In this document: in pieces, positions 1 through 64,000 of the stretch
Layout: each line of letters opens with the position of its first letter
How positions within the stretch are numbered: position 1 is the first letter of the stretch
Assembly (NCBI GenBank): GCA_026129485.1
Contig: JAHCHY010000011.1
Coordinates: 87,930-151,929, forward strand
Reading direction: 5' to 3'
Source of the DNA: Cyclobacteriaceae bacterium
GTDB taxonomy: Bacteria; Bacteroidota; Bacteroidia; Cytophagales; Cyclobacteriaceae
DNA: 64,000 bases
Position numbers and translations under genes: made by a program
Notes under the pieces: model-generated
What the model was told of the DNA's origin: nothing
The model's database searches: none
The model's input: only the letters and a program-made list of their open reading frames with translations

Positions 1-1250
1 TAAGTATTGCAGTTATTAATGATGGAAAAGTAGAATGGGCACGGGGTTTTGGCCTGAAAGAATACGGGGGAAAAGATACTGTTAATATTCACACACTGTT
101 TCAGGCAGGATCTGTAAGCAAGCCTGTTTTTGCTTTACTTGTAATGAAACTTGTGCAGGAGGGCAGGATAGATTTGGATACAGATGTGAACACCTATCTG
201 AAAACCTGGAAAGTTCCTGGTAATGACGGATGGCAGCCAGTAGTAACGCTTCGCCAATTGTTGAGCCATACCGCTGGTGCAACGGTACACGGCTTTCCCG
301 GATATATGGAAGGTGAGGCTGTGCCAACACTTCAACAGGTATTGAATGGCGAAGCCCCTGCCAATACTTCGCCAGTAAAAATTACAAGTATGCCGGGTAC
401 AGTGCACAGGTATTCGGGAGGCGGATTCACAGCGGCTCAAGTTACCGTAATCGACCATATTGGAGAACCGTTGCCCCGAATTGCAAACCGTTACCTGTTT
501 GAACCTTTGGGACTTTCGTTAAGCACCTATGAGCAACCCTTGCCACCGGGTAAAATAAAAAACAGCGCTGCGGGTCATACTAAAAAATACCTTCCGGTAA
601 AAGGCAGATTTTATACCTATCCTGAAATGGCTGCTGCGGGCTTGTGGACAACACCCACAGAACTGGCTGCCATTCTTATAGAGATAAACATGGCATTAAA
701 GGACAGTTCTGCGGTTTTAGCGAAAGCTCCGGTCTCTGAAATGCTGACACCACAGCCTGTTGCAAATTATATAGGAATAGGTTTTTATTTTGAAGGCAGC
801 GGAGATGACCTTCGCATTCACCACGATGGATGGGATGAAGGATTTGTGGCACAATTTAAAATGTACGTTAAAGACGGCAAAGGGGCTGTTGTTATGCTTA
901 ATTCAAACGAAGGATATGATTTAATGGGAGAGATATTCAGGGCAATTGCCCATGAATACGACTGGCCCGGTTATCTTCCCCCACAGGAAAACATTATCAG
1001 GAATAGTCGTGAACATAATGCTTTAACCGGAACATATTACGATGAAGCCGGCAACCATGTCCGTATCACAGGAGATAATGAAATGTATCTTGTATATAAT
1101 AATCAAAACCCCATGCGGCTGCAAATGACCAAAGCCGGTCATTTTGTTTCACCGGTTATTAATATGGCCGTAACGTTTGATGAACAAGCCGGTAAACTAA
1201 CGCTTCGGCAGGGCTGGAATCAAAAATTGTTCAAACGAAAAAATAATTGA
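1..1250 (+). CDS. Serine hydrolase, beta-lactamase family (5' end missing)
   Basis: The reading frame is open from base 3, so the gene begins upstream of the window. It belongs to the class C beta-lactamase / penicillin-binding-protein-like serine hydrolases. The SxxK nucleophile motif is visible as SVSK (about bases 108-119), followed by a hydrophobic helix. A Tyr motif appears as RYSGGG near base 410, and HHDGWDEGF near base 822 fits the third (HxG) motif. The C-terminal ~100 residues form the extra beta-rich domain common in Bacteroidota members. The substrate cannot be told from sequence: these proteins are usually exported esterases, peptidases or D-aminopeptidases, not true beta-lactamases. 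The next gene follows after 42 bp, probably in the same transcript. A second family member lies at 9836. Confidence 0.85.
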   Translation, partial: SIAVINDGKVEWARGFGLKEYGGKDTVNIHTLFQAGSVSKPVFALLVMKLVQEGRIDLDTDVNTYLKTWKVPGNDGWQPVVTLRQLLSHTAGATVHGFPGYMEGEAVPTLQQVLNGEAPANTSPVKITSMPGTVHRYSGGGFTAAQVTVIDHIGEPLPRIANRYLFEPLGLSLSTYEQPLPPGKIKNSAAGHTKKYLPVKGRFYTYPEMAAAGLWTTPTELAAILIEINMALKDSSAVLAKAPVSEMLTPQPVANYIGIGFYFEGSGDDLRIHHDGWDEGFVAQFKMYVKDGKGAVVMLNSNEGYDLMGEIFRAIAHEYDWPGYLPPQENIIRNSREHNALTGTYYDEAGNHVRITGDNEMYLVYNNQNPMRLQMTKAGHFVSPVINMAVTFDEQAGKLTLRQGWNQKLFKRKNN

Positions 1251-1292
1251 TGTAAACAGGATTTTAATAAGCAACAAATAAACACTGTTAAA

Positions 1293-1790
1293 ATGAAAAG
1301 AATAAAATTGTTACTCTTGCTGATATTGTTTTCCTGCTATGCTCATGCGCAGGAAAATTCAAACGATATTCTTAACAAACTAAACGGGAACTGGAGCGCG
1401 AAAGGCGCTGCCTTTGGGATGCCCGCTACCATTACCATGAGCTGGTTGCCTGCGCTGGAAGGAAAGTTCCATCAACTCAACTACAAAATGCTGATGACAG
1501 GCAAAGACGGCAATCTTATGGTGTTTGAAGGCGCTGCATTTTATAAACGTTTGAGTGAAAATTCATTCACAGCAACGTGGTTTGATTCGCAGGGCAACAT
1601 GCACCCGATCACCGCCAGCAGCGATGCCACAACGCTTACTTCACTTTGGGGCACACCCGAAACCCAGCAAGGCAAGACTACTTACCGGTTTGTCAGCAAC
1701 AACGAAGTAGAGGTTACGGATTATGTCATGAAGAAAGACGGAACGTGGAGCAAGTTCAACCAGAATACACTGGCAAGGGATAAGGATTGA
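1293..1790 (+). CDS. Small exported protein, DUF1579-like
   Basis: 165 residues. An N-terminal signal peptide (KR then a Leu-rich stretch, cleavage likely after AHA-Q near residue 20) sends it to the periplasm or outside. The mature part has the pattern of small lipocalin-like beta proteins: LNGNWSAKG near the start, then alternating strands such as MVFEGAAFYKRL and FTATWFDSQG. This resembles DUF1579-type domains, which often sit beside serine hydrolases. No catalytic motif is visible. It follows the upstream hydrolase by 42 bp with an A-rich leader and is probably co-transcribed. Function unknown. Confidence 0.65.
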   Translation: MKRIKLLLLLILFSCYAHAQENSNDILNKLNGNWSAKGAAFGMPATITMSWLPALEGKFHQLNYKMLMTGKDGNLMVFEGAAFYKRLSENSFTATWFDSQGNMHPITASSDATTLTSLWGTPETQQGKTTYRFVSNNEVEVTDYVMKKDGTWSKFNQNTLARDKD

Positions 1791-1827
1791 TTTGTGGTTT
1801 TCGGAGTAGTGAAGTTAGTCAGGTTGT

Positions 1828-2160
1828 TCACCTGATCTCAACCATATCTGCTGTCTCGAGTTGCTTCAATGCTTCTGCTAAATGCAGATTCAGTTTTTCT
1901 TTTACAATAACATTAGGTGTATTGCCGAATGTGAGCCAAATAATTTTAGGTGGTGCACCCAACCGGTCTTGCAGCAACACAAAATCATAATCTTTTGTGG
2001 CAACGATTACATCTGCTTCTTTTTTTGCGGCATTAAAAATGGCTTCATCATCAGAAATATCTACTGGTAGTGAAGCGATATGGAAACATTCAACGTCAAA
2101 ATTCTCTGAAATGAAACGAGCAATAGCAGGCGATATATTCGCATCCAGCCAAATCGTCAC
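1828..2160 (-). CDS. DUF5615 PIN-like toxin
   Basis: 110 residues beginning MTIWLDANIS. The early LDAN acidic motif, the later D(D)EAIF and the KDYDF segment match the DUF5615 (COG4634) PIN-like fold, whose conserved acidic residues would bind metal for RNA cleavage. It starts 1 bp after the stop of the DUF433 gene, the usual order of this toxin-antitoxin pair. The pair is on the minus strand, against the surrounding + strand genes, which suggests separate acquisition. Toxicity is inferred from family and neighbour only. Confidence 0.85.
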   Translation of the reverse strand: MTIWLDANISPAIARFISENFDVECFHIASLPVDISDDEAIFNAAKKEADVIVATKDYDFVLLQDRLGAPPKIIWLTFGNTPNVIVKEKLNLHLAEALKQLETADMVEIR

Positions 2161-2161
2161 G

Positions 2162-2392
2162 TTAGGCTGCGATTAAAACAGGATGATCCATTTTTGTGAC
2201 TGCATACAGCAAGCAAGCTTTTATATCTTCTGCTTCAAGCGCTGGATGTTCTTCCAGAATTTGTTCTGTAGTCATGCCATAAGCAAGCAACTCCAGCACG
2301 TCAGTTACTTTAAAACGCATGCCACGAATGCACGGGCGTCCCCCGAATTGTTTCGGGTTGTGTGTAATTCTTTTTAACGATTCCAAATTCAT
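2162..2392 (-). CDS. DUF433 antitoxin
   Basis: 76 residues. The pattern RITHNPKQFGGRPCIRGMRFKV is diagnostic of DUF433 (COG2442), a winged-helix or HTH-like small protein; the GxPCIRGxR core is intact. It ends 1 bp before the DUF5615 PIN-like gene, forming a two-gene operon in antitoxin-first order. By family precedent it neutralises the toxin and may bind the operon promoter. Its start is separated from the + strand acetyltransferase by a 209-bp divergent spacer that holds one copy of the 18-bp repeat. Confidence 0.87.
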   Translation of the reverse strand: MNLESLKRITHNPKQFGGRPCIRGMRFKVTDVLELLAYGMTTEQILEEHPALEAEDIKACLLYAVTKMDHPVLIAA

Positions 2393-2512
2393 AGGACTAA
2401 AGTACTCAAAAATGAATGTGTCCGCAAATTTTTCTGTTTTAAAGTCTTCCCTCGATCATCAGATCGAGATGCTGGCTTTATCTATTCGATTTTCCGGGTT
2501 TTACAATCCGGA

Positions 2513-2530
2513 TTTCTTTTTCATACAATT
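2513..2530 (+). promoter_or_regulatory. 18-bp repeat, copy A
   Basis: TTTCTTTTTCATACAATT differs at one base from the consensus TTTCGTTTTCATACAATT. It lies 71 bp ahead of the GNAT gene at 2602. No good TAnnTTTG box is seen at the usual 18-21 bp distance, so this copy may be decayed or use a different -7 box. Confidence 0.6.
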
Positions 2531-2601
2531 TTAAGTCCGCCTGTTTTATCAGGTTTACACTGCCTTGGTTTCTTGGAGCCTAAAATTTTATATTTTATAG
2601 T

Positions 2602-3117
2602 ATGATAATCCGTAATTGCCAGTTGGCTGACGTCAATGACATTTTGATGCTGTACGAATCTGCAAGAAACCTGCAAACTCAAAAAGCAATGGTAGTCTGG
2701 CCGTCTTTTGAAGCGTCATTCATTGAAAAAGAAATACAGCAGAACAGGCAATGGAAGCTGCTGGTTGATAATAGAATTGCCTGTAATTGGGCCATTGCCT
2801 TTGAAGATAAAGATATATGGGGTGAGAAAGACAAGGGGGATTCAATCTATATTCATCGGATATGCAACAATCCCGGCTTAAGGGGCAGGCGATTCATTGA
2901 TAACATTGTAGCGTGGGCAAAAGATTACGCAAAGCAACACGACAAAAAATTCATCAGGTTAGATACATTAGGCAACAACACAAAGCTCATTCAACACTAC
3001 ACGTCAGCAGGCTTTACTTTTTTGGGAATGGTTGAGTTAACCAATACACAGAATTTACCCGGCCATTACCAAAAAGAACGCAATTGTTGCCTGTTTGAGA
3101 TTGAGCTCAATCAATAA
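2602..3117 (+). CDS. GNAT family N-acetyltransferase
   Basis: 171 residues of the GNAT acetyl-CoA-dependent N-acetyltransferase fold. IRNCQLADVNDILMLYESA at the N-terminus is the typical strand 1/helix 1 region. IYIHRICNNPGLRGRRFIDNIVAWA covers strand 4 and the pyrophosphate loop, here LRGRRF instead of the usual Q/RxxGxG/A, so the acetyl-CoA loop is somewhat degenerate. IRLDTLGNNTKLIQHYTSAGF is the classic C-terminal N...YxxxGF motif. The substrate is unknown. It stands alone, downstream of repeat copy A, with the next repeat copy right after its stop, so it is probably one transcription unit. Confidence 0.85.
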   Translation: MIIRNCQLADVNDILMLYESARNLQTQKAMVVWPSFEASFIEKEIQQNRQWKLLVDNRIACNWAIAFEDKDIWGEKDKGDSIYIHRICNNPGLRGRRFIDNIVAWAKDYAKQHDKKFIRLDTLGNNTKLIQHYTSAGFTFLGMVELTNTQNLPGHYQKERNCCLFEIELNQ

Positions 3118-3142
3118 CACCAAAAAATACGTGTTGCCTGAC

Positions 3143-3187
3143 TTTCGTTTTCATACAATTACGGGTTTCCCCGTTCCCGTAAGTTCG
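3143..3187 (+). promoter_or_regulatory. 18-bp repeat, copy B, with -7-like box
   Basis: A perfect TTTCGTTTTCATACAATT at 3143-3160 is followed after 19 bp by TAAGTTCG (3180-3187), one mismatch from the Bacteroidota -7 consensus TAnnTTTG. The ATG at 3192 is only 4 bases past this box, so the message would be leaderless or nearly so. Confidence 0.65.
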
Positions 3188-3191
3188 TGCT

Positions 3192-4046
3192 ATGAAGCGC
3201 AAGGAATTTATTGCCACATCGGCTTTATTAGCTACATCGCTGGCAGCGTTACATCCTGCACGTGCAGGTAATAAAACTGAAACCCCGGAAGTCAAAATAA
3301 AAAAGCTGTCGTGGGCTGGCATCCAAATTGAATGTGATGGCACAACTTTGTTCATTGACCCCTGGATAAGCAAGGAGATATGGGGCGATAAGTGGAACAA
3401 GCCGGTGATTAATCCTGTAAGCAATACATCGGTAAATCACATAGCCGTTACACACATTCACAACGACCATCTCGACCCGAAGGCCATTCGTATGATCAAT
3501 GGAGATAAGCGGGGAAACATTTATGGCGGCTCCAAAACCGCAGGCGGCATCGCCTCGCATGGCTTGTATGAAACAAAAATTGCCGAGCTGTGGGAACCCA
3601 TGCTGTTAAGCTCCGGTAAGATGACGCTCATTGCTGTACCTGCTGTGGATTTTTCGGGAATTGAACAGGTCTCATGGGTAATCCGCGCAGGAGATAAAAC
3701 TTTGTTTCATGGCGGGGATACTATATGGCATGGATACTTTCATAAAATATCATACGGCTACGGGCCTTTCGATGTGGTTTTTCTCCCGATTAACGGGGTA
3801 GATTTTTTACAACTTAAACCGGTTACACATATTCCTGCAACGCTTAATCCCGTTCAGGCGGCAACAGCAGCGGAGGTATTGAGAGCTAAGTTGGTAGTCC
3901 CGATTCATTATGGAGTAAATAATCCGGGTGTGTATGAAGAGTTTCCGAATGCAGAAGATGTGTTTATAACAGAGTGCAAAAAAAGAAACTTGCCTGTGGA
4001 GGTGTGTGAACAAGGAAACTGGTTAGCGTGGAAATCTAACAGGTAG
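3192..4046 (+). CDS. Exported metallo-beta-lactamase-fold hydrolase (UlaG-like)
   Basis: 284 residues. The N-terminus (MKRKEF, then an Ala/Leu/Thr stretch to about residue 25) looks like a signal peptide. THIHNDHLD at residues 87-95 is the HxHxDH metal site (H88, H90, D92, H93). FHGGDTIWH supplies the bridging Asp and HYGVN the last His. It aligns best with the MBL-fold metal-dependent hydrolase group of UlaG and NAPE-PLD-like proteins, so it probably cleaves an ester, lactone or phosphodiester with two metal ions. It is the first gene of a tight set with an S41 peptidase (18 bp gap) and an FtsX-like permease (13 bp gap), driven by repeat copy B. Confidence 0.85.
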   Translation: MKRKEFIATSALLATSLAALHPARAGNKTETPEVKIKKLSWAGIQIECDGTTLFIDPWISKEIWGDKWNKPVINPVSNTSVNHIAVTHIHNDHLDPKAIRMINGDKRGNIYGGSKTAGGIASHGLYETKIAELWEPMLLSSGKMTLIAVPAVDFSGIEQVSWVIRAGDKTLFHGGDTIWHGYFHKISYGYGPFDVVFLPINGVDFLQLKPVTHIPATLNPVQAATAAEVLRAKLVVPIHYGVNNPGVYEEFPNAEDVFITECKKRNLPVEVCEQGNWLAWKSNR

Positions 4047-4064
4047 CTATAAGACTTCTCTCTG

Positions 4065-5738
4065 ATGAACAACCGACTCATTCAACTATTCCTCTTTAGC
4101 CTGTTCATTTTCCCGGTATGTGCCCAGGCACAATCATTAACAGAAATTGAAGCAGCTTATGCGGCAAACACCAAACGGGATTGGCCGGAAGCGATTCGTC
4201 TTTTTACTGAATTAAAGAGTAAAAATCCGTACAATCCGCAATATGCCGTCCGCCTTGCTTTCGCCTTACAGTATGCAGGTAAATACGCTGAATCTGTTGA
4301 TGCGTTTAAGGATGCTCTTAAAGCCGGGCCATGGCCGGACATCTACTGGTATCAGATCGCTGTCAGCAATGCAAAAATGAACGATACTGAGAATGCAGTT
4401 GCGGCATTAAAAAATTCGGTAGCTAAAGGATGGCCGGATTATCAAAGGTTAGAGCATGATAAAAATTTTGAATCAATACGAACTCATCCTGAGTTTTTAA
4501 AGATGCTTGGCAAAACGCTTCCCGATAATGCAACACGTACCGAACGATGGCTTGCCGATTTCAGCTTCCTTGATTCAAAGCTAAAGCTGTTGCATTTTAA
4601 TCTGTATAACAGGCACTCACCTGAAACATGGAACAGGCTTGAGCAGGAAATCAGGAAAGGAATACCGCATTGGAGTGATAACAAAATTATTTGTGCATTA
4701 ATGAAATACGCTGCACTCGCAGGAGAAGGCCACACCAAGGTCATTCCACCGAAAGAGGGCAACAATTCTTTTCATGCCATACCCGTTGTGTTGTACGATT
4801 TTACAGACGGGATTTACATACTCAATACAATACCTGAATACGGGGAATACGTTGGGAAGAAAGTTACTGCTATCGGAGGTGTGTCCGTTCGTGAGTTATT
4901 TGATAAGTCGTACCCGTATGCAGGCCATGAAAACGACTTTCATCATAAAAAATTCAGTATGCGTTTTTTAACGATGGCTGAATTATTAAAGGACATGGGA
5001 GCAAACGTAAGCGCTGCTGAAATCCCTCTTACCATAGAAACTTCCCCGGCCCGGGCAACCACAATCAAAATAAAAACTAATACACTCAAAGAAGCAGAAG
5101 ACATTCCGAAAGAAAAGTGGGTGGCTATGAATGTTGGTTCTGTGAATGACCTTCCGTTTTACCTGCAAAAGCCTGACGATGATTTCTATTTTATTCCCGA
5201 TACGCTGAACAGCCTGATGTACCTGAAAATAAAATACATTGTCAACCAGGACAAATTACGTTTTTCGGAATTTACCGATTCCGTCTTTTCGCTCATTGAC
5301 CGTAAAGGATTAAAGCGTTTGGTGCTCGACCTGCGCGACTGTGGCGGAGGAAATTCAAACCTGAATCAGCATGTACTTAATCATATCCTGAAACGGCCTG
5401 CTCTTAACACAAGCGATAATTTTTTCACGGTTATCGGGCGCAATACCTATTCAGCCGCCATTAACTTAGCCAACGACCTTGAATACAGGACAAACACTAC
5501 GTTCATTGGCGAACCTACGGGCAGCAGCCCCAACTATATCGGTGAATCAAATGTGCTTCGCCTGCCTTACAGCCAATTATACTTAATCATATCCAATCGC
5601 TATCACCAGGGAGGAGCAAACAATTCGTTAGACAAAAGGCCGTGGATAGCCCCGCATATTTTCATTGAACCTGCTTCGGCAGATTACCGGTCGAATGCCG
5701 ATCCTGTTATGAAGTTTATTTATAAAACATGGAAATAA
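4065..5738 (+). CDS. Exported TPR-S41 family serine peptidase
   Basis: 557 residues. A signal peptide ends near AQAQS (about residue 24). Residues ~25-150 hold TPR-like repeats (AIRLFTELKSKNPYNPQYAVRLAFALQYAGKY). The C-terminal half is an S41 (C-terminal-processing/tricorn) peptidase core: LVLDLRDCGGGNSN, then IGRNTYSAAINLAN with the probable nucleophile near S463, then FIGEPTGSSPNY. The region between contains a PDZ-like stretch (KVTAIGGVSVRELFD). The usual catalytic Lys position is not obvious, so activity is less certain than fold. It sits between the MBL hydrolase and the permease in one operon; periplasmic peptide turnover is plausible. Confidence 0.8.
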   Translation: MNNRLIQLFLFSLFIFPVCAQAQSLTEIEAAYAANTKRDWPEAIRLFTELKSKNPYNPQYAVRLAFALQYAGKYAESVDAFKDALKAGPWPDIYWYQIAVSNAKMNDTENAVAALKNSVAKGWPDYQRLEHDKNFESIRTHPEFLKMLGKTLPDNATRTERWLADFSFLDSKLKLLHFNLYNRHSPETWNRLEQEIRKGIPHWSDNKIICALMKYAALAGEGHTKVIPPKEGNNSFHAIPVVLYDFTDGIYILNTIPEYGEYVGKKVTAIGGVSVRELFDKSYPYAGHENDFHHKKFSMRFLTMAELLKDMGANVSAAEIPLTIETSPARATTIKIKTNTLKEAEDIPKEKWVAMNVGSVNDLPFYLQKPDDDFYFIPDTLNSLMYLKIKYIVNQDKLRFSEFTDSVFSLIDRKGLKRLVLDLRDCGGGNSNLNQHVLNHILKRPALNTSDNFFTVIGRNTYSAAINLANDLEYRTNTTFIGEPTGSSPNYIGESNVLRLPYSQLYLIISNRYHQGGANNSLDKRPWIAPHIFIEPASADYRSNADPVMKFIYKTWK

Positions 5739-5751
5739 TAACATCTGCGTT

Positions 5752-8169
5752 ATGCTAAAAAATTATTTTATCACAAGTCTTCGTGCAGCTTTTAAGCACA
5801 AGTTCTTTGCTGCCCTTAACATATCCGGCCTGGCCGTTGGGCTTGCTGTTGGTATGCTGATACTTCAGTATGCAACATACGAATTGAGCTATGACCAATT
5901 TCATATTAAGAAAGACAGGATATTCAGGGTTGATCACACTTTTTTAAAAAATGGTGAAGTTGATTTTCAGACTGCCAAAACATACCCCCGCGTTGGCCCT
6001 GCTATGATGGACGAGTTCCCGGAAGTTGAACAATATTGTCGCTTTTTAGGGAAGTATCGGGGAGGGGTCGTCAGGTATGAGGATAAGAGTTTTCGTGAGC
6101 AAAATCTGTTTTATGCCGATACAGGGTTTTTCAAGGTATTCTCTTTTCCCTGGCTGGAAGGCGATAAGGAAACGGCTCTCCGGGACATCCATACAGTTAT
6201 TATAGATGATCGTATCGCAAAAAAATACTTTGGCAACGAAAGTGTAATAGGTAAAAGAATTACTGTGGGAAGTATGGACGGGCTGGAAGAATTTGAAGTG
6301 CGCGGTGTGTTCCATTGCCCCGATAATTCGCACATTAAGCTTGATTTTATCTTTTCATATACTTCATTGATCAGCCTTTGGGGCGAAGATGCGCATAACC
6401 GGTGGGGTTGGTATGATTTTCAGACTTACCTGTTATTAAAACCCGGTGTTCATGTGCCTTCACTCACTTCCAGGTTTTCTGCATTTGTCGATAAGAACGG
6501 TGGTGATAGATTGGGCAGCAAGCGTGTACAGTTGTCGTTGCGCCCGCTAACGGATATTCACCTGAATTCTCACCTGATGATGGAGGCTTCTGTGAATGGT
6601 AATAGCAGGGCGGTGTATTTTTTGATCATTCTTGCAGTTGCAGTGCTGGTAATAGCCTGGATTAATTTCATCAATCTTGCTACCGCCAGGGGAATGGAAC
6701 GTGCCAAAGAAGTGGGCATCAGAAGACTATCCGGTTCCACACGGCTACAGTTGGCATTTCAATTCATTCTGGAAGCATTCCTGATTAATGGTACTGCGCT
6801 GGTTTTAAGCTTGATCCTGATCTACACATTTCTTCCCTTGTTCAACGAACTGACCGGTAAACAATTTGATAATTCCTTATTCTTTGAATTTTCATTTTAT
6901 TCAAAGCTGCTTGTCTTGTTTATTTCAGGCTCACTTTTTTCAGGCTTTTATCCTTCGCTGGTTCTTTCTTCTTTTCAACCGATCAAAGTTCTTAAGGGTT
7001 CTCTGAAATATTCTGTAAAGGGTCTGTTATTCAGGAAAGGACTTGTTGTTGCACAATTTTGCGCTTCTGTAATTCTCATTGCAGGCACAATAATTATTTA
7101 CAATCAAATGACTCATATCCAGTCGATTGAAACGGGGATAGATATGGAGAACACACTCGTTGTGAAGGCTCCTGATGTTATTACGGAAAGAGATGCATAC
7201 ATGAGGTCGCTGGATGCTTATAAACAAGAGATGCTGAATGACTCCCGCATAAAAGAAGCCTCGCTTACATCCGAAATTCCGGGCAGGCAGGTAAGCTGGT
7301 ATGGCGGAGGCAAAAGAATCGGGATTGACCAGGACGACCCTACGGTTATCCTGTTCCTGACCACAATGGACGAAAATTATTTCAGTGCGTACCAGATTGA
7401 CATGGTTGCAGGCCGTCCATTTTCAAAAGACAGCCGTGAGGATTCCACAAACATTATTGTAAATGAAAAAGCAATTCAGCTATTGGGGTTTGAAAATGCA
7501 CAGGAAGCTGTTCACGAAAAACTGCTTCTGCGGGGAGATACATTTACGATAATCGGTGTTGCTGAAAATTACTATCACGAAAGCCCCAAAGAAGATTACA
7601 AGCCGTCCGCTTATCTTCTTTCTTCGGAAGAACGATCGTTTTTTACTTTCAGGTATCAGGCAGATTCTGAAATAGAATCGCTTCAAAGGGCTGAATCATC
7701 TTTCAGCAGGTTATTTCCCGGGGTTCCTTTTGAATACTTCTTTCTCACAGATTTTTATTCAACCCAATACTCGCAGGATAAAAACTTCCTGAAATCCTTC
7801 ATGGTATTTGCTTTGATAGCGATAGTCATCGCTTTACTTGGTCTTTTTGGCCTTAGTTCTTATATGATCGTACAGCGCACCAAAGAAGTGGGTGTAAGAA
7901 AGGTTCTTGGTTCTTCATCGGGCGATATTTTCGTGCTCTTTTTAAAAGAGTTTTTCACACTGATAGTCATAGGAAACCTTATAGCTATTCCCTTGGTCTA
8001 TCTCTTTATGGAGCAATGGCTGAATGAATTCAGTGAGCGGATAACTATTGGGGCAGGTGTTTTCATTATAACAACTGTCGGCACTTTGTTGCTTGCTTTA
8101 TCGACAATCAGCTTTTACGCAATAAAGGCCTCGAAATTAAACCCTGCCAAAGCATTGAGATATGAATAA
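5752..8169 (+). CDS. FtsX/MacB-like ABC transporter permease
   Basis: 805 residues, the typical size of the Bacteroidota double-length permease family. The start MLKNYFITSLRAAFKHKFFAALN is the standard opening, followed by TM1, a large periplasmic domain (to about residue 280), three TM helices with ERAKEVGIRRLSGSTRLQ, a second soluble domain, and a C-terminal TM group with RTKEVGVRKVLGSSSGDI. The two copies of the KEVGxR(K/R)xxGS coupling motif show the internal duplication. No ATPase gene is adjacent, so its partner must be encoded elsewhere. It follows the S41 peptidase by 13 bp. Members of this family usually move lipoproteins, peptides or toxins, or transmit force across the envelope. 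Confidence 0.88.
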   Translation: MLKNYFITSLRAAFKHKFFAALNISGLAVGLAVGMLILQYATYELSYDQFHIKKDRIFRVDHTFLKNGEVDFQTAKTYPRVGPAMMDEFPEVEQYCRFLGKYRGGVVRYEDKSFREQNLFYADTGFFKVFSFPWLEGDKETALRDIHTVIIDDRIAKKYFGNESVIGKRITVGSMDGLEEFEVRGVFHCPDNSHIKLDFIFSYTSLISLWGEDAHNRWGWYDFQTYLLLKPGVHVPSLTSRFSAFVDKNGGDRLGSKRVQLSLRPLTDIHLNSHLMMEASVNGNSRAVYFLIILAVAVLVIAWINFINLATARGMERAKEVGIRRLSGSTRLQLAFQFILEAFLINGTALVLSLILIYTFLPLFNELTGKQFDNSLFFEFSFYSKLLVLFISGSLFSGFYPSLVLSSFQPIKVLKGSLKYSVKGLLFRKGLVVAQFCASVILIAGTIIIYNQMTHIQSIETGIDMENTLVVKAPDVITERDAYMRSLDAYKQEMLNDSRIKEASLTSEIPGRQVSWYGGGKRIGIDQDDPTVILFLTTMDENYFSAYQIDMVAGRPFSKDSREDSTNIIVNEKAIQLLGFENAQEAVHEKLLLRGDTFTIIGVAENYYHESPKEDYKPSAYLLSSEERSFFTFRYQADSEIESLQRAESSFSRLFPGVPFEYFFLTDFYSTQYSQDKNFLKSFMVFALIAIVIALLGLFGLSSYMIVQRTKEVGVRKVLGSSSGDIFVLFLKEFFTLIVIGNLIAIPLVYLFMEQWLNEFSERITIGAGVFIITTVGTLLLALSTISFYAIKASKLNPAKALRYE

Positions 8170-8185
8170 GAATTTTTTAAGGCCA

Positions 8186-8203
8186 TTTCGTTTTCATACA
8201 ATT
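8186..8203 (+). promoter_or_regulatory. 18-bp repeat, copy C
   Basis: A perfect TTTCGTTTTCATACAATT lies 17 bp after the permease stop and 106 bp ahead of the TlpA-like gene at 8310. No convincing TAnnTTTG box is seen 18-21 bp downstream. The longer leader here differs from the other copies. Confidence 0.6.
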
Positions 8204-8309
8204 ACAAGCTATTCTGCTTAAATGCGATTATGTGGTTGTTGTACTTTAACCTTAATTAACATGAATTACTTTATTATGAAGCAGCCTTCATCTTAATTTT
8301 GAAATTATA

Positions 8310-9236
8310 ATGAAGGACGCTATGAAAAACCGCAACAAACTAATTTTATTCTTGCTTCTATTTTTTCTTACAGAAAATATTTTAGCGCAACAGCAAGTTC
8401 ACTACCTGCTAAAGAGCAGTGGTAAGCGCATAACAAAAACTCAACTTGACAGCCTATCGGCTGCGCACGATAATAAATTGAAATTTAATTTTAAAAAGGA
8501 AGGAGAACAGCAAATTGTCGAGATTGAGCTTCCCGGTGAGGATAAATCAAATGACCGGACTTCCTTTACAAGAGAGGGAAATGCTGCCTCAACGCAATCA
8601 TCACAACTGCTGGGGAATAGAACTTATAAGGACGCAACGGGAAAAATTATTTCCAATGAAGAGTTCAAGGCGAAAACAAAGTCAGGGGAATTTACTGCAC
8701 GCTATGAATTAACGAAGAACGAATCGGACACATACGATGTTACTTATTTCCTTGTTCCTAAGGAAGATGCGAAAATAAAACAATCGAATGAGTTGAACGA
8801 CTTCACCGGTAAGCTGATAAATACCAAGCTGCCGGCATTCAGGTATGAAACATTAGATGGAAAGCATATAGACTCTAATCTCCTGTCAGGGAAAATATTG
8901 GTATTAAACTTCTGGTTCATTGGCTGCAAGCCATGCCAGGAGGAAATCCCTTTGCTGAATGAAGTCGTTCAGCAGTATAAAGACCGTGCGGACATTGTCT
9001 TTGTGGCTCCTGCGCTGGATAAAGCTGAACCACTAACAAAGTTTCTCGCAAGAAAAACGTTTTCGTATCAGGTTGCTCCCAACTCCAATGATTTGCATAA
9101 AAGCCTTGACCTGTACGCATACCCTACACACATCATCGTAGATAAAAATGGAATTATACGTGATGTATTCATAGGCGCTACTCCGGATATTAAAAGTAAA
9201 CTCACTGATGCGATTGAGGCGGCTATGAAAAAATAA
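8310..9236 (+). CDS. TlpA-like thioredoxin-fold protein, exported
   Basis: 308 residues with a signal peptide (hydrophobic core about residues 11-22, cleavage near ILA-QQQ). Residues ~30-160 form a domain with no recognised family. Residues ~170-305 form a TlpA/ResA-type thioredoxin domain with KLPAFRYETLDGK at its entry, the active site FIGCKPCQEE (C206, C209), and YPTHIIVDKNG carrying the cis-Pro. It probably reduces or exchanges disulfides in the periplasm. The start at 8310 is taken as annotated; an in-frame ATG at 8322 is equally plausible. It stands alone between repeat copies C and D. Confidence 0.85.
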   Translation: MKDAMKNRNKLILFLLLFFLTENILAQQQVHYLLKSSGKRITKTQLDSLSAAHDNKLKFNFKKEGEQQIVEIELPGEDKSNDRTSFTREGNAASTQSSQLLGNRTYKDATGKIISNEEFKAKTKSGEFTARYELTKNESDTYDVTYFLVPKEDAKIKQSNELNDFTGKLINTKLPAFRYETLDGKHIDSNLLSGKILVLNFWFIGCKPCQEEIPLLNEVVQQYKDRADIVFVAPALDKAEPLTKFLARKTFSYQVAPNSNDLHKSLDLYAYPTHIIVDKNGIIRDVFIGATPDIKSKLTDAIEAAMKK

Positions 9237-9251
9237 TGAGGTAAAGCAGCG

Positions 9252-9296
9252 TTTCGTTTTCATACAATTCCGGGTTTACCTGTTTCCATACGTTTG
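9252..9296 (+). promoter_or_regulatory. 18-bp repeat, copy D, with -7 box
   Basis: A perfect repeat at 9252-9269 is followed after 19 bp by TACGTTTG (9289-9296), an exact TAnnTTTG match. The following bases CCGGGTTTACC resemble ACGGGTTTCCC after copy B, so similarity extends a little past the 18-bp core. The ATG of the next gene is 28 bp past the box. Confidence 0.75.
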
Positions 9297-9324
9297 TACT
9301 ATACTCTGAATGTAAAAGCAAACA

Positions 9325-9792
9325 ATGAGAACAGTAATCATCATTTTTTTACTTGCAGCCAGCTTAACAAGTCAAGCACAAACTCCGGAAGAAGCAGCCA
9401 TTAGCGCCATTAAAAAGCTCTCTGAAAAATTCTCATCGGATTACATGAACTCCGATTTTCAGGCTATTGCCAATGCATACACAGAAGACGCGGTTATCCT
9501 GTCACCGGGCAAGGATGTTATTGTTGGCCGGAAGGCGATTTTTGATTTCTGGAACGGCCTGCCGCGAACATCCAAATTATTAATGCACAGGATTGAACCC
9601 GATACTATTTTTCTTGTCGGTAACGAGATACAGGAATACGGTTATTACTATGCGCAATCACAAAAGCCCGGGGAAGAAGCCTCTCCTGTCTTTTCAGCTA
9701 AATACTTTATCATCTGGAAGAAGGATGAAGCCGGCAACTGGAAAATGAAAATGGATATGTGGAATGGCAGGAATCCTGATTGGAGTAAGTAA
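9325..9792 (+). CDS. SnoaL/DUF4440-like exported protein
   Basis: 155 residues: a short signal peptide (cleavage near SQAQT, residue 19), then a cone-shaped NTF2-like fold typical of DUF4440/SnoaL. Visible signatures are FSSDYMNSDFQAIANAYTEDAVILSPGKDVIVGRKAI and the C-terminal strands KYFIIWKKDEAGNWKMKMDMWNGR. Such proteins act as small-molecule isomerases, lyases or binding proteins, and the ligand cannot be predicted. It is preceded by repeat copy D with a clear -7 box and followed after 43 bp by a serine hydrolase, likely in the same transcript. A related lipoprotein occurs at 14408. Confidence 0.8.
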   Translation: MRTVIIIFLLAASLTSQAQTPEEAAISAIKKLSEKFSSDYMNSDFQAIANAYTEDAVILSPGKDVIVGRKAIFDFWNGLPRTSKLLMHRIEPDTIFLVGNEIQEYGYYYAQSQKPGEEASPVFSAKYFIIWKKDEAGNWKMKMDMWNGRNPDWSK

Positions 9793-9835
9793 AACTTTTT
9801 AGACCACTCCTGCATCATTACAGAAATCTCCGTCT

Positions 9836-11281
9836 ATGAATAAATTAAAATACCCGACAGTATTGTTGCTTCTTTTGGCATTGAATATTTCCGTGTATGC
9901 GACTGGCATTGAAAAAGATTTTATCCATGTTTTCCTGAACAGCTTCAATACAGGGAAAATTGATTCTATGAATTCTTTCATAAGCAAACATTATCATCCT
10001 AACATTTCGAATGATAAAGAGAGGTTTCAAAAAGTATCATTGTCGTTTGGTACGCTTTACGATGAATTTGGCCCTCTTGAAATCCACTCGATCCAATATG
10101 ATTCAACATACAAGTCAGATAAGTATTTTCTGAAAGGGACATATACAAAAGAATGGGTGGCCGTCATGTTTGTACTCAATAAGGAGAAACAGATTCTCGG
10201 GCAAGGCATCTGGAAATTGCAAATGCCAGAAGGGGAGAAGAATCGGCATTTGTCCGTAGCTGACTTGCCAATATATTTAGACAGCCACCTTGAAGAGTTG
10301 AGTCAACACGATTTTTTCTCTGGCTCAATATTGATTGCTCATTCCAATAAAATTATTTACCACAAGGCATTCGGGAAAAAGAACCCAAACGAGGTGCTTG
10401 CCCCTGATTCTAAATATCCTGTTGCTTCGATTACGAAACTGTTTATGGGAATTGCCGTTGCCCGTTTGATAGATAAACAACTGGTAAACCCGAATGATCT
10501 TTTATCAGAGTACATTAAAGAATACCCGGAAGATATTTCCAGACAGGTTTCGGTAAAGCATTTACTCCTGCACACTTCGGGCATTGAAATGGACGACAGC
10601 CGGAGTTTCAGGGAAAGGCGTTCAGTAGTAAAAAACCTGAACGACCTGCTTCAACTGCATGTAGCCTACCTCGACAGCCTGAATGAAAACCGCAGGATAA
10701 ATTTCAGGCCACTAAATCATTACGATTACACGAATGAAGGATACGATCTGTTGGGAATAATCGTGGAAAGAGTTACGGGCTTATCGGTTGAAGGCTATAT
10801 CGCACGGGAAATATGTACACCGCTTGAAATGAAGCAAACCAGTTTCACAGCCGACCCTGGCATGTATGGAAAAACACAATACGATGATAACGGAAATTAT
10901 TACCCGACTCAATGGTTCAGCCAGCCTTTTAAAACAGGCGAGGCTCCACTACCGTCAGGAGGCTTGCATTCAACTACTTCGGATTTATTCAAATTATATC
11001 TGGGATTGAAAAAAGAGAAACTATTCAAAAGCGACTGGATAAAAAGACTGACCATGGATACGGTAAGTACAGGCGGGCAAAATTTTTATGGCTATGGTCT
11101 CGAAGGCAAAATGTATAACAACCATTTGGGCTACGGACATAGCGGTGGCGACATTTCCGGAGTTAATGCCGAATTTCGTTATTTTCCGGGGCTTGATTTG
11201 TTTATCGTAGTGCTATGCAACAGAAATCGTTCTGCGTCAGACTTGGTATTTCATATTTCCAACATGATTACCAGTAAATGA
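9836..11281 (+). CDS. Serine hydrolase, beta-lactamase family, with N-terminal extra domain
   Basis: 481 residues. A signal peptide (about residues 1-22) is followed by an NTF2-like extra domain to about residue 135. The class C beta-lactamase-type domain then holds SITK (nucleophile S198, K201), YTN (Y298-N300) and GHSGGDISG near the C-terminus as the third motif. All three catalytic motifs are intact, so it should be an active serine esterase or peptidase of the envelope. It lies 43 bp after the SnoaL-like gene. It is the second such hydrolase in the accessory region, but its architecture differs from the one at the window start. Confidence 0.88.
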   Translation: MNKLKYPTVLLLLLALNISVYATGIEKDFIHVFLNSFNTGKIDSMNSFISKHYHPNISNDKERFQKVSLSFGTLYDEFGPLEIHSIQYDSTYKSDKYFLKGTYTKEWVAVMFVLNKEKQILGQGIWKLQMPEGEKNRHLSVADLPIYLDSHLEELSQHDFFSGSILIAHSNKIIYHKAFGKKNPNEVLAPDSKYPVASITKLFMGIAVARLIDKQLVNPNDLLSEYIKEYPEDISRQVSVKHLLLHTSGIEMDDSRSFRERRSVVKNLNDLLQLHVAYLDSLNENRRINFRPLNHYDYTNEGYDLLGIIVERVTGLSVEGYIAREICTPLEMKQTSFTADPGMYGKTQYDDNGNYYPTQWFSQPFKTGEAPLPSGGLHSTTSDLFKLYLGLKKEKLFKSDWIKRLTMDTVSTGGQNFYGYGLEGKMYNNHLGYGHSGGDISGVNAEFRYFPGLDLFIVVLCNRNRSASDLVFHISNMITSK

Positions 11282-11325
11282 GGCTATTTCGGAATTTAGC
11301 CGATCTGGTCATTAATGCCTTATGG

Positions 11326-12240
11326 TCAGTTATTCAAATTCATCACCTTCCGGGAAGGTTGCGGCTGGGGAGGTGGCGTAATTCCCCGTGCAAGCATCCA
11401 CCGGTGTATCCACGAGATACCTCTTGTTGAAACAACCTCCGGCAGCTTGTATGCCGGGTCGGTCAGGGCTTCATCCAACGTAATAAATGCGTATCCCTTA
11501 TTTCTGAAAAGCGTAATGAGCGAATCCAAATAATCGGCATTCAACTCGTTGGCATGTAGAAGAAGTACGTGATGAATATGCCGTTCAAAAAAAATCAACG
11601 TGAGGTTTTCGTAATAAGTCAAAACAGTATCCATATAAGCGATGTACTCTCCGGCAGCCATTTTCATTAAAGATGTATTTCCTGCCTTCTTTGCTTTTGC
11701 ATAAATATTGGCGAAAATGTACTCATCGTTATCCATAGTAACGGGAGCGGTTACATATTTCAGTTCATCAAGAAATGAATCAAGCGCATGTTTATAATCT
11801 TCCGTAGGGCCGGTGCGAAGCTGCGGATGCCTGAAATACTTTAACTCCCGGCCGTATCGGGTTGCGAGTTGCCGGGTGATTTGCTCGCCTTTGATAATTT
11901 CCTGTTTGTATTGCTCAATGGTGGCTTGATTGATATACACATGGGAGTAGGTATGATTCCCTAACGGGAAACCGTACCTGAGCCAGTCTTCAAGCAGGCC
12001 GACCCGAACGGAATCAGGTCTTGTTCCCCGGTAAAGCTTGCCTTCGTTTACGAATCCGGTAGCAGGAACACGGTTGTTCTGCAACCGGGATATTATTTTT
12101 TGAGTTACATATTGCATGGTTGCCGTTTCACCATGCACGGCAGGCAAATCGTCAAACGTAAATGCAACCTTTTTTTGCTGTGCGAACAAGGCTGACGGAA
12201 CGAGTAAAAGGAATATGAACTTTAGTAGTATGATTCTCAT
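11326..12240 (-). CDS. Exported polysaccharide deacetylase (NodB fold)
   Basis: 304 residues starting at the ATG at 12240, chosen because it opens directly into a signal peptide (MRIILLKF, then a Leu-rich core, cleavage near LFA-QQ). A longer frame to 12306 would run through repeat copy E and is unlikely. AFTFDDLPAV (D30, D31) is the catalytic base/metal motif of carbohydrate esterase family 4, and GNHTYSH (H96, H100) gives the metal His pair; RHPQLRTG resembles the third motif. It should remove acetyl groups from chitin-like or peptidoglycan sugars. It is one of only three minus-strand genes in the first 20 kb. Confidence 0.85.
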   Translation of the reverse strand: MRIILLKFIFLLLVPSALFAQQKKVAFTFDDLPAVHGETATMQYVTQKIISRLQNNRVPATGFVNEGKLYRGTRPDSVRVGLLEDWLRYGFPLGNHTYSHVYINQATIEQYKQEIIKGEQITRQLATRYGRELKYFRHPQLRTGPTEDYKHALDSFLDELKYVTAPVTMDNDEYIFANIYAKAKKAGNTSLMKMAAGEYIAYMDTVLTYYENLTLIFFERHIHHVLLLHANELNADYLDSLITLFRNKGYAFITLDEALTDPAYKLPEVVSTRGISWIHRWMLARGITPPPQPQPSRKVMNLNN

Positions 12241-12290
12241 ATAAGGTAGAGCGAAGCCATCAAAGATAAAGATTGCCCGGCTAAAGCTCA

Positions 12291-12337
12291 TTTCGTTTTC
12301 ATACAATCCAAAGCCATTTTATTAGCTGTTACTTGTG
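12291..12337 (+). promoter_or_regulatory. 18-bp repeat, copy E, with -7-like box
   Basis: TTTCGTTTTCATACAATC (12291-12308) has one change in the last base. TACTTGTG (12330-12337), one mismatch from TAnnTTTG, follows after 21 bp. It lies in the divergent spacer between the deacetylase and the membrane protein gene at 12354 and points toward the latter. Confidence 0.65.
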
Positions 12338-12353
12338 AACAGAAAAGTATAGC

Positions 12354-12956
12354 ATGAGAAGCAGGATCAATATCATTTTACTTACCCTGCCTTATTTATT
12401 GTTAGGTATTGGTCAGGTGTGGTTGTATTTTATACGTGAAAGTTTTCCTGACTTGTTTGACAGACTCGAATATGCGAAAGCAGGGTGGAACGAATCGCAT
12501 TTAATTCTGATTGTTGGCACGATACTGTTAATACAGGCTACTATTATTTTATTTCAAACTGCCCCTGAATTTTGGTGGACTAAAATCGGAGCCACGCTGA
12601 ACTACATAGGCATTTGCCTGCTAACCGGGCAATATGCTATCGACCTGCTTTTACAACCATTATTAACCTCTTCTCAAGACCCGAAAGGTTTGTATGATAT
12701 TCTGAAATCTTCAGCGTTGGTGAATCTCCTGTTTTATGATTTAGTGGCTTTGCTGTGGTTCGGGCAACTGTTTATAGCCATCGGTATCATAAGAAGTAAA
12801 CTAACGCAATTGCGAATGCCCATGGGAATTTATATGCTTGGCTTAATCCTGCTGCTGGTTGGCGGAGCTATTCACCCCATCATTTCAAGAGTCAGTTACT
12901 TTATCCTGGCTGCCGGAATGCTGCTTACCGGTGTGCGGTTACAGAAACAGGATTAA
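12354..12956 (+). CDS. Integral membrane protein of unknown function
   Basis: 200 residues with about five or six hydrophobic segments (roughly residues 8-26, 50-70, 78-100, 118-146, 156-176 and 180-196). A short loop holds KAGWNESHL. No catalytic motif or known family was recognised. It stands alone between repeat copies E and F, with a leader of about 10 bases after the predicted -7 box. Confidence 0.7.
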   Translation: MRSRINIILLTLPYLLLGIGQVWLYFIRESFPDLFDRLEYAKAGWNESHLILIVGTILLIQATIILFQTAPEFWWTKIGATLNYIGICLLTGQYAIDLLLQPLLTSSQDPKGLYDILKSSALVNLLFYDLVALLWFGQLFIAIGIIRSKLTQLRMPMGIYMLGLILLLVGGAIHPIISRVSYFILAAGMLLTGVRLQKQD

Positions 12957-12987
12957 AGAGTTTGATAAAGGCAAACGAAATACCTCA

Positions 12988-13031
12988 TTTCGTTTTCATA
13001 CAATTTCGGGAAAACAAAAGTAATGAATTTG
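12988..13031 (+). promoter_or_regulatory. 18-bp repeat, copy F, with -7-like box
   Basis: A perfect repeat at 12988-13005 is followed after 18 bp by TGAATTTG (13024-13031), one mismatch from TAnnTTTG. It lies 112 bp ahead of the TlpA-DUF3738 gene and would drive the seven-gene run 13143-17795. Confidence 0.65.
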
Positions 13032-13142
13032 CATTGACACAAACCAGCCCGAAAAGGCGATGTACTTCATCATTTTGTCATTTTTCACCAAAATAGAGGT
13101 TCAACTATATAATCACCCCAAGCATCATCTAATAAAAAACTT

Positions 13143-14378
13143 ATGATACTGTCAACGTCATTCAAGGCATCATTAAAAGAATTAGCTCTATTCTTTGCAG
13201 TCTCTATGATTTCCATTTCTTCTTTTCCGCAAAATATCAAGGAAGGGCAGCGAGCACATGAAATTAAAATAAGCACGGTTTTTCAAGGGCCTCCGTTGAC
13301 CGAGATCACACTTGAAAAACTTCACGGGAAAGTAATTGTACTGGAATTTTGGGCTACATGGTGTGCGCCCTGCATCGCAGCTTTTGACCATCTTAATAAC
13401 CTCGTTGAGTCGTTCAAAGACAAGGATGTTGCATTTATCTCAATTAGTACAGATGAAGGCTCTGACGCAGAAAAAAAGATCAAGTCTCTACTATCAAAAG
13501 TACCGTTAAGTACATGGGTTGTAAAAGACAATAGTTCCCGTTCCACTCAAACTTCATACGATGCCAATGCCCTTCCTAAAACAATAGTTATAGATAAGTT
13601 TGGGTTAATTCGATGGATTGGCGAACCAAAGAAACTTTCAGAAGAGTTGTTGAAAGAATTTCTTGAAGAGAACCCAAAGCCAATCAAGGCTTCCAATGGC
13701 ATTTCAATAAATCAAGCAGTCACAGAATTCAAAGAAAGAAATCCGACCAACGTTAGTCAGCCTGATACCGCAGTCTCGATTCTTGTAGTGGAAAGCCCAA
13801 CAAGCATGGGCGGGTTTATTTTCAAAAAGCCAAACGGTATTGAATTAAAGGGATTGGAAACGATGAAGGTTATTGAATGGTTATATGATATTCCCTCGTC
13901 CTCTATTCGTAAGAGTCAACCATTCCAGTCAAAGAACTGGAATATTATCATAAAGCATCAAGGGATAAAGGCACTTGATAAAAATAATTATAGACAATTG
14001 ATCCTTTTATCAATTGGAGTCGCAACTAAAGAAATGACTGATGAAATTGATGTGTTTGTTTTGAAATGTCCCAACGGCCCGAAAACCGGAAAAACTGCGG
14101 AGTTGGTCAAAACTATCGAGCCGGGATCTTTGCATTTAAGTTATCAGGATGGGTACCTGGTGGCATCGAAGTCAACGCTGTCTGACATTTTAAAGATGAT
14201 TGAAAGAACACAAGGTTTCTCTATTATCGATGAAACAGGTCTTGAAGGTAAGTTTGAGTTCTTAATAAGATTTACAGAGAAAGACATTAAGTCATTTACT
14301 GAAAATCTTCAGGATGCAGGCTTAATATTAGTAAAGGAGAAAAGAAAACTAAAGGTCTTGGAGGTTCAAAGCTTGTAA
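13143..14378 (+). CDS. TlpA-like thioredoxin fused to a DUF3738-like domain
   Basis: 411 residues: a signal-like hydrophobic start (about residues 12-28), a TlpA/ResA thioredoxin domain with FWATWCAPCIAAF (C74, C77) and the cis-Pro loop LPKTIVIDKFG, and a C-terminal domain from about residue 210. That domain ends with the pattern IIDETGLEGKFEFLIRF...LQDAGLILVKEKRKLKVLEV, which matches the end of DUF3738 (TIGR03435) proteins: DxTGLxGxYDFxLxW then a region ending in VxVLxIxxxE. DUF3738 has no defined function and is often found in soil bacteria near BlaR1/M56-type sensors. It is the first gene of a run of seven closely spaced genes, after repeat copy F. Confidence 0.8.
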   Translation: MILSTSFKASLKELALFFAVSMISISSFPQNIKEGQRAHEIKISTVFQGPPLTEITLEKLHGKVIVLEFWATWCAPCIAAFDHLNNLVESFKDKDVAFISISTDEGSDAEKKIKSLLSKVPLSTWVVKDNSSRSTQTSYDANALPKTIVIDKFGLIRWIGEPKKLSEELLKEFLEENPKPIKASNGISINQAVTEFKERNPTNVSQPDTAVSILVVESPTSMGGFIFKKPNGIELKGLETMKVIEWLYDIPSSSIRKSQPFQSKNWNIIIKHQGIKALDKNNYRQLILLSIGVATKEMTDEIDVFVLKCPNGPKTGKTAELVKTIEPGSLHLSYQDGYLVASKSTLSDILKMIERTQGFSIIDETGLEGKFEFLIRFTEKDIKSFTENLQDAGLILVKEKRKLKVLEVQSL

Positions 14379-14407
14379 TACCATAGGCTTTTCTATTTCA
14401 AAACAAT

Positions 14408-14854
14408 ATGAGATACCTGAAATACACCCTGCTTCTTTTTGTGTTTGCCTGTAAGCAGCCCGCAAACACAGTTAGTATTGAAGATTTGAAAAAAGAGCTG
14501 GAAGCCGTAGAACAGGCTTTTTCCGATTCGTCATTCAAAAAAGGATTTTATCATGCCATGCTTGATTTTGCAGCCGATGAGATTGTTTTATTTGAGCCGG
14601 GCGATACGGTCATTCATCGCCTGGACTTCATCAAAGAAAAAGTAAGCAAATATCCTGAAGGCAAAAGACCACCTTATACGCTTACCTGGAAAGCTGAAAA
14701 AGTTGACGTGGCTTCTTCGGGCGATTTGGGTTATACATACGGTTGGTATAAATCCGTAAGAACAGACAGCCTCGGCAAAGAGAAGATTCAGAAAGGTCTT
14801 TATAATTCGATTTGGAAAAAAATAGATGAAAGGTGGAGATTAGTAATGGATTAG
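14408..14854 (+). CDS. SnoaL/DUF4440-like lipoprotein
   Basis: 148 residues. The N-terminus YLKYTLLLFVFACKQPAN looks like a lipoprotein signal with Cys at about residue 15, although Phe at -2 is not standard. The rest resembles NTF2-like DUF4440 proteins: LEAVEQAFSDSSFKKGFYHAMLDFAADEIVLFEPGDTVIHR and the C-terminal YNSIWKKIDERWRLVMD. No catalytic residue can be assigned. It follows the TlpA-DUF3738 gene by 29 bp and precedes an SRPBCC gene by 24 bp in the same run. Confidence 0.75.
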   Translation: MRYLKYTLLLFVFACKQPANTVSIEDLKKELEAVEQAFSDSSFKKGFYHAMLDFAADEIVLFEPGDTVIHRLDFIKEKVSKYPEGKRPPYTLTWKAEKVDVASSGDLGYTYGWYKSVRTDSLGKEKIQKGLYNSIWKKIDERWRLVMD

Positions 14855-14878
14855 AGAATTGGCTAAACATAATCTAAT

Positions 14879-15481
14879 ATGAACAAAATGCAGGTCTATA
14901 TCTTTTTATGCGTTTGCTGGGCATCATCTTCAGTTTTCGCACAAGCCATAACAAAAAAAGACTCCCGGGAAACGGAGAAATCAATTAAGGTTTCTATCGG
15001 TATCAACTCACCCCTCGACAGTGTTTGGAGTCGCTGGACAAGCACAGCGGGTATCCGAAAATTCTTTGCTCCTTCATCTGTTGTGGAATTTAGACCCCTC
15101 GGCAGTTTTAACATCTATTTTACACCCGATGCCCCTGAAGGATTGAAAGGTGCAGAGGGAAACATCTTTTTGGCCATACAGGAAAAACAGATGCTTAGCT
15201 TTACATGGGACGCACCTCCGCAGTGGCCGGAAATAAGAAAGCAGCGAACATCGGTTGTCATTCGTTTTGAAAAAGTAGAAGCGAATAAAACACAAGTTAC
15301 CTTAATCCAAAGCGGTTGGGGTGTCGGAAAAGAGTGGGATGAAGTTTATACGTATTTTGGTTCAGCCTGGGGTGAAGTAGTTTTGCCATTTCTCAAATAC
15401 AGTCTTGAGGTAGCCCCTGTTGACTGGTCGGATTTTCCCAAAAACCTGCCCAAAAGTTTGCCGCCTGCACAACAGTTTTAG
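14879..15481 (+). CDS. Exported SRPBCC (AHSA1-like) protein
   Basis: 200 residues. A signal peptide (cleavage near VFA-QAI, residue 22) precedes an SRPBCC/START-like ligand-binding fold related to the AHSA1 (activator of Hsp90) group: KSIKVSIGINSPLDSVWSRWTSTAGIRKFFAPSSVVEFRPLGSF, LSFTWDAPPQWPE, and TLIQSGWGVGKEWDEVYTYFGSAWGEVV. Most members are cytoplasmic, so the export signal is unusual. Another SRPBCC protein without a signal ends the same gene run (17364). The ligand is unknown. Confidence 0.82.
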   Translation: MNKMQVYIFLCVCWASSSVFAQAITKKDSRETEKSIKVSIGINSPLDSVWSRWTSTAGIRKFFAPSSVVEFRPLGSFNIYFTPDAPEGLKGAEGNIFLAIQEKQMLSFTWDAPPQWPEIRKQRTSVVIRFEKVEANKTQVTLIQSGWGVGKEWDEVYTYFGSAWGEVVLPFLKYSLEVAPVDWSDFPKNLPKSLPPAQQF

Positions 15482-15490
15482 CAATTCAGG

Positions 15491-16525
15491 ATGAACAGCA
15501 ATTACAGTAGTATGACCGGCCTATTTATTTTTACTATATCATACGTGGCAATATCATGCGCTGTCCTGCCTGCTTATACGCCAAAAATAAAAACGCAAAA
15601 TTCAGTCAGTTCGCTTGAAGAAATTGAGTTGGGCGGTGTAAAGCAAAGTATTTTAATCAGGAGTGAGGACAAATCCAATCCCATTTTACTTTTCCTGCAT
15701 GGCGGGCCCGGAATGCCCTTAATGTATTTATCGCATACCTTTCAACGTGAACTGGAAAAAGAATTTATTGTAATACAATGGGACAGGCGGGGCGCAGGAA
15801 AATCATACAACAAACGCATTGACACGCTTACCATAACAGATGAGCAATATTATAAAGATGCCATTCAACTTATTCAATTACTTCAAACCCGATTTGAAAA
15901 ACAAAAAATATTTCTTGCCGGGCACTCGTGGGGAACTTATCTTGGTAGCCTGCTTGCTTATAAAAATCCTGAATTGTTTCACGCTTATGTCAGCATTGGT
16001 CAGGTAGTGAACAGCGACAAATCCCGCCCGTTGCAGGAAGCGTTTATCAGGAACAAAGCGAAGGAATTGAACAGGAATGATGCATTAAACGACCTTGACA
16101 AATTTGGCGTTGGTGCGTATGAAAAATGGTTGTTCAAATTTGGAGCGGAATTACATGCCGATACTTCCTACCGTCCTTTTATTAAGGCAGGAATGAAGTC
16201 GCCTGAATATTCAATGTTTGATGCCTTTAAAATATCGAAAGGAAGCAACTTTTGTTCAAAGCATATTCAATACAAATTAGTCGAATCAACTATTGAAGCG
16301 GAAATTCAGTCATATAAAATCCCTTGCTTTTTCATTGTCGGAAAATACGATATGACAACACCAGCATTGCTCATAGAAGAATACTTCAATACTGTCAGTG
16401 CACCCGATAAAAAAATAATTTGGTTTAACCAATCCGCACACTTTCCCTTTTACGAAGAAAAAGACAACTTTTTTAAAACAATGGTTGAAATTAAAAATCA
16501 GGTTCTAACTCAAAACAAAAAATAG
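15491..16525 (+). CDS. Alpha/beta hydrolase, proline-iminopeptidase-like
   Basis: 344 residues. The N-terminal hydrophobic segment ends in VAISC (Cys about 23), so it may be a lipoprotein. LFLHGGPGMP (HGGPG, residues 70-74) is the oxyanion signature of the prolyl-iminopeptidase-like group, QWDRRGAGKS follows, and GHSWGTYLG carries the nucleophile S146. A late GKYDMTTP (Asp) and NQSAHFPF (His) complete the triad. It is likely an exported esterase or aminopeptidase. The start lies 9 bp after the preceding stop and the next gene begins 2 bp after this stop, so co-transcription is near certain. Confidence 0.85.
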   Translation: MNSNYSSMTGLFIFTISYVAISCAVLPAYTPKIKTQNSVSSLEEIELGGVKQSILIRSEDKSNPILLFLHGGPGMPLMYLSHTFQRELEKEFIVIQWDRRGAGKSYNKRIDTLTITDEQYYKDAIQLIQLLQTRFEKQKIFLAGHSWGTYLGSLLAYKNPELFHAYVSIGQVVNSDKSRPLQEAFIRNKAKELNRNDALNDLDKFGVGAYEKWLFKFGAELHADTSYRPFIKAGMKSPEYSMFDAFKISKGSNFCSKHIQYKLVESTIEAEIQSYKIPCFFIVGKYDMTTPALLIEEYFNTVSAPDKKIIWFNQSAHFPFYEEKDNFFKTMVEIKNQVLTQNKK

Positions 16526-16527
16526 AT

Positions 16528-16962
16528 ATGAAAAAATACACGACATGGCTAAAGACCGCATCGGTTTTTCAGTTCATCACCGCGGTCATTCATGCCACAA
16601 GCCTTTTTCTGAAACCACCACCTGCCAATGATACCGAAAAGCAGCTCTTTGAGCTTATGGACACTTACAAGTTTGATTTCGGTGCAGGCTTTCACCGGAC
16701 AATGGGCGAGCTGACATTAGCATTGAGCGCCTGCTTTTGCTTGGTCTGTTTGCTGGGCGGTTTAATCAATTGGTACCTTATCCGGAAAAAGGCGGACACC
16801 GAAATCATGAAAGGAATAATAACCATTAACCTCGTTGTGTTTGGGATTTGCTTTGGCTTGATGGCAACATTCGCTTTCCTTCCGCCCATTGTTTTATCGG
16901 GGTTGATTTTCCTGTTTTTGATCCCCGCCCGGCTCACAATTTCCAATATCAGTAACGCTTAA
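16528..16962 (+). CDS. Small four-helix membrane protein
   Basis: 144 residues with four hydrophobic segments (about residues 10-28, 60-84, 92-112 and 114-134). Between TM1 and TM2 is a soluble loop with KPPPANDTEKQLFELMDTYKFDFGAGFHRT, including an FHRTMGELTLAL stretch that resembles the Leptospira-named LIC_13387 family (low certainty). It starts 2 bp after the hydrolase stop, in the middle of the seven-gene run. Function unknown. Confidence 0.68.
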   Translation: MKKYTTWLKTASVFQFITAVIHATSLFLKPPPANDTEKQLFELMDTYKFDFGAGFHRTMGELTLALSACFCLVCLLGGLINWYLIRKKADTEIMKGIITINLVVFGICFGLMATFAFLPPIVLSGLIFLFLIPARLTISNISNA

Positions 16963-16975
16963 ATTACCAATTAAT

Positions 16976-17353
16976 ATGACATCAAAAGATAATCTCATCA
17001 ACTGGCTCGAAATTCCTGTTACGGATATTTCGAGGGCAATGAAGTTCTACGAATCCGTTTTAGATACCAAACTGGAGTTAATGGAAATGATGGGAGCGCC
17101 TTATGCCGTCTTTCCTTATGAACCCGGGAGCGGAAAAATTTCGGGTGCGCTTGCACAAGGCGATATGTACAAACCGTCTGCCGATGGTGTCAGGATATAC
17201 CTCAACTGCCCTGATATAGAAGCGACTTTGATTAAAGTCGGGGAGGCAGGGGGAAAGGTAATCTTACCCAAAACAAAAATTGAAGACCAGGGCTATATGG
17301 CATTCTTTTCCGATTCCGAAGGAAATACAATAGGTATGCACTCCAACAAATAA
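16976..17353 (+). CDS. VOC (glyoxalase/bleomycin-resistance fold) protein
   Basis: 125 residues forming a single VOC module: NWLEIPVTDISRAMKFYESVLD at the N-terminus, YLNCPDIEATLIKVGEAGGKVILPKTKIEDQGYMAFFSDSEGNTIGMHS at the C-terminus. The second half lacks His where a metal ligand is often seen, and the N-terminal strand has Glu (LEIPV) in a usual ligand position, so metal binding is uncertain. Family members include dioxygenases, isomerases and drug-sequestering proteins. It is 13 bp after the membrane gene and 10 bp before an SRPBCC gene, a common pairing. Confidence 0.85.
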   Translation: MTSKDNLINWLEIPVTDISRAMKFYESVLDTKLELMEMMGAPYAVFPYEPGSGKISGALAQGDMYKPSADGVRIYLNCPDIEATLIKVGEAGGKVILPKTKIEDQGYMAFFSDSEGNTIGMHSNK

Positions 17354-17363
17354 TCGCGGATTT

Positions 17364-17795
17364 ATGGCAGACATATTTCATTACTTCCCTATCAACGTTC
17401 CTATTGAAAAAGTATTTGAATGCGTTTCAACCCCAAAGGGCTTAGACATTTGGTGGAGCAAAAGCTCGGCAGGCAAACCGGCAATCGGAGAAACGTATGG
17501 ACTTTTCTTTGGAGCTGAATATAACTGGGAAGCCGTTGCTTCAAAATTCGTTCCTGCCAAAGAATTTGAATTGACTATGACAAAAGCCGATTCCGACTGG
17601 ATGAATAGCAAAGTTGGCTTCACGCTCACTGACAAAAACAATGTAACGGAAGTTCATTTTTACCATACGGGTTGGAAAGAAGACAATGAACATTACAGAA
17701 TTTCTAACTACTGTTGGGCAATGTATTTACGAATACTGAAACGTAATCTTGAATTCGGAGAGGAGGTTCCGTATGAGAACAGGCTTAATGTATAG
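17364..17795 (+). CDS. SRPBCC domain protein (AHSA1-like), cytoplasmic
   Basis: 143 residues with no signal peptide. IFHYFPINVPIEKVFECVSTPKGLDIWWSKSSAGKPAIGETYGLFFG is the classic start of AHSA1-type SRPBCC proteins, and the end, HTGWKEDNEHYRISNYCWAMYLRILKRNLEFG, is the long C-terminal helix. The fold binds hydrophobic ligands. It ends the run 13143-17795 in which neighbouring genes are 2-29 bp apart. Confidence 0.83.
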   Translation: MADIFHYFPINVPIEKVFECVSTPKGLDIWWSKSSAGKPAIGETYGLFFGAEYNWEAVASKFVPAKEFELTMTKADSDWMNSKVGFTLTDKNNVTEVHFYHTGWKEDNEHYRISNYCWAMYLRILKRNLEFGEEVPYENRLNV

Positions 17796-17889
17796 ACAAG
17801 GAAATAGCAGAAATGCACCTTAGATTGTACCAGTTTGTAGTTTATAAAAACCCTATTTTTACGCATAATTTCAAATGTTTTGGTACATT

Positions 17890-17923
17890 TTTGCATTTAA
17901 ATTGCAAATATGTACTAAATTCG
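17890..17923 (+). promoter_or_regulatory. Inverted repeat and -7-like box before the AAA gene
   Basis: TTTGCA (17890-17895) and TGCAAA (17903-17908) form an inverted repeat with a 7-bp spacer. TAAATTCG (17916-17923), one mismatch from TAnnTTTG, follows, and the GTG start of the ATPase is 4 bases later. This arrangement suggests a promoter with an overlapping operator and a leaderless message. Confidence 0.4.
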
Positions 17924-17927
17924 TCTT

Positions 17928-19076
17928 GTGATACCTCGAAAAATTGAACCGCATATTCATGATCTTTTCAGGCATTTCCCTGTACTGTTCGTAACCGGGC
18001 CGAGGCAATCTGGGAAGACCACCTTAGTAAAGACATTATTTAAGCAGTTGCCGTATGTGTTGCTGGAGGTTCCTGAAACAAGACGGTTAGCCCTTGAGGA
18101 TCCGCGAACGTTCCTCGCAAATTATCCTTCAGGCGCTATCCTTGATGAGGTGCAAAATGCACCGGAATTGTTTTCTTATTTGCAAGGTATTGTTGATGAC
18201 GACCGCAGCACCAGGTTTGTTCTTACCGGCTCACAAAATTTTTTGCTCAACGAACGGATAAGCCAATCGCTTGCCGGAAGGGCAGGAGTATGTTCGTTAT
18301 TGCCGTTGTCGGTTACTGAATTGCCGCAGGCCCGGCTCAAAGCTGACGAATTTATATTCAAAGGGTTTTACCCTGAGCTTTATAGCAACCATGTTCCCGA
18401 GAGATTATTCTATCCATCCTATATACAGACGTACTTAGAGCGTGATGTGCGTTCGTTAAAAAACATAGGCGACCTTGCCCAGTTTTCTCTCTTCCTTAAA
18501 TTATGTGCGGGACGCATCGGCCAGGTGCTCAATGTAAGTTCACTGGCAAATGACGCAGGGATTTCGGTGAACACAGCCAAAGCCTGGCTCTCCGTGCTGG
18601 AAGCCAGCTACTTAGTGTACCGGCTTCAGCCTCATTATAAAAATTTCAACAAACGGCTGATCAAATCACCAAAGCTCTATTTTACGGATACTGGTTTGGC
18701 CTGCAACCTGTTAGGGATTAAAACAGCCGGGGAAATTCAGGGCCATTTCGCTATGGGGCAATTGTTTGAGAATTTTGTGATCATGGAGTGCTACAAGCAA
18801 AGGCTTAATAAAGGTATTCGCAACGGACTTTATTATTGGAAAGACAATAAAGGCATTGAGATTGACCTGTTGATTGAGAATGGAACCGAAATGATGGCTA
18901 TAGAAATAAAAGCAGGAAAAACTTTTTCACCGGATTTTTTCAAAAACCTGAGATACTGGAGCGGACTGAGCAAAGCGCCAGCAAAAAATTGTGTGGTTAT
19001 TTATGGTGGCAATAACCAGCAAATGCTTCCCTATGGAATGCTGAGAAGCTGGAGCACGATGAGCGATTTTTTTTGA
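17928..19076 (+). CDS. AAA_14 / DUF4143 ATPase
   Basis: 382 residues beginning at GTG. GPRQSGKTT (residues 24-32) is the Walker A motif and GAILDEVQNAPE the Walker B motif of AAA_14 ATPases. The C-terminal DUF4143 region carries ETYxERDV-like QTYLERDVRSLKNIGDL and the nuclease-like KDNKGIEIDLLIENGTEMMAIEIKAGKT, a degenerate PD-(D/E)xK pattern (D...EIK). This family is common, horizontally mobile and of unknown role. It has its own promoter-like sequence and stands alone between two repeat-linked units. Confidence 0.87.
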   Translation: MIPRKIEPHIHDLFRHFPVLFVTGPRQSGKTTLVKTLFKQLPYVLLEVPETRRLALEDPRTFLANYPSGAILDEVQNAPELFSYLQGIVDDDRSTRFVLTGSQNFLLNERISQSLAGRAGVCSLLPLSVTELPQARLKADEFIFKGFYPELYSNHVPERLFYPSYIQTYLERDVRSLKNIGDLAQFSLFLKLCAGRIGQVLNVSSLANDAGISVNTAKAWLSVLEASYLVYRLQPHYKNFNKRLIKSPKLYFTDTGLACNLLGIKTAGEIQGHFAMGQLFENFVIMECYKQRLNKGIRNGLYYWKDNKGIEIDLLIENGTEMMAIEIKAGKTFSPDFFKNLRYWSGLSKAPAKNCVVIYGGNNQQMLPYGMLRSWSTMSDFF

Positions 19077-19118
19077 AGCCCTCCCGATAACCAGCCTGGA
19101 GTTTTGGGAATTGAATCA

Positions 19119-19164
19119 CTTCGTTTTCATACAATTTCGTGTCCTGCCGATTTCTGTACATTTG
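19119..19164 (+). promoter_or_regulatory. 18-bp repeat, copy G, with -7 box
   Basis: CTTCGTTTTCATACAATT (19119-19136, first base changed) is followed after 20 bp by TACATTTG (19157-19164), an exact TAnnTTTG match. The DoxX start is 29 bp past the box, preceded by a GGAGG-like site at 19180-19184. It is the last full copy in the window. Confidence 0.75.
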
Positions 19165-19193
19165 TGTTTCTCTAAAAGCGGAGGCTAAATTCT

Positions 19194-19601
19194 ATGGCGA
19201 TGATTCTTAAAAAATTCTTAAAGCAGGATTATAGTGATTTCGGAATTTTACTGTTACGCCTTTCTTTTGGTGGCATGATATTCCTGCATGGTCTTGGTAA
19301 GCTGTTTGATTTAATCAGCGGAAAGCCCGGCTTCCCCGATCCCATAGGGTTGGGAAGCGCTGCCTCCTTATTCTTAGTAACCTTTGCGGAATTTGGTTGT
19401 GCGATATTATTGGTGATAGGATTATTTACACGCTTTGCATTAATACCACTGATCTTCACCATGGTCATTGTAGTATTTGTTCACGAAGCACATTTGGAAA
19501 TCGGGGATAAGGAACCGCCTGTTTTATTCATGCTTGCTTTTACCGGGCTGTTTATTACCGGCCCGGGAAAATATTCTATGGATTACAGAATCTTTAAATA
19601 G
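19194..19601 (+). CDS. DoxX family membrane protein
   Basis: 135 residues with four TM segments. LLLRLSFGGMIFLHGLGKLFD is the typical DoxX opening, and FAEFGCAILLVIGLFTRFALIPLIFTMVIVVFVHE the middle. DoxX-like proteins take part in redox or sulfur metabolism and are often co-expressed with oxidoreductases. An in-frame ATG at 19200 is possible, but 19194 has better spacing to the purine-rich site at 19180. It follows repeat copy G and is followed after 7 bp by an intradiol-dioxygenase-like gene, so the two form a two-gene unit. Confidence 0.87.
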   Translation: MAMILKKFLKQDYSDFGILLLRLSFGGMIFLHGLGKLFDLISGKPGFPDPIGLGSAASLFLVTFAEFGCAILLVIGLFTRFALIPLIFTMVIVVFVHEAHLEIGDKEPPVLFMLAFTGLFITGPGKYSMDYRIFK

Positions 19602-19608
19602 TGTAAGG

Positions 19609-20223
19609 ATGAAGCTCGGTTCTTTCTATATGGTACTTATAACGGTTGCTTCGGCTTGTATGTCAAGCAGCCGGAATGTTATATGCGAAGACTGCAAAGG
19701 GCTTTATGAATATGATCCGTCTGTACAGTTAATTTCTTCGGATACACTCCCGATTTACCGTGAAGGTTGCAAAAACAAAATGCTTGTTTATGGCACAGTC
19801 TTTCAGCGTGATGGAGTTACCCCGGCATCAGACGTGATTATTTACATCTACCACACCAATGAAAAAGGAAAATATCCGACAAAGGGCGGTGAAAAAGGAA
19901 TGGCTAAACAGCATGGCTACAATCGTGGTTGGGTAAAAACAGGCATTGATGGAAAGTATAACTTCATTACCTGCAAGCCGGGACACTACCCAAGCGGTCG
20001 TGATGCGGCACACATACATGTTATCGTAAAAGAGCCGGACAGGCAGGAGTACTGGATTGGTGATTACCTGTTTGAAAGCGATCCTAAGTTAACGCAGAGA
20101 AGAATTGAATCCATGAAAGACCGTGGAGGTTCAGGGGTAGTGAAATTGAGCCAAAACGAAAAAGGCGAATGGCTGTGCCGCAGGGATATTTTCTTGGAAA
20201 AAAATATTCCCGGTTCTGAATAA
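19609..20223 (+). CDS. Intradiol ring-cleavage dioxygenase-like lipoprotein
   Basis: 204 residues from the ATG at 19609. The start is chosen because it opens into a lipoprotein signal with the lipobox ASAC (C17) and lies just after the DoxX stop; a longer frame to 19477 overlaps DoxX. The fold matches the intradiol (catechol) dioxygenase barrel: VYGTVFQRDGVTPASDVIIYIYHTNEKGKYP supplies one Tyr ligand, then GWVKTGIDGKYNFITCKPGHYP, then AAHIHVIV with the His pair. Exported and lipid-anchored members are known in Bacteroidota. Ring cleavage of a catechol-like compound is the family reaction; activity here is inferred. Confidence 0.82.
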   Translation: MKLGSFYMVLITVASACMSSSRNVICEDCKGLYEYDPSVQLISSDTLPIYREGCKNKMLVYGTVFQRDGVTPASDVIIYIYHTNEKGKYPTKGGEKGMAKQHGYNRGWVKTGIDGKYNFITCKPGHYPSGRDAAHIHVIVKEPDRQEYWIGDYLFESDPKLTQRRIESMKDRGGSGVVKLSQNEKGEWLCRRDIFLEKNIPGSE

Positions 20224-20303
20224 ACGGTGAAATTCCGCGAGTCAATTTCGTTTTAAATAAGTTTGCCCGGCTTCTAATCCACGGACTTTGAAGGAATAGC
20301 CGA

Positions 20304-21044
20304 TTAATTTCCGATCCACTTCCTGAACTCCGGGGCGGTTTCTTTACTCACAAAAATTTCTTCCTTCATTTCGGGTTTTAAAAAAATCTGGATCCTGCCA
20401 TTATCGGGCTTAAAGCGGTCAATGGCTTTTTGATTTGCAATGAACTTGCGGTTGATGCGGAAGAAGGTTTGAGTGTTCAGCTCGCTTTCCAGCTCAGCGA
20501 GGTTTTTATCTACAATCATTTGCCGGCCCTGGAAGTCGCGTACAAATACAATCTTGTGCTCGGAAAAAAAGTAGGCGATCTCATCGGTATTCAAGGCTAC
20601 AAATTCGGTTCCCTTGCGGGCTACCAATCTTCCTTTGGCTGATGGCTGCTGTTGAACCAGCTTTAGCAGGTTGCCCTGGAAGAAATGCTGTTCCAGTTTC
20701 CGGATTTTGTCTAACGAGCGTTTCAGCTTTTCTTCCGTAATGGGTTTTAAAAGGTAATCCACCGAGTTGAACTCAAAGCTCTCCAGGATGTATTTATCGA
20801 AAGCGGTGGTGAAGATGACCGGGAACTTTACCGGGTGCTTCCTGAATATCTCAAAAGAGTGATCATCCGACAACTGAATATCTACAAAGGCAAGATCAGG
20901 CTCACGGTTTTTATTCAGCCACTCCAGCGATTCGTTCACGCTTCCTAACTGCGCCACTACCTGCAATGCAGGATTGATCTCGCGCAACATGGCTACCAGC
21001 TTGGCGCGTGCAGGAAGCTCGTCCTCTATTATAATAATGTTCAT
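20304..21044 (-). CDS. LytR/AlgR-type response regulator
   Basis: 246 residues. The receiver domain (1-~120) shows IIIEDELPARAKL (acidic pocket), LAFVDIQLSDDHSFE (phospho-Asp) and the conserved FTTAFDKYILESFEFNSVDYLLKPI. The C-terminal LytTR DNA-binding domain (~145-246) shows RLVARKGTEFVALNTDEIAYFFSEHKIVF and FFRINRKFIANQKAI. It lies 55 bp downstream of its likely partner kinase on the same strand. LytTR regulators bind direct repeats near promoters. A possible link to the 18-bp repeat cannot be tested here. Confidence 0.92.
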   Translation of the reverse strand: MNIIIIEDELPARAKLVAMLREINPALQVVAQLGSVNESLEWLNKNREPDLAFVDIQLSDDHSFEIFRKHPVKFPVIFTTAFDKYILESFEFNSVDYLLKPITEEKLKRSLDKIRKLEQHFFQGNLLKLVQQQPSAKGRLVARKGTEFVALNTDEIAYFFSEHKIVFVRDFQGRQMIVDKNLAELESELNTQTFFRINRKFIANQKAIDRFKPDNGRIQIFLKPEMKEEIFVSKETAPEFRKWIGN

Positions 21045-21099
21045 ACTATGTCAGGTTGAACCTGCCAGTCGGCAGACAGGCCTGTCGAAACCGGACGGG

Positions 21100-22242
21100 T
21101 CAATTTTTTAAAGATACCAATGGAAACTGAACTACAAATTCTTCCTCTTCCTTTCCGGCTAAAATTCCTTTTCCGGTGATCAGCTTAAATCGTTCATCGA
21201 GGTTTTTCAGACCGATATTGGATGAATGCACCCGGTTTTTTCTTTCGCGGATGGAGTTGCGGATTATCAATTGGCCATCATCCAAGTCAACGTAAATGTG
21301 CATGGGCGTTCGTTCACTGATCTCATTGTGCTTCACGGCATTTTCAAAAGCAACAAATACCGAGGTAGGCGGAATGAGAAATTCTTTTCCGGCCGAACCA
21401 TTGAATTGCTTTTTTATGATCAGTGCTTTCCCAAACCGTAAATGCAGCAGGTCGGTATATTTGCGGGTAAAGTCCAGCTCATCATCCAGCAATACCAATG
21501 CCTGGTCTTTCTGGCTTAAAATATAGCGATATACTTCGGCCAGGTTTTCGGTAAACGCCAATGCTTTTTCGGAATCCACTTTTATCAGGTGTGTAAGCGT
21601 ATTCAACGAATTAAACATAAAGTGCGGATCGATCTGGTTTTTGAGCGCAGCCAGCTCGGCCTCGGCTTTGGCGCGCTGCAATTCAGAATTTTTAACCTGC
21701 TCGTTCTGCTGCTCTTTCACCATAAAAACAGTTTCATACACATGTGTTACAAACAATACACAAATTACATTCACTAATGCAACGATCAGAATTACATCCC
21801 ACTTGATGCTGCTGAACCCGGACAGGTTATACCACATGCACAGCCACGCAATGGTAAGCGGAGTAGTATAAAAGATGTTATTCATAAAAAGCAGCACGAG
21901 CTTTTCAATAGGCTTATCAAACCATGTGAACCGCTTGCGCGTGCGGAATAACAAATAACGGTTGCCCTGCCAGATCAGGAATGCCAGCCCGATAAAATAG
22001 ACATAGCCCAGCCAGTAAAATGTGTCCTGCCAGGTTAACGGGCCGAATAGTCCTGTAAGATTAGGGATGGCAATGCCGAAAAAGGGAATACCCACCAGCC
22101 GCATGGTGCGGTCGTTAAGCCTCACTTCTTCCTGCGTTTCCTTATTGACTTCCGGTTCAGTCATGTTTTTTTCCGGTTCGGTACCGGTTTCAAATTTCGT
22201 GTTTTTAAAGTTCGTAATTTCAGGTTGAACTCGAATAAGCAT
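21100..22242 (-). CDS. LytS-like sensor histidine kinase (His_kinase, PF06580)
   Basis: 380 residues with about four N-terminal TM segments (residues ~48-165), a coiled-coil linker (VKEQQNEQVKNSELQRAKAEAELAALKNQ) and the kinase motif QIDPHFMFNSLNTLTHLI containing the phospho-His. A weak ATP-binding part follows: PPTSVFVAFENAVKHNE (N box) and SNIGLKNLDERFKLITG (G box). It is the partner of the LytTR regulator downstream. The first 26 residues are unusual and an alternative ATG at 22164 has a good GGAAAAAAAC upstream sequence, so the protein may be shorter. The signal is unknown. Confidence 0.9.
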   Translation of the reverse strand: MLIRVQPEITNFKNTKFETGTEPEKNMTEPEVNKETQEEVRLNDRTMRLVGIPFFGIAIPNLTGLFGPLTWQDTFYWLGYVYFIGLAFLIWQGNRYLLFRTRKRFTWFDKPIEKLVLLFMNNIFYTTPLTIAWLCMWYNLSGFSSIKWDVILIVALVNVICVLFVTHVYETVFMVKEQQNEQVKNSELQRAKAEAELAALKNQIDPHFMFNSLNTLTHLIKVDSEKALAFTENLAEVYRYILSQKDQALVLLDDELDFTRKYTDLLHLRFGKALIIKKQFNGSAGKEFLIPPTSVFVAFENAVKHNEISERTPMHIYVDLDDGQLIIRNSIRERKNRVHSSNIGLKNLDERFKLITGKGILAGKEEEEFVVQFPLVSLKN

Positions 22243-22274
22243 TTTAAAATAACCTTAAACTAAACCTGTTATCT

Positions 22275-22676
22275 ATGGACGTACAATTAAACTACCTTGC
22301 CATTATAGTAGCCGCGCTCTCTACTTTTTTAATTGGCGGATTGTGGTATTCACCCGCTTTGTTCGGCAAAGCCTGGATGAAAGAAAACGGCTTTACCGAA
22401 GAAAGCCTGAAAGGCGGCAACATGGCTAAAATTTTCGGTCTTGCGTTTTTGCTGGCATTAATTTCAGCCGTAAACCTGGCTATGTTCATGGGGCCTGAGA
22501 ACGACCCCACTATGGGTGCGCTCTGGGGCTTCCTGGCCGGGGCCGGATGGGTGGCCACATTTGTAGGCACGCATTATTTATTTGAAAGAAAATCGTTCAG
22601 GTTGTTTCTTATTAATGCCGGGTATAGCATCGTAGCCCTTACGATCATGGGTATTATCCTGGCCGCATGGAAATAA
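22275..22676 (+). CDS. DUF1761 membrane protein
   Basis: 133 residues with four TM segments. IVAALSTFLIGGLWYSPALFGKAWMKENGF is the signature of DUF1761, with the conserved WYSP...F...W. The family is widespread in soil bacteria and has no known function. It starts 32 bp from the LytS gene, divergently, so the two may share a control region. Confidence 0.88.
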   Translation: MDVQLNYLAIIVAALSTFLIGGLWYSPALFGKAWMKENGFTEESLKGGNMAKIFGLAFLLALISAVNLAMFMGPENDPTMGALWGFLAGAGWVATFVGTHYLFERKSFRLFLINAGYSIVALTIMGIILAAWK

Positions 22677-23170
22677 TTTTGCGGTAAACACTTGTATTGG
22701 TTCACCAAGCCGATTCGTACCTTTACGGTACTTCCAAGCATCGGCAGCGTTGGTTGTAAAACCCTGTTTATGGTTTGTGTCCTCGCAAACCATTTTTCTT
22801 TTACTCAAGAGCACCGGTTTGTAAAACACGGATCAGGATAATGTAAAACCGGGCTTTTGACGTTGAAGCTCTTCAGGATAGAATCTCAAATACACTTTTA
22901 TAAAACCTTCTTTCACGCGTTGGGTTAGCGAGCGCAGCAATACCTTTGTCAGTATTGTTTCGGGTCGGTCTGGCGTTCGAGCTTTACCAGCTCAAGGGTA
23001 TGGTGCAGGTGTTGGTGCGATGCCATGCGCAAATATGGCACGGGTGAAATAGGAGGTAAAAATGGAATGGCTGAATGTGTGCCCGGTTAACTAACATGCT
23101 GATGCTGTGCCGGAAACATCGATTGATGACACGCGGCTTCGGTAAAGGTTATATTTTAACCGGCAGATCG
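22677..23170 (+). other. Gene-free region rich in short hairpins
   Basis: No gene is supported in this 494-bp spacer. It holds several short perfect inverted repeats: TTGG/CCAA (22697-22708), GTACC/GGTAC (22717-22731), CAATAC/GTATTG (22938-22957), GAGCT/AGCTC (22979-22993), TGCCAT/ATGGCA (23021-23040) and GGTTA/TAACC (23147-23161). The clustering suggests a structured RNA, a REP-like element or the scar of a mobile element. An 83-codon minus-strand frame (22578-22829) is not convincing as a gene. Confidence 0.45.
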
Positions 23171-23178
23171 TAAATTTG
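23171..23178 (+). promoter_or_regulatory. Possible -7 box of the porin-like gene
   Basis: TAAATTTG matches TAnnTTTG exactly, 49 bp before the ATG at 23228. A matching -33 TTTG at 19-21 bp upstream is not clear. Confidence 0.35.
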
Positions 23179-23227
23179 AATGGTATAATTATTGTTAAGT
23201 TGCATTAAATTTTTAAAATCAAATCAT

Positions 23228-23833
23228 ATGAAAAAAAATCTAATCTTGGTTTTTGCCTTGGTACTGGCTGCCCCGGCTTTGTGGGCGCAAACCACCCAGG
23301 GAAGCCTGACTTTAGGCGGTGGCTTTGAGTACTATTCTGACAAGAGCGAAAATGCCTATGGTAATTCCGATTACTCCACATCCTCTTTCCAGTTTTTACC
23401 GAATGTAGGATATTTTGTGGTGGATAACCTGGAGGTTGGCATTCGTTTTGGAATCCTTTCCGGGAAATCAGGATACCAGGGATCCAATCAAACAAAGAGT
23501 ACAGCATTTTCGGCAGGTCCGTATGCACGGTACTATAAATTTACCTCGAACGAGCGGTTTGCATTTACGGGCGCTGTAGGTGTTTCGTTTGCTTCCGGGA
23601 AAACATCAAATGGAAACTTCGAAACGAAAACCGGCAGCGTTGGAATTTCCATCGCACCAGGCTTTGCCTATTTCTTAACTGAAAGATGGGGGCTTGATTT
23701 TCAGTTGGAGGGGATCGGGTTTACTTCTTACGACCCCAACAAAGATGTAGATAACAACAACCAGAAAATTTTCTCATTTGGCATCAACTCGCTTAGCCCG
23801 TCACTTGGATTCCGTTACTTTATCGGAAAATAA
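23228..23833 (+). CDS. Outer membrane beta-barrel protein
   Basis: 201 residues starting at the ATG at 23228, which opens into a signal peptide (KKNLILVFALVLAAPALWA, cleavage before QTT). The mature part shows alternating strands with Gly and aromatic residues: GSLTLGGGFEYYSDKS, FLPNVGYFVVDNLEVGIRFG, FSAGPYARYYKF. It ends in LGFRYFIGK, close to a terminal aromatic barrel signature. It belongs to the small OmpX/OmpW-like barrel group (PF13505-type). It is followed by a strong terminator and is a single-gene unit. Confidence 0.85.
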   Translation: MKKNLILVFALVLAAPALWAQTTQGSLTLGGGFEYYSDKSENAYGNSDYSTSSFQFLPNVGYFVVDNLEVGIRFGILSGKSGYQGSNQTKSTAFSAGPYARYYKFTSNERFAFTGAVGVSFASGKTSNGNFETKTGSVGISIAPGFAYFLTERWGLDFQLEGIGFTSYDPNKDVDNNNQKIFSFGINSLSPSLGFRYFIGK

Positions 23834-23852
23834 GTAGTTTAACGCATGTATG

Positions 23853-23892
23853 TAACAGTTGGTGGGGTTAACCTGCCAACTGTTATTTTTTT
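23853..23892 (+). terminator. Rho-independent terminator after the porin-like gene
   Basis: TAACAGTTGG (23853-23862) pairs with CCAACTGTTA (23876-23885), with a 13-base loop, followed by a run of T. A perfect 10-bp stem. Confidence 0.88.
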
Positions 23893-23994
23893 GATGCTAA
23901 CCAGTAATTGTACTTACGCATAAATGCCATAAATAAAAAACTAAGTTTTACACTTTATTTATGTTTGTGCCTCAGTGTCAAAACCAGGATCAAC

Positions 23995-24519
23995 ATGTTA
24001 ATTCTCCGGCAAGCTTCTGTTCGCGATCTGGAATTGCTTCAGGCATGGGATGAGGAACCTCATGTTAACAAGTCAGACCCCAATGATGACTGGAATTGGG
24101 AAACGGAGCTAAGCAAAGCACATAGCTGGCGTGAGCTCTTGATTGCAGAAGCGGATGGCGTACCGATGGGGTTCATTCAGATCATCAATCCCGCGCAGGA
24201 AGAAACACAATACTGGGGCGAGATAGCTGAAGGCTATCGCGCAATTGATATCTGGATCGGCCCTCCCGGATACCTGGGTAAAGGCTATGGCACGGCTATG
24301 ATGCAGCAGGCTTTACAGCGATGTTTTAAGCATCCGGATGTAATGGCTGTGCTGATCGACCCGCTGGTATCAAACATACGAGCCTGCCGGTTTTATGAGC
24401 GACTGGGGTTTCAATATGTAGAAGACCGTACTTTTGGCGAAGATGATTGCCGCGTGTACCGGTTTCTGCGAACGGATTGGGAAGCAAGGAGCATGGCAGG
24501 ATGGAAACCAGGTAACTGA
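23995..24519 (+). CDS. AAC(6')-like GNAT acetyltransferase
   Basis: 174 residues from the ATG at 23995, preceded by AGGATCAAC; a longer frame to a TTG at 23908 lacks support. The order of motifs matches the AAC(6')-Ib type of acetyltransferase (Acetyltransf_8-like). There is an N-terminal acidic stretch HVNKSDPNDDWNWETEL, then AIDIWIGPPGYLGKGYGTAMMQQAL with the acetyl-CoA loop LGKGYG, then DPLVSNIRACRFYERLGFQ. The known family modifies aminoglycosides, but many relatives acetylate other amines. Resistance is therefore only a possibility. It stands alone. Confidence 0.75.
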   Translation: MLILRQASVRDLELLQAWDEEPHVNKSDPNDDWNWETELSKAHSWRELLIAEADGVPMGFIQIINPAQEETQYWGEIAEGYRAIDIWIGPPGYLGKGYGTAMMQQALQRCFKHPDVMAVLIDPLVSNIRACRFYERLGFQYVEDRTFGEDDCRVYRFLRTDWEARSMAGWKPGN

Positions 24520-24594
24520 CCGCAAATACGATCCTATCAGCGGGCTGTCTGCCCGGAAAACAGTATATTAATTGCCGGATAGCCAGCGCAGATT

Positions 24595-25395
24595 ATGAAG
24601 TACATTTTCCTCTTTCTCTTTTTAGCGGCTTGCTCGGCCTATCAGAAAACGGAAGAGCCTTTTTTAATTGTAACCACCGGTAACGAAGAGTGGGTGCATT
24701 ATGAGGGGCAATGGCTATCCGGTGATGGAAAGGTTTATCTTGAGCTATCGTTAAAGACAGGCGTGCCGGGAAGCGATGCAGAGTATATGTTGTATGAATC
24801 TTTTTCGACAGAGCGATTGTCCGCAGGTACAAGTACCCGCTCAACGTATTCCACCTTTCACAATAGGGCTTCGGGTAATGCATTTGGTCTTGTGCTCTAT
24901 AACCTGACGCCTTCAGGTATTAAATCTTTCTTCCGGTACAGGAAAAGTGAAGACCTGCCGGAGGAAATGTTTTTTATTACCCGCGGGCAAGATGAGCTGA
25001 TACCCTGCAACAATGAATTTGAGCCTTTAACAACCGATAGTCGTTATACCCTGCATCGCAGGTCTGACCTGATCACGGTTGAAGGATATGTTACATTTGA
25101 TTCAGGTTCAGTCGATTTTTTTGAGCGCAATACCCGAAAGAGGTACAAGGTGGCCGACCTTGCCGAGTTTTATAGCCTGCAGACCGGGTATAAAAAATGG
25201 GCGAAGGTGGAGTATGAAGGTGTGTACGTAAAGGCGTTGGCTTATACGATAGCAGATTCAACAGCTACTGATAATAAGGCATTGGTCATCAAGCGACTTA
25301 TTTTGCTGGGATCAGAAACGGAAGATGATTTTGCCGATGTCTCTATGTCTGGCCCCGAAGATAATCCCGATGTAATTGTTCACAAGCCAAACTGA
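24595..25395 (+). CDS. Lipoprotein of unknown function, possibly NlpE-like
   Basis: 266 residues with a lipoprotein signal: KYIFLFLFLAACSAY, Cys at about residue 13. The mature part has two regions: residues ~25-145 with a beta-rich pattern, and residues ~150-240 (RRSDLITVEGYVTFDSGSVDFFERNTRKRYKVADLAEFYSL...YVKALAYTIADS). The latter recalls the C-terminal OB-like domain of NlpE copper-stress lipoproteins, though this is a weak match by eye. It has a DPDVIVHKPN tail. It is convergent with the glycosylase gene, only 6 bp apart. Confidence 0.6.
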   Translation: MKYIFLFLFLAACSAYQKTEEPFLIVTTGNEEWVHYEGQWLSGDGKVYLELSLKTGVPGSDAEYMLYESFSTERLSAGTSTRSTYSTFHNRASGNAFGLVLYNLTPSGIKSFFRYRKSEDLPEEMFFITRGQDELIPCNNEFEPLTTDSRYTLHRRSDLITVEGYVTFDSGSVDFFERNTRKRYKVADLAEFYSLQTGYKKWAKVEYEGVYVKALAYTIADSTATDNKALVIKRLILLGSETEDDFADVSMSGPEDNPDVIVHKPN

Positions 25396-25401
25396 TCCCG
25401 G

Positions 25402-26079
25402 TTAATGCAACCGGTCCAGGTAAAGCTGGATGTATTTATCCAGTTGCCTGCGCTTATACTGCATAATAAAACGCGGGTGCGGCAGGGGTATAATTTCCCC
25501 GAAGAATTTTTCTTCTTCGTTCCACGCGGTTAAAAATTTAAAATTATCTCCTTCGCCAAGGCAGTAGGCGACCTTTGTGTTTAATCCCCAGCCTAACTGG
25601 GTATGCATACAGGTGCGCATGAACGGCTTCAGTCTTTTCTCAAGTGTGGGGTTATCGTAGTAATTCAGGTTTTTTTGATTGAATGTAAAACCGAGAGGCG
25701 ATACAGACGTGAAGTAAAAATTTTTATAAAACCGGGTTGCGCCCCCGAATGCCGCTATCATCCGGTATATAAAGTCGGACGATAATTCAGGTTTTGAAGG
25801 TAATGTGTTTGGGATGCCGCATACCTGTTGTAAGCGGATCGGGTCTGTAAACGGGATCCCGGTAAGCCCTCCGCCAAAGCGGCCGGGGTTGATCCCGATG
25901 ATAAGCGTGCGGGAATTGGAATCACCATAGTAGCGGGAATAGAAACTTTTACACAACCCGAATACTTCCGGTTGTTGATAAGGATTTAATACTTCCACAC
26001 CACGCGGCACAGCCACATCGATTTTAAGTCCGTGCAAAAATTCGAGAATGTGATCAGCCAGCATCATAGCGGCTAACAT
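25402..26079 (-). CDS. SMUG-type uracil-DNA glycosylase
   Basis: 225 residues of the uracil-DNA glycosylase fold. LIIGINPGRFGGGLTGIPFTDP contains the family motif, where the xNPGxxG of SMUG1/SMUG2 proteins binds uracil and activates water. The C-terminal segment IIPLPHPRFIM holds the His of motif 2. YFTSVSPLGFTFNQKNLNYYD is a typical middle region of the SMUG2-like group seen in Bacteroidota. It removes uracil or modified bases from DNA. The start could also be the ATG pair at 26067/26064. Confidence 0.83.
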   Translation of the reverse strand: MLAAMMLADHILEFLHGLKIDVAVPRGVEVLNPYQQPEVFGLCKSFYSRYYGDSNSRTLIIGINPGRFGGGLTGIPFTDPIRLQQVCGIPNTLPSKPELSSDFIYRMIAAFGGATRFYKNFYFTSVSPLGFTFNQKNLNYYDNPTLEKRLKPFMRTCMHTQLGWGLNTKVAYCLGEGDNFKFLTAWNEEEKFFGEIIPLPHPRFIMQYKRRQLDKYIQLYLDRLH

Positions 26080-26164
26080 ACACTATCGGGTAATGCTCTC
26101 CAACCCTGTAAAACTATTTTTCAGAGTGTGTTGATTTGTTTACCTTCCTGTGCAAATGGTTAGC

Positions 26165-26229
26165 TTATGAAATGGCCATTCTTCCGCACATGCGGGATGA
26201 CCTTAATCAAAAATTATAAACACATGAAA
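26165..26229 (+). promoter_or_regulatory. Leader shared with the P1 peptidase gene, copy 1
   Basis: TTATGAAATGGCCAT (26165-26179) and TAATCAAAAATTATAAAC with CACATGAAA (26204-26229) both recur ahead of the gene at 36921. The two blocks are separated by 24 bp here. The second block runs into the start codon. Confidence 0.6.
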
Positions 26230-27789
26230 CTTCCTTTTATTTTCACCCTCATCAGCATGTGCTGCTCAGCTTACGGGCAGTCCTGTGATCTTGTAATTCT
26301 GAATGGCAAGGTTGTAGATGGCAGTGGCAATCCCTGGTACTATGCAGATGTTGCCATCCGGGACGGAAAAATAGTGCGGCTTGGCAACCTGAAAGAAGTT
26401 ACAGCCAACCGTGTAATCGATGCGGCAGGATTGATTGTGGCGCCCGGATTTATTGATGTGCACGCACACATAGAGGGTGGTGAAATGACAACTCCCACAG
26501 CGGATAATTTTATCCATGATGGTGTAACGTCTGTAGTTACGGGTAACTGTGGCGGTTCTAACCTGAACATAGCGGAATACTTTAAGCGCTTGGACTCCGT
26601 AAAGACGTCAATCAACATCGCATCACTTATTGGCCATAATACGGTGCGCAGGGCTGCTATGGGTGATGCGCAACGCGATCCTACTGCGGATGAACAGAAA
26701 AAGATGGAGGCGCTGGTGAGTGATGCCATGCGTGCCGGTGCGGTTGGCTTTTCAACAGGATTGATTTATATACCCGGCACTTATTCCAAAACAGAAGAAG
26801 TGGTTGCCCTGGCCCGAATGGCTGCGCAGCATGGCGGGGTTTATGCTTCTCACATCCGCGATGAAGGGGATAAGGTAACGGATGCCGTAAACGAAGCCAT
26901 CAATATCGGGCGGCTGGCTAAAATACCGGTGGAGATCTCACACTTTAAAGTTACCTACAAGCCCAATTGGGGGCGGTCGGTTGAAACGATTAAGCTGGTG
27001 GAAGATGCACGCGCGGAAGGTCTGGATGTAACCATTGATCAATACCCTTATGTAGCCAGCAGCACCACATTGGATACCACGGTACCTTCGTGGGTGTTTG
27101 CGGGCGGGCGCGATTCCATGAAAGTGCGCATAAACGATCCGGCTACACGAATGAAAATCAAAAAAGAGATGGTAGCTACCCTGAAGAGAAAGCAACTGAA
27201 AAGCTATAGCTATGCGCAGGTGGCCCGTTATGCGCCCGATACAACCTTCAACGGAAAAAATATCAGTGAGATCAATAAGCTGAAAGGCCGGAAAGCCAAA
27301 CCAATGGATGAGGCGGAAACCATCCTGGAGATGATTGGCGCTATCAACCGGACGCAAATGGTTTATTTCAGCATGAATGAAGAAGACCTGGTTCGCATCA
27401 TGCAATACCCGTTTAATATGATTGCTTCAGATGCCGGAATTGCCCGGTATGGTTCGGGTATGCCGCACCCGCGCGCCTATGGCACCAATGCAAGGGTACT
27501 GGGCCGGTACGTGCGCGAGCAAAAAGTGGTTCGCCTGGAAGAAGCTATCCGTAGAATGACATCCTTGCCTGCCCAGAAATTTAACTTGCGCGACAGGGGC
27601 CTGATACGCGAAGGTATGGCTGCGGACATTGTGATGTTTGATGCCGCTACCGTTGGTGATGCAGCAACTTTTGTAAATCCGCATGCCTATTCAATCGGGT
27701 TCAGGTATATACTGGTTAATGGCGAAGCAGTGGTGGAGGAAGGAAAGCATACCGGGAAGCGCAGCGGCCAGGTGCTGAGGCGCAATTAA
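26224..27789 (+). CDS. N-acyl-D-amino-acid deacylase (exported)
   Basis: 521 residues from the ATG at 26224. This start opens into a signal peptide (KLPFIFTLISMCCSAYG) and follows the conserved leader; an upstream ATG at 26167 is part of the leader repeat. The amidohydrolase fold is clear: ILNGKVVDGSGNPWYYADVAIRDGKI (composite beta domain), GFIDVHAHIEGG (metal His pair H80, H82), GNCGGSNLNIAEYF (metal-bridging Cys of the D-aminoacylase group), ISHFKVT, and SDAGIARYG. The enzyme hydrolyses N-acyl-D-amino acids, probably in the periplasm. It is convergent with the patatin gene, only 8 bp apart. Confidence 0.9.
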   Translation: MKLPFIFTLISMCCSAYGQSCDLVILNGKVVDGSGNPWYYADVAIRDGKIVRLGNLKEVTANRVIDAAGLIVAPGFIDVHAHIEGGEMTTPTADNFIHDGVTSVVTGNCGGSNLNIAEYFKRLDSVKTSINIASLIGHNTVRRAAMGDAQRDPTADEQKKMEALVSDAMRAGAVGFSTGLIYIPGTYSKTEEVVALARMAAQHGGVYASHIRDEGDKVTDAVNEAINIGRLAKIPVEISHFKVTYKPNWGRSVETIKLVEDARAEGLDVTIDQYPYVASSTTLDTTVPSWVFAGGRDSMKVRINDPATRMKIKKEMVATLKRKQLKSYSYAQVARYAPDTTFNGKNISEINKLKGRKAKPMDEAETILEMIGAINRTQMVYFSMNEEDLVRIMQYPFNMIASDAGIARYGSGMPHPRAYGTNARVLGRYVREQKVVRLEEAIRRMTSLPAQKFNLRDRGLIREGMAADIVMFDAATVGDAATFVNPHAYSIGFRYILVNGEAVVEEGKHTGKRSGQVLRRN

Positions 27790-27797
27790 ACAGTTTA

Positions 27798-30074
27798 TTA
27801 ATCCAGCAGCTCGATCAGCTTGTTGATCTCGCTCCTGTTCTGCGGGGAGTAAATATTCCGCACAATGCCGTCTTTTTCGCGGGTAGTCAGGCGCCAGCTT
27901 AAGGAAGCACGGGCGCTGTTCTGGCGAATACTATCCATATTTTGCAGGATGGGCAGATAGCTTTCGGCCTGGTACTGGAGATCAATACGATGAATGGGTA
28001 CTTTCATCCAGCTGTACGCTTGCCCGATCAGCAGATCGCTTGTAATGTCCTGGAAGTTTTCAAAATTGTTATACACGCTGCTGATAGGCTGTGTCATGTC
28101 GTCAATAATGGTCTGACCTTTTTTTGCCGTGATGGTTCCCAGCTTTGGCGAATCGCGAATCGAAAGAAAAACAACCCCACTGGTATTTTCTGAAACCCAT
28201 TCGCGAAAAGCATATAGAAACCGCACAGCATCAGACAAGCCAAAGTTATCGGAAATGCCCGCGTCCATAATCTGGATGGGCGGCTCTGTTGGTAAGGTAG
28301 TATTGGGTGTTATGTACGGAAACGTGGCGCTCATGCGCAGGGCCGACAGGAAGCGCAGGTCTTCTGCATCCTGGTCTTTGAAGAACCGGTGGAAATCCAC
28401 ACCGCTTACCTTGTGTTGCGGATACCCGGGCATATTTTTCAGCTCCGTATTCATAAATGAAACCGGGCGCGATGCGATGTACATTTTGCGGCCGTCATTC
28501 ACTACGGTAGGCGTCAGTATTACCATGGGAATAATGCCCTCCATTTCCGGTTGTTGATAAGCAGTAATCGGCCTGTCCATCAGGCCCTCGGTGATCTGGT
28601 TAAGCTGATCTTCAAATGTGAATGCACGGTCGCGCTGGTACGCTTTGCCTGAATATTCAAACTTGGTAAAGCCCACAAACAAATCGTTGGCGAGCAAGCT
28701 GAAAATAAGCGGGTTCAGGTTATCGCCCGAAATCTTTTGCCGGTGAATGTTGCCGTAAGGTTGAATGACTTCGCCCTGCTTTTCGCGCAGCTTTAACTCG
28801 CGGAAATAGCTGGCCCCGATCAAGCCACCCGATGCTCCGGTAATCAGCACGCTGCTTTCCATCAGCTTACCCCGGCTCATGCTGTCCACCGTTTGCAAAG
28901 CATTAAGTGTCCAGAGCGAGGCGCGTTTGCCGCCACCGCTTGCACACAGGAAAACCATTTTTGGCTTTTGATCGCCAAACTTTTTTTTCCAGTTGTTGAG
29001 CTGTGCTACTACCTGCTGCCGGTCAGCTTCCATGCTGGCGCTGTCTAATTGCAGCTGCAACGTGTTTACAGAATATTCTGCAGGCTGTACGCCATAATCA
29101 AGTCCGAATGCCTCGTATTTTTTTGCAAAGAAATCTTCACCTACCAGGTGGTTTAAAACCAAAAACAAAATAAGACCTGTTGTGGCCGACCAGCCTCCGA
29201 ACCAATACGAGAAAGCTCCGGAAAGCATCACAAAAATGGTGAGAAAGATCATAAAGCTGCACGCAGCCGGAATTTGAAATGCAGGATAATCTTTGAAGAT
29301 GCCTAATATAAGCACCATAGCAAAAATGAGCAGCTCAATCACCACCAAGTTAAAATGATTCTGGTCAAATACCTGCAGGATAGTGGCTTTATCATAGAAC
29401 GAACTTTGTTCCACTTCTTTAACCTGAAGCCGCCCGTCCAGGTAATAATCCACCCGAACTTGCTTTTTACGTGCAATGTCCAGCTTATGCATGGCGCTGG
29501 CCCGCGTTACCTTTACGTTCTGCTTGATTTGTTCATCAATACGGCAAACCACGTATTTAAAGATGTCCTTGTTGGTAAACCGGAAGTACAGGGAAAAGAG
29601 CGCTGTCATGGAGGCATAACCGGCAAAGAGCCCACCCAGGTTTTTGATCAGTCCGTATTCGCTGCTGTATTCGTTATTGACCTGGAAAGCAATAATCTGG
29701 TAGACGTAGGTAACCAGGAAGGCTACTGGTATAACCGAATTGTTGATGGTAAACTTCTTGAACGGGTTGGGCAGCGTGCCGATAAACGAAAACCGGTGCC
29801 CGTCTGAGATATAGCCGGTAATGTGAAAGGCCATGCTGAACCCTGCCGTAAGCAGGCCCATCATATAAAAGCTGGCAAAACCGACCTTGTCCAGGTATTC
29901 CGGATCGAGAAACAGGTAGGGAATGCCCAGGTATTTGCCAAAGTTTCCGGTAATCATGGCAAACAGGATGATCCAGCAAAGTATCAGCACATGGTTGCGC
30001 CTGAAATTGTTGAGGAGCAATTGTACCGGGAAAGAATAATAAAGCTTAGGTAGAAAGAAGTAAAGTTTGCGCAT
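27798..30074 (-). CDS. Membrane-embedded patatin-like phospholipase
   Basis: 758 residues. Residues 1-~310 contain about eight hydrophobic segments (around 30-48, 66-84, 112-130, 147-165, 243-260, 268-290, 296-312) with soluble loops. The C-terminal ~400 residues are a patatin domain: LCASGGGKRASLW (oxyanion hole), ITGASGGLIGAS (GxSxG with nucleophile S415), and MDAGISDNFG (catalytic Asp in a DxG motif). Patatins are Ser-Asp lipid acyl hydrolases. An N-terminal polytopic part of this size is unusual and may place the enzyme in the inner membrane. No partner gene is adjacent. Confidence 0.85.
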   Translation of the reverse strand: MRKLYFFLPKLYYSFPVQLLLNNFRRNHVLILCWIILFAMITGNFGKYLGIPYLFLDPEYLDKVGFASFYMMGLLTAGFSMAFHITGYISDGHRFSFIGTLPNPFKKFTINNSVIPVAFLVTYVYQIIAFQVNNEYSSEYGLIKNLGGLFAGYASMTALFSLYFRFTNKDIFKYVVCRIDEQIKQNVKVTRASAMHKLDIARKKQVRVDYYLDGRLQVKEVEQSSFYDKATILQVFDQNHFNLVVIELLIFAMVLILGIFKDYPAFQIPAACSFMIFLTIFVMLSGAFSYWFGGWSATTGLILFLVLNHLVGEDFFAKKYEAFGLDYGVQPAEYSVNTLQLQLDSASMEADRQQVVAQLNNWKKKFGDQKPKMVFLCASGGGKRASLWTLNALQTVDSMSRGKLMESSVLITGASGGLIGASYFRELKLREKQGEVIQPYGNIHRQKISGDNLNPLIFSLLANDLFVGFTKFEYSGKAYQRDRAFTFEDQLNQITEGLMDRPITAYQQPEMEGIIPMVILTPTVVNDGRKMYIASRPVSFMNTELKNMPGYPQHKVSGVDFHRFFKDQDAEDLRFLSALRMSATFPYITPNTTLPTEPPIQIMDAGISDNFGLSDAVRFLYAFREWVSENTSGVVFLSIRDSPKLGTITAKKGQTIIDDMTQPISSVYNNFENFQDITSDLLIGQAYSWMKVPIHRIDLQYQAESYLPILQNMDSIRQNSARASLSWRLTTREKDGIVRNIYSPQNRSEINKLIELLD

Positions 30075-30172
30075 GGAGTTAATTGTTCAAGTTATGAAAT
30101 TTGCGCTATCTCCAAAAGCTATGTTCAATCAATCAAATTCCGTAAATAGTAACCATAAACCGCAAAGGCTTT

Positions 30173-33100
30173 TTGAGTAAACCATTTTCCATTTATCGCT
30201 CTTCTGCCGGCTCGGGCAAAACCCGGACGCTGGCCAAGCAATACCTCAAGCTGGCGTTGCGGTTCCGGGCCGATTATTTTAAGCACATCCTGGCGGTTAC
30301 GTTTACCAACAAGTCCACGCAGGAAATGAAAGACCGCATCCTGGCTTACTTAGACGATTTTTCGAACGACCGTTCACCTGACCTGGCGCAGGAGCTTCAG
30401 CAGGAGCTTGGGCTGGATGCACCCACTTTCAAGCTGTATGCGCAGGAAGTACGCAGCGAAATCCTGCACAAGTATTCGCAGTTTTCCATCAGCACCATCG
30501 ATGCTTTTTTTCAACGCGTTATCCGTGCGTTTACACGCGAAGCCGGGCTGGCCGGTGATTACCGGCTGGAGGTTGAGCACGATGAAGTAGTGGATGAAGT
30601 GATCGGCAACCTGATGGAAGAGCTGGGTACGAACAAGCAGCTTACCCAATGGGTGGTTGAGTTTGCCAACAAGAACCTGGAAGAAGATAAAGGCTGGGAT
30701 GTTCGCCCGGGCCTGCGCGATTTTTCTTCCGAAATCTTTAAAGAGGAATTCCGGCTGGTGGAAAATGATATTGCGGAGGTAACCCGTAAGCCGGATTTCT
30801 TCACGAACCTGAAAGCAGAGTTATCCAGGCAGCGCAACCAGTTTTTAAATTTTATTCGCCCCAGAGCGACCGATGCGCTGAAAGCCATTCATGATGAAGG
30901 TCTTTCCGTAACGGATTTTAAATACGGAGTCAGAGGAAGCTTATACACACACTTTGAGAAACTGGGCGCGCTGAAAAGTGTAAAGGATTACCCGGAGAGC
31001 CGTTCAAGAGCGGAGAATGAATTTACCGTTCCCAAAGGAGTAGTGCAGGAAAAATCAGCGCGCAAAAATGATGTGTTGGCGCTGGCCGAACAAAAATTAG
31101 TTCCACTGCTGAAAGAGATCAATGATTTTTATAAAAAGAACAGCGCCCGCGCATTGAGTGCCGAGTTTGTGCTAAACAATTTTTACGCCTTCGGGTTGAT
31201 TGCCGACATCTCGCGTAAGCTGAAAGAATACAAGCAGGAGAACAACATGATGTTGCTTTCCGATGCACCGTATTTCCTCAACTCTGTAATTGGCGAAAGC
31301 GATACGCCTTTTGTGTATGAGAAAGTAGGATCGTTTTATAAAAACTTCCTGATCGATGAATTTCAGGATACATCGGGATTGCAATGGAAGAATTTTAAGC
31401 CACTGATTATAAACAGCCTCGATTCAGGTTATCCCAGCATTATTGTGGGCGATGTAAAGCAGGCTATTTACCGATGGCGTTCGGGCGATTTGTTCCTGCT
31501 GCAGAAAGAAGTAGGGAAGGAGATTGGTGAACACCGGTCACATTCCTTCACACTCGACAAAAATTACCGCAGCAGTAAGCAGGTTGTTTCGTTTAACAAT
31601 GCCGTGTTTCAATCGGCAGCGCAGTTGGTGGCTTCCGAAACCGGTGCGGCTATCACTACCGAAGTATATGACGATGTAGCGCAGGGCATTCAAAAAACTT
31701 CTGACGGTTTTGTGGAGGTTTCGTTTTTGTCGAATGAAGATGGCGAGAGTTGGGATGCTATTGCATTACAACGTGTGCCTGTTTACTTAGAAAAATTACA
31801 AGCTTTGGGAGTCGGGCTGAAGGATATTGTCATCCTGGTGCGTGCGAATTATGACGGCCAGCGTATTGTTGCGCACCTGCTGGAATACAAACATTCCGGC
31901 CAGGCGAAGGAGGGATTCAAGTACGATGTGGTTTCGAATGAATCGTTGCAATTGGATGGTGCGGGGTCGGTTAACTTCCTGATCAGCGCATTGCGGTACC
32001 TGCAAAACCCGGACGATGATATTGCCCGCGCGCAACTCTCGTTTGAATATGCGCGCCTGCAAAAAACAACCGATGATCTGCACCAGGTGTTTACGGTTAC
32101 CAACCAGATCACATTTGAAAGTAACCTGCCGGATAGCTTTACAAAACAAAAATCCGGCTTGAAAAAGCTCCCGCTCTTTGAGCTGACGGAAACACTGGTA
32201 GAATTGTTTGGCCTGGGAAATTTACCGGGCGAGCTGGAATACCTGCAGACGTTTCAGAATGAAGTGCTCACCTTTTCAAGCCGTGAACGAAATGACATTG
32301 GCGCCTTTCTGAGCTGGTGGGAAGAAACGGGCCGGAAAAAATCCATCCAGATTTCGGGCGATGTAGATGCAGCTCAGGTTATTACCGTGCATAAATCGAA
32401 AGGATTGCAGTTCAAATATGTAATTATTCCGTTTTGTTCGTGGGAGCTGGATCACGGCTGGAAAACACCTATGATGTGGGTAAAGTCAGACCAGCCGCCA
32501 TTAGATAAGGCCGGGTTTCTGCCGGTTAATTATTCCGGTCGACTGGAAGAATCTTACTTTGCTGACTATTACCGCGAAGAGCGGATTCGCAGCTACCTCG
32601 ATAACCTGAACCTGTTGTATGTAGCGCTTACCCGTGCTGAGCATGGATTGATCGTTACCGCTCCGTATTCAAAGGAGAATAAAAAATTAGGCACAGTAGG
32701 GAACCTGCTGCATAACGTGGCGCGGCAGGCGGAGTTTGCTGCGCACTGGAATGAAAAGGAAAAAGTATGGAAAGCTGGCGAGTGGACAAGCTATGAGGAA
32801 CAACGTACACTACCGGTCGCTTCGCTTTCGCTGAAGCAGTACGCAGCCGGTTCGTGGCGCAGCAAACTGGTGATTCGCCAGAATGCTGCCGGGCATTTTC
32901 GGGAGCAGGAAAGTGAAGCTACGGCAAGAATCAAATACGGTATTCATCTGCACACCATATTCTCGCGCATTCGTTATCGTGCTGAGCTGGATGAAACGTT
33001 TACCGCGTTGCAACATGCCGGTATAATCAATGAGCAGGAGAAGCCGGTTATCCGTCAATTGGTGGATGAGCTGTTAACCAACGAAACCATTGCCGCCTGG

Positions 33101-33406
33101 TTTGATACGCATTGGGAAGTGCGAACCGAAGTGCCGGTGCTGCTGCCGGGCGGTGAAGAAAGCCGCATCGACCGGTTGATGATGCATGACAGGCAGGCGG
33201 TTGTAGTCGATTTCAAAACCGGCAATCCAGCCAAAACCGATTTGCAGCAGGTAAACGGGTACCTCGATACATTGCGTAAAATGAACTTCCAGGAAGTGAA
33301 GGGATACCTGCTTTACATAAAGACAGGTGAAGTTGTGCAGGTGCCACCGGGTAAGCCGGGCAAATCAGGTAAACAAGATAAGAGCCAACTGGGATTGGAT
33401 TTTTAG
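30173..33406 (+). CDS. AddA/RecB-like UvrD-family helicase-nuclease
   Basis: 1077 residues starting at TTG, 5 bp after an AAAGG-like site. Walker A is YRSSAGSGKTRTLA (residues 8-21), followed by AVTFTNKSTQEMKDRI (motif Ia), LIDEFQDTSGLQW (motif II, DEFQDT), VGDVKQAIYRWRSGD (motif III), VITVHKSKGLQF (motif V), and LLYVALTRAEHGL (motif VI). The C-terminus carries SRIDRLMM...VVVDFKTG, the PD-(D/E)xK nuclease core. It would process double-strand DNA ends with the protein encoded 1 bp downstream. Its gene symbol is left blank because Bacteroidota versions diverge from AddA. Confidence 0.88.
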   Translation: MSKPFSIYRSSAGSGKTRTLAKQYLKLALRFRADYFKHILAVTFTNKSTQEMKDRILAYLDDFSNDRSPDLAQELQQELGLDAPTFKLYAQEVRSEILHKYSQFSISTIDAFFQRVIRAFTREAGLAGDYRLEVEHDEVVDEVIGNLMEELGTNKQLTQWVVEFANKNLEEDKGWDVRPGLRDFSSEIFKEEFRLVENDIAEVTRKPDFFTNLKAELSRQRNQFLNFIRPRATDALKAIHDEGLSVTDFKYGVRGSLYTHFEKLGALKSVKDYPESRSRAENEFTVPKGVVQEKSARKNDVLALAEQKLVPLLKEINDFYKKNSARALSAEFVLNNFYAFGLIADISRKLKEYKQENNMMLLSDAPYFLNSVIGESDTPFVYEKVGSFYKNFLIDEFQDTSGLQWKNFKPLIINSLDSGYPSIIVGDVKQAIYRWRSGDLFLLQKEVGKEIGEHRSHSFTLDKNYRSSKQVVSFNNAVFQSAAQLVASETGAAITTEVYDDVAQGIQKTSDGFVEVSFLSNEDGESWDAIALQRVPVYLEKLQALGVGLKDIVILVRANYDGQRIVAHLLEYKHSGQAKEGFKYDVVSNESLQLDGAGSVNFLISALRYLQNPDDDIARAQLSFEYARLQKTTDDLHQVFTVTNQITFESNLPDSFTKQKSGLKKLPLFELTETLVELFGLGNLPGELEYLQTFQNEVLTFSSRERNDIGAFLSWWEETGRKKSIQISGDVDAAQVITVHKSKGLQFKYVIIPFCSWELDHGWKTPMMWVKSDQPPLDKAGFLPVNYSGRLEESYFADYYREERIRSYLDNLNLLYVALTRAEHGLIVTAPYSKENKKLGTVGNLLHNVARQAEFAAHWNEKEKVWKAGEWTSYEEQRTLPVASLSLKQYAAGSWRSKLVIRQNAAGHFREQESEATARIKYGIHLHTIFSRIRYRAELDETFTALQHAGIINEQEKPVIRQLVDELLTNETIAAWFDTHWEVRTEVPVLLPGGEESRIDRLMMHDRQAVVVDFKTGNPAKTDLQQVNGYLDTLRKMNFQEVKGYLLYIKTGEVVQVPPGKPGKSGKQDKSQLGLDF

Positions 33407-33407
33407 C

Positions 33408-36251
33408 ATGGAATCATTTTTAAAAGAGCTTGCTCGAAAAGTCAGTACCGAACCGCAGTTCGAACAGTTGACTTTTGTTTTCCCTAACCGCAGGGCTGCT
33501 CTTTATTTTCGAAAACATTTGTCGGAAGTAATTACCAAACCGGTATTTGCTCCACGATTGATCACCATTGAAGATTTTATTGCTTCCTTTTCGTTATACC
33601 AGGTTCCGGATAAGCTGGAACTGGTGCATCGCTTACATAGCATCTATAGCGAAGTAATCGGGTCGCACCGGGAAAGCTTTGATCAGTTTTACTTTTGGGG
33701 CGAAATGCTGCTGCGCGATTTTAATGAGATAGACAAATACTTAGTTAATGCGGAGCAACTGTTTCGCGATTTGCGTAACCAGAAAGAGCTTGATTCCAGC
33801 TTCGATTACCTTACTGAAGCGCAGAAAAAATTCCTGCTCGACTTCTGGAACGAGTTTAATGAAAACATTACCGATAACAAGAAGCAGTTTATCGATATGT
33901 GGAGTAAGCTGTTTGCGCTGTATAAAACCTACCGGCAGCATCTGCAACAGCAACAGCTTGCCTATGAAGGTATGGTGCATCGCGAAGTGGCTGAAAATAT
34001 TGGAACACTGGCAGCAAAAGAGTATCCGGCACACCTGCGCTTTGTCGGGTTCAATGCGCTGACCAAAGCCGAAGAAAGAATACTTTGCTATTTCGTGGAC
34101 AAGGGCAGCCGGATGATCTGGGATGGCGATGAGTATTACGTAAACAACAAAGCGCAGGAGGCCGGAGAATTTTTCCGCGAGTACCAGCAGCACGAAATAT
34201 TAAAGCAGACATTCCAGCAGAACTTTCCTTCCAACTTCCGGAACCCCAAGTCGATAAAAGTGTTGGGCGCTGCGCAACCCATCGGGCAGGCAAAGCTGTT
34301 AGGGCAGATCCTGCAGGAGGAGCTGGAGAAAGGTTTGGTGCCCGAAGACACGCTGATCGTATTGCCCGATGAAAAGTTGCTGATGCCTGTGCTGTATGGC
34401 TTGCCTAAAAGTGTTGATAAGCTGAACGTAACAATGGGCTATGCGTTGGGCAATACGTCATTTTTTAATTTGCTGGAGCTGCTGGTGGAGCTGCAGATCG
34501 GCAAACGGAAAGACTATTATAATCACCGGCAGGTGCTGGCGCTCCTGGTGCATCCGTATATCATTGCAGCCGATCCGGGACTTGCCAATACAAGACGAAG
34601 AGAAATCCAAAAAAGTAATTGGGTACAAATTCCTCAGAATTACCTGGCCAGCGCCTTGCCACTGCATCGTCTTGTTTTTGGCGATATGGCCGATGGACTG
34701 TTGCCTTATCTGCAAAGCGTATTGCGCGAAATCGGTTCACTGGAATTTGTCCAGGATCTTGATCGCGAGTTTGCATTTCAGTTCATAAAGCTGCTGAACC
34801 GGGTTCAGGATATTATCGGAACGCAAACACCGGATGTGGCTGACCGCAAAGAGTTTGTAAAATCGTTAAAATCATTTTTACGATTGCTGCGGCAGCTGGC
34901 GCGGGCTGAAAAAATTCCGTTTAGCGGTGAGCCGCTGAAAGGGTTGCAGATTATGGGCGTGCTGGAAACCCGTAACCTAGATTATAAAAATGTGTTTGTG
35001 CTTTCGCTGAATGAAGGTGCGTTTCCTTCTTTCGGAGGAAAAGGATCGTATGTGCCGTTTAACATCCGCAAGGCATACGCATTGCCTACCACCGAACACC
35101 AGGATGCCATGTATGCCTACCTGTTCTACCGCATGTTGCAACGGGCGGAAAATGTATTCCTGTTTTACAACACCGAAACCGATCAGTTGGGGCAGGGCGA
35201 GAAGAGCCGGTATTTACAGCAGCTGATTTTTGAAAGCGGGCTGAAGATGGAATCGCAGGTGCTGCATAACCCGCTTATGCCGATGGCCGTTGAGCCGATT
35301 GTGATTACGAAGACAGCAGAAGTGCAGCAGGCGATTATGAAACTGAATGAAGGTAACACTTACTTCAAAGGTATTTCGCCTTCGGCTTTGGCTTCCTACC
35401 TCGATTGCCGGCTGCGGTTTTATTTCCGTTATGTAGCAGGAATAAAGGAGCCCAAAGAAGTGGAGGATGAGCTGGGCGCACGCGAGCTGGGTAATTTTTT
35501 ACATAAGGTGATGGAGAAGTTTTACAAGAACCTGGCGCAGCGTAAGCAGAACAAGCGTGTTGAGGCGGGTGATTTTGCCGATGCCGGACAGGCTATCGAC
35601 AAGCTGATGGACGAGGTGTTTACGGCTACCTATAATATGGAGCCGGGAAAGAAAGTGGAGTACGAAGGACAAAGCGTAATTATTCAGCAGCTCGTGCAGA
35701 ATTTTGCAGCGCGTATTCTTGATCATGACAGGGAGATGGTCCCGTTTATCATGGAAGCAGTTGAGCAGGACGGGCTGCTGCACCGGGTGAAGATCAGCCA
35801 TGCTCCCGGTTATGCCGTGCTGGGTGGTAAGATAGATCGTGTGGATCGAAAGGATAATGTGCTCAGGATCGTAGATTATAAAACCGGGAGCGATAAGCTG
35901 GATTTTGAAAGCGTGGCTTCCTTGTTTGATCGTAACGATAAGAAAAGACAAAAGGCCGTGTTTCAAACATTGCTGTATGCTTTTCTGTATCAAACCAATT
36001 TTCCGCTTAAAGCGGATGACCAGGTGATTACGGGCATTATGAACCGGGAGCTTTTATTTGGTAATACAACGTTCGGCCTGACGATAGGCAAAAGACCCGT
36101 TCAAAATGTAGTTCCGCTGATGGAAGAATTCAGCCTGCACCTCACGGCTTTGCTGGAAGAGATTTTTAACCCGGAAGTTCCTTTTGACCAGACACAGGAC
36201 CCGGCTACGTGCAGATTTTGTCCTTATAAAAGCATTTGTTACCGGGATTAG
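33408..36251 (+). CDS. AddB-like PD-(D/E)xK nuclease
   Basis: 947 residues. The ATG at 33408 is used, 1 bp after the upstream stop; the longer frame starting in AddA is not supported. VFPNRRAALYFRKHL is the AddB-type N-terminal degenerate helicase motif. The C-terminal nuclease shows LGGKIDRVDRKDNVLRIVDYKTG, and the iron-sulfur Cys set appears as LDCRLRF upstream plus CRFCPYKSIC at the end, as in AddB. It forms the partner of the preceding helicase-nuclease in recombinational repair. The stretch LETRNLDYKNVFVLSLNEGAFP matches the UvrD_C-like segment. Confidence 0.87.
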   Translation: MESFLKELARKVSTEPQFEQLTFVFPNRRAALYFRKHLSEVITKPVFAPRLITIEDFIASFSLYQVPDKLELVHRLHSIYSEVIGSHRESFDQFYFWGEMLLRDFNEIDKYLVNAEQLFRDLRNQKELDSSFDYLTEAQKKFLLDFWNEFNENITDNKKQFIDMWSKLFALYKTYRQHLQQQQLAYEGMVHREVAENIGTLAAKEYPAHLRFVGFNALTKAEERILCYFVDKGSRMIWDGDEYYVNNKAQEAGEFFREYQQHEILKQTFQQNFPSNFRNPKSIKVLGAAQPIGQAKLLGQILQEELEKGLVPEDTLIVLPDEKLLMPVLYGLPKSVDKLNVTMGYALGNTSFFNLLELLVELQIGKRKDYYNHRQVLALLVHPYIIAADPGLANTRRREIQKSNWVQIPQNYLASALPLHRLVFGDMADGLLPYLQSVLREIGSLEFVQDLDREFAFQFIKLLNRVQDIIGTQTPDVADRKEFVKSLKSFLRLLRQLARAEKIPFSGEPLKGLQIMGVLETRNLDYKNVFVLSLNEGAFPSFGGKGSYVPFNIRKAYALPTTEHQDAMYAYLFYRMLQRAENVFLFYNTETDQLGQGEKSRYLQQLIFESGLKMESQVLHNPLMPMAVEPIVITKTAEVQQAIMKLNEGNTYFKGISPSALASYLDCRLRFYFRYVAGIKEPKEVEDELGARELGNFLHKVMEKFYKNLAQRKQNKRVEAGDFADAGQAIDKLMDEVFTATYNMEPGKKVEYEGQSVIIQQLVQNFAARILDHDREMVPFIMEAVEQDGLLHRVKISHAPGYAVLGGKIDRVDRKDNVLRIVDYKTGSDKLDFESVASLFDRNDKKRQKAVFQTLLYAFLYQTNFPLKADDQVITGIMNRELLFGNTTFGLTIGKRPVQNVVPLMEEFSLHLTALLEEIFNPEVPFDQTQDPATCRFCPYKSICYRD

Positions 36252-36340
36252 TCTTTCGCAAAAGCGCAACAGTTAGTCATCATCTTCTACATTTTGTTCC
36301 GAAGGCATTGCCGACATTCACAGAATCCGGATATTGCTCC

Positions 36341-36348
36341 TAACTTTG
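36341..36348 (+). promoter_or_regulatory. -7 box close to the YkgJ-like start
   Basis: TAACTTTG matches TAnnTTTG exactly and lies only 4 bases before the ATG at 36353. The message may therefore be leaderless. The -33 region is not clear. Confidence 0.5.
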
Positions 36349-36352
36349 GAAA

Positions 36353-36838
36353 ATGGATTTAGCCCGCTTTCGCGAGAAATCGAAAAACAAATCGGCCGAG
36401 AACCGGAAGTTCCTGCAATCATTAAAAAAGAAAGATGCGCGGCTGGTGGATGATGCCTTCCATATCCTGCACGATGAAGTTTTTGAAGAAACAGATTGCC
36501 TGCAATGCGCCAACTGTTGTAAAACCACAAGCCCTATTTTTTATGAAACCGATGTAGCGCGCATAGCCAAAGCGTTGCGTATGAAACCGGGCGATTTCAT
36601 TGAAACCTATTTGCGTGTAGATGAAGACAAGGATTATGTGTTAAAGTCTTCCCCGTGCCCTTTTTTGGATGCTGACAATTATTGTAAGGTATATGACAGT
36701 CGCCCGAAAGCCTGCCGCGAATACCCGCACACCGATCGAAAAAGAATGGTTCAGATTACCGGGCTCACATTTAAAAATACGTTGGTTTGTCCGGCTGTGC
36801 TGGAAATGGTAGAACGGTTAAAGCAAGTTGATTTATGA
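36353..36838 (+). CDS. YkgJ family cysteine-cluster protein
   Basis: 161 residues. DCLQCANCCKTTSPIFYETDVARIAKALRM contains the CxxCxxCC core, and the second cluster SSPCPFLDADNYCKVYDSRPKACREYPHTDR adds Cys with the typical C-x-x-Y-x-x-R-P-x-x-C pattern. The family (PF03692) is thought to bind a metal or Fe-S cluster (zinc- or iron-chelating), and its biological role is unknown. A -7 box lies directly upstream. It ends inside the shared leader of the next gene. Confidence 0.88.
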   Translation: MDLARFREKSKNKSAENRKFLQSLKKKDARLVDDAFHILHDEVFEETDCLQCANCCKTTSPIFYETDVARIAKALRMKPGDFIETYLRVDEDKDYVLKSSPCPFLDADNYCKVYDSRPKACREYPHTDRKRMVQITGLTFKNTLVCPAVLEMVERLKQVDL

Positions 36839-36926
36839 AATGGCCATGCAAACGTTTTGCACCAACCGCAAATGATTATTTGGCCATTCCATGTTACCGT
36901 AATCAAAAATTATTAAACACATGAAA
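36833..36926 (+). promoter_or_regulatory. Leader shared with the D-aminoacylase gene, copy 2
   Basis: TTATGAAATGGCCAT (36833-36847) overlaps the end of the YkgJ gene. TGGCCATTC recurs at 36880-36888, and TAATCAAAAATTATTAAAC with ACATGAAA (36900-36926) runs into the start codon. The last block differs from copy 1 by a single inserted T. Confidence 0.6.
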
Positions 36927-38042
36927 AGGCTGGTATTCTTTTTAGTGCTGATTGCTTTTACATCGCACGCGCAAAAAAGACCACGCGATTTAGGAATAAA
37001 GATTGGCGTGCTGCCTACCGGTAAGCTTAATGCCATTACCGATGTGGCCGGGGTTAAGGTAGGGCACCGTACCCTGGTGGAAGGAGCAAACATCCGTACA
37101 GGGATTACGGTTATTGTGCCGCACGATGGAAACCTTTTCCAGTATAAAGTGCCGGCAGCCGTTTTTACAGGTAATGGTTTTGGCAAGCTGGCCGGAACCA
37201 CGCAAATAATTGAGCTTGGTAATATCGAAAGCCCGGTGGTGCTCACCAGCACATTGAGCGTGGCAGCCGGTATGGAGGCAGTTATAGAATATACACTGGG
37301 GCAGAAAGGAAATGAATCCGTGCAATCGGTAAACGCAGTAGTGGGTGAAACCAACGATGGCTACCTCAACGACATTCGCGGTCGGCATGTAACCAAACAG
37401 CATGTGCTGGATGCATTGGCGCAGGCACAAAGTGGTGTTGTGGCCGAAGGGAATGTAGGGGCCGGCACGGGAACAATTTGCTTTGGGTTTAAGGGTGGCA
37501 TTGGTACGGCTTCGCGTAAGCTGCCTCAAAAGGCAGGAGGATACACGGTGGGTGTGCTGGTGCAAACAAACTTTGGCGGAGTATTGCAGGTGGATGGCGT
37601 ACCGGTTGGAGAAGCCCTGAAAAAATTTTTTATGAGCGATCAGCTTCAGGATCCGGCTGATGGCTCGTGCATGATCGTGGTGGCTACCGATGCACCGCTT
37701 GATGCCCGCAACCTGGAACGGTTGGCCAAACGGGCGTTTATGGGATTGGCCAAAACAGGTGGTATTGCCTCCAACGGCAGTGGCGATTATATAATTGCAT
37801 TTTCTACGAACGAAGCTGTTCGGGTAAAGCACCAGCCCGGTCGGCTTGCATATACGACTACACAACTGCATAACGACAGCATGTCGCCCTTGTTTATGGC
37901 GGCTATTGAAGCAACGGAAGAAGCCATCATCAATTCGTTGTGGGCTGCCGAAACGATGACGGGCAAAGAGGGCCGCACCATCCAGGCGCTTCCGCGCGAA
38001 GAAGTAATTAAGCTATTGAAACAACACAACGCCATTAAATAG
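36921..38042 (+). CDS. DmpA-type P1 family peptidase (L-aminopeptidase / D-esterase)
   Basis: 373 residues with a signal peptide (MKRLVFFLVLIAFTSHA). The P1 (DmpA/OAT) N-terminal-nucleophile fold is seen in DLGIKIGVLPTGKLNAITDVAGVKVGH, FTGNGFGKLAGTTQI, and VGETNDGYLND. The self-cleavage site is at DGSCMIVVATDAPL, between G248 and S249, where the new N-terminal Ser becomes the nucleophile, at nearly the residue position known from DmpA. Family enzymes release N-terminal L-amino acids and hydrolyse D-amino-acid amides or esters. The next gene, a class IV aminotransferase, is 4 bp away. Confidence 0.9.
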   Translation: MKRLVFFLVLIAFTSHAQKRPRDLGIKIGVLPTGKLNAITDVAGVKVGHRTLVEGANIRTGITVIVPHDGNLFQYKVPAAVFTGNGFGKLAGTTQIIELGNIESPVVLTSTLSVAAGMEAVIEYTLGQKGNESVQSVNAVVGETNDGYLNDIRGRHVTKQHVLDALAQAQSGVVAEGNVGAGTGTICFGFKGGIGTASRKLPQKAGGYTVGVLVQTNFGGVLQVDGVPVGEALKKFFMSDQLQDPADGSCMIVVATDAPLDARNLERLAKRAFMGLAKTGGIASNGSGDYIIAFSTNEAVRVKHQPGRLAYTTTQLHNDSMSPLFMAAIEATEEAIINSLWAAETMTGKEGRTIQALPREEVIKLLKQHNAIK

Positions 38043-38046
38043 AGCT

Positions 38047-38865
38047 ATGTATTCTTTTCTGAACAACGAATTTCTGCCAGCCGAAAAAACATTTGTGCAT
38101 GTAAGCGACCTGGCCGTGCAACGCGGTTACGGCATTTTTGATTTCTTTAAAGCCGTAAACGGAAAGATTCCTTTCCTCGATGATTACTTCAACCGGTTTT
38201 ACCGTTCAGCTGATTTCATGCAGCTACCGGTTTCGCTTACGCGCGAACAATTGAAAGATGTAGTATATGAGCTATTGCAACGTAATGGCGTAACGGATGC
38301 CGGCATTAAAATAGTGCTTACCGGTGGCTGCTCACCCGATGGTTACGAGATTGCCACACCTAACCTGGTTATTACCCAACATGCGCTAACTATGCCTTCA
38401 GCTAAACTGTTAGAGCAGGGTGTAAAAATTATTACGCACGAGTTTCGCAGGGAAATGCCGTTGGTGAAATCGATTAACTATACTACCGGTGTGTGGTTGC
38501 AGCGCAAGGTAAAAGAAGCCAGCGCGTACGATGTGCTCTACCACCTGCAAGGCGAGGTAAGCGAGTTTCCACGGTGTAATTTATTTGTTGTAAAGGAAAG
38601 CGGAGAAGTAGTAACACCGGCCCGCTATGCGCTGGAAGGCATCACCCGTAAAAATATTCTTTCGCTTGATGGAGCTATGCCGGTAACGGCAGGCACGGTT
38701 ACGCTGAAGGATGTAGTACAGGCACGCGAAGTGTTTTTAACCAGCACCACCAAACGTGTAGTTCCTGTTGTGCAGGTGGACGACACCATTATTGGAAATG
38801 GTAAGCCGGGGCCTGTTGTGCAGCAAATTTTGAGCGAGCTGGTTAAAAAGGAGGGGCACTTGTAG
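38047..38865 (+). CDS. Class IV aminotransferase (D-amino-acid / branched-chain type)
   Basis: 272 residues of fold-type IV PLP enzymes. VHVSDLAVQRGYGIFDFFKAVNGKIPFLDDYFNRF is the usual start, with R in RFY/RS following. MPLVKSINYTTGVWLQRKVKEASAYDVLYHLQGEVSEFPRCNLFVV contains the PLP-binding Lys (VKSINY) and the Glu-Ser/Thr region that binds the ring N. GITRKNILSL is the third motif. It could be D-alanine transaminase, branched-chain transaminase or aminodeoxychorismate lyase. The D-peptidase neighbour, 4 bp upstream, favours D-amino-acid deamination. Confidence 0.82.
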   Translation: MYSFLNNEFLPAEKTFVHVSDLAVQRGYGIFDFFKAVNGKIPFLDDYFNRFYRSADFMQLPVSLTREQLKDVVYELLQRNGVTDAGIKIVLTGGCSPDGYEIATPNLVITQHALTMPSAKLLEQGVKIITHEFRREMPLVKSINYTTGVWLQRKVKEASAYDVLYHLQGEVSEFPRCNLFVVKESGEVVTPARYALEGITRKNILSLDGAMPVTAGTVTLKDVVQAREVFLTSTTKRVVPVVQVDDTIIGNGKPGPVVQQILSELVKKEGHL

Positions 38866-38877
38866 ATTTTTGCATGA

Positions 38878-38926
38878 TTTCATAGATTTTATATTTATGA
38901 AATGTAAATATACCCGGCTAACTTTG
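38878..38926 (+). promoter_or_regulatory. Promoter with overlapping palindrome before the RHH gene
   Basis: TTTCATA (38878-38884) and TATGAAA (38896-38902) form an inverted repeat. TAACTTTG (38919-38926) matches TAnnTTTG exactly, with the TATG of the palindrome's right arm lying 19 bp upstream at the -33 position. The arm thus overlaps the -33 site, as expected for an operator used in autorepression. Confidence 0.5.
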
Positions 38927-38946
38927 CAGGGTAATCATGCAGTTTT

Positions 38947-39198
38947 ATGGCGACCTTTACCAGTTCCCTTCCGGATAACCTCCTGCAGCTTCTTTCCCAA
39001 AAAGCGGAAGCTCTTTCTGTTCCTAAAAACAAATTGATCGAAAATGCGCTTCGTTTGTACCTGGAGCATTTGGAGAAGGCCGAGTATATAAAATCGTATA
39101 AGCGTGCAGCAGCCGATAAAGGTGTGTTGCTCATGGCAGAAGAAGGTATGGCTGAATATCCCTATCTGTTCGCAGAACAAATTGCCCCGGCCAAATAG
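38947..39198 (+). CDS. Small ribbon-helix-helix-like protein
   Basis: 83 residues. ATFTSSLPDNLLQLLSQKAEALSVPKNKLIENALRLYLEHLEKAEYIKSYK has the strand-helix-helix layout of CopG/Arc-type DNA-binding proteins, with the first strand TFTSSLP and two helices. Such proteins are usually antitoxins, but no toxin gene lies beside it on the + strand. The gene has its own promoter and a palindromic upstream site. Its 3' end overlaps the end of the convergent TPR gene by 37 bp. Confidence 0.72.
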   Translation: MATFTSSLPDNLLQLLSQKAEALSVPKNKLIENALRLYLEHLEKAEYIKSYKRAAADKGVLLMAEEGMAEYPYLFAEQIAPAK

Positions 39199-40886
39199 AC
39201 CAGCATGGCCGGTGATGTTTCATTAATTTTCAGCACAAGGTCTTTTCGCGTTGCGGGATCAACCACCGATCCCTTCAGGTTTGTGTCGGCCCGTTTCCAT
39301 GCTTCTTCAAACAGCTTTTTGGTTTCTGCGGCTTCTTTGGTTTTTCCCTGTGCCGATAAGCTTTCGGCTAACCCGTTTAATGCAAAGCCATTCTTCGGCC
39401 AGTTGTGCAGATCCTCGCGGTAGATTTTTTCGGCCTGTGCGTAATCGCCTGTTTCCAGCAGCAGGTTACCCAGCACGTGGCGCACGGAGAAAAACCAATC
39501 GGGTGGTTCAGTGTAGTTCAGATGATCTTCTATGGAAATGGCTTCGGTCAGCAATTGAATGGCTTCCCTGTTTTTTCCATCCTGCATGCTCAGCTCAGCC
39601 TCCAGCACTTTTGATGCTATCTCGCAAACTTCGGTAACTTTATTGATCCCCCAGTTTAGCTGTCCGGCAATGGATGGAGCCTGTCGTAGCTCATTAAGTT
39701 GTTTAAGCGCTTCGCGTGCCTGGTTGGCCCTGCCGGTATTTACATAGGCCATTCCCCGTGCATAGTGCCAAATGACGGTTGGATAGATCAGGTCATCTGC
39801 CGGTCTGGGAAGGGTAAGAATTTTTTCCCATTGTCCGAACTTAACCAAAATGTGGCCCGGTATTGTTAAATAGTGCTGCACCATTTCATAGCCCGGCTCA
39901 TGATGATATTTCGCATCCACCAGGCTGGCCGTCTTATAAGCAGCTTCCAGCGAACGCGCACCGCGGCCTTCAAAGGCGGCTGTGGCCGCCAGAAAATGAT
40001 AGTTGTGTGTGTAGTACATCTGCGGGTAATAGCCTTGCGACTGGCATTCGGCTACGTAAGCGCTATCGGCCAGCACGGCCTTCTCATTGGCTATTGAACC
40101 TTCGTGGTAATCGCCTGTATTGATGTAGATGTGCGAAGGCATGTGAACCAGGTGCCCGGCCGCGGGAACTAATGTCTTCAGCCGTTCGGCAACTTGCAGA
40201 GCGCGGTCAAGGTCAGCGCTGGCTTCTGTAGCGTGCAGGTAAAGGTGGTTGGCAAGCGGATTTTTCGGATCGATGGAAATCACGCTCTCCAGCAAGGACA
40301 CTACTTCCGGTGTCCACGGGCGGGGCTTACCGCCTCTCCCTTCATAAAAATCCCACGGATGTAAATTCATTACTGACTCGGCATACAGGGTTGCCACGAA
40401 GGAATTGTCGGGGAACTTCTCATACGCCTGCCTCATCGAATTTGAAAAGCCCTCTTCACCCGTTGCAACGGTGTCCATAGGGAACTTTATTTGTATGGCT
40501 TTGATCATGGCCTGTTCCCAGGGCAATGCACCTTCACTTAAAGCTACCGCCCGTGCAACCGCTTCCCTGATTTCGCCTATCGTGCCCATGTTAGCCTCTG
40601 AATTGAAATTGGGCCCCAGCACATAGGCGATGCCCCAGTAGCCCATAGCGAAGGTAGAGTCTAACCGCACGGCTTCGCGGAAGGATCGTTCAGCTTCTGC
40701 ATGATTGAAATTGTTGGCCATGATAATGCCCTGGTTGAAGAACATTTGGGAATATTTCGAATGCGTGGTTACAGTAACACTATAGTCCCCGATGTTTTGC
40801 AGGAGAGGCGCCTGGAAGGCGGGAGTATCTTGTTTGCATCCTGTTGCCAGGATCATGATCGCGAAGAAAAACAGCAGGGCTTTCAT
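39162..40886 (-). CDS. TPR-repeat lipoprotein
   Basis: 574 residues. The signal ends in ILATGCKQ (lipobox LATGC, C17). The first half contains TPR-like helices: YSQMFFNQGIIMANNFNHAEAERSFREAVRLDSTFAMGYWGIAYVLG. There is a middle stretch with AGHLVHMPSHIYINTGDYHEGSIANEKAV, and further TPR at the C-terminus (GNLLLETGDYAQAEKIYREDLHNWPKNGFALNGLAESLSAQG). It is probably an outer or inner membrane-anchored scaffold for protein contacts. No enzyme domain is seen. It stands alone on the minus strand. Confidence 0.8.
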   Translation of the reverse strand: MKALLFFFAIMILATGCKQDTPAFQAPLLQNIGDYSVTVTTHSKYSQMFFNQGIIMANNFNHAEAERSFREAVRLDSTFAMGYWGIAYVLGPNFNSEANMGTIGEIREAVARAVALSEGALPWEQAMIKAIQIKFPMDTVATGEEGFSNSMRQAYEKFPDNSFVATLYAESVMNLHPWDFYEGRGGKPRPWTPEVVSLLESVISIDPKNPLANHLYLHATEASADLDRALQVAERLKTLVPAAGHLVHMPSHIYINTGDYHEGSIANEKAVLADSAYVAECQSQGYYPQMYYTHNYHFLAATAAFEGRGARSLEAAYKTASLVDAKYHHEPGYEMVQHYLTIPGHILVKFGQWEKILTLPRPADDLIYPTVIWHYARGMAYVNTGRANQAREALKQLNELRQAPSIAGQLNWGINKVTEVCEIASKVLEAELSMQDGKNREAIQLLTEAISIEDHLNYTEPPDWFFSVRHVLGNLLLETGDYAQAEKIYREDLHNWPKNGFALNGLAESLSAQGKTKEAAETKKLFEEAWKRADTNLKGSVVDPATRKDLVLKINETSPAMLVYLAGAICSANR

Positions 40887-40931
40887 AAGAGTAGAAAGAT
40901 TAGATAACTCAGTTCATGTATTCAATATAGC

Positions 40932-41699
40932 TTACGGATTGCCTTTAATATTCTTATTGAGCTGCAGATATAACCCCATTCCAAACGTAATCGGAACTGA
41001 GGTATAGTCATGTACTCCGTTTTGGGTGTTTAATCGTAGCCCCATTTGAGTCATTAACTTTACATTCCTGTATCCATAGCGCACAAATACGGAAGGCTCA
41101 ATCATAAAATCTGAATTGGAAACCCGGTAGTCGATAAAAGAAATGCGGCTTACAAAACCAAAATCATAATTTCTGTAGTTTTTTCCTAAAGCAGGCTGTA
41201 TATAATATTTCACGTACAGGTTCTCGTTCGAGATTTTAGACTTTGTAGTTTCATTGGTGGCGAAAATATTATCCTCTTCGGTGATTGACAGGCTAACTAT
41301 GCTTACGCCCGAAAATATTTCAAAATGCCATTTCTCGTTTAACGCCTTAAAATAGCCGATGGCAAAGTCTATATCCTGAACTTTTGGCTTGAGGACGGCT
41401 CGCCCGATATTATTATTCAATGAATCATAGAGTAAAAAGCTGGTTGTATCGCGACCAGCGCTACCCCAGGCGCCTGTCAGTGAAACAGCTAAATTATTTG
41501 TTATGGCGTATGCCCCGTGAAGTTCTCCTATTTGCGAACCGTTAATGGAAAATTCAAAATCGTGCTGCTTTTCAAAAAATGTAGGCTTCTGTGTAGTATG
41601 AACCCATGTGTATTGCTTGGGGGAACAACTATGCAATAGTAATCCTGCTACAAAAATAAAAAAGCACGTTCTTATATGTTGGCGATAACGGTATTGCAT
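40932..41699 (-). CDS. Lipoprotein or outer membrane protein of unknown function
   Basis: 255 residues. The N-terminus has a hydrophobic stretch ending in LLLHSCSPKQ (lipobox LHSC), so it is probably lipid-anchored. The rest is strand-rich with Gly and aromatic residues (FEFSINGSQIGELHGAYAITNNLAVSLTGAWGSAG, FGFVSRISFIDYRVSNSDFMIEPSVFVRYGYRNVKLM, TFGMGLYLQLNK), which suggests a beta-barrel or large beta-sheet domain. No family was recognised. It is a single-gene unit. Confidence 0.65.
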   Translation of the reverse strand: MQYRYRQHIRTCFFIFVAGLLLHSCSPKQYTWVHTTQKPTFFEKQHDFEFSINGSQIGELHGAYAITNNLAVSLTGAWGSAGRDTTSFLLYDSLNNNIGRAVLKPKVQDIDFAIGYFKALNEKWHFEIFSGVSIVSLSITEEDNIFATNETTKSKISNENLYVKYYIQPALGKNYRNYDFGFVSRISFIDYRVSNSDFMIEPSVFVRYGYRNVKLMTQMGLRLNTQNGVHDYTSVPITFGMGLYLQLNKNIKGNP

Positions 41700-42023
41700 A
41701 TTGTGATGCGGGTTTGGAGAACAATGAAGGAGGAACGACTGATTTTGTCCGACTTGCTGCTAAACTGTCCACCTTGTGTGAACTAAATTAAGAAAAAAGC
41801 CAACGTGGAGTACATTGGCGGCAACGAAACACGAAGTTTAATTTACCATGAACTCCTCCATTTTATCAAACTGCTTGTTGTGTCGTTTTATTTTTATTCA
41901 TGCTGTTTTCGTCTTAGTAGTTGCCGGATTGAGGTCAGGTGCCGAGTAAAACAACGGGAACCACAAATGTCAGCAATCATAGCTGTCCGGAATTTGTAAT
42001 TCCGAACGAGCGATATCAACACT
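41700..42023 (+). other. Gene-free spacer with a perfect hairpin
   Basis: No gene is supported in these 324 bp. CGGAATT (41988-41994) and AATTCCG (41998-42004) form a perfect 7-bp stem with a 3-base loop, extended by a GT/AC pair beyond a mismatch. There is no T run, so it is not a standard terminator. This type of AATTCCG hairpin may be a REP element or mobile-element scar. Confidence 0.4.
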
Positions 42024-42755
42024 TTACAACCCCTTATTCGCCTTCTCCAAATCTTCGGGCGTATCAATGCCTATGGTTTCCAGTTGGGTTTCGGCTACTT
42101 TAATTTTAAAACCATTTTCCAGCCAGCGCAGTTGCTCTAATGATTCTGCTTTTTCCAAAGAAGAAACGCTGAGATGCGTAATTTTCTCCAGCACATCGGT
42201 TCGGTAAGCATACATGCCGATGTGCTTGAAGTAGGTATGCCGGTTTACCCAATCAGTTTCCTTACCCCGCCAGTACGGCACTGGCGAACGACTGAAATAC
42301 AATGCTTCACCCGGTTTGCTTACCACAGCCTTTACGACATTCGGGTTAAGCAGTTGCTCCTGTTCGTGGATTTGCTTTACCAATGTGGCTAATTCAGTTC
42401 TGCCATCGAGAAGCGAAGCAAGCAGCTCAATTTGTCCGGGTGCAATAAAAGGCTCATCACCCTGTATGTTAATGACATAATCATAATGTTGTTGCTGTTT
42501 TGTAAGCGCTTCAAAGCAGCGGTCGGTGCCGCTAACATGGGTTTCGGCTGTCATGCAGGCGTGGCCGCCAAAGTTCTGCACATGGTTAAAAATTTCGGTG
42601 TTATCGGTAGCCACTACAACGGCTTGCAGGTCGCTGGTCTTAAGCGCCTGTTCATACACACGCTGGATCATGGATACACCGCCAATCCGTGCAAGCGGCT
42701 TGCCGGGGAAGCGTGTGGAAGCATAACGTGCAGGGATTATTCCGATTATTTTCAT
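42024..42755 (-). CDS. kdsB: 3-deoxy-manno-octulosonate cytidylyltransferase
   Basis: 243 residues. IIPARYASTRFPGKPLARIGG is the nucleotide-binding motif, and VVVATDNTEIFNHVQNFGGHACMTAETHVSGTDRC and INIQGDEPFI are conserved. The enzyme activates Kdo with CTP (CMP-Kdo), an essential step of lipopolysaccharide inner-core synthesis in the cytoplasm. Full length matches the family. It stands alone on the minus strand, with 72 bp to the NfeD gene. Confidence 0.95.
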   Translation of the reverse strand: MKIIGIIPARYASTRFPGKPLARIGGVSMIQRVYEQALKTSDLQAVVVATDNTEIFNHVQNFGGHACMTAETHVSGTDRCFEALTKQQQHYDYVINIQGDEPFIAPGQIELLASLLDGRTELATLVKQIHEQEQLLNPNVVKAVVSKPGEALYFSRSPVPYWRGKETDWVNRHTYFKHIGMYAYRTDVLEKITHLSVSSLEKAESLEQLRWLENGFKIKVAETQLETIGIDTPEDLEKANKGL

Positions 42756-42827
42756 TCAGAAGTTTCTTGGTTCCGCCACGAAGGCACAAAGAGGTATAAA
42801 AATTAATGTCTTCGTGACATAATGGAT

Positions 42828-44168
42828 TTAAGATTCGACCTTCCTCACCCGCAGCGTTACACCTTCTATGCCGATCACTTCAATCGTTTCATCTTTTTCA
42901 ATAAACTCGCCACGGGTAAAGGCATCGTAAACCTGTTCATCGATCAGCACCTTGCCGCTGGGGCGCAATACGGTATGCGCCTTGCCTTGCTTGCCGGTTA
43001 AATCTTTCTGAAAGCTGCTAACGGTGTAACCGCTGCTTACATCCTGCGTGTAGGTTAGCGCAATACGGTTAAAGGCTTTTGTATTGGTTAAACGAGCCCC
43101 GCCAAAGAATAAAAGCAGCATACCCCCGGCTAATCCGCCCACAGTGGCAAATGTGGCCATAATAATGTCGCCCAGCGGAACAAGCTCAAAGTTGAAGAAA
43201 TCGTTGTTCAGCATGATCAGCACCAGCGATACGACCGTGAGCGCAATACCGCTTACACCGGCAATACCGAAGCCGGGTATAAAAAATATTTCGGCTATGA
43301 TCAGGATAATACCCACAAACAGGGCAATGATTTCCCAGTAGGCAGCCAGCCCGTTCAGGTAGTAGGGCACGAGGTAAAGCACCAATGCAACAACGGCTGC
43401 CAGCAGCGGAAAGCCTACACCTGGTGTTTGCAGCTCAAAATAAATCCCACCGATAATCACCAGGATTAAAATTCCGCTGATGAACGGGTTCAGAAAAATG
43501 GCGATGATTTTTTCAACTGCGCTCAGGCGGTAGGTTTCAATCTCGTACGCTTCTACTTTGTTGCGTTTTAGAATTTCTTCAACAGATTCCACTTTGGCCT
43601 CGCAATAGCCGTTTTCAATTGCTTCGGAGGTTGTAAAGGTGATCACTCTACCGGCTTGCTTTAAGCTGTCAATTACTACGTTTTCATCTACCATACCTTC
43701 GGCAATGCGCGGGTCGCGGCCATTCTCTTCTGCCGTTGAGCGCATAATCGAGCGCATGTACGATTGGTATTTATCGGGTGCAGCCGCACCGCTGCCATCT
43801 ACTACGGTAGCCGCCCCGATAGTAGCGCCCGGTGCCATGTAAATGCTATCGCATGCAATGGAGATTAACGCCCCGGCTGAGGCGGCATCGGAATTAACAA
43901 ACACCCACACCGGTGTTTTAACAGCCATAATAAGATCTACAATTTCCTTGGCATCGCTAAGCGCACCGCCAAACGTGTCCATATCCACAATAATGTAATC
44001 GGCTTTTGTTTTCTCGGCATGTTCCAGGGCCAGTTTTACATAACGGCTCATGCGCGGATCAATCTCTGCCTTGATTTCCATTACCATTACTTTCTTCTTT
44101 TCCGGTTGTGCCAGCCCGATGGTGTGCGCCAGCAGCACAAGCGCAAGTATTCTTAACAGCTTTCGCAT
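42828..44168 (-). CDS. NfeD-family membrane serine protease
   Basis: 446 residues from the ATG at 44168, which opens into a signal peptide (MRKLLRILALVLLAHTIGLA); the longer frame to 44231 overlaps the divergent gene. The N-terminal ClpP-like serine protease domain shows IIVDMDTFGGALSDAKEIVDLIM, then FVNSDAASAGALISIACDSIYMAPGATIGAA with the catalytic Ser. The middle has five hydrophobic segments (~235-385), and the C-terminal OB-fold NfeD domain shows GKVLIDEQVYDAFTRGEFIEKDETIEVIGIEGVTLRVRKV. Family members act in membrane protein quality control with SPFH proteins, but no such gene is adjacent. Confidence 0.9.
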   Translation of the reverse strand: MRKLLRILALVLLAHTIGLAQPEKKKVMVMEIKAEIDPRMSRYVKLALEHAEKTKADYIIVDMDTFGGALSDAKEIVDLIMAVKTPVWVFVNSDAASAGALISIACDSIYMAPGATIGAATVVDGSGAAAPDKYQSYMRSIMRSTAEENGRDPRIAEGMVDENVVIDSLKQAGRVITFTTSEAIENGYCEAKVESVEEILKRNKVEAYEIETYRLSAVEKIIAIFLNPFISGILILVIIGGIYFELQTPGVGFPLLAAVVALVLYLVPYYLNGLAAYWEIIALFVGIILIIAEIFFIPGFGIAGVSGIALTVVSLVLIMLNNDFFNFELVPLGDIIMATFATVGGLAGGMLLLFFGGARLTNTKAFNRIALTYTQDVSSGYTVSSFQKDLTGKQGKAHTVLRPSGKVLIDEQVYDAFTRGEFIEKDETIEVIGIEGVTLRVRKVES

Positions 44169-44201
44169 GGTGTTCGTATTTTGCATTAAAAATAACAACT
44201 C

Positions 44202-44861
44202 TTGATCGAAAAAACTGCTGCTGTTTATCAATCGCCTCCCGGTTTTGTGATCTGGAACCTGGCACCGGCTGAAGCGCCTTACGTAGTGCTGGAAGAGCGA
44301 AATGACAGCACACGTAACGTTTCAATTGTTTGTATAACGGCTGCAGGAGAATTATGCTGGCGAAACGACAAGCTGCCTGAATCGTGGTGGATCAACCTTA
44401 GCGCAGTAACAAAAACGCATGTATGGCTGCGCCTGTTTGGGAATACCCTTAACCCCGATGCGGTACGATTGATCTCTTTATCGGTTACCGATGGCGCAGT
44501 TATTGAAGCCGCACCGGGGGCTGCGCATACGATTCAGCCGCTCAGGCCGTTTGTGTATGTGCAAGGCGAACCTGATTTTGATACCGTGCAAAAATTTTTA
44601 TTTCAGCAGCTTGGTCATGCGGTATTCCTGGGAGCCGAGTACCTGGAAGCGGAAGGGCTTATCTTCGTATCATACTATATCGGCCGGCCCGCAGCCTTTA
44701 CCAATGTACTGGCCTGCTTCAGGCAGGATGGTTCATTCCGCTGGAGCGAGGAAATTGGCACGAATTTGAAAGGAATGGGCACAGGTACATTTTTTATTGC
44801 ATCCGGTACCTTGTTTTTTGTGAAGAACAAGACAGAATTGGTAACTTTTCGCATTGTTTAA
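44202..44861 (+). CDS. Hypothetical protein, possibly DUF4905
   Basis: 219 residues starting at TTG, 33 bp from the divergent nfeD start. PPGFVIWNLAPAEAPYVVLEERNDSTRNVSIVCITAAGELCW and the closing TGTFFIASGTLFFVKNKTELVTFRIV suggest a beta-propeller-like or other beta fold. I tentatively place it in DUF4905, known from Bacteroidota. No signal peptide, motif or enzyme pattern is visible. It precedes the LysM gene by 4 bp, so it may be part of an envelope operon. Confidence 0.65.
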   Translation: MIEKTAAVYQSPPGFVIWNLAPAEAPYVVLEERNDSTRNVSIVCITAAGELCWRNDKLPESWWINLSAVTKTHVWLRLFGNTLNPDAVRLISLSVTDGAVIEAAPGAAHTIQPLRPFVYVQGEPDFDTVQKFLFQQLGHAVFLGAEYLEAEGLIFVSYYIGRPAAFTNVLACFRQDGSFRWSEEIGTNLKGMGTGTFFIASGTLFFVKNKTELVTFRIV

Positions 44862-44865
44862 GCTT

Positions 44866-45906
44866 ATGATAAAGGTAATTTTTTTAACGCTCGTTACCTG
44901 GAGCGCACCGGCAGCCCCGGTAGATTCGCTCCGGATGGAAACCGTTGGTGGAAAGCAGTTCATTATTCACCAGATTGATGAAAAAGAAACGCTGTATGCC
45001 ATTTCAAGGCGATATGGTGTGCCCATTACCGCCATACTCGAACATAATCCCGCAGCCGATGGCGGCCTTGCTGTGGGCCAGGTATTGAAAGTACCTTATG
45101 TGCCTAAAACAAAACCGGCCGTTGCCGGAGGCGACCGCATTCATAAAGTTGCGGCAAAGGAAACGCTGTTCTCCGTTTCGCGGTTGTACGATGTCTCGGT
45201 AGATGAAATCAAAACCTGGAATAACCTGAAAGATAATTCACTTTCGCTGGGGCAGGAATTGGTGATTAAAAAGAAATCAACCACGCTGGCAGCCCAAAAC
45301 ACGTTGCCGGCCATGCAGGCAGTGAAGGGTGCGCATACGGTAGAAGCAAAGGAAACATTATATTCCATTGCACGCCAGTATAACATTACCGTGCAGCAAC
45401 TGCGCGAATGGAATTCGCTGACAGCCGATGAATTGAAGATCGGGCAGGTGCTGTTTGTAACACAACCGATGTACCAGCAGCAATCGGAAGAGGTGAAAAT
45501 GCAGCCGCAGGTGGTTGAAATAAGGCCCGAGGTAAAAGAAACATCGGTCGTTAAGCCGGAAGTTAAAACAGAGAACAAGACACAACCTGCCGTAAAGGAA
45601 ACTACTATCCGGATTTCAGAAAATGTAACCGGTACGGATGAAGTAAAGGAAGGCGGCCTTGCCGAATTGATTGAAGGAACAGATGGCAACCGGAAGTACC
45701 TGGCTTTGCACCGCACCGCTAAAGTGGGCACGATATTGAAAGTGCGGAATGAATTGAACAACCGCGAAGTGTTTGTACGGGTGGCAGGCTCATTGCCCAA
45801 TATAGGCGCCAATAATAACGTGGTGATTAAGCTTTCCAAATCAGCCTACGACAGGTTGGGCGCCATTGATCCGCGCTTCCGGGTAGAGGTTACATATTAC
45901 AAGTAA
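44866..45906 (+). CDS. Exported LysM protein with RlpA-like domain
   Basis: 346 residues from the ATG at 44866. A signal peptide runs to about residue 19. Three LysM peptidoglycan-binding repeats are visible: IHQIDEKETLYAISRRYGVPITAILEHNP, HKVAAKETLFSVSRLYDVSVDEIKTWN, and HTVEAKETLYSIARQYNITVQQLREWN. A Lys/Glu/Val-rich linker precedes a C-terminal double-psi beta-barrel of RlpA type: LALHRTAKVGTILKVRNELNNREVFVRVAGSLPNI...IKLSKSAYDRLG. It probably acts on or binds the cell wall. It sits between the DUF4905-like and OmpA-like genes, with gaps of 3-4 bp. Confidence 0.87.
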   Translation: MIKVIFLTLVTWSAPAAPVDSLRMETVGGKQFIIHQIDEKETLYAISRRYGVPITAILEHNPAADGGLAVGQVLKVPYVPKTKPAVAGGDRIHKVAAKETLFSVSRLYDVSVDEIKTWNNLKDNSLSLGQELVIKKKSTTLAAQNTLPAMQAVKGAHTVEAKETLYSIARQYNITVQQLREWNSLTADELKIGQVLFVTQPMYQQQSEEVKMQPQVVEIRPEVKETSVVKPEVKTENKTQPAVKETTIRISENVTGTDEVKEGGLAELIEGTDGNRKYLALHRTAKVGTILKVRNELNNREVFVRVAGSLPNIGANNNVVIKLSKSAYDRLGAIDPRFRVEVTYYK

Positions 45907-45909
45907 CCC

Positions 45910-46998
45910 ATGAAGTGGCGTGCCGGGGTTTTGCTGCTTTTGGTATGTGAAGCTGCAGCAGCGCAGAACCTGGTCGTTAACCCGGGGTTTGAGCAGTACC
46001 ATAAATGCCCCGGCTCGTTCACATCCAATTCAACCGGGGAAATTGCACCCGGCTGGACATCGCCATCTACCGGCACACCGGATATGTTTCACATGTGCAG
46101 TTTGGGTGAAGCCGGAGTACCTACCAACTGGGCCGGTTATTCCAAAGCGTATATTGGTTCAGGATATGCGGGCATCTATTGTTATCTCATTCGCCCGAAT
46201 AAAGAGTATCGCGAATACCTGCAAACGGAGCTGACCACACCACTGGAGGCCGGGGGTGAATACTATGTTGAGTTTTATTTCAAGCTGTCATCTAATTCAC
46301 GATACAGTATCGATCGCATCGGCTTTTTACTTTCCGACTCCAATTACCTGATGGCCGATGACGGAGTTTTCCCGGTGCCGGCCACATACGAACGCATCAA
46401 CCGGACTATTTATTCGCGGGCTACAGGCTTGTGGACACGCTTTGCCTACACGCACATAGCCAAGGGTGGCGAAAAATATCTCACCATTGGAAATTTTTCG
46501 AATAGTAGTAAAACGCGCAGCCAGTACATTACCAACTCGCAGGCAACGGAACCCATGCTGGCACGTGCAGCTTATTTTTATATTGATGAAGTAAAAGTGA
46601 TTAAGACAGGCGGTAGTGCGCCTCCTGTACTTACCGGTTATCCCGAGCTGAAACCCAATGAAGATTATGTATTGAAGAACATCCAGTTTAAGTATAATGA
46701 TTATACATTGCTTGAACCTTCCTTTCCCGAGCTGAAAAAGCTGGTGGAAGTATTGCGTTATCATAAAACATGGAAAGTGGTGGTCAGCGGTCATACCGAT
46801 GATATTGGCTCTGATACATTTAACAATGAGCTTTCCTTGCTCCGGGCGGGTAGTGTAGCCGATTACCTGGTTGACCAGGGTATTGATCCGGCCCGCATAA
46901 AAACACAGGGCTTTGGTAAGCAAACACCCCTCGTAAAAGGTACGGATGAAGCTTCACGGGCCACCAACCGCAGGGTAGAGCTGCGCTTTTTAAACTGA
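45910..46998 (+). CDS. OmpA-family outer membrane protein
   Basis: 362 residues. A signal peptide ends at AAAAQN. The N-terminal part (NLVVNPGFEQYHKCPGSF to about residue 245) is a carbohydrate-binding-like or beta-sandwich domain. The C-terminal ~115 residues are an OmpA peptidoglycan-binding domain: VVSGHTDDIGSDTFNNELSLLRAGSVADYLVDQGIDPARIKTQGFGKQTPLVKGTDEASRATNRRVEL. It probably links the outer membrane to the cell wall. The next gene begins at the A of the stop codon (TGATG), so the two are translationally coupled. Confidence 0.9.
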   Translation: MKWRAGVLLLLVCEAAAAQNLVVNPGFEQYHKCPGSFTSNSTGEIAPGWTSPSTGTPDMFHMCSLGEAGVPTNWAGYSKAYIGSGYAGIYCYLIRPNKEYREYLQTELTTPLEAGGEYYVEFYFKLSSNSRYSIDRIGFLLSDSNYLMADDGVFPVPATYERINRTIYSRATGLWTRFAYTHIAKGGEKYLTIGNFSNSSKTRSQYITNSQATEPMLARAAYFYIDEVKVIKTGGSAPPVLTGYPELKPNEDYVLKNIQFKYNDYTLLEPSFPELKKLVEVLRYHKTWKVVVSGHTDDIGSDTFNNELSLLRAGSVADYLVDQGIDPARIKTQGFGKQTPLVKGTDEASRATNRRVELRFLN

Positions 46999-47828
46999 TG
47001 CCGCGCAAGCAGGTACAATTTGACCAGCTTCGTGATTTCCTGACCGGGAAAGCATGGCAATACAACAGCACGAGCTTTATTGAATCAGATCCGATCTCTG
47101 TTCCGCACCGGTTTAGTTGCAGGCAGGATATTGAAATAGCCGGGTTCTTTGCTGCAACATTAGCCTGGGGGCAACGTGCCACCATCATTAAAAAATGCAA
47201 CGAGCTGCTGGCTATGATGGAGAACCGGCCATACGAATTTCTCCGGCATCATAAGCCAAACGACCTCAAGCCTTTTACACAATTCAAGCACCGGACGTTT
47301 AATGCTACCGATACTTTATATTTCATTGAATCGCTTTCGGTGTTTTACCGCACACATGCTTCATTAGAGGATGCATTTGTTCAAAACCTGGACCTGCATA
47401 AACCTGCTGAGGCTGGTAATTTCCCGATTGAGCAGGCGTTGATTCAGTTCAACAAGGCATTCTTCAGTTTACCCGGTGTGCCGGCACGTACACATAAGCA
47501 CGTTTCCACACCAGCCCGCAAATCGGCCTGCAAAAGATTAAACATGTTTTTGCGATGGATGGTAAGAAAGGATTCGCAAGGTGTGGATTTCGGTATATGG
47601 AACAGGATTTCACCTTCGCAATTGGTATGTCCGTGCGATGTGCATGTGGAGCGTGTGGCACGAAAACTAAAACTCATTACCCGCACCGGAATGAATTGGC
47701 AAACCGCTACTGAGCTGACTTCAAACTTGCGGAAGCTTGATCCGGCCGACCCGGTTTTATATGACTTTGCTTTGTTTGGATTAGGTGTAATGGAGCGTTA
47801 TCATGCTGTAACCAAGTCATTTAAATAA
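46998..47828 (+). CDS. TIGR02757 (DUF2400) protein
   Basis: 276 residues. FIESDPISVPHRFSCRQDIEIAGFFAATLAWGQRATIIKKCNELL and RRLNMFLRWMVRKDSQGVDFGIWNRISPSQLVCPCDVHVERVARKLKLI are the typical conserved blocks of TIGR02757. The family has no defined function; a helical DNA-glycosylase-like fold has been suggested from sequence. The start overlaps the OmpA stop by one base (46998). Confidence 0.87.
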   Translation: MPRKQVQFDQLRDFLTGKAWQYNSTSFIESDPISVPHRFSCRQDIEIAGFFAATLAWGQRATIIKKCNELLAMMENRPYEFLRHHKPNDLKPFTQFKHRTFNATDTLYFIESLSVFYRTHASLEDAFVQNLDLHKPAEAGNFPIEQALIQFNKAFFSLPGVPARTHKHVSTPARKSACKRLNMFLRWMVRKDSQGVDFGIWNRISPSQLVCPCDVHVERVARKLKLITRTGMNWQTATELTSNLRKLDPADPVLYDFALFGLGVMERYHAVTKSFK

Positions 47829-47903
47829 ATTGACGAACGGTAGTACCATTGTTATGAATTTATTTCTAATTTTCTTTTCCATTTTTAACATGAACACACT
47901 TCT

Positions 47904-49625
47904 ATGAACTTAAACATCGATGCAGAAGAGCAGCTTACCTATGATGCTATTGTAGTGGGTACGGGTATCAGCGGGGGTTGGGCCGCAAAAGAGCTTACCG
48001 AGAAGGGGCTGAAAACCCTGGTGCTGGAACGCGGCCGTATGGTAGAGCACCCAAACTATCCCACGGCTACCAAAGACATCTGGGAGTTTGAAAATGCTGA
48101 TCGGCCAACAGTTGAAGATCTTGAAAAACAAGGTGTTCAAAACCGCACCGGCTACACCATTCGTCAGTCTACCAAGCACTGGTTTGTAAACGATCTTGAA
48201 AATCCCTACACCGAAAAAGAAGGCAAGCGTTTTGACTGGATGCGTGGGTATCATGTGGGTGGTCGTTCTATTATGTGGGGTCGCCAGAGCTATCGCTGGG
48301 GCGATTTTGATTTTGAAGCTAACCTGCGCGAAGGCATTGCCATTGATTGGCCCGTGCGCTATAAAGAAATAGCACCGTGGTATGATTATGTAGAAACCTT
48401 TGCCGGCATCAGCGGCCAGGCGGAAGGATTGCCGCACCTGCCTGATAGTAAATTTCTTCCACCTATGGAGCTGAACTGTGTGGAAAAGGAGTTGAAGAAA
48501 TCCATGCAGGATAAATTTGGCCGCTTGTTAACCATCGGCCGAGTGGCGCATATTACTTCACCCTTATCGCACAACAACAGCGGGCAACGCGGCCAATGTC
48601 AATATCGCAACCTGTGCAGCCGCGGTTGTCCGTATGGCGCCTACTTCAGCAGCAATTCTTCCACGCTGCCGGCCGCTGCCAAAACCGGCAACATGACGCT
48701 GCGCCCCAATTCTATTGCGTACGAATTGATTTACGATGAAGCAAAAGGTAAAGCTACCGGTGTAAAAGTGCTGGATGCAGAAACCGGAGAGCAGTTAGAG
48801 TTTTATGCAAAAGTGATTTTCCTGTGTGCTTCCACAATGGGCTCCACGTATATCATGCTGAACTCTGTTTCAAAGCGATTCCCGAATGGCTTCGGAAATG
48901 ATAGTGGCGAGTTGGGGCACAACATTATGGATCATCACCTCGGTGTTGGTGCAGGTGGTGATTGGGAAGGTTTTGAAGATCAATACTATTTCGGCCGCAG
49001 GGCCAATGGTATTTATATCCCGCGTTTCCGCAATATGGGCAAGGAAAAGCGCGACTACCTGCGCGGATTCGGTTACCAGGGCGGGGCCAGCAGGCAGGGT
49101 TGGCAAAAGATGGTGGCTGAGCTTAGCATTGGCGCCCAGTTGAAAGATGAAGTAACTACTCCAGGCAAGTGGACATTTGGAATGACTGGCTTTGGTGAAG
49201 TATTACCCGACCATGATAACCAGGTAAGCATCAATTCTGATAAAAAGGATAAATACGGATTGCCTACGCTTACATTCGATACCGAGTTTAAAGAGAACGA
49301 TTACAAGATGCGTAAGGATATGGCCAACGATGCAGCCGAAATGCTGGAGGCAGCAGGCTTCAAGAATGTACGTTCATGGGACAATCCGCACCAGCATGGG
49401 TTAGGATTGGGCATCCATGAAATGGGTACAGCCCGTATGGGCAAGGATCCCAAAACATCGGTGCTGAATAAGTACAACCAGGTGCATGCATGCAAGAATG
49501 TGTTTGTAACCGATGGTTCGTTCATGACATCAGCCAACTGCGTGAACCCCTCGCTTACGTATATGGCCTTTACCGCCCGCGCAGCAGATTATGCAGTTAG
49601 CGAATTGAAAAAAGGAAATTTATAA
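47904..49625 (+). CDS. GMC-family FAD-dependent oxidoreductase
   Basis: 573 residues. YDAIVVGTGISGGWAAKELTEKGLKTLVLERGR is the Rossmann FAD-binding motif (about residues 13-45). GGRSIMWGRQSYRW fits the second GMC motif, and SANCVNPSLTYMAFTARAADYAV is the C-terminal FAD-binding block. A cysteine cluster, CQYRNLCSRGCPYG, is typical of the membrane-linked dehydrogenases (2-keto-gluconate/fructose type). HGLGLGIHEMGTARMG contains the catalytic His. It is paired with the subunit-3-like gene 21 bp downstream, suggesting a periplasmic sugar or alcohol dehydrogenase. Confidence 0.92.
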   Translation: MNLNIDAEEQLTYDAIVVGTGISGGWAAKELTEKGLKTLVLERGRMVEHPNYPTATKDIWEFENADRPTVEDLEKQGVQNRTGYTIRQSTKHWFVNDLENPYTEKEGKRFDWMRGYHVGGRSIMWGRQSYRWGDFDFEANLREGIAIDWPVRYKEIAPWYDYVETFAGISGQAEGLPHLPDSKFLPPMELNCVEKELKKSMQDKFGRLLTIGRVAHITSPLSHNNSGQRGQCQYRNLCSRGCPYGAYFSSNSSTLPAAAKTGNMTLRPNSIAYELIYDEAKGKATGVKVLDAETGEQLEFYAKVIFLCASTMGSTYIMLNSVSKRFPNGFGNDSGELGHNIMDHHLGVGAGGDWEGFEDQYYFGRRANGIYIPRFRNMGKEKRDYLRGFGYQGGASRQGWQKMVAELSIGAQLKDEVTTPGKWTFGMTGFGEVLPDHDNQVSINSDKKDKYGLPTLTFDTEFKENDYKMRKDMANDAAEMLEAAGFKNVRSWDNPHQHGLGLGIHEMGTARMGKDPKTSVLNKYNQVHACKNVFVTDGSFMTSANCVNPSLTYMAFTARAADYAVSELKKGNL

Positions 49626-49646
49626 TCACACATAAGTAACAGATTT

Positions 49647-50240
49647 ATGAATCAGTTAATGGATAGAAGAGAGGCCTTACGCAAAACAGCATTGCTGATG
49701 GGCGCTGCAGTTTCTGCTACGGCATTGGCCGGAATTATGCAGGGTTGCAAGGCTACCCCGGAGCTTACGTACACCCCCTCATTCTTTAATGAAGATCAGG
49801 CGCGTTTGATCAGCGAGCTGGCGCAAACCATCATTCCGAAAACCGATACACCCGGAGCGAAAGAGACCGGTGTACCGGGATTTATCGACCAGATGCTGAA
49901 AGAATGCTATAAGAAAGAAGACCAGGATAAATTTTTGGCCGGACTGGCGGATTTTGATGCTGTCGCCAAAGCTGCTCATGGCGACAGCTTCATTTACCTC
50001 GATCCCGAAAAGCAACTTGCTTTTGTAAAAGTTCAGAATGAGGCTGCGGTAAATGCGGTTAAGGCTAACCCGTCTCAACCCCGGCCGTTTATTCTTTCAG
50101 CCAAAGAGCTTACGTTGCTTGGATTCTTTACCAGCGAGCCGGGCGCTACGCAGGTATTGCAGTATGAAGCAGTGCCAGGTGCTTACAAAGGATGTATTCC
50201 GTTAAGTGAGAGCGGCAATGGAAAAACCTGGGCTTCGTAG
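49647..50240 (+). CDS. Gluconate 2-dehydrogenase subunit 3-like protein
   Basis: 197 residues. The N-terminus MDRREALRKTALLMGAAVSATALAGIMQGC has a twin-arginine-like RR motif and a Cys that may be a lipidation site, so the protein is probably exported folded by the Tat system. FFNEDQARLISELAQTIIPKTDTPGAKETGVPGFIDQML is the hallmark of the gluconate_2-dh3 family. It should help export and assemble the GMC flavoprotein encoded just upstream. A strong terminator follows. Confidence 0.9.
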   Translation: MNQLMDRREALRKTALLMGAAVSATALAGIMQGCKATPELTYTPSFFNEDQARLISELAQTIIPKTDTPGAKETGVPGFIDQMLKECYKKEDQDKFLAGLADFDAVAKAAHGDSFIYLDPEKQLAFVKVQNEAAVNAVKANPSQPRPFILSAKELTLLGFFTSEPGATQVLQYEAVPGAYKGCIPLSESGNGKTWAS

Positions 50241-50263
50241 GCTCAGCTTTTGAATGAGGTAAT

Positions 50264-50299
50264 AAAAAAAGTCGTGGCATTTAAGTTACGACTTTTTTT
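50264..50299 (+). terminator. Bidirectional terminator between convergent genes
   Basis: AAAAAAAGTCGT (50264-50275) pairs with ACGACTTTTTTT (50288-50299). It has A and T runs on both sides, so it can serve the GMC operon on the + strand and the anti-sigma gene on the - strand. Confidence 0.9.
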
Positions 50300-50314
50300 A
50301 TAGGCATTTCCTGT

Positions 50315-50827
50315 TTAGCTGCCGGCAGCCCGGTTCTGAAATAAAGGTCTCAGGATGGTGCGATCCAGCAGGACAAAGGCGAGCCCCAGGTTCAAAAATA
50401 TAATGGTGTTTACCAGCAGCTTGGTATTAAATGGCACGCTGATTTCGGGCAGGTTGATCAACGTGTTCTGAACCGGGGGCTCAATCAGCAATGAAGTTGA
50501 ACTATCAAATGCGCCTAAGGTAAGCAGGCCCAGGGCAATACCCGATGCTACGATAGAACCAATCAATAAGATCAAGCCCCGCCTGGCCGATAGTGTTTGT
50601 GCTTTAACACGATCCAGCCCGCTCATTACCCGCGAAGTAAAATTGATGCCCGGCTGTTGCGGGTGGTTAGCCTGCTTAAGATAAGTCTGTATAATGCGAA
50701 GTTCTTCGAGGCGCGTGTTTAGTCCGGGAGCTTGTTCCAGCAACTCTCCAAGCTGCAAAGCTTCCCGGGGCTCCAGCTCGCCATTAAGGTAGCGCAGCAG
50801 GTATTCGTCTGTTACAGGTAACTTCAT
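50315..50827 (-). CDS. Anti-sigma factor-like membrane protein
   Basis: 170 residues. The N-terminal ~70 residues (DEYLLRYLNGELEPREALQLGELLEQAPGLNTRLEELRIIQTYL) resemble the zinc-finger-less anti-sigma N-domain, and two TM segments follow (about residues 85-105 and 138-158). It begins 4 bp after the sigma factor stop. This is the usual order of an ECF sigma/anti-sigma pair, so it most likely holds the sigma factor at the membrane. Confidence 0.8.
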   Translation of the reverse strand: MKLPVTDEYLLRYLNGELEPREALQLGELLEQAPGLNTRLEELRIIQTYLKQANHPQQPGINFTSRVMSGLDRVKAQTLSARRGLILLIGSIVASGIALGLLTLGAFDSSTSLLIEPPVQNTLINLPEISVPFNTKLLVNTIIFLNLGLAFVLLDRTILRPLFQNRAAGS

Positions 50828-50831
50828 ATCG

Positions 50832-51392
50832 TTATAAAGTTATAGCTTCTTGTTTTAAAATCCGTTTCAATTCTTCGGCTAACTTTTGCCTGGCCCGGTG
50901 TACGCGTACTTTAACCGTATTGGTATTTTGAGCGGTTATGGCGGCCACTTCATCCAGCGAGAATTCGTTCAGGTAAAACAGTTGTAGCGCCAACCGGTCA
51001 GCTTCATTCAGGGCATGCATGGCCTCGTGCACAAAACGTAATTTATCATCCTGCTCCAGGCTATGTTCGGCAGCGCCAGCCTGGGGAATAATCGTTTTTT
51101 CTGCCGATTGAAATACCGGTTTACGCTTTCGCTTATAGCTGATGGCCGTATTAAACGTAATGCGGTAAAGCCAGGTGCTGAAACGGGCCTGCCGGTTAAA
51201 GCTCTTCAGGTATTGAAAAGCTTTTATGAACGCATCCTGTGCGGCTTCTTCTGCTTCCGGTCGGCTATCCAGCACTTTCATGGCTATGGTATAAGCAAAA
51301 CTTTTATGTTCGTCAACCAGGTGTGCATAGGCCTGCCTGTCCCCGGCCAGTATCCGGTCGAGCAACTGATTTTCTTCTTCCTGGGTGATCAC
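50832..51392 (-). CDS. ECF-type RNA polymerase sigma factor
   Basis: 186 residues. Region 2 is LVDEHKSFAYTIAMKVLDSRPEAEEAAQDAFIKAFQYLKSFNRQARFSTWLYRITFNTAISYKRKR; region 4 is ALQLFYLNEFSLDEVAAITAQNTNTVKVRVHRARQKLAEELK. These are typical of extracytoplasmic-function sigma factors. The partner anti-sigma gene follows. Its target promoters are unknown; the repeated 18-bp element could be one candidate, but nothing here shows it. Confidence 0.93.
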   Translation of the reverse strand: MITQEEENQLLDRILAGDRQAYAHLVDEHKSFAYTIAMKVLDSRPEAEEAAQDAFIKAFQYLKSFNRQARFSTWLYRITFNTAISYKRKRKPVFQSAEKTIIPQAGAAEHSLEQDDKLRFVHEAMHALNEADRLALQLFYLNEFSLDEVAAITAQNTNTVKVRVHRARQKLAEELKRILKQEAITL

Positions 51393-51504
51393 GGCTCTTG
51401 GACGCGGGTTGATGAAATGAAGTTACAGGGTTTTTTTTGAAATTTCGTGTAACCTTGCGGATTCGGTACAGCGTCAAAGGGGCAAAGTTTAAAACATAAT
51501 TTTT

Positions 51505-51867
51505 ATGCAAGATGACGAAATCATCATTCCGGTATTGGGCATTATGCTCCCGCTTATTATTACGCTGGGGGCCTTTATCATGATTGTGTATGTGCGCAAG
51601 TTTGAAAACCTGGAGCGCATGGCTATTATTGATAAAGGACTTAGCCCTGAATTGTTTACCAAAAAAGAGCGCAACGCTTCCGGTGCACTGCGGGCAGCAT
51701 TGTTATTGGTGGGTGCAGGATTAGGGTTGCTTATGGGCTATTGGCTCGACCAGGTGTTTTACATGCGTGAGGTGGCCTACTTCTCCATGCTGTTTCTTTT
51801 TGGAGGGATAGGCCTTGGCATAGCCTATATTATTGAAGATAAAAAGAATCGAAAAGCAGGCTCCTGA
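51505..51867 (+). CDS. Small membrane protein, DUF6249-like
   Basis: 120 residues with three hydrophobic segments (about residues 7-27, 63-81 and 88-108). EDEIIIPVLGIMLPLIIT-like and KFENLERMAIIDKGLSPELF match DUF6249, a Bacteroidota protein often found beside sigma factors. It is divergent from the ECF sigma gene, 112 bp apart. Function unknown. Confidence 0.75.
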   Translation: MQDDEIIIPVLGIMLPLIITLGAFIMIVYVRKFENLERMAIIDKGLSPELFTKKERNASGALRAALLLVGAGLGLLMGYWLDQVFYMREVAYFSMLFLFGGIGLGIAYIIEDKKNRKAGS

Positions 51868-51897
51868 CCGACCAGCACGGGCAGGGTAATGAACAAA

Positions 51898-51920
51898 AAT
51901 AGCGGGCATTGCCCGCTATT
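51898..51920. terminator. Hairpin terminator between convergent genes
   Basis: AATAGCGGGC (51898-51907) and GCCCGCTATT (51911-51920) form a perfect 10-bp stem with a 3-base loop. It lies between the DUF6249-like gene (+) and the RRM gene (-). Confidence 0.75.
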
Positions 51921-51946
51921 ACACATTTTATACTAATGGAATTTTA

Positions 51947-52204
51947 TTAACCTTCTGTTGGAGCTTTTGGATTAGCAGGCTTAACTACAATGGTTCTGCC
52001 ATCCAGCTCGGTTTCATTAAGGGCAGCAATGGCCTGCCTGGCTTCCTCATCGTTGGGCATTTCAACAAACCCAAAACCTTTGGACCGGCCTGTTTCGCGG
52101 TCTTTTACAATCTTAGCTGAAGCTACCTGGCCAAATTTGGCAAAGGCAGCCTGAAGTTCTTCCGAGCGAGTCTTAAAATTTAAACGGGCAACGAAAATGT
52201 TCAT
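51947..52204 (-). CDS. RRM-type RNA-binding protein
   Basis: 85 residues forming one RNA recognition motif: IFVARL (RNP2, residues 3-8) and KGFGFVEM (RNP1, residues 42-49), with the usual betaalphabeta-betaalphabeta order. Small single-RRM proteins are common in Bacteroidota and bind AU-rich RNA, probably in cold or stress response. It ends with a basic-to-acidic tail AKPTEG-like. It is a single-gene unit on the minus strand. Confidence 0.93.
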   Translation of the reverse strand: MNIFVARLNFKTRSEELQAAFAKFGQVASAKIVKDRETGRSKGFGFVEMPNDEEARQAIAALNETELDGRTIVVKPANPKAPTEG

Positions 52205-52324
52205 AGTACAGCAATAATTAAGTAAGCAAATCTTGATTTAAATGAAGAAAACAAGGCTGGCATCTTCATCCGTTGTCCAAAATAGAAATTAATCTGAAGT
52301 TTTCAAACCGGAAAGCGGTCGGGG

Positions 52325-53977
52325 CTATGCCCCGATCAGCTCCCGTGCATTTTGCAAGGCTAAGGAGGATGGCGCTGAGCCCCCGATCATTTTTGCGATC
52401 TCGGTTACATGCTCTTCGGGAGCCAGGCTCCGGATAGCGGTTACGGTGCGCGGGCCTTTGGTTTCTTTATATACAAACAGGTGTGTCTCTGCTTTTGCGG
52501 CAATCTGCGGCAAATGACTGATGGCAATTACCTGGTGGCGGGCAGCCATTTCTTTCATCCGGTTGCCTAATTGTATGGCAATCTCGCCCGAAACCCCGGT
52601 ATCAATTTCGTCCAGCACCAGGGTTGGTAATGCAGTGCGTTCGGCCATTACATATTTGATGCTGAACATGACCCGCGAAAATTCGCCACCCGAAGCAACC
52701 TGGGCAAGTGGTTTGGGCGCTACACCTTTGTTGGCGCTAAAAAGCAATTCAATAGCATCTGTACCATGGGCGGTTGGCGTAGTGCTGTTATGCTCAACAG
52801 ACAAAGCGGCATCGGGAATACCCAGCTCTTTCAGCAGCTTTACCAACTGTTTTGAAAGCAAGGTAAACGTTTTTTGACGGCTCCGGCTTAATGCCGCAGC
52901 ATCCTGATTCAGCTTTTGCTCTGCTTCCTTTACCCTTGCCGATGCTTCCTGTAATAATGTATTCAGGTTACTGGTTTTGTCAGCTTGTTGCTGCAGCGAA
53001 TCGCGTAAGGCAATAAGCTGGGTAACAGCCTTTGCCTGGTGCTTTTGCTGCAACTGGTAAATGATGCTGATACGATCTTTAATTTCTTCCGTACGATTGG
53101 GATCAAACTCAACTTTTTCTTCGGTCTGCTCCAGCTCGGAAGCAATGTCGTTCAATTCAATGCGGGCGCTTTCCAGCCTTTGCAATAAAGCCTGATAGGT
53201 TGCTGAATAGGAAGCAATAACCTGTAGTTGATTGCGTACGGTAATCAATGCGGTGCTGATCGAAAAGTCGGATTGCGAAAGCTGCTGCAGGGCTGCATTC
53301 AGGTTGCTTTTTATTTCTTCCGTATGCTCGGCAATCTTCAGCTCTTCTTCCAGCATTTCCAGCTCGCCTTCCTGCAGGTTGGCCCGCGTAAGCTCTTCCA
53401 GCTGAAACTTTATAAAGTCTGATTCTTTTTTAAGCTGTAAGCTTTCGGCTTGCAGAAGCTGAAATGCCGCGTTGGCTTTCTGATAATCTTTCCAGCTTTC
53501 ACTGTATTTAAGCTTCAGATCGGCATTGCCCGCATACGAGTCGATCAGCTCCAACTGGAATTGCTTAGAGCCCAGCTCCAGTGTTTCGTGCTGTGAATGG
53601 ATGTCCATTAACCGCGAACCGATCTTGCGCATCACATCTAATGTTACCGGTGTATCGTTAACAAATGCCCGGCTTTTTCCGGTAGGAGCAATTTCCCTGC
53701 GCAGTACAGCTTGTGTATCGTAATCTAAGTTTTCGGCAGCGAATAATTTTTCCAGGCCATACTTACCGATTTCAAAAATACCTTCGGCTATGCACTTTTC
53801 GTTTTCGTCCCACAGGGTTTTGCTATCGGCCCGGTTGCCCAGCAGCAAGCCCAGCGCACCCAGCAAAATAGATTTACCTGCCCCGGTTTCGCCCGTAATT
53901 ACATTCAGCCCACCGGCCGGGGAAAGCTCCAGGTGCTTAATGAGGGCGTAGTTTTTTATGGTGAGATGGGTGAGCAT
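52325..53977 (-). CDS. recN: DNA repair protein RecN
   Basis: 550 residues. The N-terminal ATPase lobe starts MLTHLTIKNYALIKHLELSPAGGLNVITGETGAGKSILLGAL (Walker A 29-36), then long coiled coils (about 150-390), then the C-terminal lobe VASGGEFSRVMFSIKYVMAER (signature) and LVLDEIDTGVSGEIA (Walker B). RecN is an SMC-like protein that loads at DNA double-strand breaks. It is the last gene of the operon bamD-rpoZ-coaBC-porD-recN, 42 bp after porD. Confidence 0.95.
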   Translation of the reverse strand: MLTHLTIKNYALIKHLELSPAGGLNVITGETGAGKSILLGALGLLLGNRADSKTLWDENEKCIAEGIFEIGKYGLEKLFAAENLDYDTQAVLRREIAPTGKSRAFVNDTPVTLDVMRKIGSRLMDIHSQHETLELGSKQFQLELIDSYAGNADLKLKYSESWKDYQKANAAFQLLQAESLQLKKESDFIKFQLEELTRANLQEGELEMLEEELKIAEHTEEIKSNLNAALQQLSQSDFSISTALITVRNQLQVIASYSATYQALLQRLESARIELNDIASELEQTEEKVEFDPNRTEEIKDRISIIYQLQQKHQAKAVTQLIALRDSLQQQADKTSNLNTLLQEASARVKEAEQKLNQDAAALSRSRQKTFTLLSKQLVKLLKELGIPDAALSVEHNSTTPTAHGTDAIELLFSANKGVAPKPLAQVASGGEFSRVMFSIKYVMAERTALPTLVLDEIDTGVSGEIAIQLGNRMKEMAARHQVIAISHLPQIAAKAETHLFVYKETKGPRTVTAIRSLAPEEHVTEIAKMIGGSAPSSLALQNARELIGA

Positions 53978-54019
53978 GGCAAAGTGCTAAAATTAAAAAC
54001 TCAGCCCCGACAAACCGTA

Positions 54020-54922
54020 TTAGTTAGCGATGATTTTTTGGTAAATGTTCCGCTTGGGGTCAATGGAAGTGAGGATATCGTAAACTTCCCTGCGTACGTT
54101 CAGGTTGCCTTCCGAAAACACATTTACCAGCTCGTTGGATTTAGCATCAAAAAATGAAATAACCGAAATGGCATTCGGGTATATTGTCCACACCTTTTTG
54201 ATGTTCTTGAGCACATCTAAGATGATCTCCCGGCTTTGGTCGGGGTTTTTCTCGAAAGTATCTAAGGCAAGCCGGTGATAGCGATAGCTGTCTTTACGCA
54301 GATCAACCATCTGGGGGTTGTTCAGGTTTTCAACCAAAGCATACCGGTTCCTGGGATTACCCAATGAAGCCCAGCCTGCCTGGTTGGACGATTGTGCATT
54401 GTTAACTACCTGCAAGGCTTTCTGCACATGGGGATTACCGCCCAACTCTCCGAACGAATCGTAATCGGCAGCCAGCACAATGTAAGCGTAAAAGGCCAGC
54501 ATGGAGGTTAAGTTGGTGATGTAGGTATTGTCGTTGTATTCGAGCGGTAACGATTCGATGTATTCAAACTCCCATTCGCGATCAGCAAAGTTTACCAATA
54601 CCGTTTCGTAGTTGCTGTTATACACGGGCCGTGCAGCAGTAACCTGGGCATTGGCTACAAAGCTGCCAATGGAAGGCATCTTGCTGATGTTAAGAAAAAG
54701 GGCGCAGTTTATTTTTTCATGGTTTTTGTACGAATCATTTGTCCACTTACGGGTATTTAAAAAATTGGCAAGCGCCCGCTCCATATCTTTAAACACTGCC
54801 CGGTCTGTAGTCTGAATCTGGTCCGCGTTTACGGTAACCTTAAAAAACAGTTCCTGCGCAGCCACCGGCTGCACCAGCAAGATCATTATACTAAACCACA
54901 GACTACGCATAAGCATGTTCAA
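54020..54922 (-). CDS. porD: PorD (DUF4835), type IX secretion component
   Basis: 300 residues. A signal peptide (SLWFSIMILLVQPVAA) precedes the mature part with the DUF4835 pattern: FFKVTVNADQIQTTDRAVFKDMERALANFLNTRKWTNDSYK, NCALFLNISKM, and ANAQVTAARPVYNSNYETVLVNF. In Porphyromonas this family is PorD, needed for the type IX protein secretion system. It overlaps coaBC by 20 bp, supporting translational coupling. A T9SS-sorted substrate lies in this window (57369). Confidence 0.85.
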   Translation of the reverse strand: MNMLMRSLWFSIMILLVQPVAAQELFFKVTVNADQIQTTDRAVFKDMERALANFLNTRKWTNDSYKNHEKINCALFLNISKMPSIGSFVANAQVTAARPVYNSNYETVLVNFADREWEFEYIESLPLEYNDNTYITNLTSMLAFYAYIVLAADYDSFGELGGNPHVQKALQVVNNAQSSNQAGWASLGNPRNRYALVENLNNPQMVDLRKDSYRYHRLALDTFEKNPDQSREIILDVLKNIKKVWTIYPNAISVISFFDAKSNELVNVFSEGNLNVRREVYDILTSIDPKRNIYQKIIAN

Positions 54923-56099
54923 TTATAGCAGTAACGATATCGGCCGCAACTTCTTTTTTGGATTTGAGATTAAATTCGCGGGCGCTGCTGGCGCTCAGCA
55001 GCGTTATTTTATTGGTATCATGCCCAAAGCCGGCACCGGCATCGTTTAGCGAGTTGAGCACAATCAAATCAAAATTCTTGGCCCGGAGCTTGGATTGCGC
55101 ATTGGCCTTTTCATTTTCGGTTTCAAGAGCAAAGCCTATGGTAACCTGGCCCGGTTTTTTTTGTTTACCGAGTTCGGCCGCAATGTCATGGGTTTTCACC
55201 AGTTCCACAACCATTGGGCTGCTGCCTTTTTTTATTTTCTGACCGGCTTTGTGGGCAGGCTTATAATCGGCAACAGCCGCTGAGAAAACTACAATGTCCG
55301 AGCTGCCAAAATGTTGTTGGCTCGCGTCAAACATTTCTTCAGCCGATGTTACCTGAATAAAATTGACCTGAGCGGGTGGCGTTAAATGGGTTGGCCCGGA
55401 AACCAACGTTACTTCAGCCCCCCGTAGCCACAGCTCTTCCGCAATGGCAAATCCCATTTTTCCCGTGCTGTGGTTGCCGATAAACCGAACAGGATCTATT
55501 GCTTCGTATGTAGGACCGGCCGTTACCAGCGCTTTTTTACCGGCAAGCCTGCCGGGCTTAAAAAAATGGTTCAGTGTTTCGAGAATCTGTTCCGGTTCAG
55601 CCATACGGCCCGTGCCTATCAGGCCGCTGGCAAGCTCGCCATGCGCGGGTTCGATTAGCCGGTTGCCAAAACCGGTTAGCTTGTCGAGGTTACTTTGTGT
55701 TGATGGATGCTGCCACATGTCCAGATCCATTGCAGGTGCAAACAGCACCGGGCACCGGGCTGACAGGTACGTGGCCAGCAGCAGGTTATCGCAAATGCCG
55801 TTGGCCATCTTAGCTAAGGTATTGGCGCTTGCGGGAGCAATTACCATTACATCGGCCCACAGGCCAAGCGCTACATGATTGTTCCATTGGCCGGTTTCGT
55901 CTTTACTGAATCGGGTAAGAACCGGGTTTTTGGATAGGGTGGAGAGTGTAAGGGGTGTGATGAAATCATGCGCAGCGGCAGTCATGATCACGTTCACATC
56001 AGCCCCGTTTTTAACTAACAGCCGGATAAGCAGGGCTGATTTGTATGCGGCAATACTGCCGCATACACCCAGCAGGATTTTCTTCCCGGCAAGCGGCAT
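54903..56099 (-). CDS. coaBC: Bifunctional phosphopantothenoylcysteine synthetase/decarboxylase
   Basis: 398 residues. The N-terminal CoaC half binds FMN: LLGVCGSIAAYKSALLIRLL, GQWNNHVALGLWADVMVIAPASANTLAKMANGICDNLL (catalytic His and Cys), and LFAPAMDLDMW. The C-terminal CoaB half shows KKALVTAGPTYEAIDPVRFIGNHSTGKMG. The two halves make and decarboxylate 4'-phosphopantothenoylcysteine in coenzyme A synthesis. It begins in the last base of rpoZ (56099), a tight coupling. Confidence 0.95.
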   Translation of the reverse strand: MPLAGKKILLGVCGSIAAYKSALLIRLLVKNGADVNVIMTAAAHDFITPLTLSTLSKNPVLTRFSKDETGQWNNHVALGLWADVMVIAPASANTLAKMANGICDNLLLATYLSARCPVLFAPAMDLDMWQHPSTQSNLDKLTGFGNRLIEPAHGELASGLIGTGRMAEPEQILETLNHFFKPGRLAGKKALVTAGPTYEAIDPVRFIGNHSTGKMGFAIAEELWLRGAEVTLVSGPTHLTPPAQVNFIQVTSAEEMFDASQQHFGSSDIVVFSAAVADYKPAHKAGQKIKKGSSPMVVELVKTHDIAAELGKQKKPGQVTIGFALETENEKANAQSKLRAKNFDLIVLNSLNDAGAGFGHDTNKITLLSASSAREFNLKSKKEVAADIVTAIIEHAYA

Positions 56100-56428
56100 T
56101 ACTCTGCTTTTACCTCAGCTTCCGTTTCAGCAACGCGCATACGGTAGTTCAGCTTGCCTTCCAGGAATTCTTCAATAGCGGTGCTGGTGGGCTTGGGCAT
56201 GCGTTCGTAGTAACGCGAGATTTCGATCTGCTCACGGTTTTCGAATACTTCTTCCAGGTTATCTACGGTAGTAGCAAACTCGGCCAGCTTGTTATTCAAT
56301 TCTTCTTTCAGGTTAACGGCAATCTGGCGTGCGCGCTTTGAAATTACCACAACCGATTCGTACAGGTTCCCGGTCGGAGCAGCGATTTTATCCACATCGC
56401 GTGTAACAATTGATGGTTGAATAGCCAT
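56099..56428 (-). CDS. rpoZ: DNA-directed RNA polymerase omega subunit
   Basis: 109 residues. ITRDVDKIAAPTGNLYESVVVISKRARQIAVNLKEELNNKLAEF is the Rpb6/omega pattern in its Bacteroidota form. Omega stabilises the polymerase beta' subunit. It follows bamD by 4 bp and its stop overlaps the coaBC start by one base. Confidence 0.9.
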   Translation of the reverse strand: MAIQPSIVTRDVDKIAAPTGNLYESVVVISKRARQIAVNLKEELNNKLAEFATTVDNLEEVFENREQIEISRYYERMPKPTSTAIEEFLEGKLNYRMRVAETEAEVKAE

Positions 56429-56432
56429 AAGA

Positions 56433-57242
56433 TTAGATTTTATTGCTTTTTAATTTATTTACTCGTTGTAGGCTTTCGGTATAATACCGTTCCGCATCTT
56501 TCAGAAAAGCGCTGTTCGGAAAATTATCCACCAGCTCTTTGTAGTAGTCTAACGTAAGCGTATAGCGCTCTAACTGCTTGGTGATAATGCTCACGTTGGC
56601 CAATTCAAATTCGGCCTGCACTTTCAGGTAGGCGCTTTCTTCCAGGAACTTCGAATCCGGGAAATTCTTTTTGAAGTTATCTAATGAGATTACGGCCGCT
56701 TCGTACATTTTTAGCTTGAGATACTGCCGGGCATTATCAAACCCTTTCTTTTCAAGCTTCTGCTGGCTTACCGTAATCACGTCTATGGCTTTGTTCATGA
56801 ACTGGCTTCCCGGGTAACGATTCAGAAAGTTCTGCATGGCATTCATGGCCTCAATGCTGCTTTGCTGATCTTTATTAGAGTCGGGTGAAGACGCAAACAG
56901 GCTATACGCATACATAAAGTTGGCTTCTTCGGCCAGGCTGCTTCGGCCATAGGTTTCATAAAATGTCTTGAACTGATCGGATGCCAGCAAATACAGCTTT
57001 TCATGATACTGGCAATAGGCCAGGTTAAACTCTACTTTTTCACCTTCAGGCAAACCGCGCACGATAGGCAGGATTTGTTCGAACAAGATAGAGGCGCGGT
57101 AATAATCTTTTTTGGCATAGTAGTTAAGCCCGGCTTCATACTTCACCCGCCAGTCCTCACTCTTTTCAATACGCCTGAATTTGCTGCAGCCGGCTGCAAT
57201 CAGCGTAAGCAAGGCAAGCGCAAGGAGGTTTTTCTTAAGCAT
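56433..57242 (-). CDS. bamD: Outer membrane assembly lipoprotein BamD
   Basis: 269 residues from the ATG at 57242, which opens directly into a lipoprotein signal (LLALALLTLIAAGCSKF, lipobox AAGC). TPR-like helices run throughout: LNYYAKKDYYRASILFEQIL, FNLAYCQYHEKLYLLASDQFKTFYETYGRSSLAEEANFMYAYSLF, and YYKELVDNFPNSAFLKDAERYYTESL. BamD joins the BAM complex that inserts outer membrane proteins. It is the first gene of the operon with rpoZ, coaBC, porD and recN. Confidence 0.92.
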   Translation of the reverse strand: MLKKNLLALALLTLIAAGCSKFRRIEKSEDWRVKYEAGLNYYAKKDYYRASILFEQILPIVRGLPEGEKVEFNLAYCQYHEKLYLLASDQFKTFYETYGRSSLAEEANFMYAYSLFASSPDSNKDQQSSIEAMNAMQNFLNRYPGSQFMNKAIDVITVSQQKLEKKGFDNARQYLKLKMYEAAVISLDNFKKNFPDSKFLEESAYLKVQAEFELANVSIITKQLERYTLTLDYYKELVDNFPNSAFLKDAERYYTESLQRVNKLKSNKI

Positions 57243-57368
57243 GAATGGAAATGATTTCAAAATCTTTAAAATTCAGGGCTTTGAGCCTATTCAAGCCTGC
57301 AAATATACGACAGGGCCACTAAATAGCAATTCAGCCTTTTGCATGTAAAAAACGTAAAAACGGGTTGG

Positions 57369-58073
57369 TTATTTTCGTACGATCAACTTGCGGGTAAGCA
57401 CCCCGTTGTTATCTAAGTACAACGTGTAAAAGTAGATGCCCGAGGTATATTCTTCGGTTTGAAGCTTAACACGGGTTTCGGATGTGGGCAACTCCAGCTC
57501 GTCCATGGGTTTGCCCAGGATATTGTGAATGGTGAGCCTGGCTTTGGTGTTTTCGTTGTGAATCCGGTAGTCGATGTAGGCATAATCCTGTACCGGGTTG
57601 GGGTAAACATCCTGGATGGTAATGTCTTTCGAGTGGAACAATACCGGCTTTTCGGTACGTTCATGTACGTTTATATGCATGTTGTATTCCTGCATTTCGG
57701 CCTGGTTTCCCCTTGGAAAAACCTGGAACCGGATGGCATGCTGGCTGGCGATAAGCCCGCTTTCCACCACAAATGCCAGGTGCTGAAGGGTTTCGCCCGG
57801 CTCCAACCGTTTTGTCAGCTCTGAAATCCCGGTTTCGAGGCAATTTTTATCTAAGCAGAAGTAACCTTTCTGGCTTTCGCCCAGATCGGATTGTACTTTA
57901 CGGATGATGTAAATAAGCGGCCTGTCGGACTGGTTGGTAACTTTGATCGGGATACGAAGTGTTTCGCCTATAGTGGTTTGGTAGGTTTCCTGGATTTCGG
58001 CCAATTCAGGTTGCTGAGCCTTAGCTGAAAGGCTTATTATAACCAGCAAAATGAATAGACCTGTAACTTTCAT
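57369..58073 (-). CDS. Exported protein with T9SS type A sorting domain
   Basis: 234 residues from the ATG at 58073, which begins the signal peptide KVTGLFILLVIISLSAKA. Residues ~25-155 form a beta domain of unknown role. The C-terminal ~80 residues (IQDVYPNPVQDYAYIDYRI...TIHNILGKPMDELELP...YTSGIYFYTLYLDNNGVLTRKLIVRK) are the T9SS type A C-terminal sorting domain, with YPNP, GK and the final KLIV. Such proteins are sent across the outer membrane and often anchored on the surface. It is 91 bp downstream of the OstA-like gene. Confidence 0.9.
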   Translation of the reverse strand: MKVTGLFILLVIISLSAKAQQPELAEIQETYQTTIGETLRIPIKVTNQSDRPLIYIIRKVQSDLGESQKGYFCLDKNCLETGISELTKRLEPGETLQHLAFVVESGLIASQHAIRFQVFPRGNQAEMQEYNMHINVHERTEKPVLFHSKDITIQDVYPNPVQDYAYIDYRIHNENTKARLTIHNILGKPMDELELPTSETRVKLQTEEYTSGIYFYTLYLDNNGVLTRKLIVRK

Positions 58074-58164
58074 GCGCGTACACACTAATTCAAGTGAAAA
58101 GTAATCAGAAAATAATGCTTTTTCCTATCGATTGCGGAAAAAAATTATTGCGCCATGCAATTAT

Positions 58165-59715
58165 TTATGGGTTGGCTTCGTTGGGCGAGCGTTTTACCAC
58201 ATCCTGCCGAAGGGGCCTCAGGTCGCCTTTCCAGTTAAAGCCTTTCAGCAGCCGGTCCGCTTCTTTGATTTCGTGCGGTGGTGTAAAGGTGGCATCGGGC
58301 TGCACATAGGCCGACACATTGTTGACCCGGCCCTCCAGGAAATTGATGCGCATGTTGCTGCAGATCATCTTGTTCATGCCGGTGGTGTAGGTTACCAGGA
58401 ATTTCCCCTTGTCGGTATCGACTTCTTTTTCCTGCAAGGCGTGGTAAATGCTTTCCCCGTTTCCGTCTACCGTAACAAAACCGATTTGACTGCCCCGAAA
58501 GTGGGCCACCATTTTGCGTCCTTTTATCTGGTTAAAATTTTTCAACGAATCCTGCGAGGCTACAAAAGAATTGGTGATCATGTAGAGCCGGTCTATTTTC
58601 TTGTTGCGCAATACCATGTAGATCGAGTCGGCCGTCATCTGGTTTTCGCTGTTCCAGAGTATCGGTTGGGTATACATGTGCACGGTGGAATCGATCGCAA
58701 TGTAAGCTAATGAATCGGCCAGTCCCTGCATGTCGGTTTTATAGATCTTCACATTATGGTATGCCAGCAATCTTTTTTTGTGCGGATCCTGGCTTTCGAT
58801 GGATACCAGCGTGTCGGCAGCTATAAACAGGGTATCAGCATCTTCGCCCACCTTGGCTACAAAGGCGTTGCCATAAACTTTTGAAATGCCGCGCTGCTTG
58901 TCGTAAAAGCTGTCATCGCCAAAAATCAGCATGTTCTCTTCCTTGGACGTCATCACCACGCGGCCCTTTGCACGGTAATGCTTGCGGGCCTCATCAATCC
59001 GGTATTCATCGCCTTTTATTTTATACTCTGCTGTTTCCATCTGGCCCAGGTTGAGGGTGGAAGCTTTCAGGCCGGTATTGTAATAACCGCTTTTATAAAT
59101 CGCTGTACTGCCGTCTTTATCGGTTACGGTAGTATGATCGCGAAAGTAAATGATCTTGGTGGTTGAGTTATATTGAAGCGTGTCTGACTCCATCGTGTAG
59201 TCAGGGTTTTTACCCACTACTTCGGTTTTAAAGGAAGCCATGTTGCTGCGGATGTCGTAGTATCCTTTTTTGCTGGTAAGCACATTGGCAGAATCTACCA
59301 GCCGGCCTCCGTTAAAATAGCGGGCCTCGCTTTTGGGGCGGTCGTAGTCGAGAAAGTCGGTGTAAAGCGTGGCAATTCCTTTTTTGGTGAACACCACATT
59401 TTTGCGCAGATAGGCAATACGCTTGTTGCCATCGTAACTCAGGCTGCGCGAAACCACATCTACCGAATCGCCATCGGTAATGTGGACCTGGCCGAAGGCT
59501 TCGATGCGATTCTGTTTTTTGAAAAAGTGAGCCGAATCGCAATAGATGGTGGTGTTATTCTGAATAAAGATCACGTTACCGATTACGCGGTCAAACCGTT
59601 CCCCGTCTTTCATAGCGCCAAACAGGTTGTCGGCTTTTTTAAGCTTAACCTGCCGCTGGGCCAGCGCCATGCCGGAAGAAAAGACCAGAAGTAAAACCAG
59701 TACGCTGCGCATCAT
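58165..59715 (-). CDS. OstA-like lipopolysaccharide-transport protein
   Basis: 516 residues. A signal peptide (RSVLVLLLVFSSGMALA) is followed by repeating beta segments of the LptA/LptD (OstA) N-domain type: KADNLFGAMKDGERFDRVIGNVIFIQNNTTIYCDSAHFFKKQNRIEAFGQVHI, DFLDYDRPKSEARYFNGGRL, and TLQYNSTTKIIYFRDHTTVTDKDGSTAIYKSGYYNTG. This family likely carries LPS through the periplasm in Bacteroidota. kdsB at 42024 makes an LPS precursor but is distant. It is divergent from tilS by 35 bp. Confidence 0.88.
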   Translation of the reverse strand: MMRSVLVLLLVFSSGMALAQRQVKLKKADNLFGAMKDGERFDRVIGNVIFIQNNTTIYCDSAHFFKKQNRIEAFGQVHITDGDSVDVVSRSLSYDGNKRIAYLRKNVVFTKKGIATLYTDFLDYDRPKSEARYFNGGRLVDSANVLTSKKGYYDIRSNMASFKTEVVGKNPDYTMESDTLQYNSTTKIIYFRDHTTVTDKDGSTAIYKSGYYNTGLKASTLNLGQMETAEYKIKGDEYRIDEARKHYRAKGRVVMTSKEENMLIFGDDSFYDKQRGISKVYGNAFVAKVGEDADTLFIAADTLVSIESQDPHKKRLLAYHNVKIYKTDMQGLADSLAYIAIDSTVHMYTQPILWNSENQMTADSIYMVLRNKKIDRLYMITNSFVASQDSLKNFNQIKGRKMVAHFRGSQIGFVTVDGNGESIYHALQEKEVDTDKGKFLVTYTTGMNKMICSNMRINFLEGRVNNVSAYVQPDATFTPPHEIKEADRLLKGFNWKGDLRPLRQDVVKRSPNEANP

Positions 59716-59737
59716 CGGGTCAAAAATAGATAAAAGT

Positions 59738-59745
59738 TATCTTTG
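59738..59745 (+). promoter_or_regulatory. -7 box before tilS
   Basis: TATCTTTG matches TAnnTTTG exactly, 5 bases before the GTG start of tilS, so the message may be leaderless. The spacer to the divergent OstA-like gene is only 35 bp. Confidence 0.45.
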
Positions 59746-59750
59746 AGCTT

Positions 59751-61064
59751 GTGAAAGAAAAGCTCCGCGAATATGTTCAAAGCCTTGGTGTAACCACCGA
59801 TGATAAAATCCTGCTTGCAGTAAGCGGGGGGGTAGATTCGATGGTAATGGCGCATCTTTTCAGTCAGCTTAAGTATAGTGTTGTAATAGCGCACGTTAAT
59901 TTCAGGTTGCGGGGCGCTGAGTCTGATGCTGACCAGCAATTTGTTGAGCAATGGTGCAAACAAAACCGGGTTCCGTTTTTTACCGCTCATTTTGAAACCA
60001 ACAATTATGCCACCACCCGTGGGTTATCCATTCAAATGGCAGCGCGGGAATTGCGTTACCAGTGGTTTAATGAGCTGGTATCGGAACATCAGCTTAAGTT
60101 TATCGCTACGGCTCATCACATAAACGATTCGCTTGAAACCAGCTTGCTAAACCTGGCGCGGGGTGCAGGGCTGGAAGGGCTATTGGGTATAGCGCCACAA
60201 TCGGGTAACCGTATCCGGCCTTTGATGTTTGCCACACGGGCACAGGTTGAAGCTTATGCTGCCGAAAATGAAATTGCCTGGCGCGAGGATAGCAGCAACC
60301 AGACAGATGCTTACCAGCGCAACCTGATCCGCCACCGGGTAATCCCCGAGCTAAAGAAGATCAACCCGGCTCTGGAAAGCGCTTTTGTTAGCATGTCAGA
60401 AAAAATCCGGCACGATCTTGATTTGCTTACGGAAGATGTAAAAGCGTGGCAGGCGCATTACGTGATGCCCAAGGGCGAGAGCCTGGTTATACAAAAAGCC
60501 GGTATTGTTTCATCATTGGATCTGCAACGGCTGTGGCGAACACTCCGGAATTACGGCTTTAACCGGGAACAGATGGAAGCAATCCGGAACGCTTCTTCGG
60601 GGCAACCTGGAAAAGTTTTCTATAGCGCCACGCATTGCTTAGCCGTAGATCGGGAAACGCTGATCGTTTCAAGGCTTGCCGAAGCGCTGCAGGCTGTTTC
60701 AATTCCACTTGCTTCCGGAAAATACAGGTTGGGATCGTTAGAAATGAATGTTGAAGCTCCTGTTTCGCCTGAGCTGGTTCGAGATGCTTCGGTTGCCGTA
60801 CTGGATATGGAGAAATTAGCGCCTGCATTAATCTGGCGCGGCTGGCAGGCGGGCGATTATTTTTTTCCGTTGGGGATGACCCAGCGAAAAAAAATCAGCG
60901 ATTTCCTGGTTGATGAAAAAGTACCGGTAGGCTTTAAAAATCAGGTAACTGTGCTGGAAAGCAATGGTGAAATAGTTTGGGTAGCGGGGTACAGGATTGA
61001 TAACCGGTTTAAGCTGACAAAAATCACCCGCGAAGCAGCTTTATTTCGCTTAACACAATTATAG
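59751..61064 (+). CDS. tilS: tRNA(Ile)-lysidine synthetase
   Basis: 437 residues starting at GTG. LLAVSGGVDSMVMAHLF (SGGVDS, residues 25-30) is the ATP-binding PP-loop. ATAHHINDSLETSLLNLARGAGLEGLLGI contains the HxxND-type catalytic block, and DSSNQTDAYQRNLIRHRVIP is the TilS-specific motif. It converts C34 of tRNA-Ile(CAU) to lysidine, changing both codon and amino acid specificity. Full length, with the C-terminal TilS domain (RKKISDFLVDEKVP). It stands alone. Confidence 0.95.
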   Translation: MKEKLREYVQSLGVTTDDKILLAVSGGVDSMVMAHLFSQLKYSVVIAHVNFRLRGAESDADQQFVEQWCKQNRVPFFTAHFETNNYATTRGLSIQMAARELRYQWFNELVSEHQLKFIATAHHINDSLETSLLNLARGAGLEGLLGIAPQSGNRIRPLMFATRAQVEAYAAENEIAWREDSSNQTDAYQRNLIRHRVIPELKKINPALESAFVSMSEKIRHDLDLLTEDVKAWQAHYVMPKGESLVIQKAGIVSSLDLQRLWRTLRNYGFNREQMEAIRNASSGQPGKVFYSATHCLAVDRETLIVSRLAEALQAVSIPLASGKYRLGSLEMNVEAPVSPELVRDASVAVLDMEKLAPALIWRGWQAGDYFFPLGMTQRKKISDFLVDEKVPVGFKNQVTVLESNGEIVWVAGYRIDNRFKLTKITREAALFRLTQL

Positions 61065-61134
61065 TTTGCCTTTTCTTTTGCGGGCCTGTGTTATAAATTG
61101 CGGCCCGATTTTAACGCTCTAATTAATAATCATT

Positions 61135-62067
61135 ATGAAAATAACCGTAGTAGGTGCCGGCAATGTAGGCGCCACTTGTGCCGATGTGCTGGCGTACAAG
61201 GAAATTGCAAACGAAATTGTATTGGTGGACATCCGCGAAGGATTTGCCGAAGGAAAAGCGCTTGACACCTGGCAAAAAGCCCCGATTGATTTATATGATA
61301 CCCGTACCATTGGTTCAACGAACGACTATACCAAGACTGCCGGCTCTGAAGTAGTGGTTATTACTTCCGGGCTTCCCCGCAAGCCGGGCATGACCCGCGA
61401 TGATCTGATTACAACCAATGCGGGCATTGTAAAATCGGTTACGGAGAATGTGATCAAACATTCGCCTAACGCAATAATTATTGTAGTGTCTAACCCGCTG
61501 GATGTAATGACTTACCAGGCGCACCTTACCTCTAAGCTGCCCCGCACCCGTGTAATGGGTATGGCGGGTATCTTAGATACTGCGCGTTACCGTGCATTTT
61601 TAGCGGAAGCTTTAAATGTTTCGCCTAAGGATATCCAGGCTATGCTGTTAGGCGGGCATGGCGATACGATGGTGCCGCTGCCTCGTTATACCACGGTAGG
61701 CGGTATCCCGGTAACCGAGCTGATCAGCAAAGACAAGCTGAATGCGATCATTGAACGCACCAAAGTGGGCGGTGGTGAGCTGGTGAAGCTGATGGGGACT
61801 TCGGCCTGGTATGCTCCGGGTTCAGCGGCAGCGCAGATGGTAGAGGCTATTGTACGCGATCAGAAACGGGTATTGCCTGTTTGCATTCGTTTGGATGGCG
61901 AATATGGCATTAAAGACTGCTACCTTGGGGTTCCGGTAATTTTGGGTAAAGGCGGTGTTGAAAAAGTGATTGAGCTGGATTTGAACAGCGATGAGAAAGC
62001 CTTGCTGGAAACCAGCCGCAAGCATGTGAAGGAAGTAATGGATGTGCTGGATAAGCTGAGCGGGTGA
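61135..62067 (+). CDS. mdh: Malate dehydrogenase (lactate/malate dehydrogenase type)
   Basis: 310 residues. KITVVGAGNVGATCADVLAYKE binds NAD, TSGLPRKPGMTRDDLITTN contains the substrate Arg residues, and LLGGHGDTMVPLPRYTTVGG holds the catalytic His. The Arg at GLPRKP and the sequence ending AALLGG...VPLP match malate rather than lactate dehydrogenases. It performs the last step of the citric acid cycle. A strong hairpin with a T run follows. Confidence 0.95.
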   Translation: MKITVVGAGNVGATCADVLAYKEIANEIVLVDIREGFAEGKALDTWQKAPIDLYDTRTIGSTNDYTKTAGSEVVVITSGLPRKPGMTRDDLITTNAGIVKSVTENVIKHSPNAIIIVVSNPLDVMTYQAHLTSKLPRTRVMGMAGILDTARYRAFLAEALNVSPKDIQAMLLGGHGDTMVPLPRYTTVGGIPVTELISKDKLNAIIERTKVGGGELVKLMGTSAWYAPGSAAAQMVEAIVRDQKRVLPVCIRLDGEYGIKDCYLGVPVILGKGGVEKVIELDLNSDEKALLETSRKHVKEVMDVLDKLSG

Positions 62068-62090
62068 TGATCATAAGCGTAATAAAACTA

Positions 62091-62117
62091 AAACTCCGGC
62101 ATGAGCCGGAGTTTTTT
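62091..62117 (+). terminator. Terminator after malate dehydrogenase
   Basis: AAACTCCGGC (62091-62100) and GCCGGAGTTT (62105-62114) pair perfectly around a 4-base loop, and the T run continues to 62118. Confidence 0.92.
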
Positions 62118-62282
62118 TGTGCCTTGTTCAACGCTTCACCACAAAGCAGATTTCCACAGAGTTGAAACAAGGTCATTATATAGAGCACCATGACGAGCTC
62201 TTTGATTTTACTAACGATGCAGACTACCTGAAATTTTCCGGAGTGGCGGATTTGCGGCTAAATAACGATATGTGCAGGTGGC

Positions 62283-62972
62283 TTAACTCTGGAATCTTTT
62301 AAAAAATTCTTCTTCAAAGGAAGCCCCGATAGGAACTTCAATGCCTTCCAGCGAAATAATTTTATTGCGCACATTAGCCACGCGCTTAAACGGCACGATG
62401 TAAGAGCGGTGCACCCGTATAAATTCCGAAGAAGAAAGCTTGTCTAATACGTTCTTCATCGTCATGCGGGCAATTACCGGGCGCTGATCTTTAACATGGA
62501 TTTTAATGTAATCGTCCAGGCCTTCAATAAAGAGAATATCGGTTGTGGGAATTTTCACCAGCTTGTAATCGGCACGTACAAACAAATAATTATCGGCCGG
62601 GTTAGCAGATTGTGTACGCAGCTCGTATTGCTCTTTTGCGCGGAGCACGGCCTGCTCAAAACGTTCGTAAGTAAACGGCTTCAGCAAATAGTCGGTAGCT
62701 TTCAGGTTAAAGCCTTCTACGGCAAACTCGCTGAATGCCGTTGTAAATATCACCTGGGTGTTCTGCCTGATCTGTTTGGAAAACTCCAATCCCGAAACAG
62801 AGGGCATCTGGATATCGAGAAACAAAATATCAACCGGGAACTGGCCGAGATGCCTGAGCGCCAGCGAGGGCTGTGTAAAGCTCTTTTCCAGCTCAATCCA
62901 GCCGGTTTGTTTACAAAATGTTTCTAAAACCTGCAATCCCGGTAATTCATCGTCAAGTGCAATTGCTTTCAT
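62283..62972 (-). CDS. LytTR-family response regulator
   Basis: 229 residues. The receiver shows AIALDDELPGLQVLETF, DILFLDIQMPSVSG (phospho-Asp) and IFTTAFSEFAVEGFNLKATDYLLKPF. The LytTR DNA-binding domain begins near residue 125: LFVRADYKLVKIPTTDILFIEGLDDYIKIHV and FIRVHRSYIVPFKRVANV. It starts 1 bp before the kinase stop, so the two are co-transcribed. It is the second LytR-like regulator in the window. Confidence 0.92.
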   Translation of the reverse strand: MKAIALDDELPGLQVLETFCKQTGWIELEKSFTQPSLALRHLGQFPVDILFLDIQMPSVSGLEFSKQIRQNTQVIFTTAFSEFAVEGFNLKATDYLLKPFTYERFEQAVLRAKEQYELRTQSANPADNYLFVRADYKLVKIPTTDILFIEGLDDYIKIHVKDQRPVIARMTMKNVLDKLSSSEFIRVHRSYIVPFKRVANVRNKIISLEGIEVPIGASFEEEFFKRFQS

Positions 62973-64000
62973 TATGCCAGAATAATTGAAAGAGAAACGT
63001 TAAAGTCGGTATCGGATTGTCTGATCTCCAAAGTATGTTTTTGCGGATATAACAGTTGTAAACGTTGCCGTACGTTTTCTATACCTACTTCTGTTTTTTC
63101 GGTAAGGCCGGTATTTACTTTTTCATTCTTGACCTGGCAAAAGAGAACCCGGTATTCCACCTTAATGTCAATAACAATTTCTGACGGCTGCTCCGGGTTT
63201 ATCCCGTACTTAAAAGCATTTTCAATGAAAGGAACAAGCAGCATAGGCGCAATCGATTCGTTACTTGCAGGTGGGCCAATGTTTACTTTCAGGTTAACGG
63301 ATGCGGGTAGCCGCAACTGCTGAAGCTCGATGTAATTGTTCAGGTAGCTTAATTCTTTTGATAGCGGTACTTTTTCATGTACGGTGTCTGTCAAAACATA
63401 GCGCATCATGTTGGACAGCTTTACTACAGCGGTTGCCGTAGCGTCTGCTTTTTGCAGGGCTAATGAATAAATGCTGTTTAAGGTGTTAAACAGGAAGTGC
63501 GGGTTGATCTGGGCGTGCAGGTAAGCAAGCTCAGCTTTTTGACGGGCAGCCTCAGTTTCTCTTAACCTGCTGTTAATCCTCAGCATAAGCGAAAACAAAA
63601 ACACAAGCATGAATAATAAGCTCTGCCGGCCAAGGCGAAATGTAAACTCCCTTAAAAATTCAGGTTCCTGAAAAGGGGGTTTTTGGGGTGCAAAGTTATT
63701 CCCGGAATCAGGCGGCTGAACCCGTTTCTCCATACGCGGCTGGTTTCCGCCTGGCGGAGCAGGAAAACCGGGGTTGCTGCGAAAGGTTAAACCGGGCAAG
63801 ATTACAAACAAGCCGTACATGCCCAGCGTTACCAGGGCAAGTCTTCCGTACTTTTTGCGGAAATAGTATTGTGGCGTGAAAAGGTGGTAGTTGAGATAAA
63901 AATAACCAATCAGCAATGCGTATTGGATAATTTCTATTACACTGCGCCATCCATTGAATAGCGTCAGAATTTCTTTAGGCCCGGGAAACAACAATACCGG
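62972..64000 (-). CDS. LytS-like histidine kinase (5' end missing)
   Basis: The frame is open to the right edge, so the start lies beyond it. The visible 342 residues contain four TM segments (about 18-36, 50-68, 118-140 region), a coiled-coil linker, then AYLHAQINPHFLFNTLNSIYSLALQKADA with the phospho-His (PHFLFN). VPFIENAFKYGINPEQPSEIVI (N box) and VGIENVRQRLQLLYPQ (G box) follow. It belongs to the His_kinase PF06580 family and pairs with the LytTR regulator immediately downstream (stop and start share base 62972). Confidence 0.9.
   Translation of the reverse strand, partial: PVLLFPGPKEILTLFNGWRSVIEIIQYALLIGYFYLNYHLFTPQYYFRKKYGRLALVTLGMYGLFVILPGLTFRSNPGFPAPPGGNQPRMEKRVQPPDSGNNFAPQKPPFQEPEFLREFTFRLGRQSLLFMLVFLFSLMLRINSRLRETEAARQKAELAYLHAQINPHFLFNTLNSIYSLALQKADATATAVVKLSNMMRYVLTDTVHEKVPLSKELSYLNNYIELQQLRLPASVNLKVNIGPPASNESIAPMLLVPFIENAFKYGINPEQPSEIVIDIKVEYRVLFCQVKNEKVNTGLTEKTEVGIENVRQRLQLLYPQKHTLEIRQSDTDFNVSLSIILA

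Follow-up and report, generated by a model that had tools for sequence, protein, structure and literature searches.

A repeated 18-bp element in a low-GC island of a Cyclobacteriaceae bacterium is a predicted operator of a DUF6597-containing AraC-family activator

The DNA analysed here, referred to as the window, is a stretch of 64,000 nucleotides from contig C3 (GenBank accession number JAHCHY010000011.1) of a Cyclobacteriaceae bacterium, and base 1 of the window is C3:87930. Seven copies of an 18-bp element are found in the window and an eighth lies before it, making a cluster of eight sites in 21 kb inside a low-GC island. The copies, the genes that they precede and the putative -7 boxes that follow them at a spacing of N18 to N21 are listed below.

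C3:85202-86023, - strand: regulator P0001, AraC-type (DUF6597 and HTH_18), outside the window
C3:86023-86040, + strand: eighth copy, 2 mismatches, 1.9 kb before the window, at the P0001 start codon
2513..2530, + strand: copy 1, 1 mismatch, without a convincing -7 box; precedes a GNAT gene (2602-3117)
3143..3160, + strand: copy 2, N19 TAAGTTCG; precedes 3192-4046 (metallo-beta-lactamase fold), in a unit that probably also takes in 4065-5738 (TPR/S41-like) and 5752-8169 (MacB/FtsX-like permease)
8186..8203, + strand: copy 3, without a convincing -7 box; precedes an AhpC-TSA/redoxin gene (8310-9236)
9252..9269, + strand: copy 4, N19 TACGTTTG; precedes 9325-9792 (DUF4440/SnoaL-like), in a unit that probably also takes in 9836-11281 (serine hydrolase, Beta-lactamase family)
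Likely start 12252, - strand: polysaccharide deacetylase gene, divergent from 12354-12956, with copy 5 between them
12291..12308, + strand: copy 5, 1 mismatch, N21 TACTTGTG; precedes 12354-12956 (without a Pfam match)
12988..13005, + strand: copy 6, N18 TGAATTTG; precedes 13143-14378 (redoxin and DUF3738), in a unit that probably runs on to 17795 (DUF4440, AHSA1, alpha/beta hydrolase, VOC, AHSA1)
19119..19136, + strand: copy 7, 1 mismatch, N20 TACATTTG; precedes DoxX (19194-19601), in a unit that probably also takes in the dioxygenase-like gene after DoxX

A first-pass annotation, made from the sequence of the window alone, had reported these seven copies, all on the + strand with 0-1 mismatch, and a re-scan recovered every one of them; a scan allowing ≤3 mismatches yielded no others in the window. 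Shuffled sequences contained a mean of 0.08 copies and a maximum of 1, against the 7 observed. Comparison with the ORFs of the window confirmed that each copy precedes a + strand gene. The copy at 12291 overlaps a mechanically called ORF (11326-12306, - strand) with a TTG start. However, a signal-peptide-like stretch follows a later ATG at 12252, which is the likelier start, and this copy is therefore read as lying between divergent genes. Sequence conservation across the seven copies ends sharply at the edges of the 18 bp. The consensus NKTCGNNTTNNTACAAT is matched fully by six of the seven window copies and by C3:86023, and no full match was found elsewhere in the window or in the preceding 37 kb. 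A mobile repeat was considered and rejected, as just 18 bp are conserved and the copies have no inverted arms apart from one palindrome just before 3143.

The element is private to the cluster. The genome search that the first-pass annotation had called for returned, at ≤2 mismatches in the 4.08-Mb genome, 9 sites against 0 with the reversed pattern, namely the seven window copies, C3:86023 and C26:17686. The last of these lies inside a 271-codon ORF and has no -7 box, and a genome-wide regulon was thus not found at this cut-off, which gives only the cluster and one coding site. When a 14-mer core was used, also with ≤2 mismatches, there were 32+18 matches genome-wide versus 17+26 for the reversed control, and 8 of the 50 were the cluster. 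Among 62 genomes of the genus, searched at ≤1 mismatch, single matches were found in 6 of the other 61. These six look like chance matches, because five are inside ORFs of ≥100 codons and in none of the six does the -7 box score at N18-21 exceed 3 of 6, and conservation of the element across the 62 genomes was not found. A phage origin was also considered and rejected: a 15-mer of the element matched 89 viral stretches, and of the 80 checked only three, near-identical to each other, carry a TAnnTTTG box at N10-26, in this case at N18.

All five -7 boxes named in the first-pass annotation are present, at N19 (3143), N19 (9252), N21 (12291), N18 (12988) and N20 (19119). The TAnnTTTG motif is exact at 9252 and 19119 and one position off in the other three. 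The best -7 scores over spacers of 17-22, summed over the copies, came to 34, while random draws from window positions 100-20,000, which were unmatched for intergenic position, had a mean of 20.5 and never reached 34 in 20,000 draws. Judged by sequence, the five of seven copies with a -7 box at N18-21 would overlap the upstream core element of a sigma-A promoter, as expected of a class II activator site. The set spacing to a downstream box and the position near -33 could also point to the -35 region of an alternative (e.g. ECF) sigma factor, as had been proposed. However, a conserved stretch of 18 bp is longer than usual for a -35 element. Inspection by eye of the ORFs listed for window 1-26 kb and for L144, some of which were Pfam-scanned, revealed no sigma-factor gene. 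An ECF promoter would be expected to have a downstream box that differs from the sigma-A motif, but the boxes found here either match TAnnTTTG, the sigma-A -7 box (PMC9723704), or depart from it at a single position. Since the box is of the sigma-A type and the element accompanies an AraC-type gene in other genomes (below), the alternative sigma factor is not supported and we give it almost no credence.

The other half of the earlier proposal, an activator site occupying the -33 position in a private regulon, is supported, and a candidate regulator lies just outside the window. In a Pfam scan P0001 scored 72.8 bits for DUF6597 (cut-off 27) and 56.8 bits for HTH_18 (cut-off 33.6). It is one of 18 HTH_18 genes in the genome and the sole one on C3. 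Close orthologues of P0001 were found in none of 389 other genomes of the family (at 1e-45, with 6 candidates per genome scored), none of 59 other genomes of the genus (at 1e-40) and none of the phylum sample.

The element followed by N19 and TAnnTTTG is also found in Flavobacterium, Sphingobacterium, Leeuwenhoekiella and Galbibacter, beside an AraC-type regulator other than P0001, referred to here as the P0002 type. A search of 84,980 genomes for the element with TAnnTTTG recovered 8 stretches, 6 of them from Bacteroidota, and although ten spacers were allowed, the spacer was exactly N19 in 7 of the 8. In five of the six Bacteroidota stretches, the element is a few nucleotides past the stop codon of an AraC-type gene of about 273 aa, and the sixth (Galbibacter) has two copies within a single AraC-oxidoreductase locus. 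Among 395 genomes of the phylum, 16 relatives of P0002 were identified, and the element core was present at ≤1 mismatch in 14 of the 16 loci, at 0-30 nt past the AraC stop codon in 12 of these 14 and with TAnnTTTG at N19 in 13. In other genomes, the element is tied to an AraC-type gene. Of 19 neighbourhoods of P0002-type regulators, 17 contain one site and 2 contain two. These 19 comprise 14 of the 16 P0002-relative genomes, leaving out L147 (contig edge) and L162 (weakest match), and five loci from the 84,980-genome search, with L051 omitted as near-identical to L052.

These loci also bear on the response regulator and histidine kinase pair at 20304-22242, which lies 1.2 kb past the last copy and in which the LytTR domain of 20304-21044 was confirmed. 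That this pair reads the element is very unlikely. Known LytTR sites consist of two repeats, unlike the single 18-bp element. All six Bacteroidota element loci have an AraC-type gene, but inspection by eye of the ORFs listed within 3.5 kb showed no such regulator and kinase pair in any of them.

Variant boxes (TGTCGCATTTTTACAATT, TGTCGGGTTTATACAATA and others) were found just past the stop codon of more distant DUF6597 regulators. Two of these regulators are paralogues encoded in this genome (L163 and L164), with boxes of their own that differ from the element. Of 25 DUF6597 loci, 17 passed the shuffle and same-locus controls and 8 failed, with a box consensus refined on those same loci after they had been viewed. 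Both DUF6597 and HTH_18 were present in all 18 of the 25 loci that were Pfam-scanned (the scan left out L196, L204, L205, L208, L210, L211 and L213). An earlier consensus was scored on 39 of 48 loci, and the remaining nine were scored in the 25-locus test. When the consensus was written before the loci were fetched, two of four passed: L210 and L214 scored higher than every one of 200 shuffles, and L215 (0.115) and L212 (0.895) did not. Of the 18 HTH_18 loci of this genome, 10 gave no ORF, one was too short and seven were scored, and the box was found at one DUF6597 locus and at none of six control loci, the DUF6597 status of which was not set by Pfam scan. Each of the four 20-kb DUF6597 neighbourhoods examined has one site. 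No DUF6597 relatives were found among viral contigs. DUF6597 was not named in the literature searched, text matches to fragments of the element were irrelevant by title, and searches by topic turned up no relevant paper among the matches listed.

Taken together, we consider it probable that the element is the operator of an AraC-family activator of the DUF6597 + HTH_18 type, most likely a class II site, and that its cognate regulator is most likely P0001. The 18-bp operator of this one-component activator would span about -49 to -32, about 19 nt from TAnnTTTG, and so replace the -33 element. The first helix-turn-helix is predicted to recognise the TTTCGTTTTC half, and the second the TACAATT nearer to the promoter. 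P0001, at the head of the cluster, would bind the element here and activate about seven transcription units from the seven copies ahead of them, and the copy in its own leader suggests that P0001 may repress itself. The placement of this box, at the start codon, departs from the usual position after the stop codon in relatives, and no box is visible in the 110 nt downstream of the P0001 stop codon.

A regulator other than P0001, either another HTH_18 protein or a P0002-type protein encoded in the unassembled part of the genome (assembly completeness 97.96 %), may instead read the element, though this seems unlikely. Other HTH_18 genes are available among the 18, and the P0002-type regulators, which differ from P0001 in the first recognition helix, have an almost identical element. 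P0001 is not an orthologue of P0002, with 26 % identity over 153 residues, and P0002 scored 20.5 bits against the DUF6597 profile, below the Pfam cut-off of 27. However, this genome has no P0002-type orthologue, only one weak match (2.8e-7, on C6), one copy lies at the start codon of P0001, which heads the cluster, and the two DUF6597 paralogues own different boxes. Where one position of helix 1 is arginine, box position 2 is mostly G; P0001 has neither of these. As proof, this rule was rejected, as it is broken by L151 (R, yet T) and by L214-L216 (Q, yet G).

Whether the copies reflect a regulon or promoter duplication had been posed as a choice. The two ideas stand, but not as alternatives, and both seem to apply, because one pair of copies clearly shares flanks, a second does so weakly and the rest share only 18 bp. 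The downstream flank is common to 3143 and 9252 (z 6.7) and weakly common to 86023 and 12988 (z 3.9), as if promoters had been copied for one or two pairs. These shared flanks could also be expected if all copies were non-regulatory remnants of mobile or duplicated sequence. This is very unlikely, given that only the 18 bp are conserved across the seven, always ahead of + strand genes, that five have -7 boxes at a set distance and that the position of the element is conserved in other families. To return to the operator, related regulators usually have one or two sites, and so the element here seems to have been distributed across a small cluster of genes. We put at about even the chance of a broader reading, in which the DUF6597 AraC regulators form a cross-phyla family with an operator of approximately xGTCRnnTTTnTACAAT between regulator stop and target, and a one-target switch has here become a multi-target regulator, its operator spread over an acquired island partly by promoter copying. 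If true, this would be a snapshot of the birth of a regulon. The eight-copy island is a case where regulon growth can be traced in DNA. The element also offers a testable predicted operator for a domain of regulators that is still labelled as being of unknown function, and if the stop-adjacent box holds, the targets, and perhaps the binding preferences, of many unstudied regulators could become predictable from sequence alone.

The known systems closest to this one include MarA, SoxS and RamA, AraC/XylS class II activators at marboxes. A marbox-type site is about 18-20 bp, similar to the 18-bp element. These activators are likewise HTH_18 proteins with two helix-turn-helices, and their asymmetric site likewise overlaps the upstream core promoter element; the RamA site is at about -41 on micF (PMC8811837). 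They differ in the site sequence, and P0001 has an N-terminal DUF6597 domain and would work with a Bacteroidota-type sigma-A. Their regulon is scattered, whereas here eight sites are clustered beside the P0001 gene. The P0002-type regulators, with a Flavodoxin_2 oxidoreductase in Flavobacterium, Sphingobacterium and Leeuwenhoekiella, share the element, in which one base is mostly A or T, the same N19 to TAnnTTTG and the GYYDQ second helix-turn-helix, but differ in the first, in the Flavodoxin_2 target, in having one or two sites per neighbourhood and in the box lying past the regulator stop codon. The DUF6597 regulators, L163 and L164 here and others carried on plasmids, for instance those of Spirosoma, Emticicia and Bacteroides, have the same domains as P0001, and their stop-adjacent box has the same plan as the element, ending in TACAAT followed by N19 and the -7 box, but its 5' half is mostly xGTCG rather than the TTTCG of the element.

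The seven copies of the 18-bp element in the window were confirmed at 2513, 3143, 8186, 9252, 12291, 12988 and 19119, all on the + strand and each with a + strand gene downstream; shuffled sequence gives 0.08. No further copy was found in the window, even when three mismatches were allowed. Conservation among the copies is confined to the 18 bp. The TAnnTTTG-like -7 box that the first-pass annotation placed 18-21 nt downstream of five of the seven was also found, and the -7 column sum is highest at a spacer of 19 nt (N19). Across the source assembly (4.08 Mb, 40 contigs), in which the window corresponds to C3:87930-151929, nine sites have two or fewer mismatches, namely the seven window copies, an eighth copy at C3:86023, before the window, and one within a gene on contig C26; the reversed element pattern, used as a control, gives zero sites at this threshold. 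NKTCGNNTTNNTACAAT is fully matched by the C3:86023 copy and six of the seven window copies, with no other full match in the window or the preceding 37 kb. Low GC coincides with the cluster (0.39-0.45 over window 1-24 kb versus 0.45-0.49 in the rest of the window), and GC drops from 0.44-0.48 across C3:70-86 kb to 0.41 across C3:86-88 kb. We conclude that the element array is a real, private set of putative AraC-type operators.

When 84,980 genomes were queried for CGTTTTCATACAATT followed by 15-24 nt and TAnnTTTG, eight stretches were recovered, and in seven of them the spacer is exactly 19 nt. Bacteroidota account for six (Galbibacter, two Flavobacterium, two Sphingobacterium and Leeuwenhoekiella), and the others come from one Bacillota and one Delongbacteria MAG. 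Five of the six Bacteroidota loci have a ~273-aa AraC-type gene whose stop codon is a few nt 5' of the element, and a Flavodoxin_2 oxidoreductase gene 3' of it (the Pfam scan covered two of these five loci). Galbibacter has one copy directly after the AraC gene and a second ahead of the gene 3' of the oxidoreductase. With P0002, the Sphingobacterium AraC-type regulator, as the query, a relative was found in 16 of 395 genomes of the phylum. Of these 16 loci, 14 have a core that departs from CGTTTTCTTACAATT at no more than one position; it lies 0-30 nt past the AraC stop in 12 of them (11 within 9 nt), and TAnnTTTG follows at N19 in 13 of the 14, L160 having GAAATTTG instead. L149 lacks the core in its 3.8-kb stretch but has one when 20 kb are considered, and L162 has a three-mismatch site only. 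The element with one base A or T, plus a short -7 box, matches five of 390 family genomes, including the source genome (three sites). The P0002-type pair is present in three of the five; the fifth (L171) has no P0002-type regulator within its 3 kb.

A P0002 orthologue was not found in the source genome, which has 18 HTH_18 genes. The only one on C3 is P0001, the candidate regulator:

C3:85202-86023, - strand, P0001 (DUF6597 + HTH_18)

Among solved structures, AraC DNA-binding domains are the closest to P0001. The eighth copy includes the first base of the P0001 start codon and is oriented away from P0001, toward the cluster. As TACTTTTG is located 26 nt 5' of the P0001 ATG on the - strand, this copy would fall within the P0001 leader, which suggests putative autorepression. 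The second HTH (GYYDQ) is common to P0001 and nearly all aligned P0002-type proteins. The first HTH is unlike that of P0002-type proteins, and this is the main doubt over P0001 as reader of the element.

The Flavobacterium sigma-A -7 box lies at -12 to -5 (PMC9723704); a TTTG at about -33 accompanies the -7 box in Bacteroides, though none of the promoters of F. johnsoniae yielded an identifiable -33 motif (PMC7366714). With the box at -12 to -5 and a spacer of N19, the element spans about -49 to -32. AraC-family proteins are described as having two HTH motifs, with MarA a monomer on DNA and RamA at about -41 on its class II promoter (PMC8811837). The simplest reading is putative class II activation at the element, in which the second HTH would sit on TACAATT, the half nearest polymerase.

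Two DUF6597 paralogues in the source genome have TGTCGCATTTTTACAATT and TGTCGGGTTTATACAATA 1-2 nt past their stop codons, both N19 from a -7-like box. Similar boxes lie 3' of DUF6597 regulators on Bacteroidota plasmids (Spirosoma, Emticicia, Hymenobacter, Rufibacter, Bacteroides and Parabacteroides) and on a Pseudoalteromonas megaplasmid, and boxes fronted by GGTCA follow those of Rubrobacter, Leptolyngbya and Chroococcidiopsis. Under uniform scoring, 17 of 25 DUF6597 loci pass both the shuffle and the same-locus control, but the consensus was refined on these same loci and the fair out-of-sample count is therefore two of four. L199, L206, L208, L209 and L212 clearly failed, and L202, L205 and L211 were near misses. 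Both DUF6597 and HTH_18 exceed the Pfam cut-offs in all 18 of the 25 loci that were scanned, and no box was found at six scored control AraC genes of the source genome. The megaplasmid regulator (L197, NZ_CP074588.1 562883-566089), from the gammaproteobacterium Pseudoalteromonas piscicida, is 55.6 % identical to the DUF6597 regulator on contig C12 of the source genome, possibly reflecting transfer between phyla; its box, TGTCGCTTTTTTACAATT, is 3 nt past the stop. On the plasmids of L204, L205, L208 and L210, the annotation either splits the regulator into a DUF6597 gene and an HTH gene or includes the first part only, suggesting regulators that are broken or misread.

One element was found in 17 of 19 P0002-type neighbourhoods (14 of 20 kb and 5 of 8 kb) and two in the other two (reversed control, 0), and four DUF6597 neighbourhoods each have a single site of their own box; the source-genome cluster has eight elements in 21 kb. 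Promoter duplication had been proposed, and the downstream 40 nt are common to copies 3143 and 9252 (z 6.7, p 0.001, the test floor). As the genes that follow, encoding a metallo-beta-lactamase fold and DUF4440, belong to unrelated families, it appears that the promoter alone was copied here, rather than gene plus promoter. Copies 86023 and 12988 are weakly alike over this stretch (z 3.9, p 0.002), a borderline result when 28 pairs are compared. Upstream of 12988, on the - strand at 12940-12990, is an 11-codon frame with its ATG placed as that of P0001 relative to the element; it may be what is left of a regulator start that was copied.

The cluster genes encode GNAT, MBL fold, S41-like, MacB-like permease, two redoxin, two DUF4440, serine hydrolase, two AHSA1, VOC, DoxX and dioxygenase-like proteins, and are read as a set serving detoxification or the response to small-molecule stress. 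Similar kinds (NTF2/SgcJ-like, VOC, GNAT, DUF1772 and oxidoreductases) are annotated beside DUF6597 regulators elsewhere. Other genes in the window include the following, and AAA_14/DUF4143 ATPase genes are often found in accessory DNA.

1828-2160, - strand, DUF5615 PIN-like gene, near the island start
17928-19076, AAA_14/DUF4143 ATPase gene, just before the last copy
20304-22242, - strand, response regulator/histidine kinase pair (20304-21044 LytTR by Pfam)
62283-63994, - strand, response regulator/histidine kinase pair resembling that at 20304-22242 (Pfam confirmation of LytTR is limited to 20304-21044)

No published description of the operator family or its eight-fold local expansion was found among the matches listed in literature searches; the kind of system, AraC-type operators, is already known.
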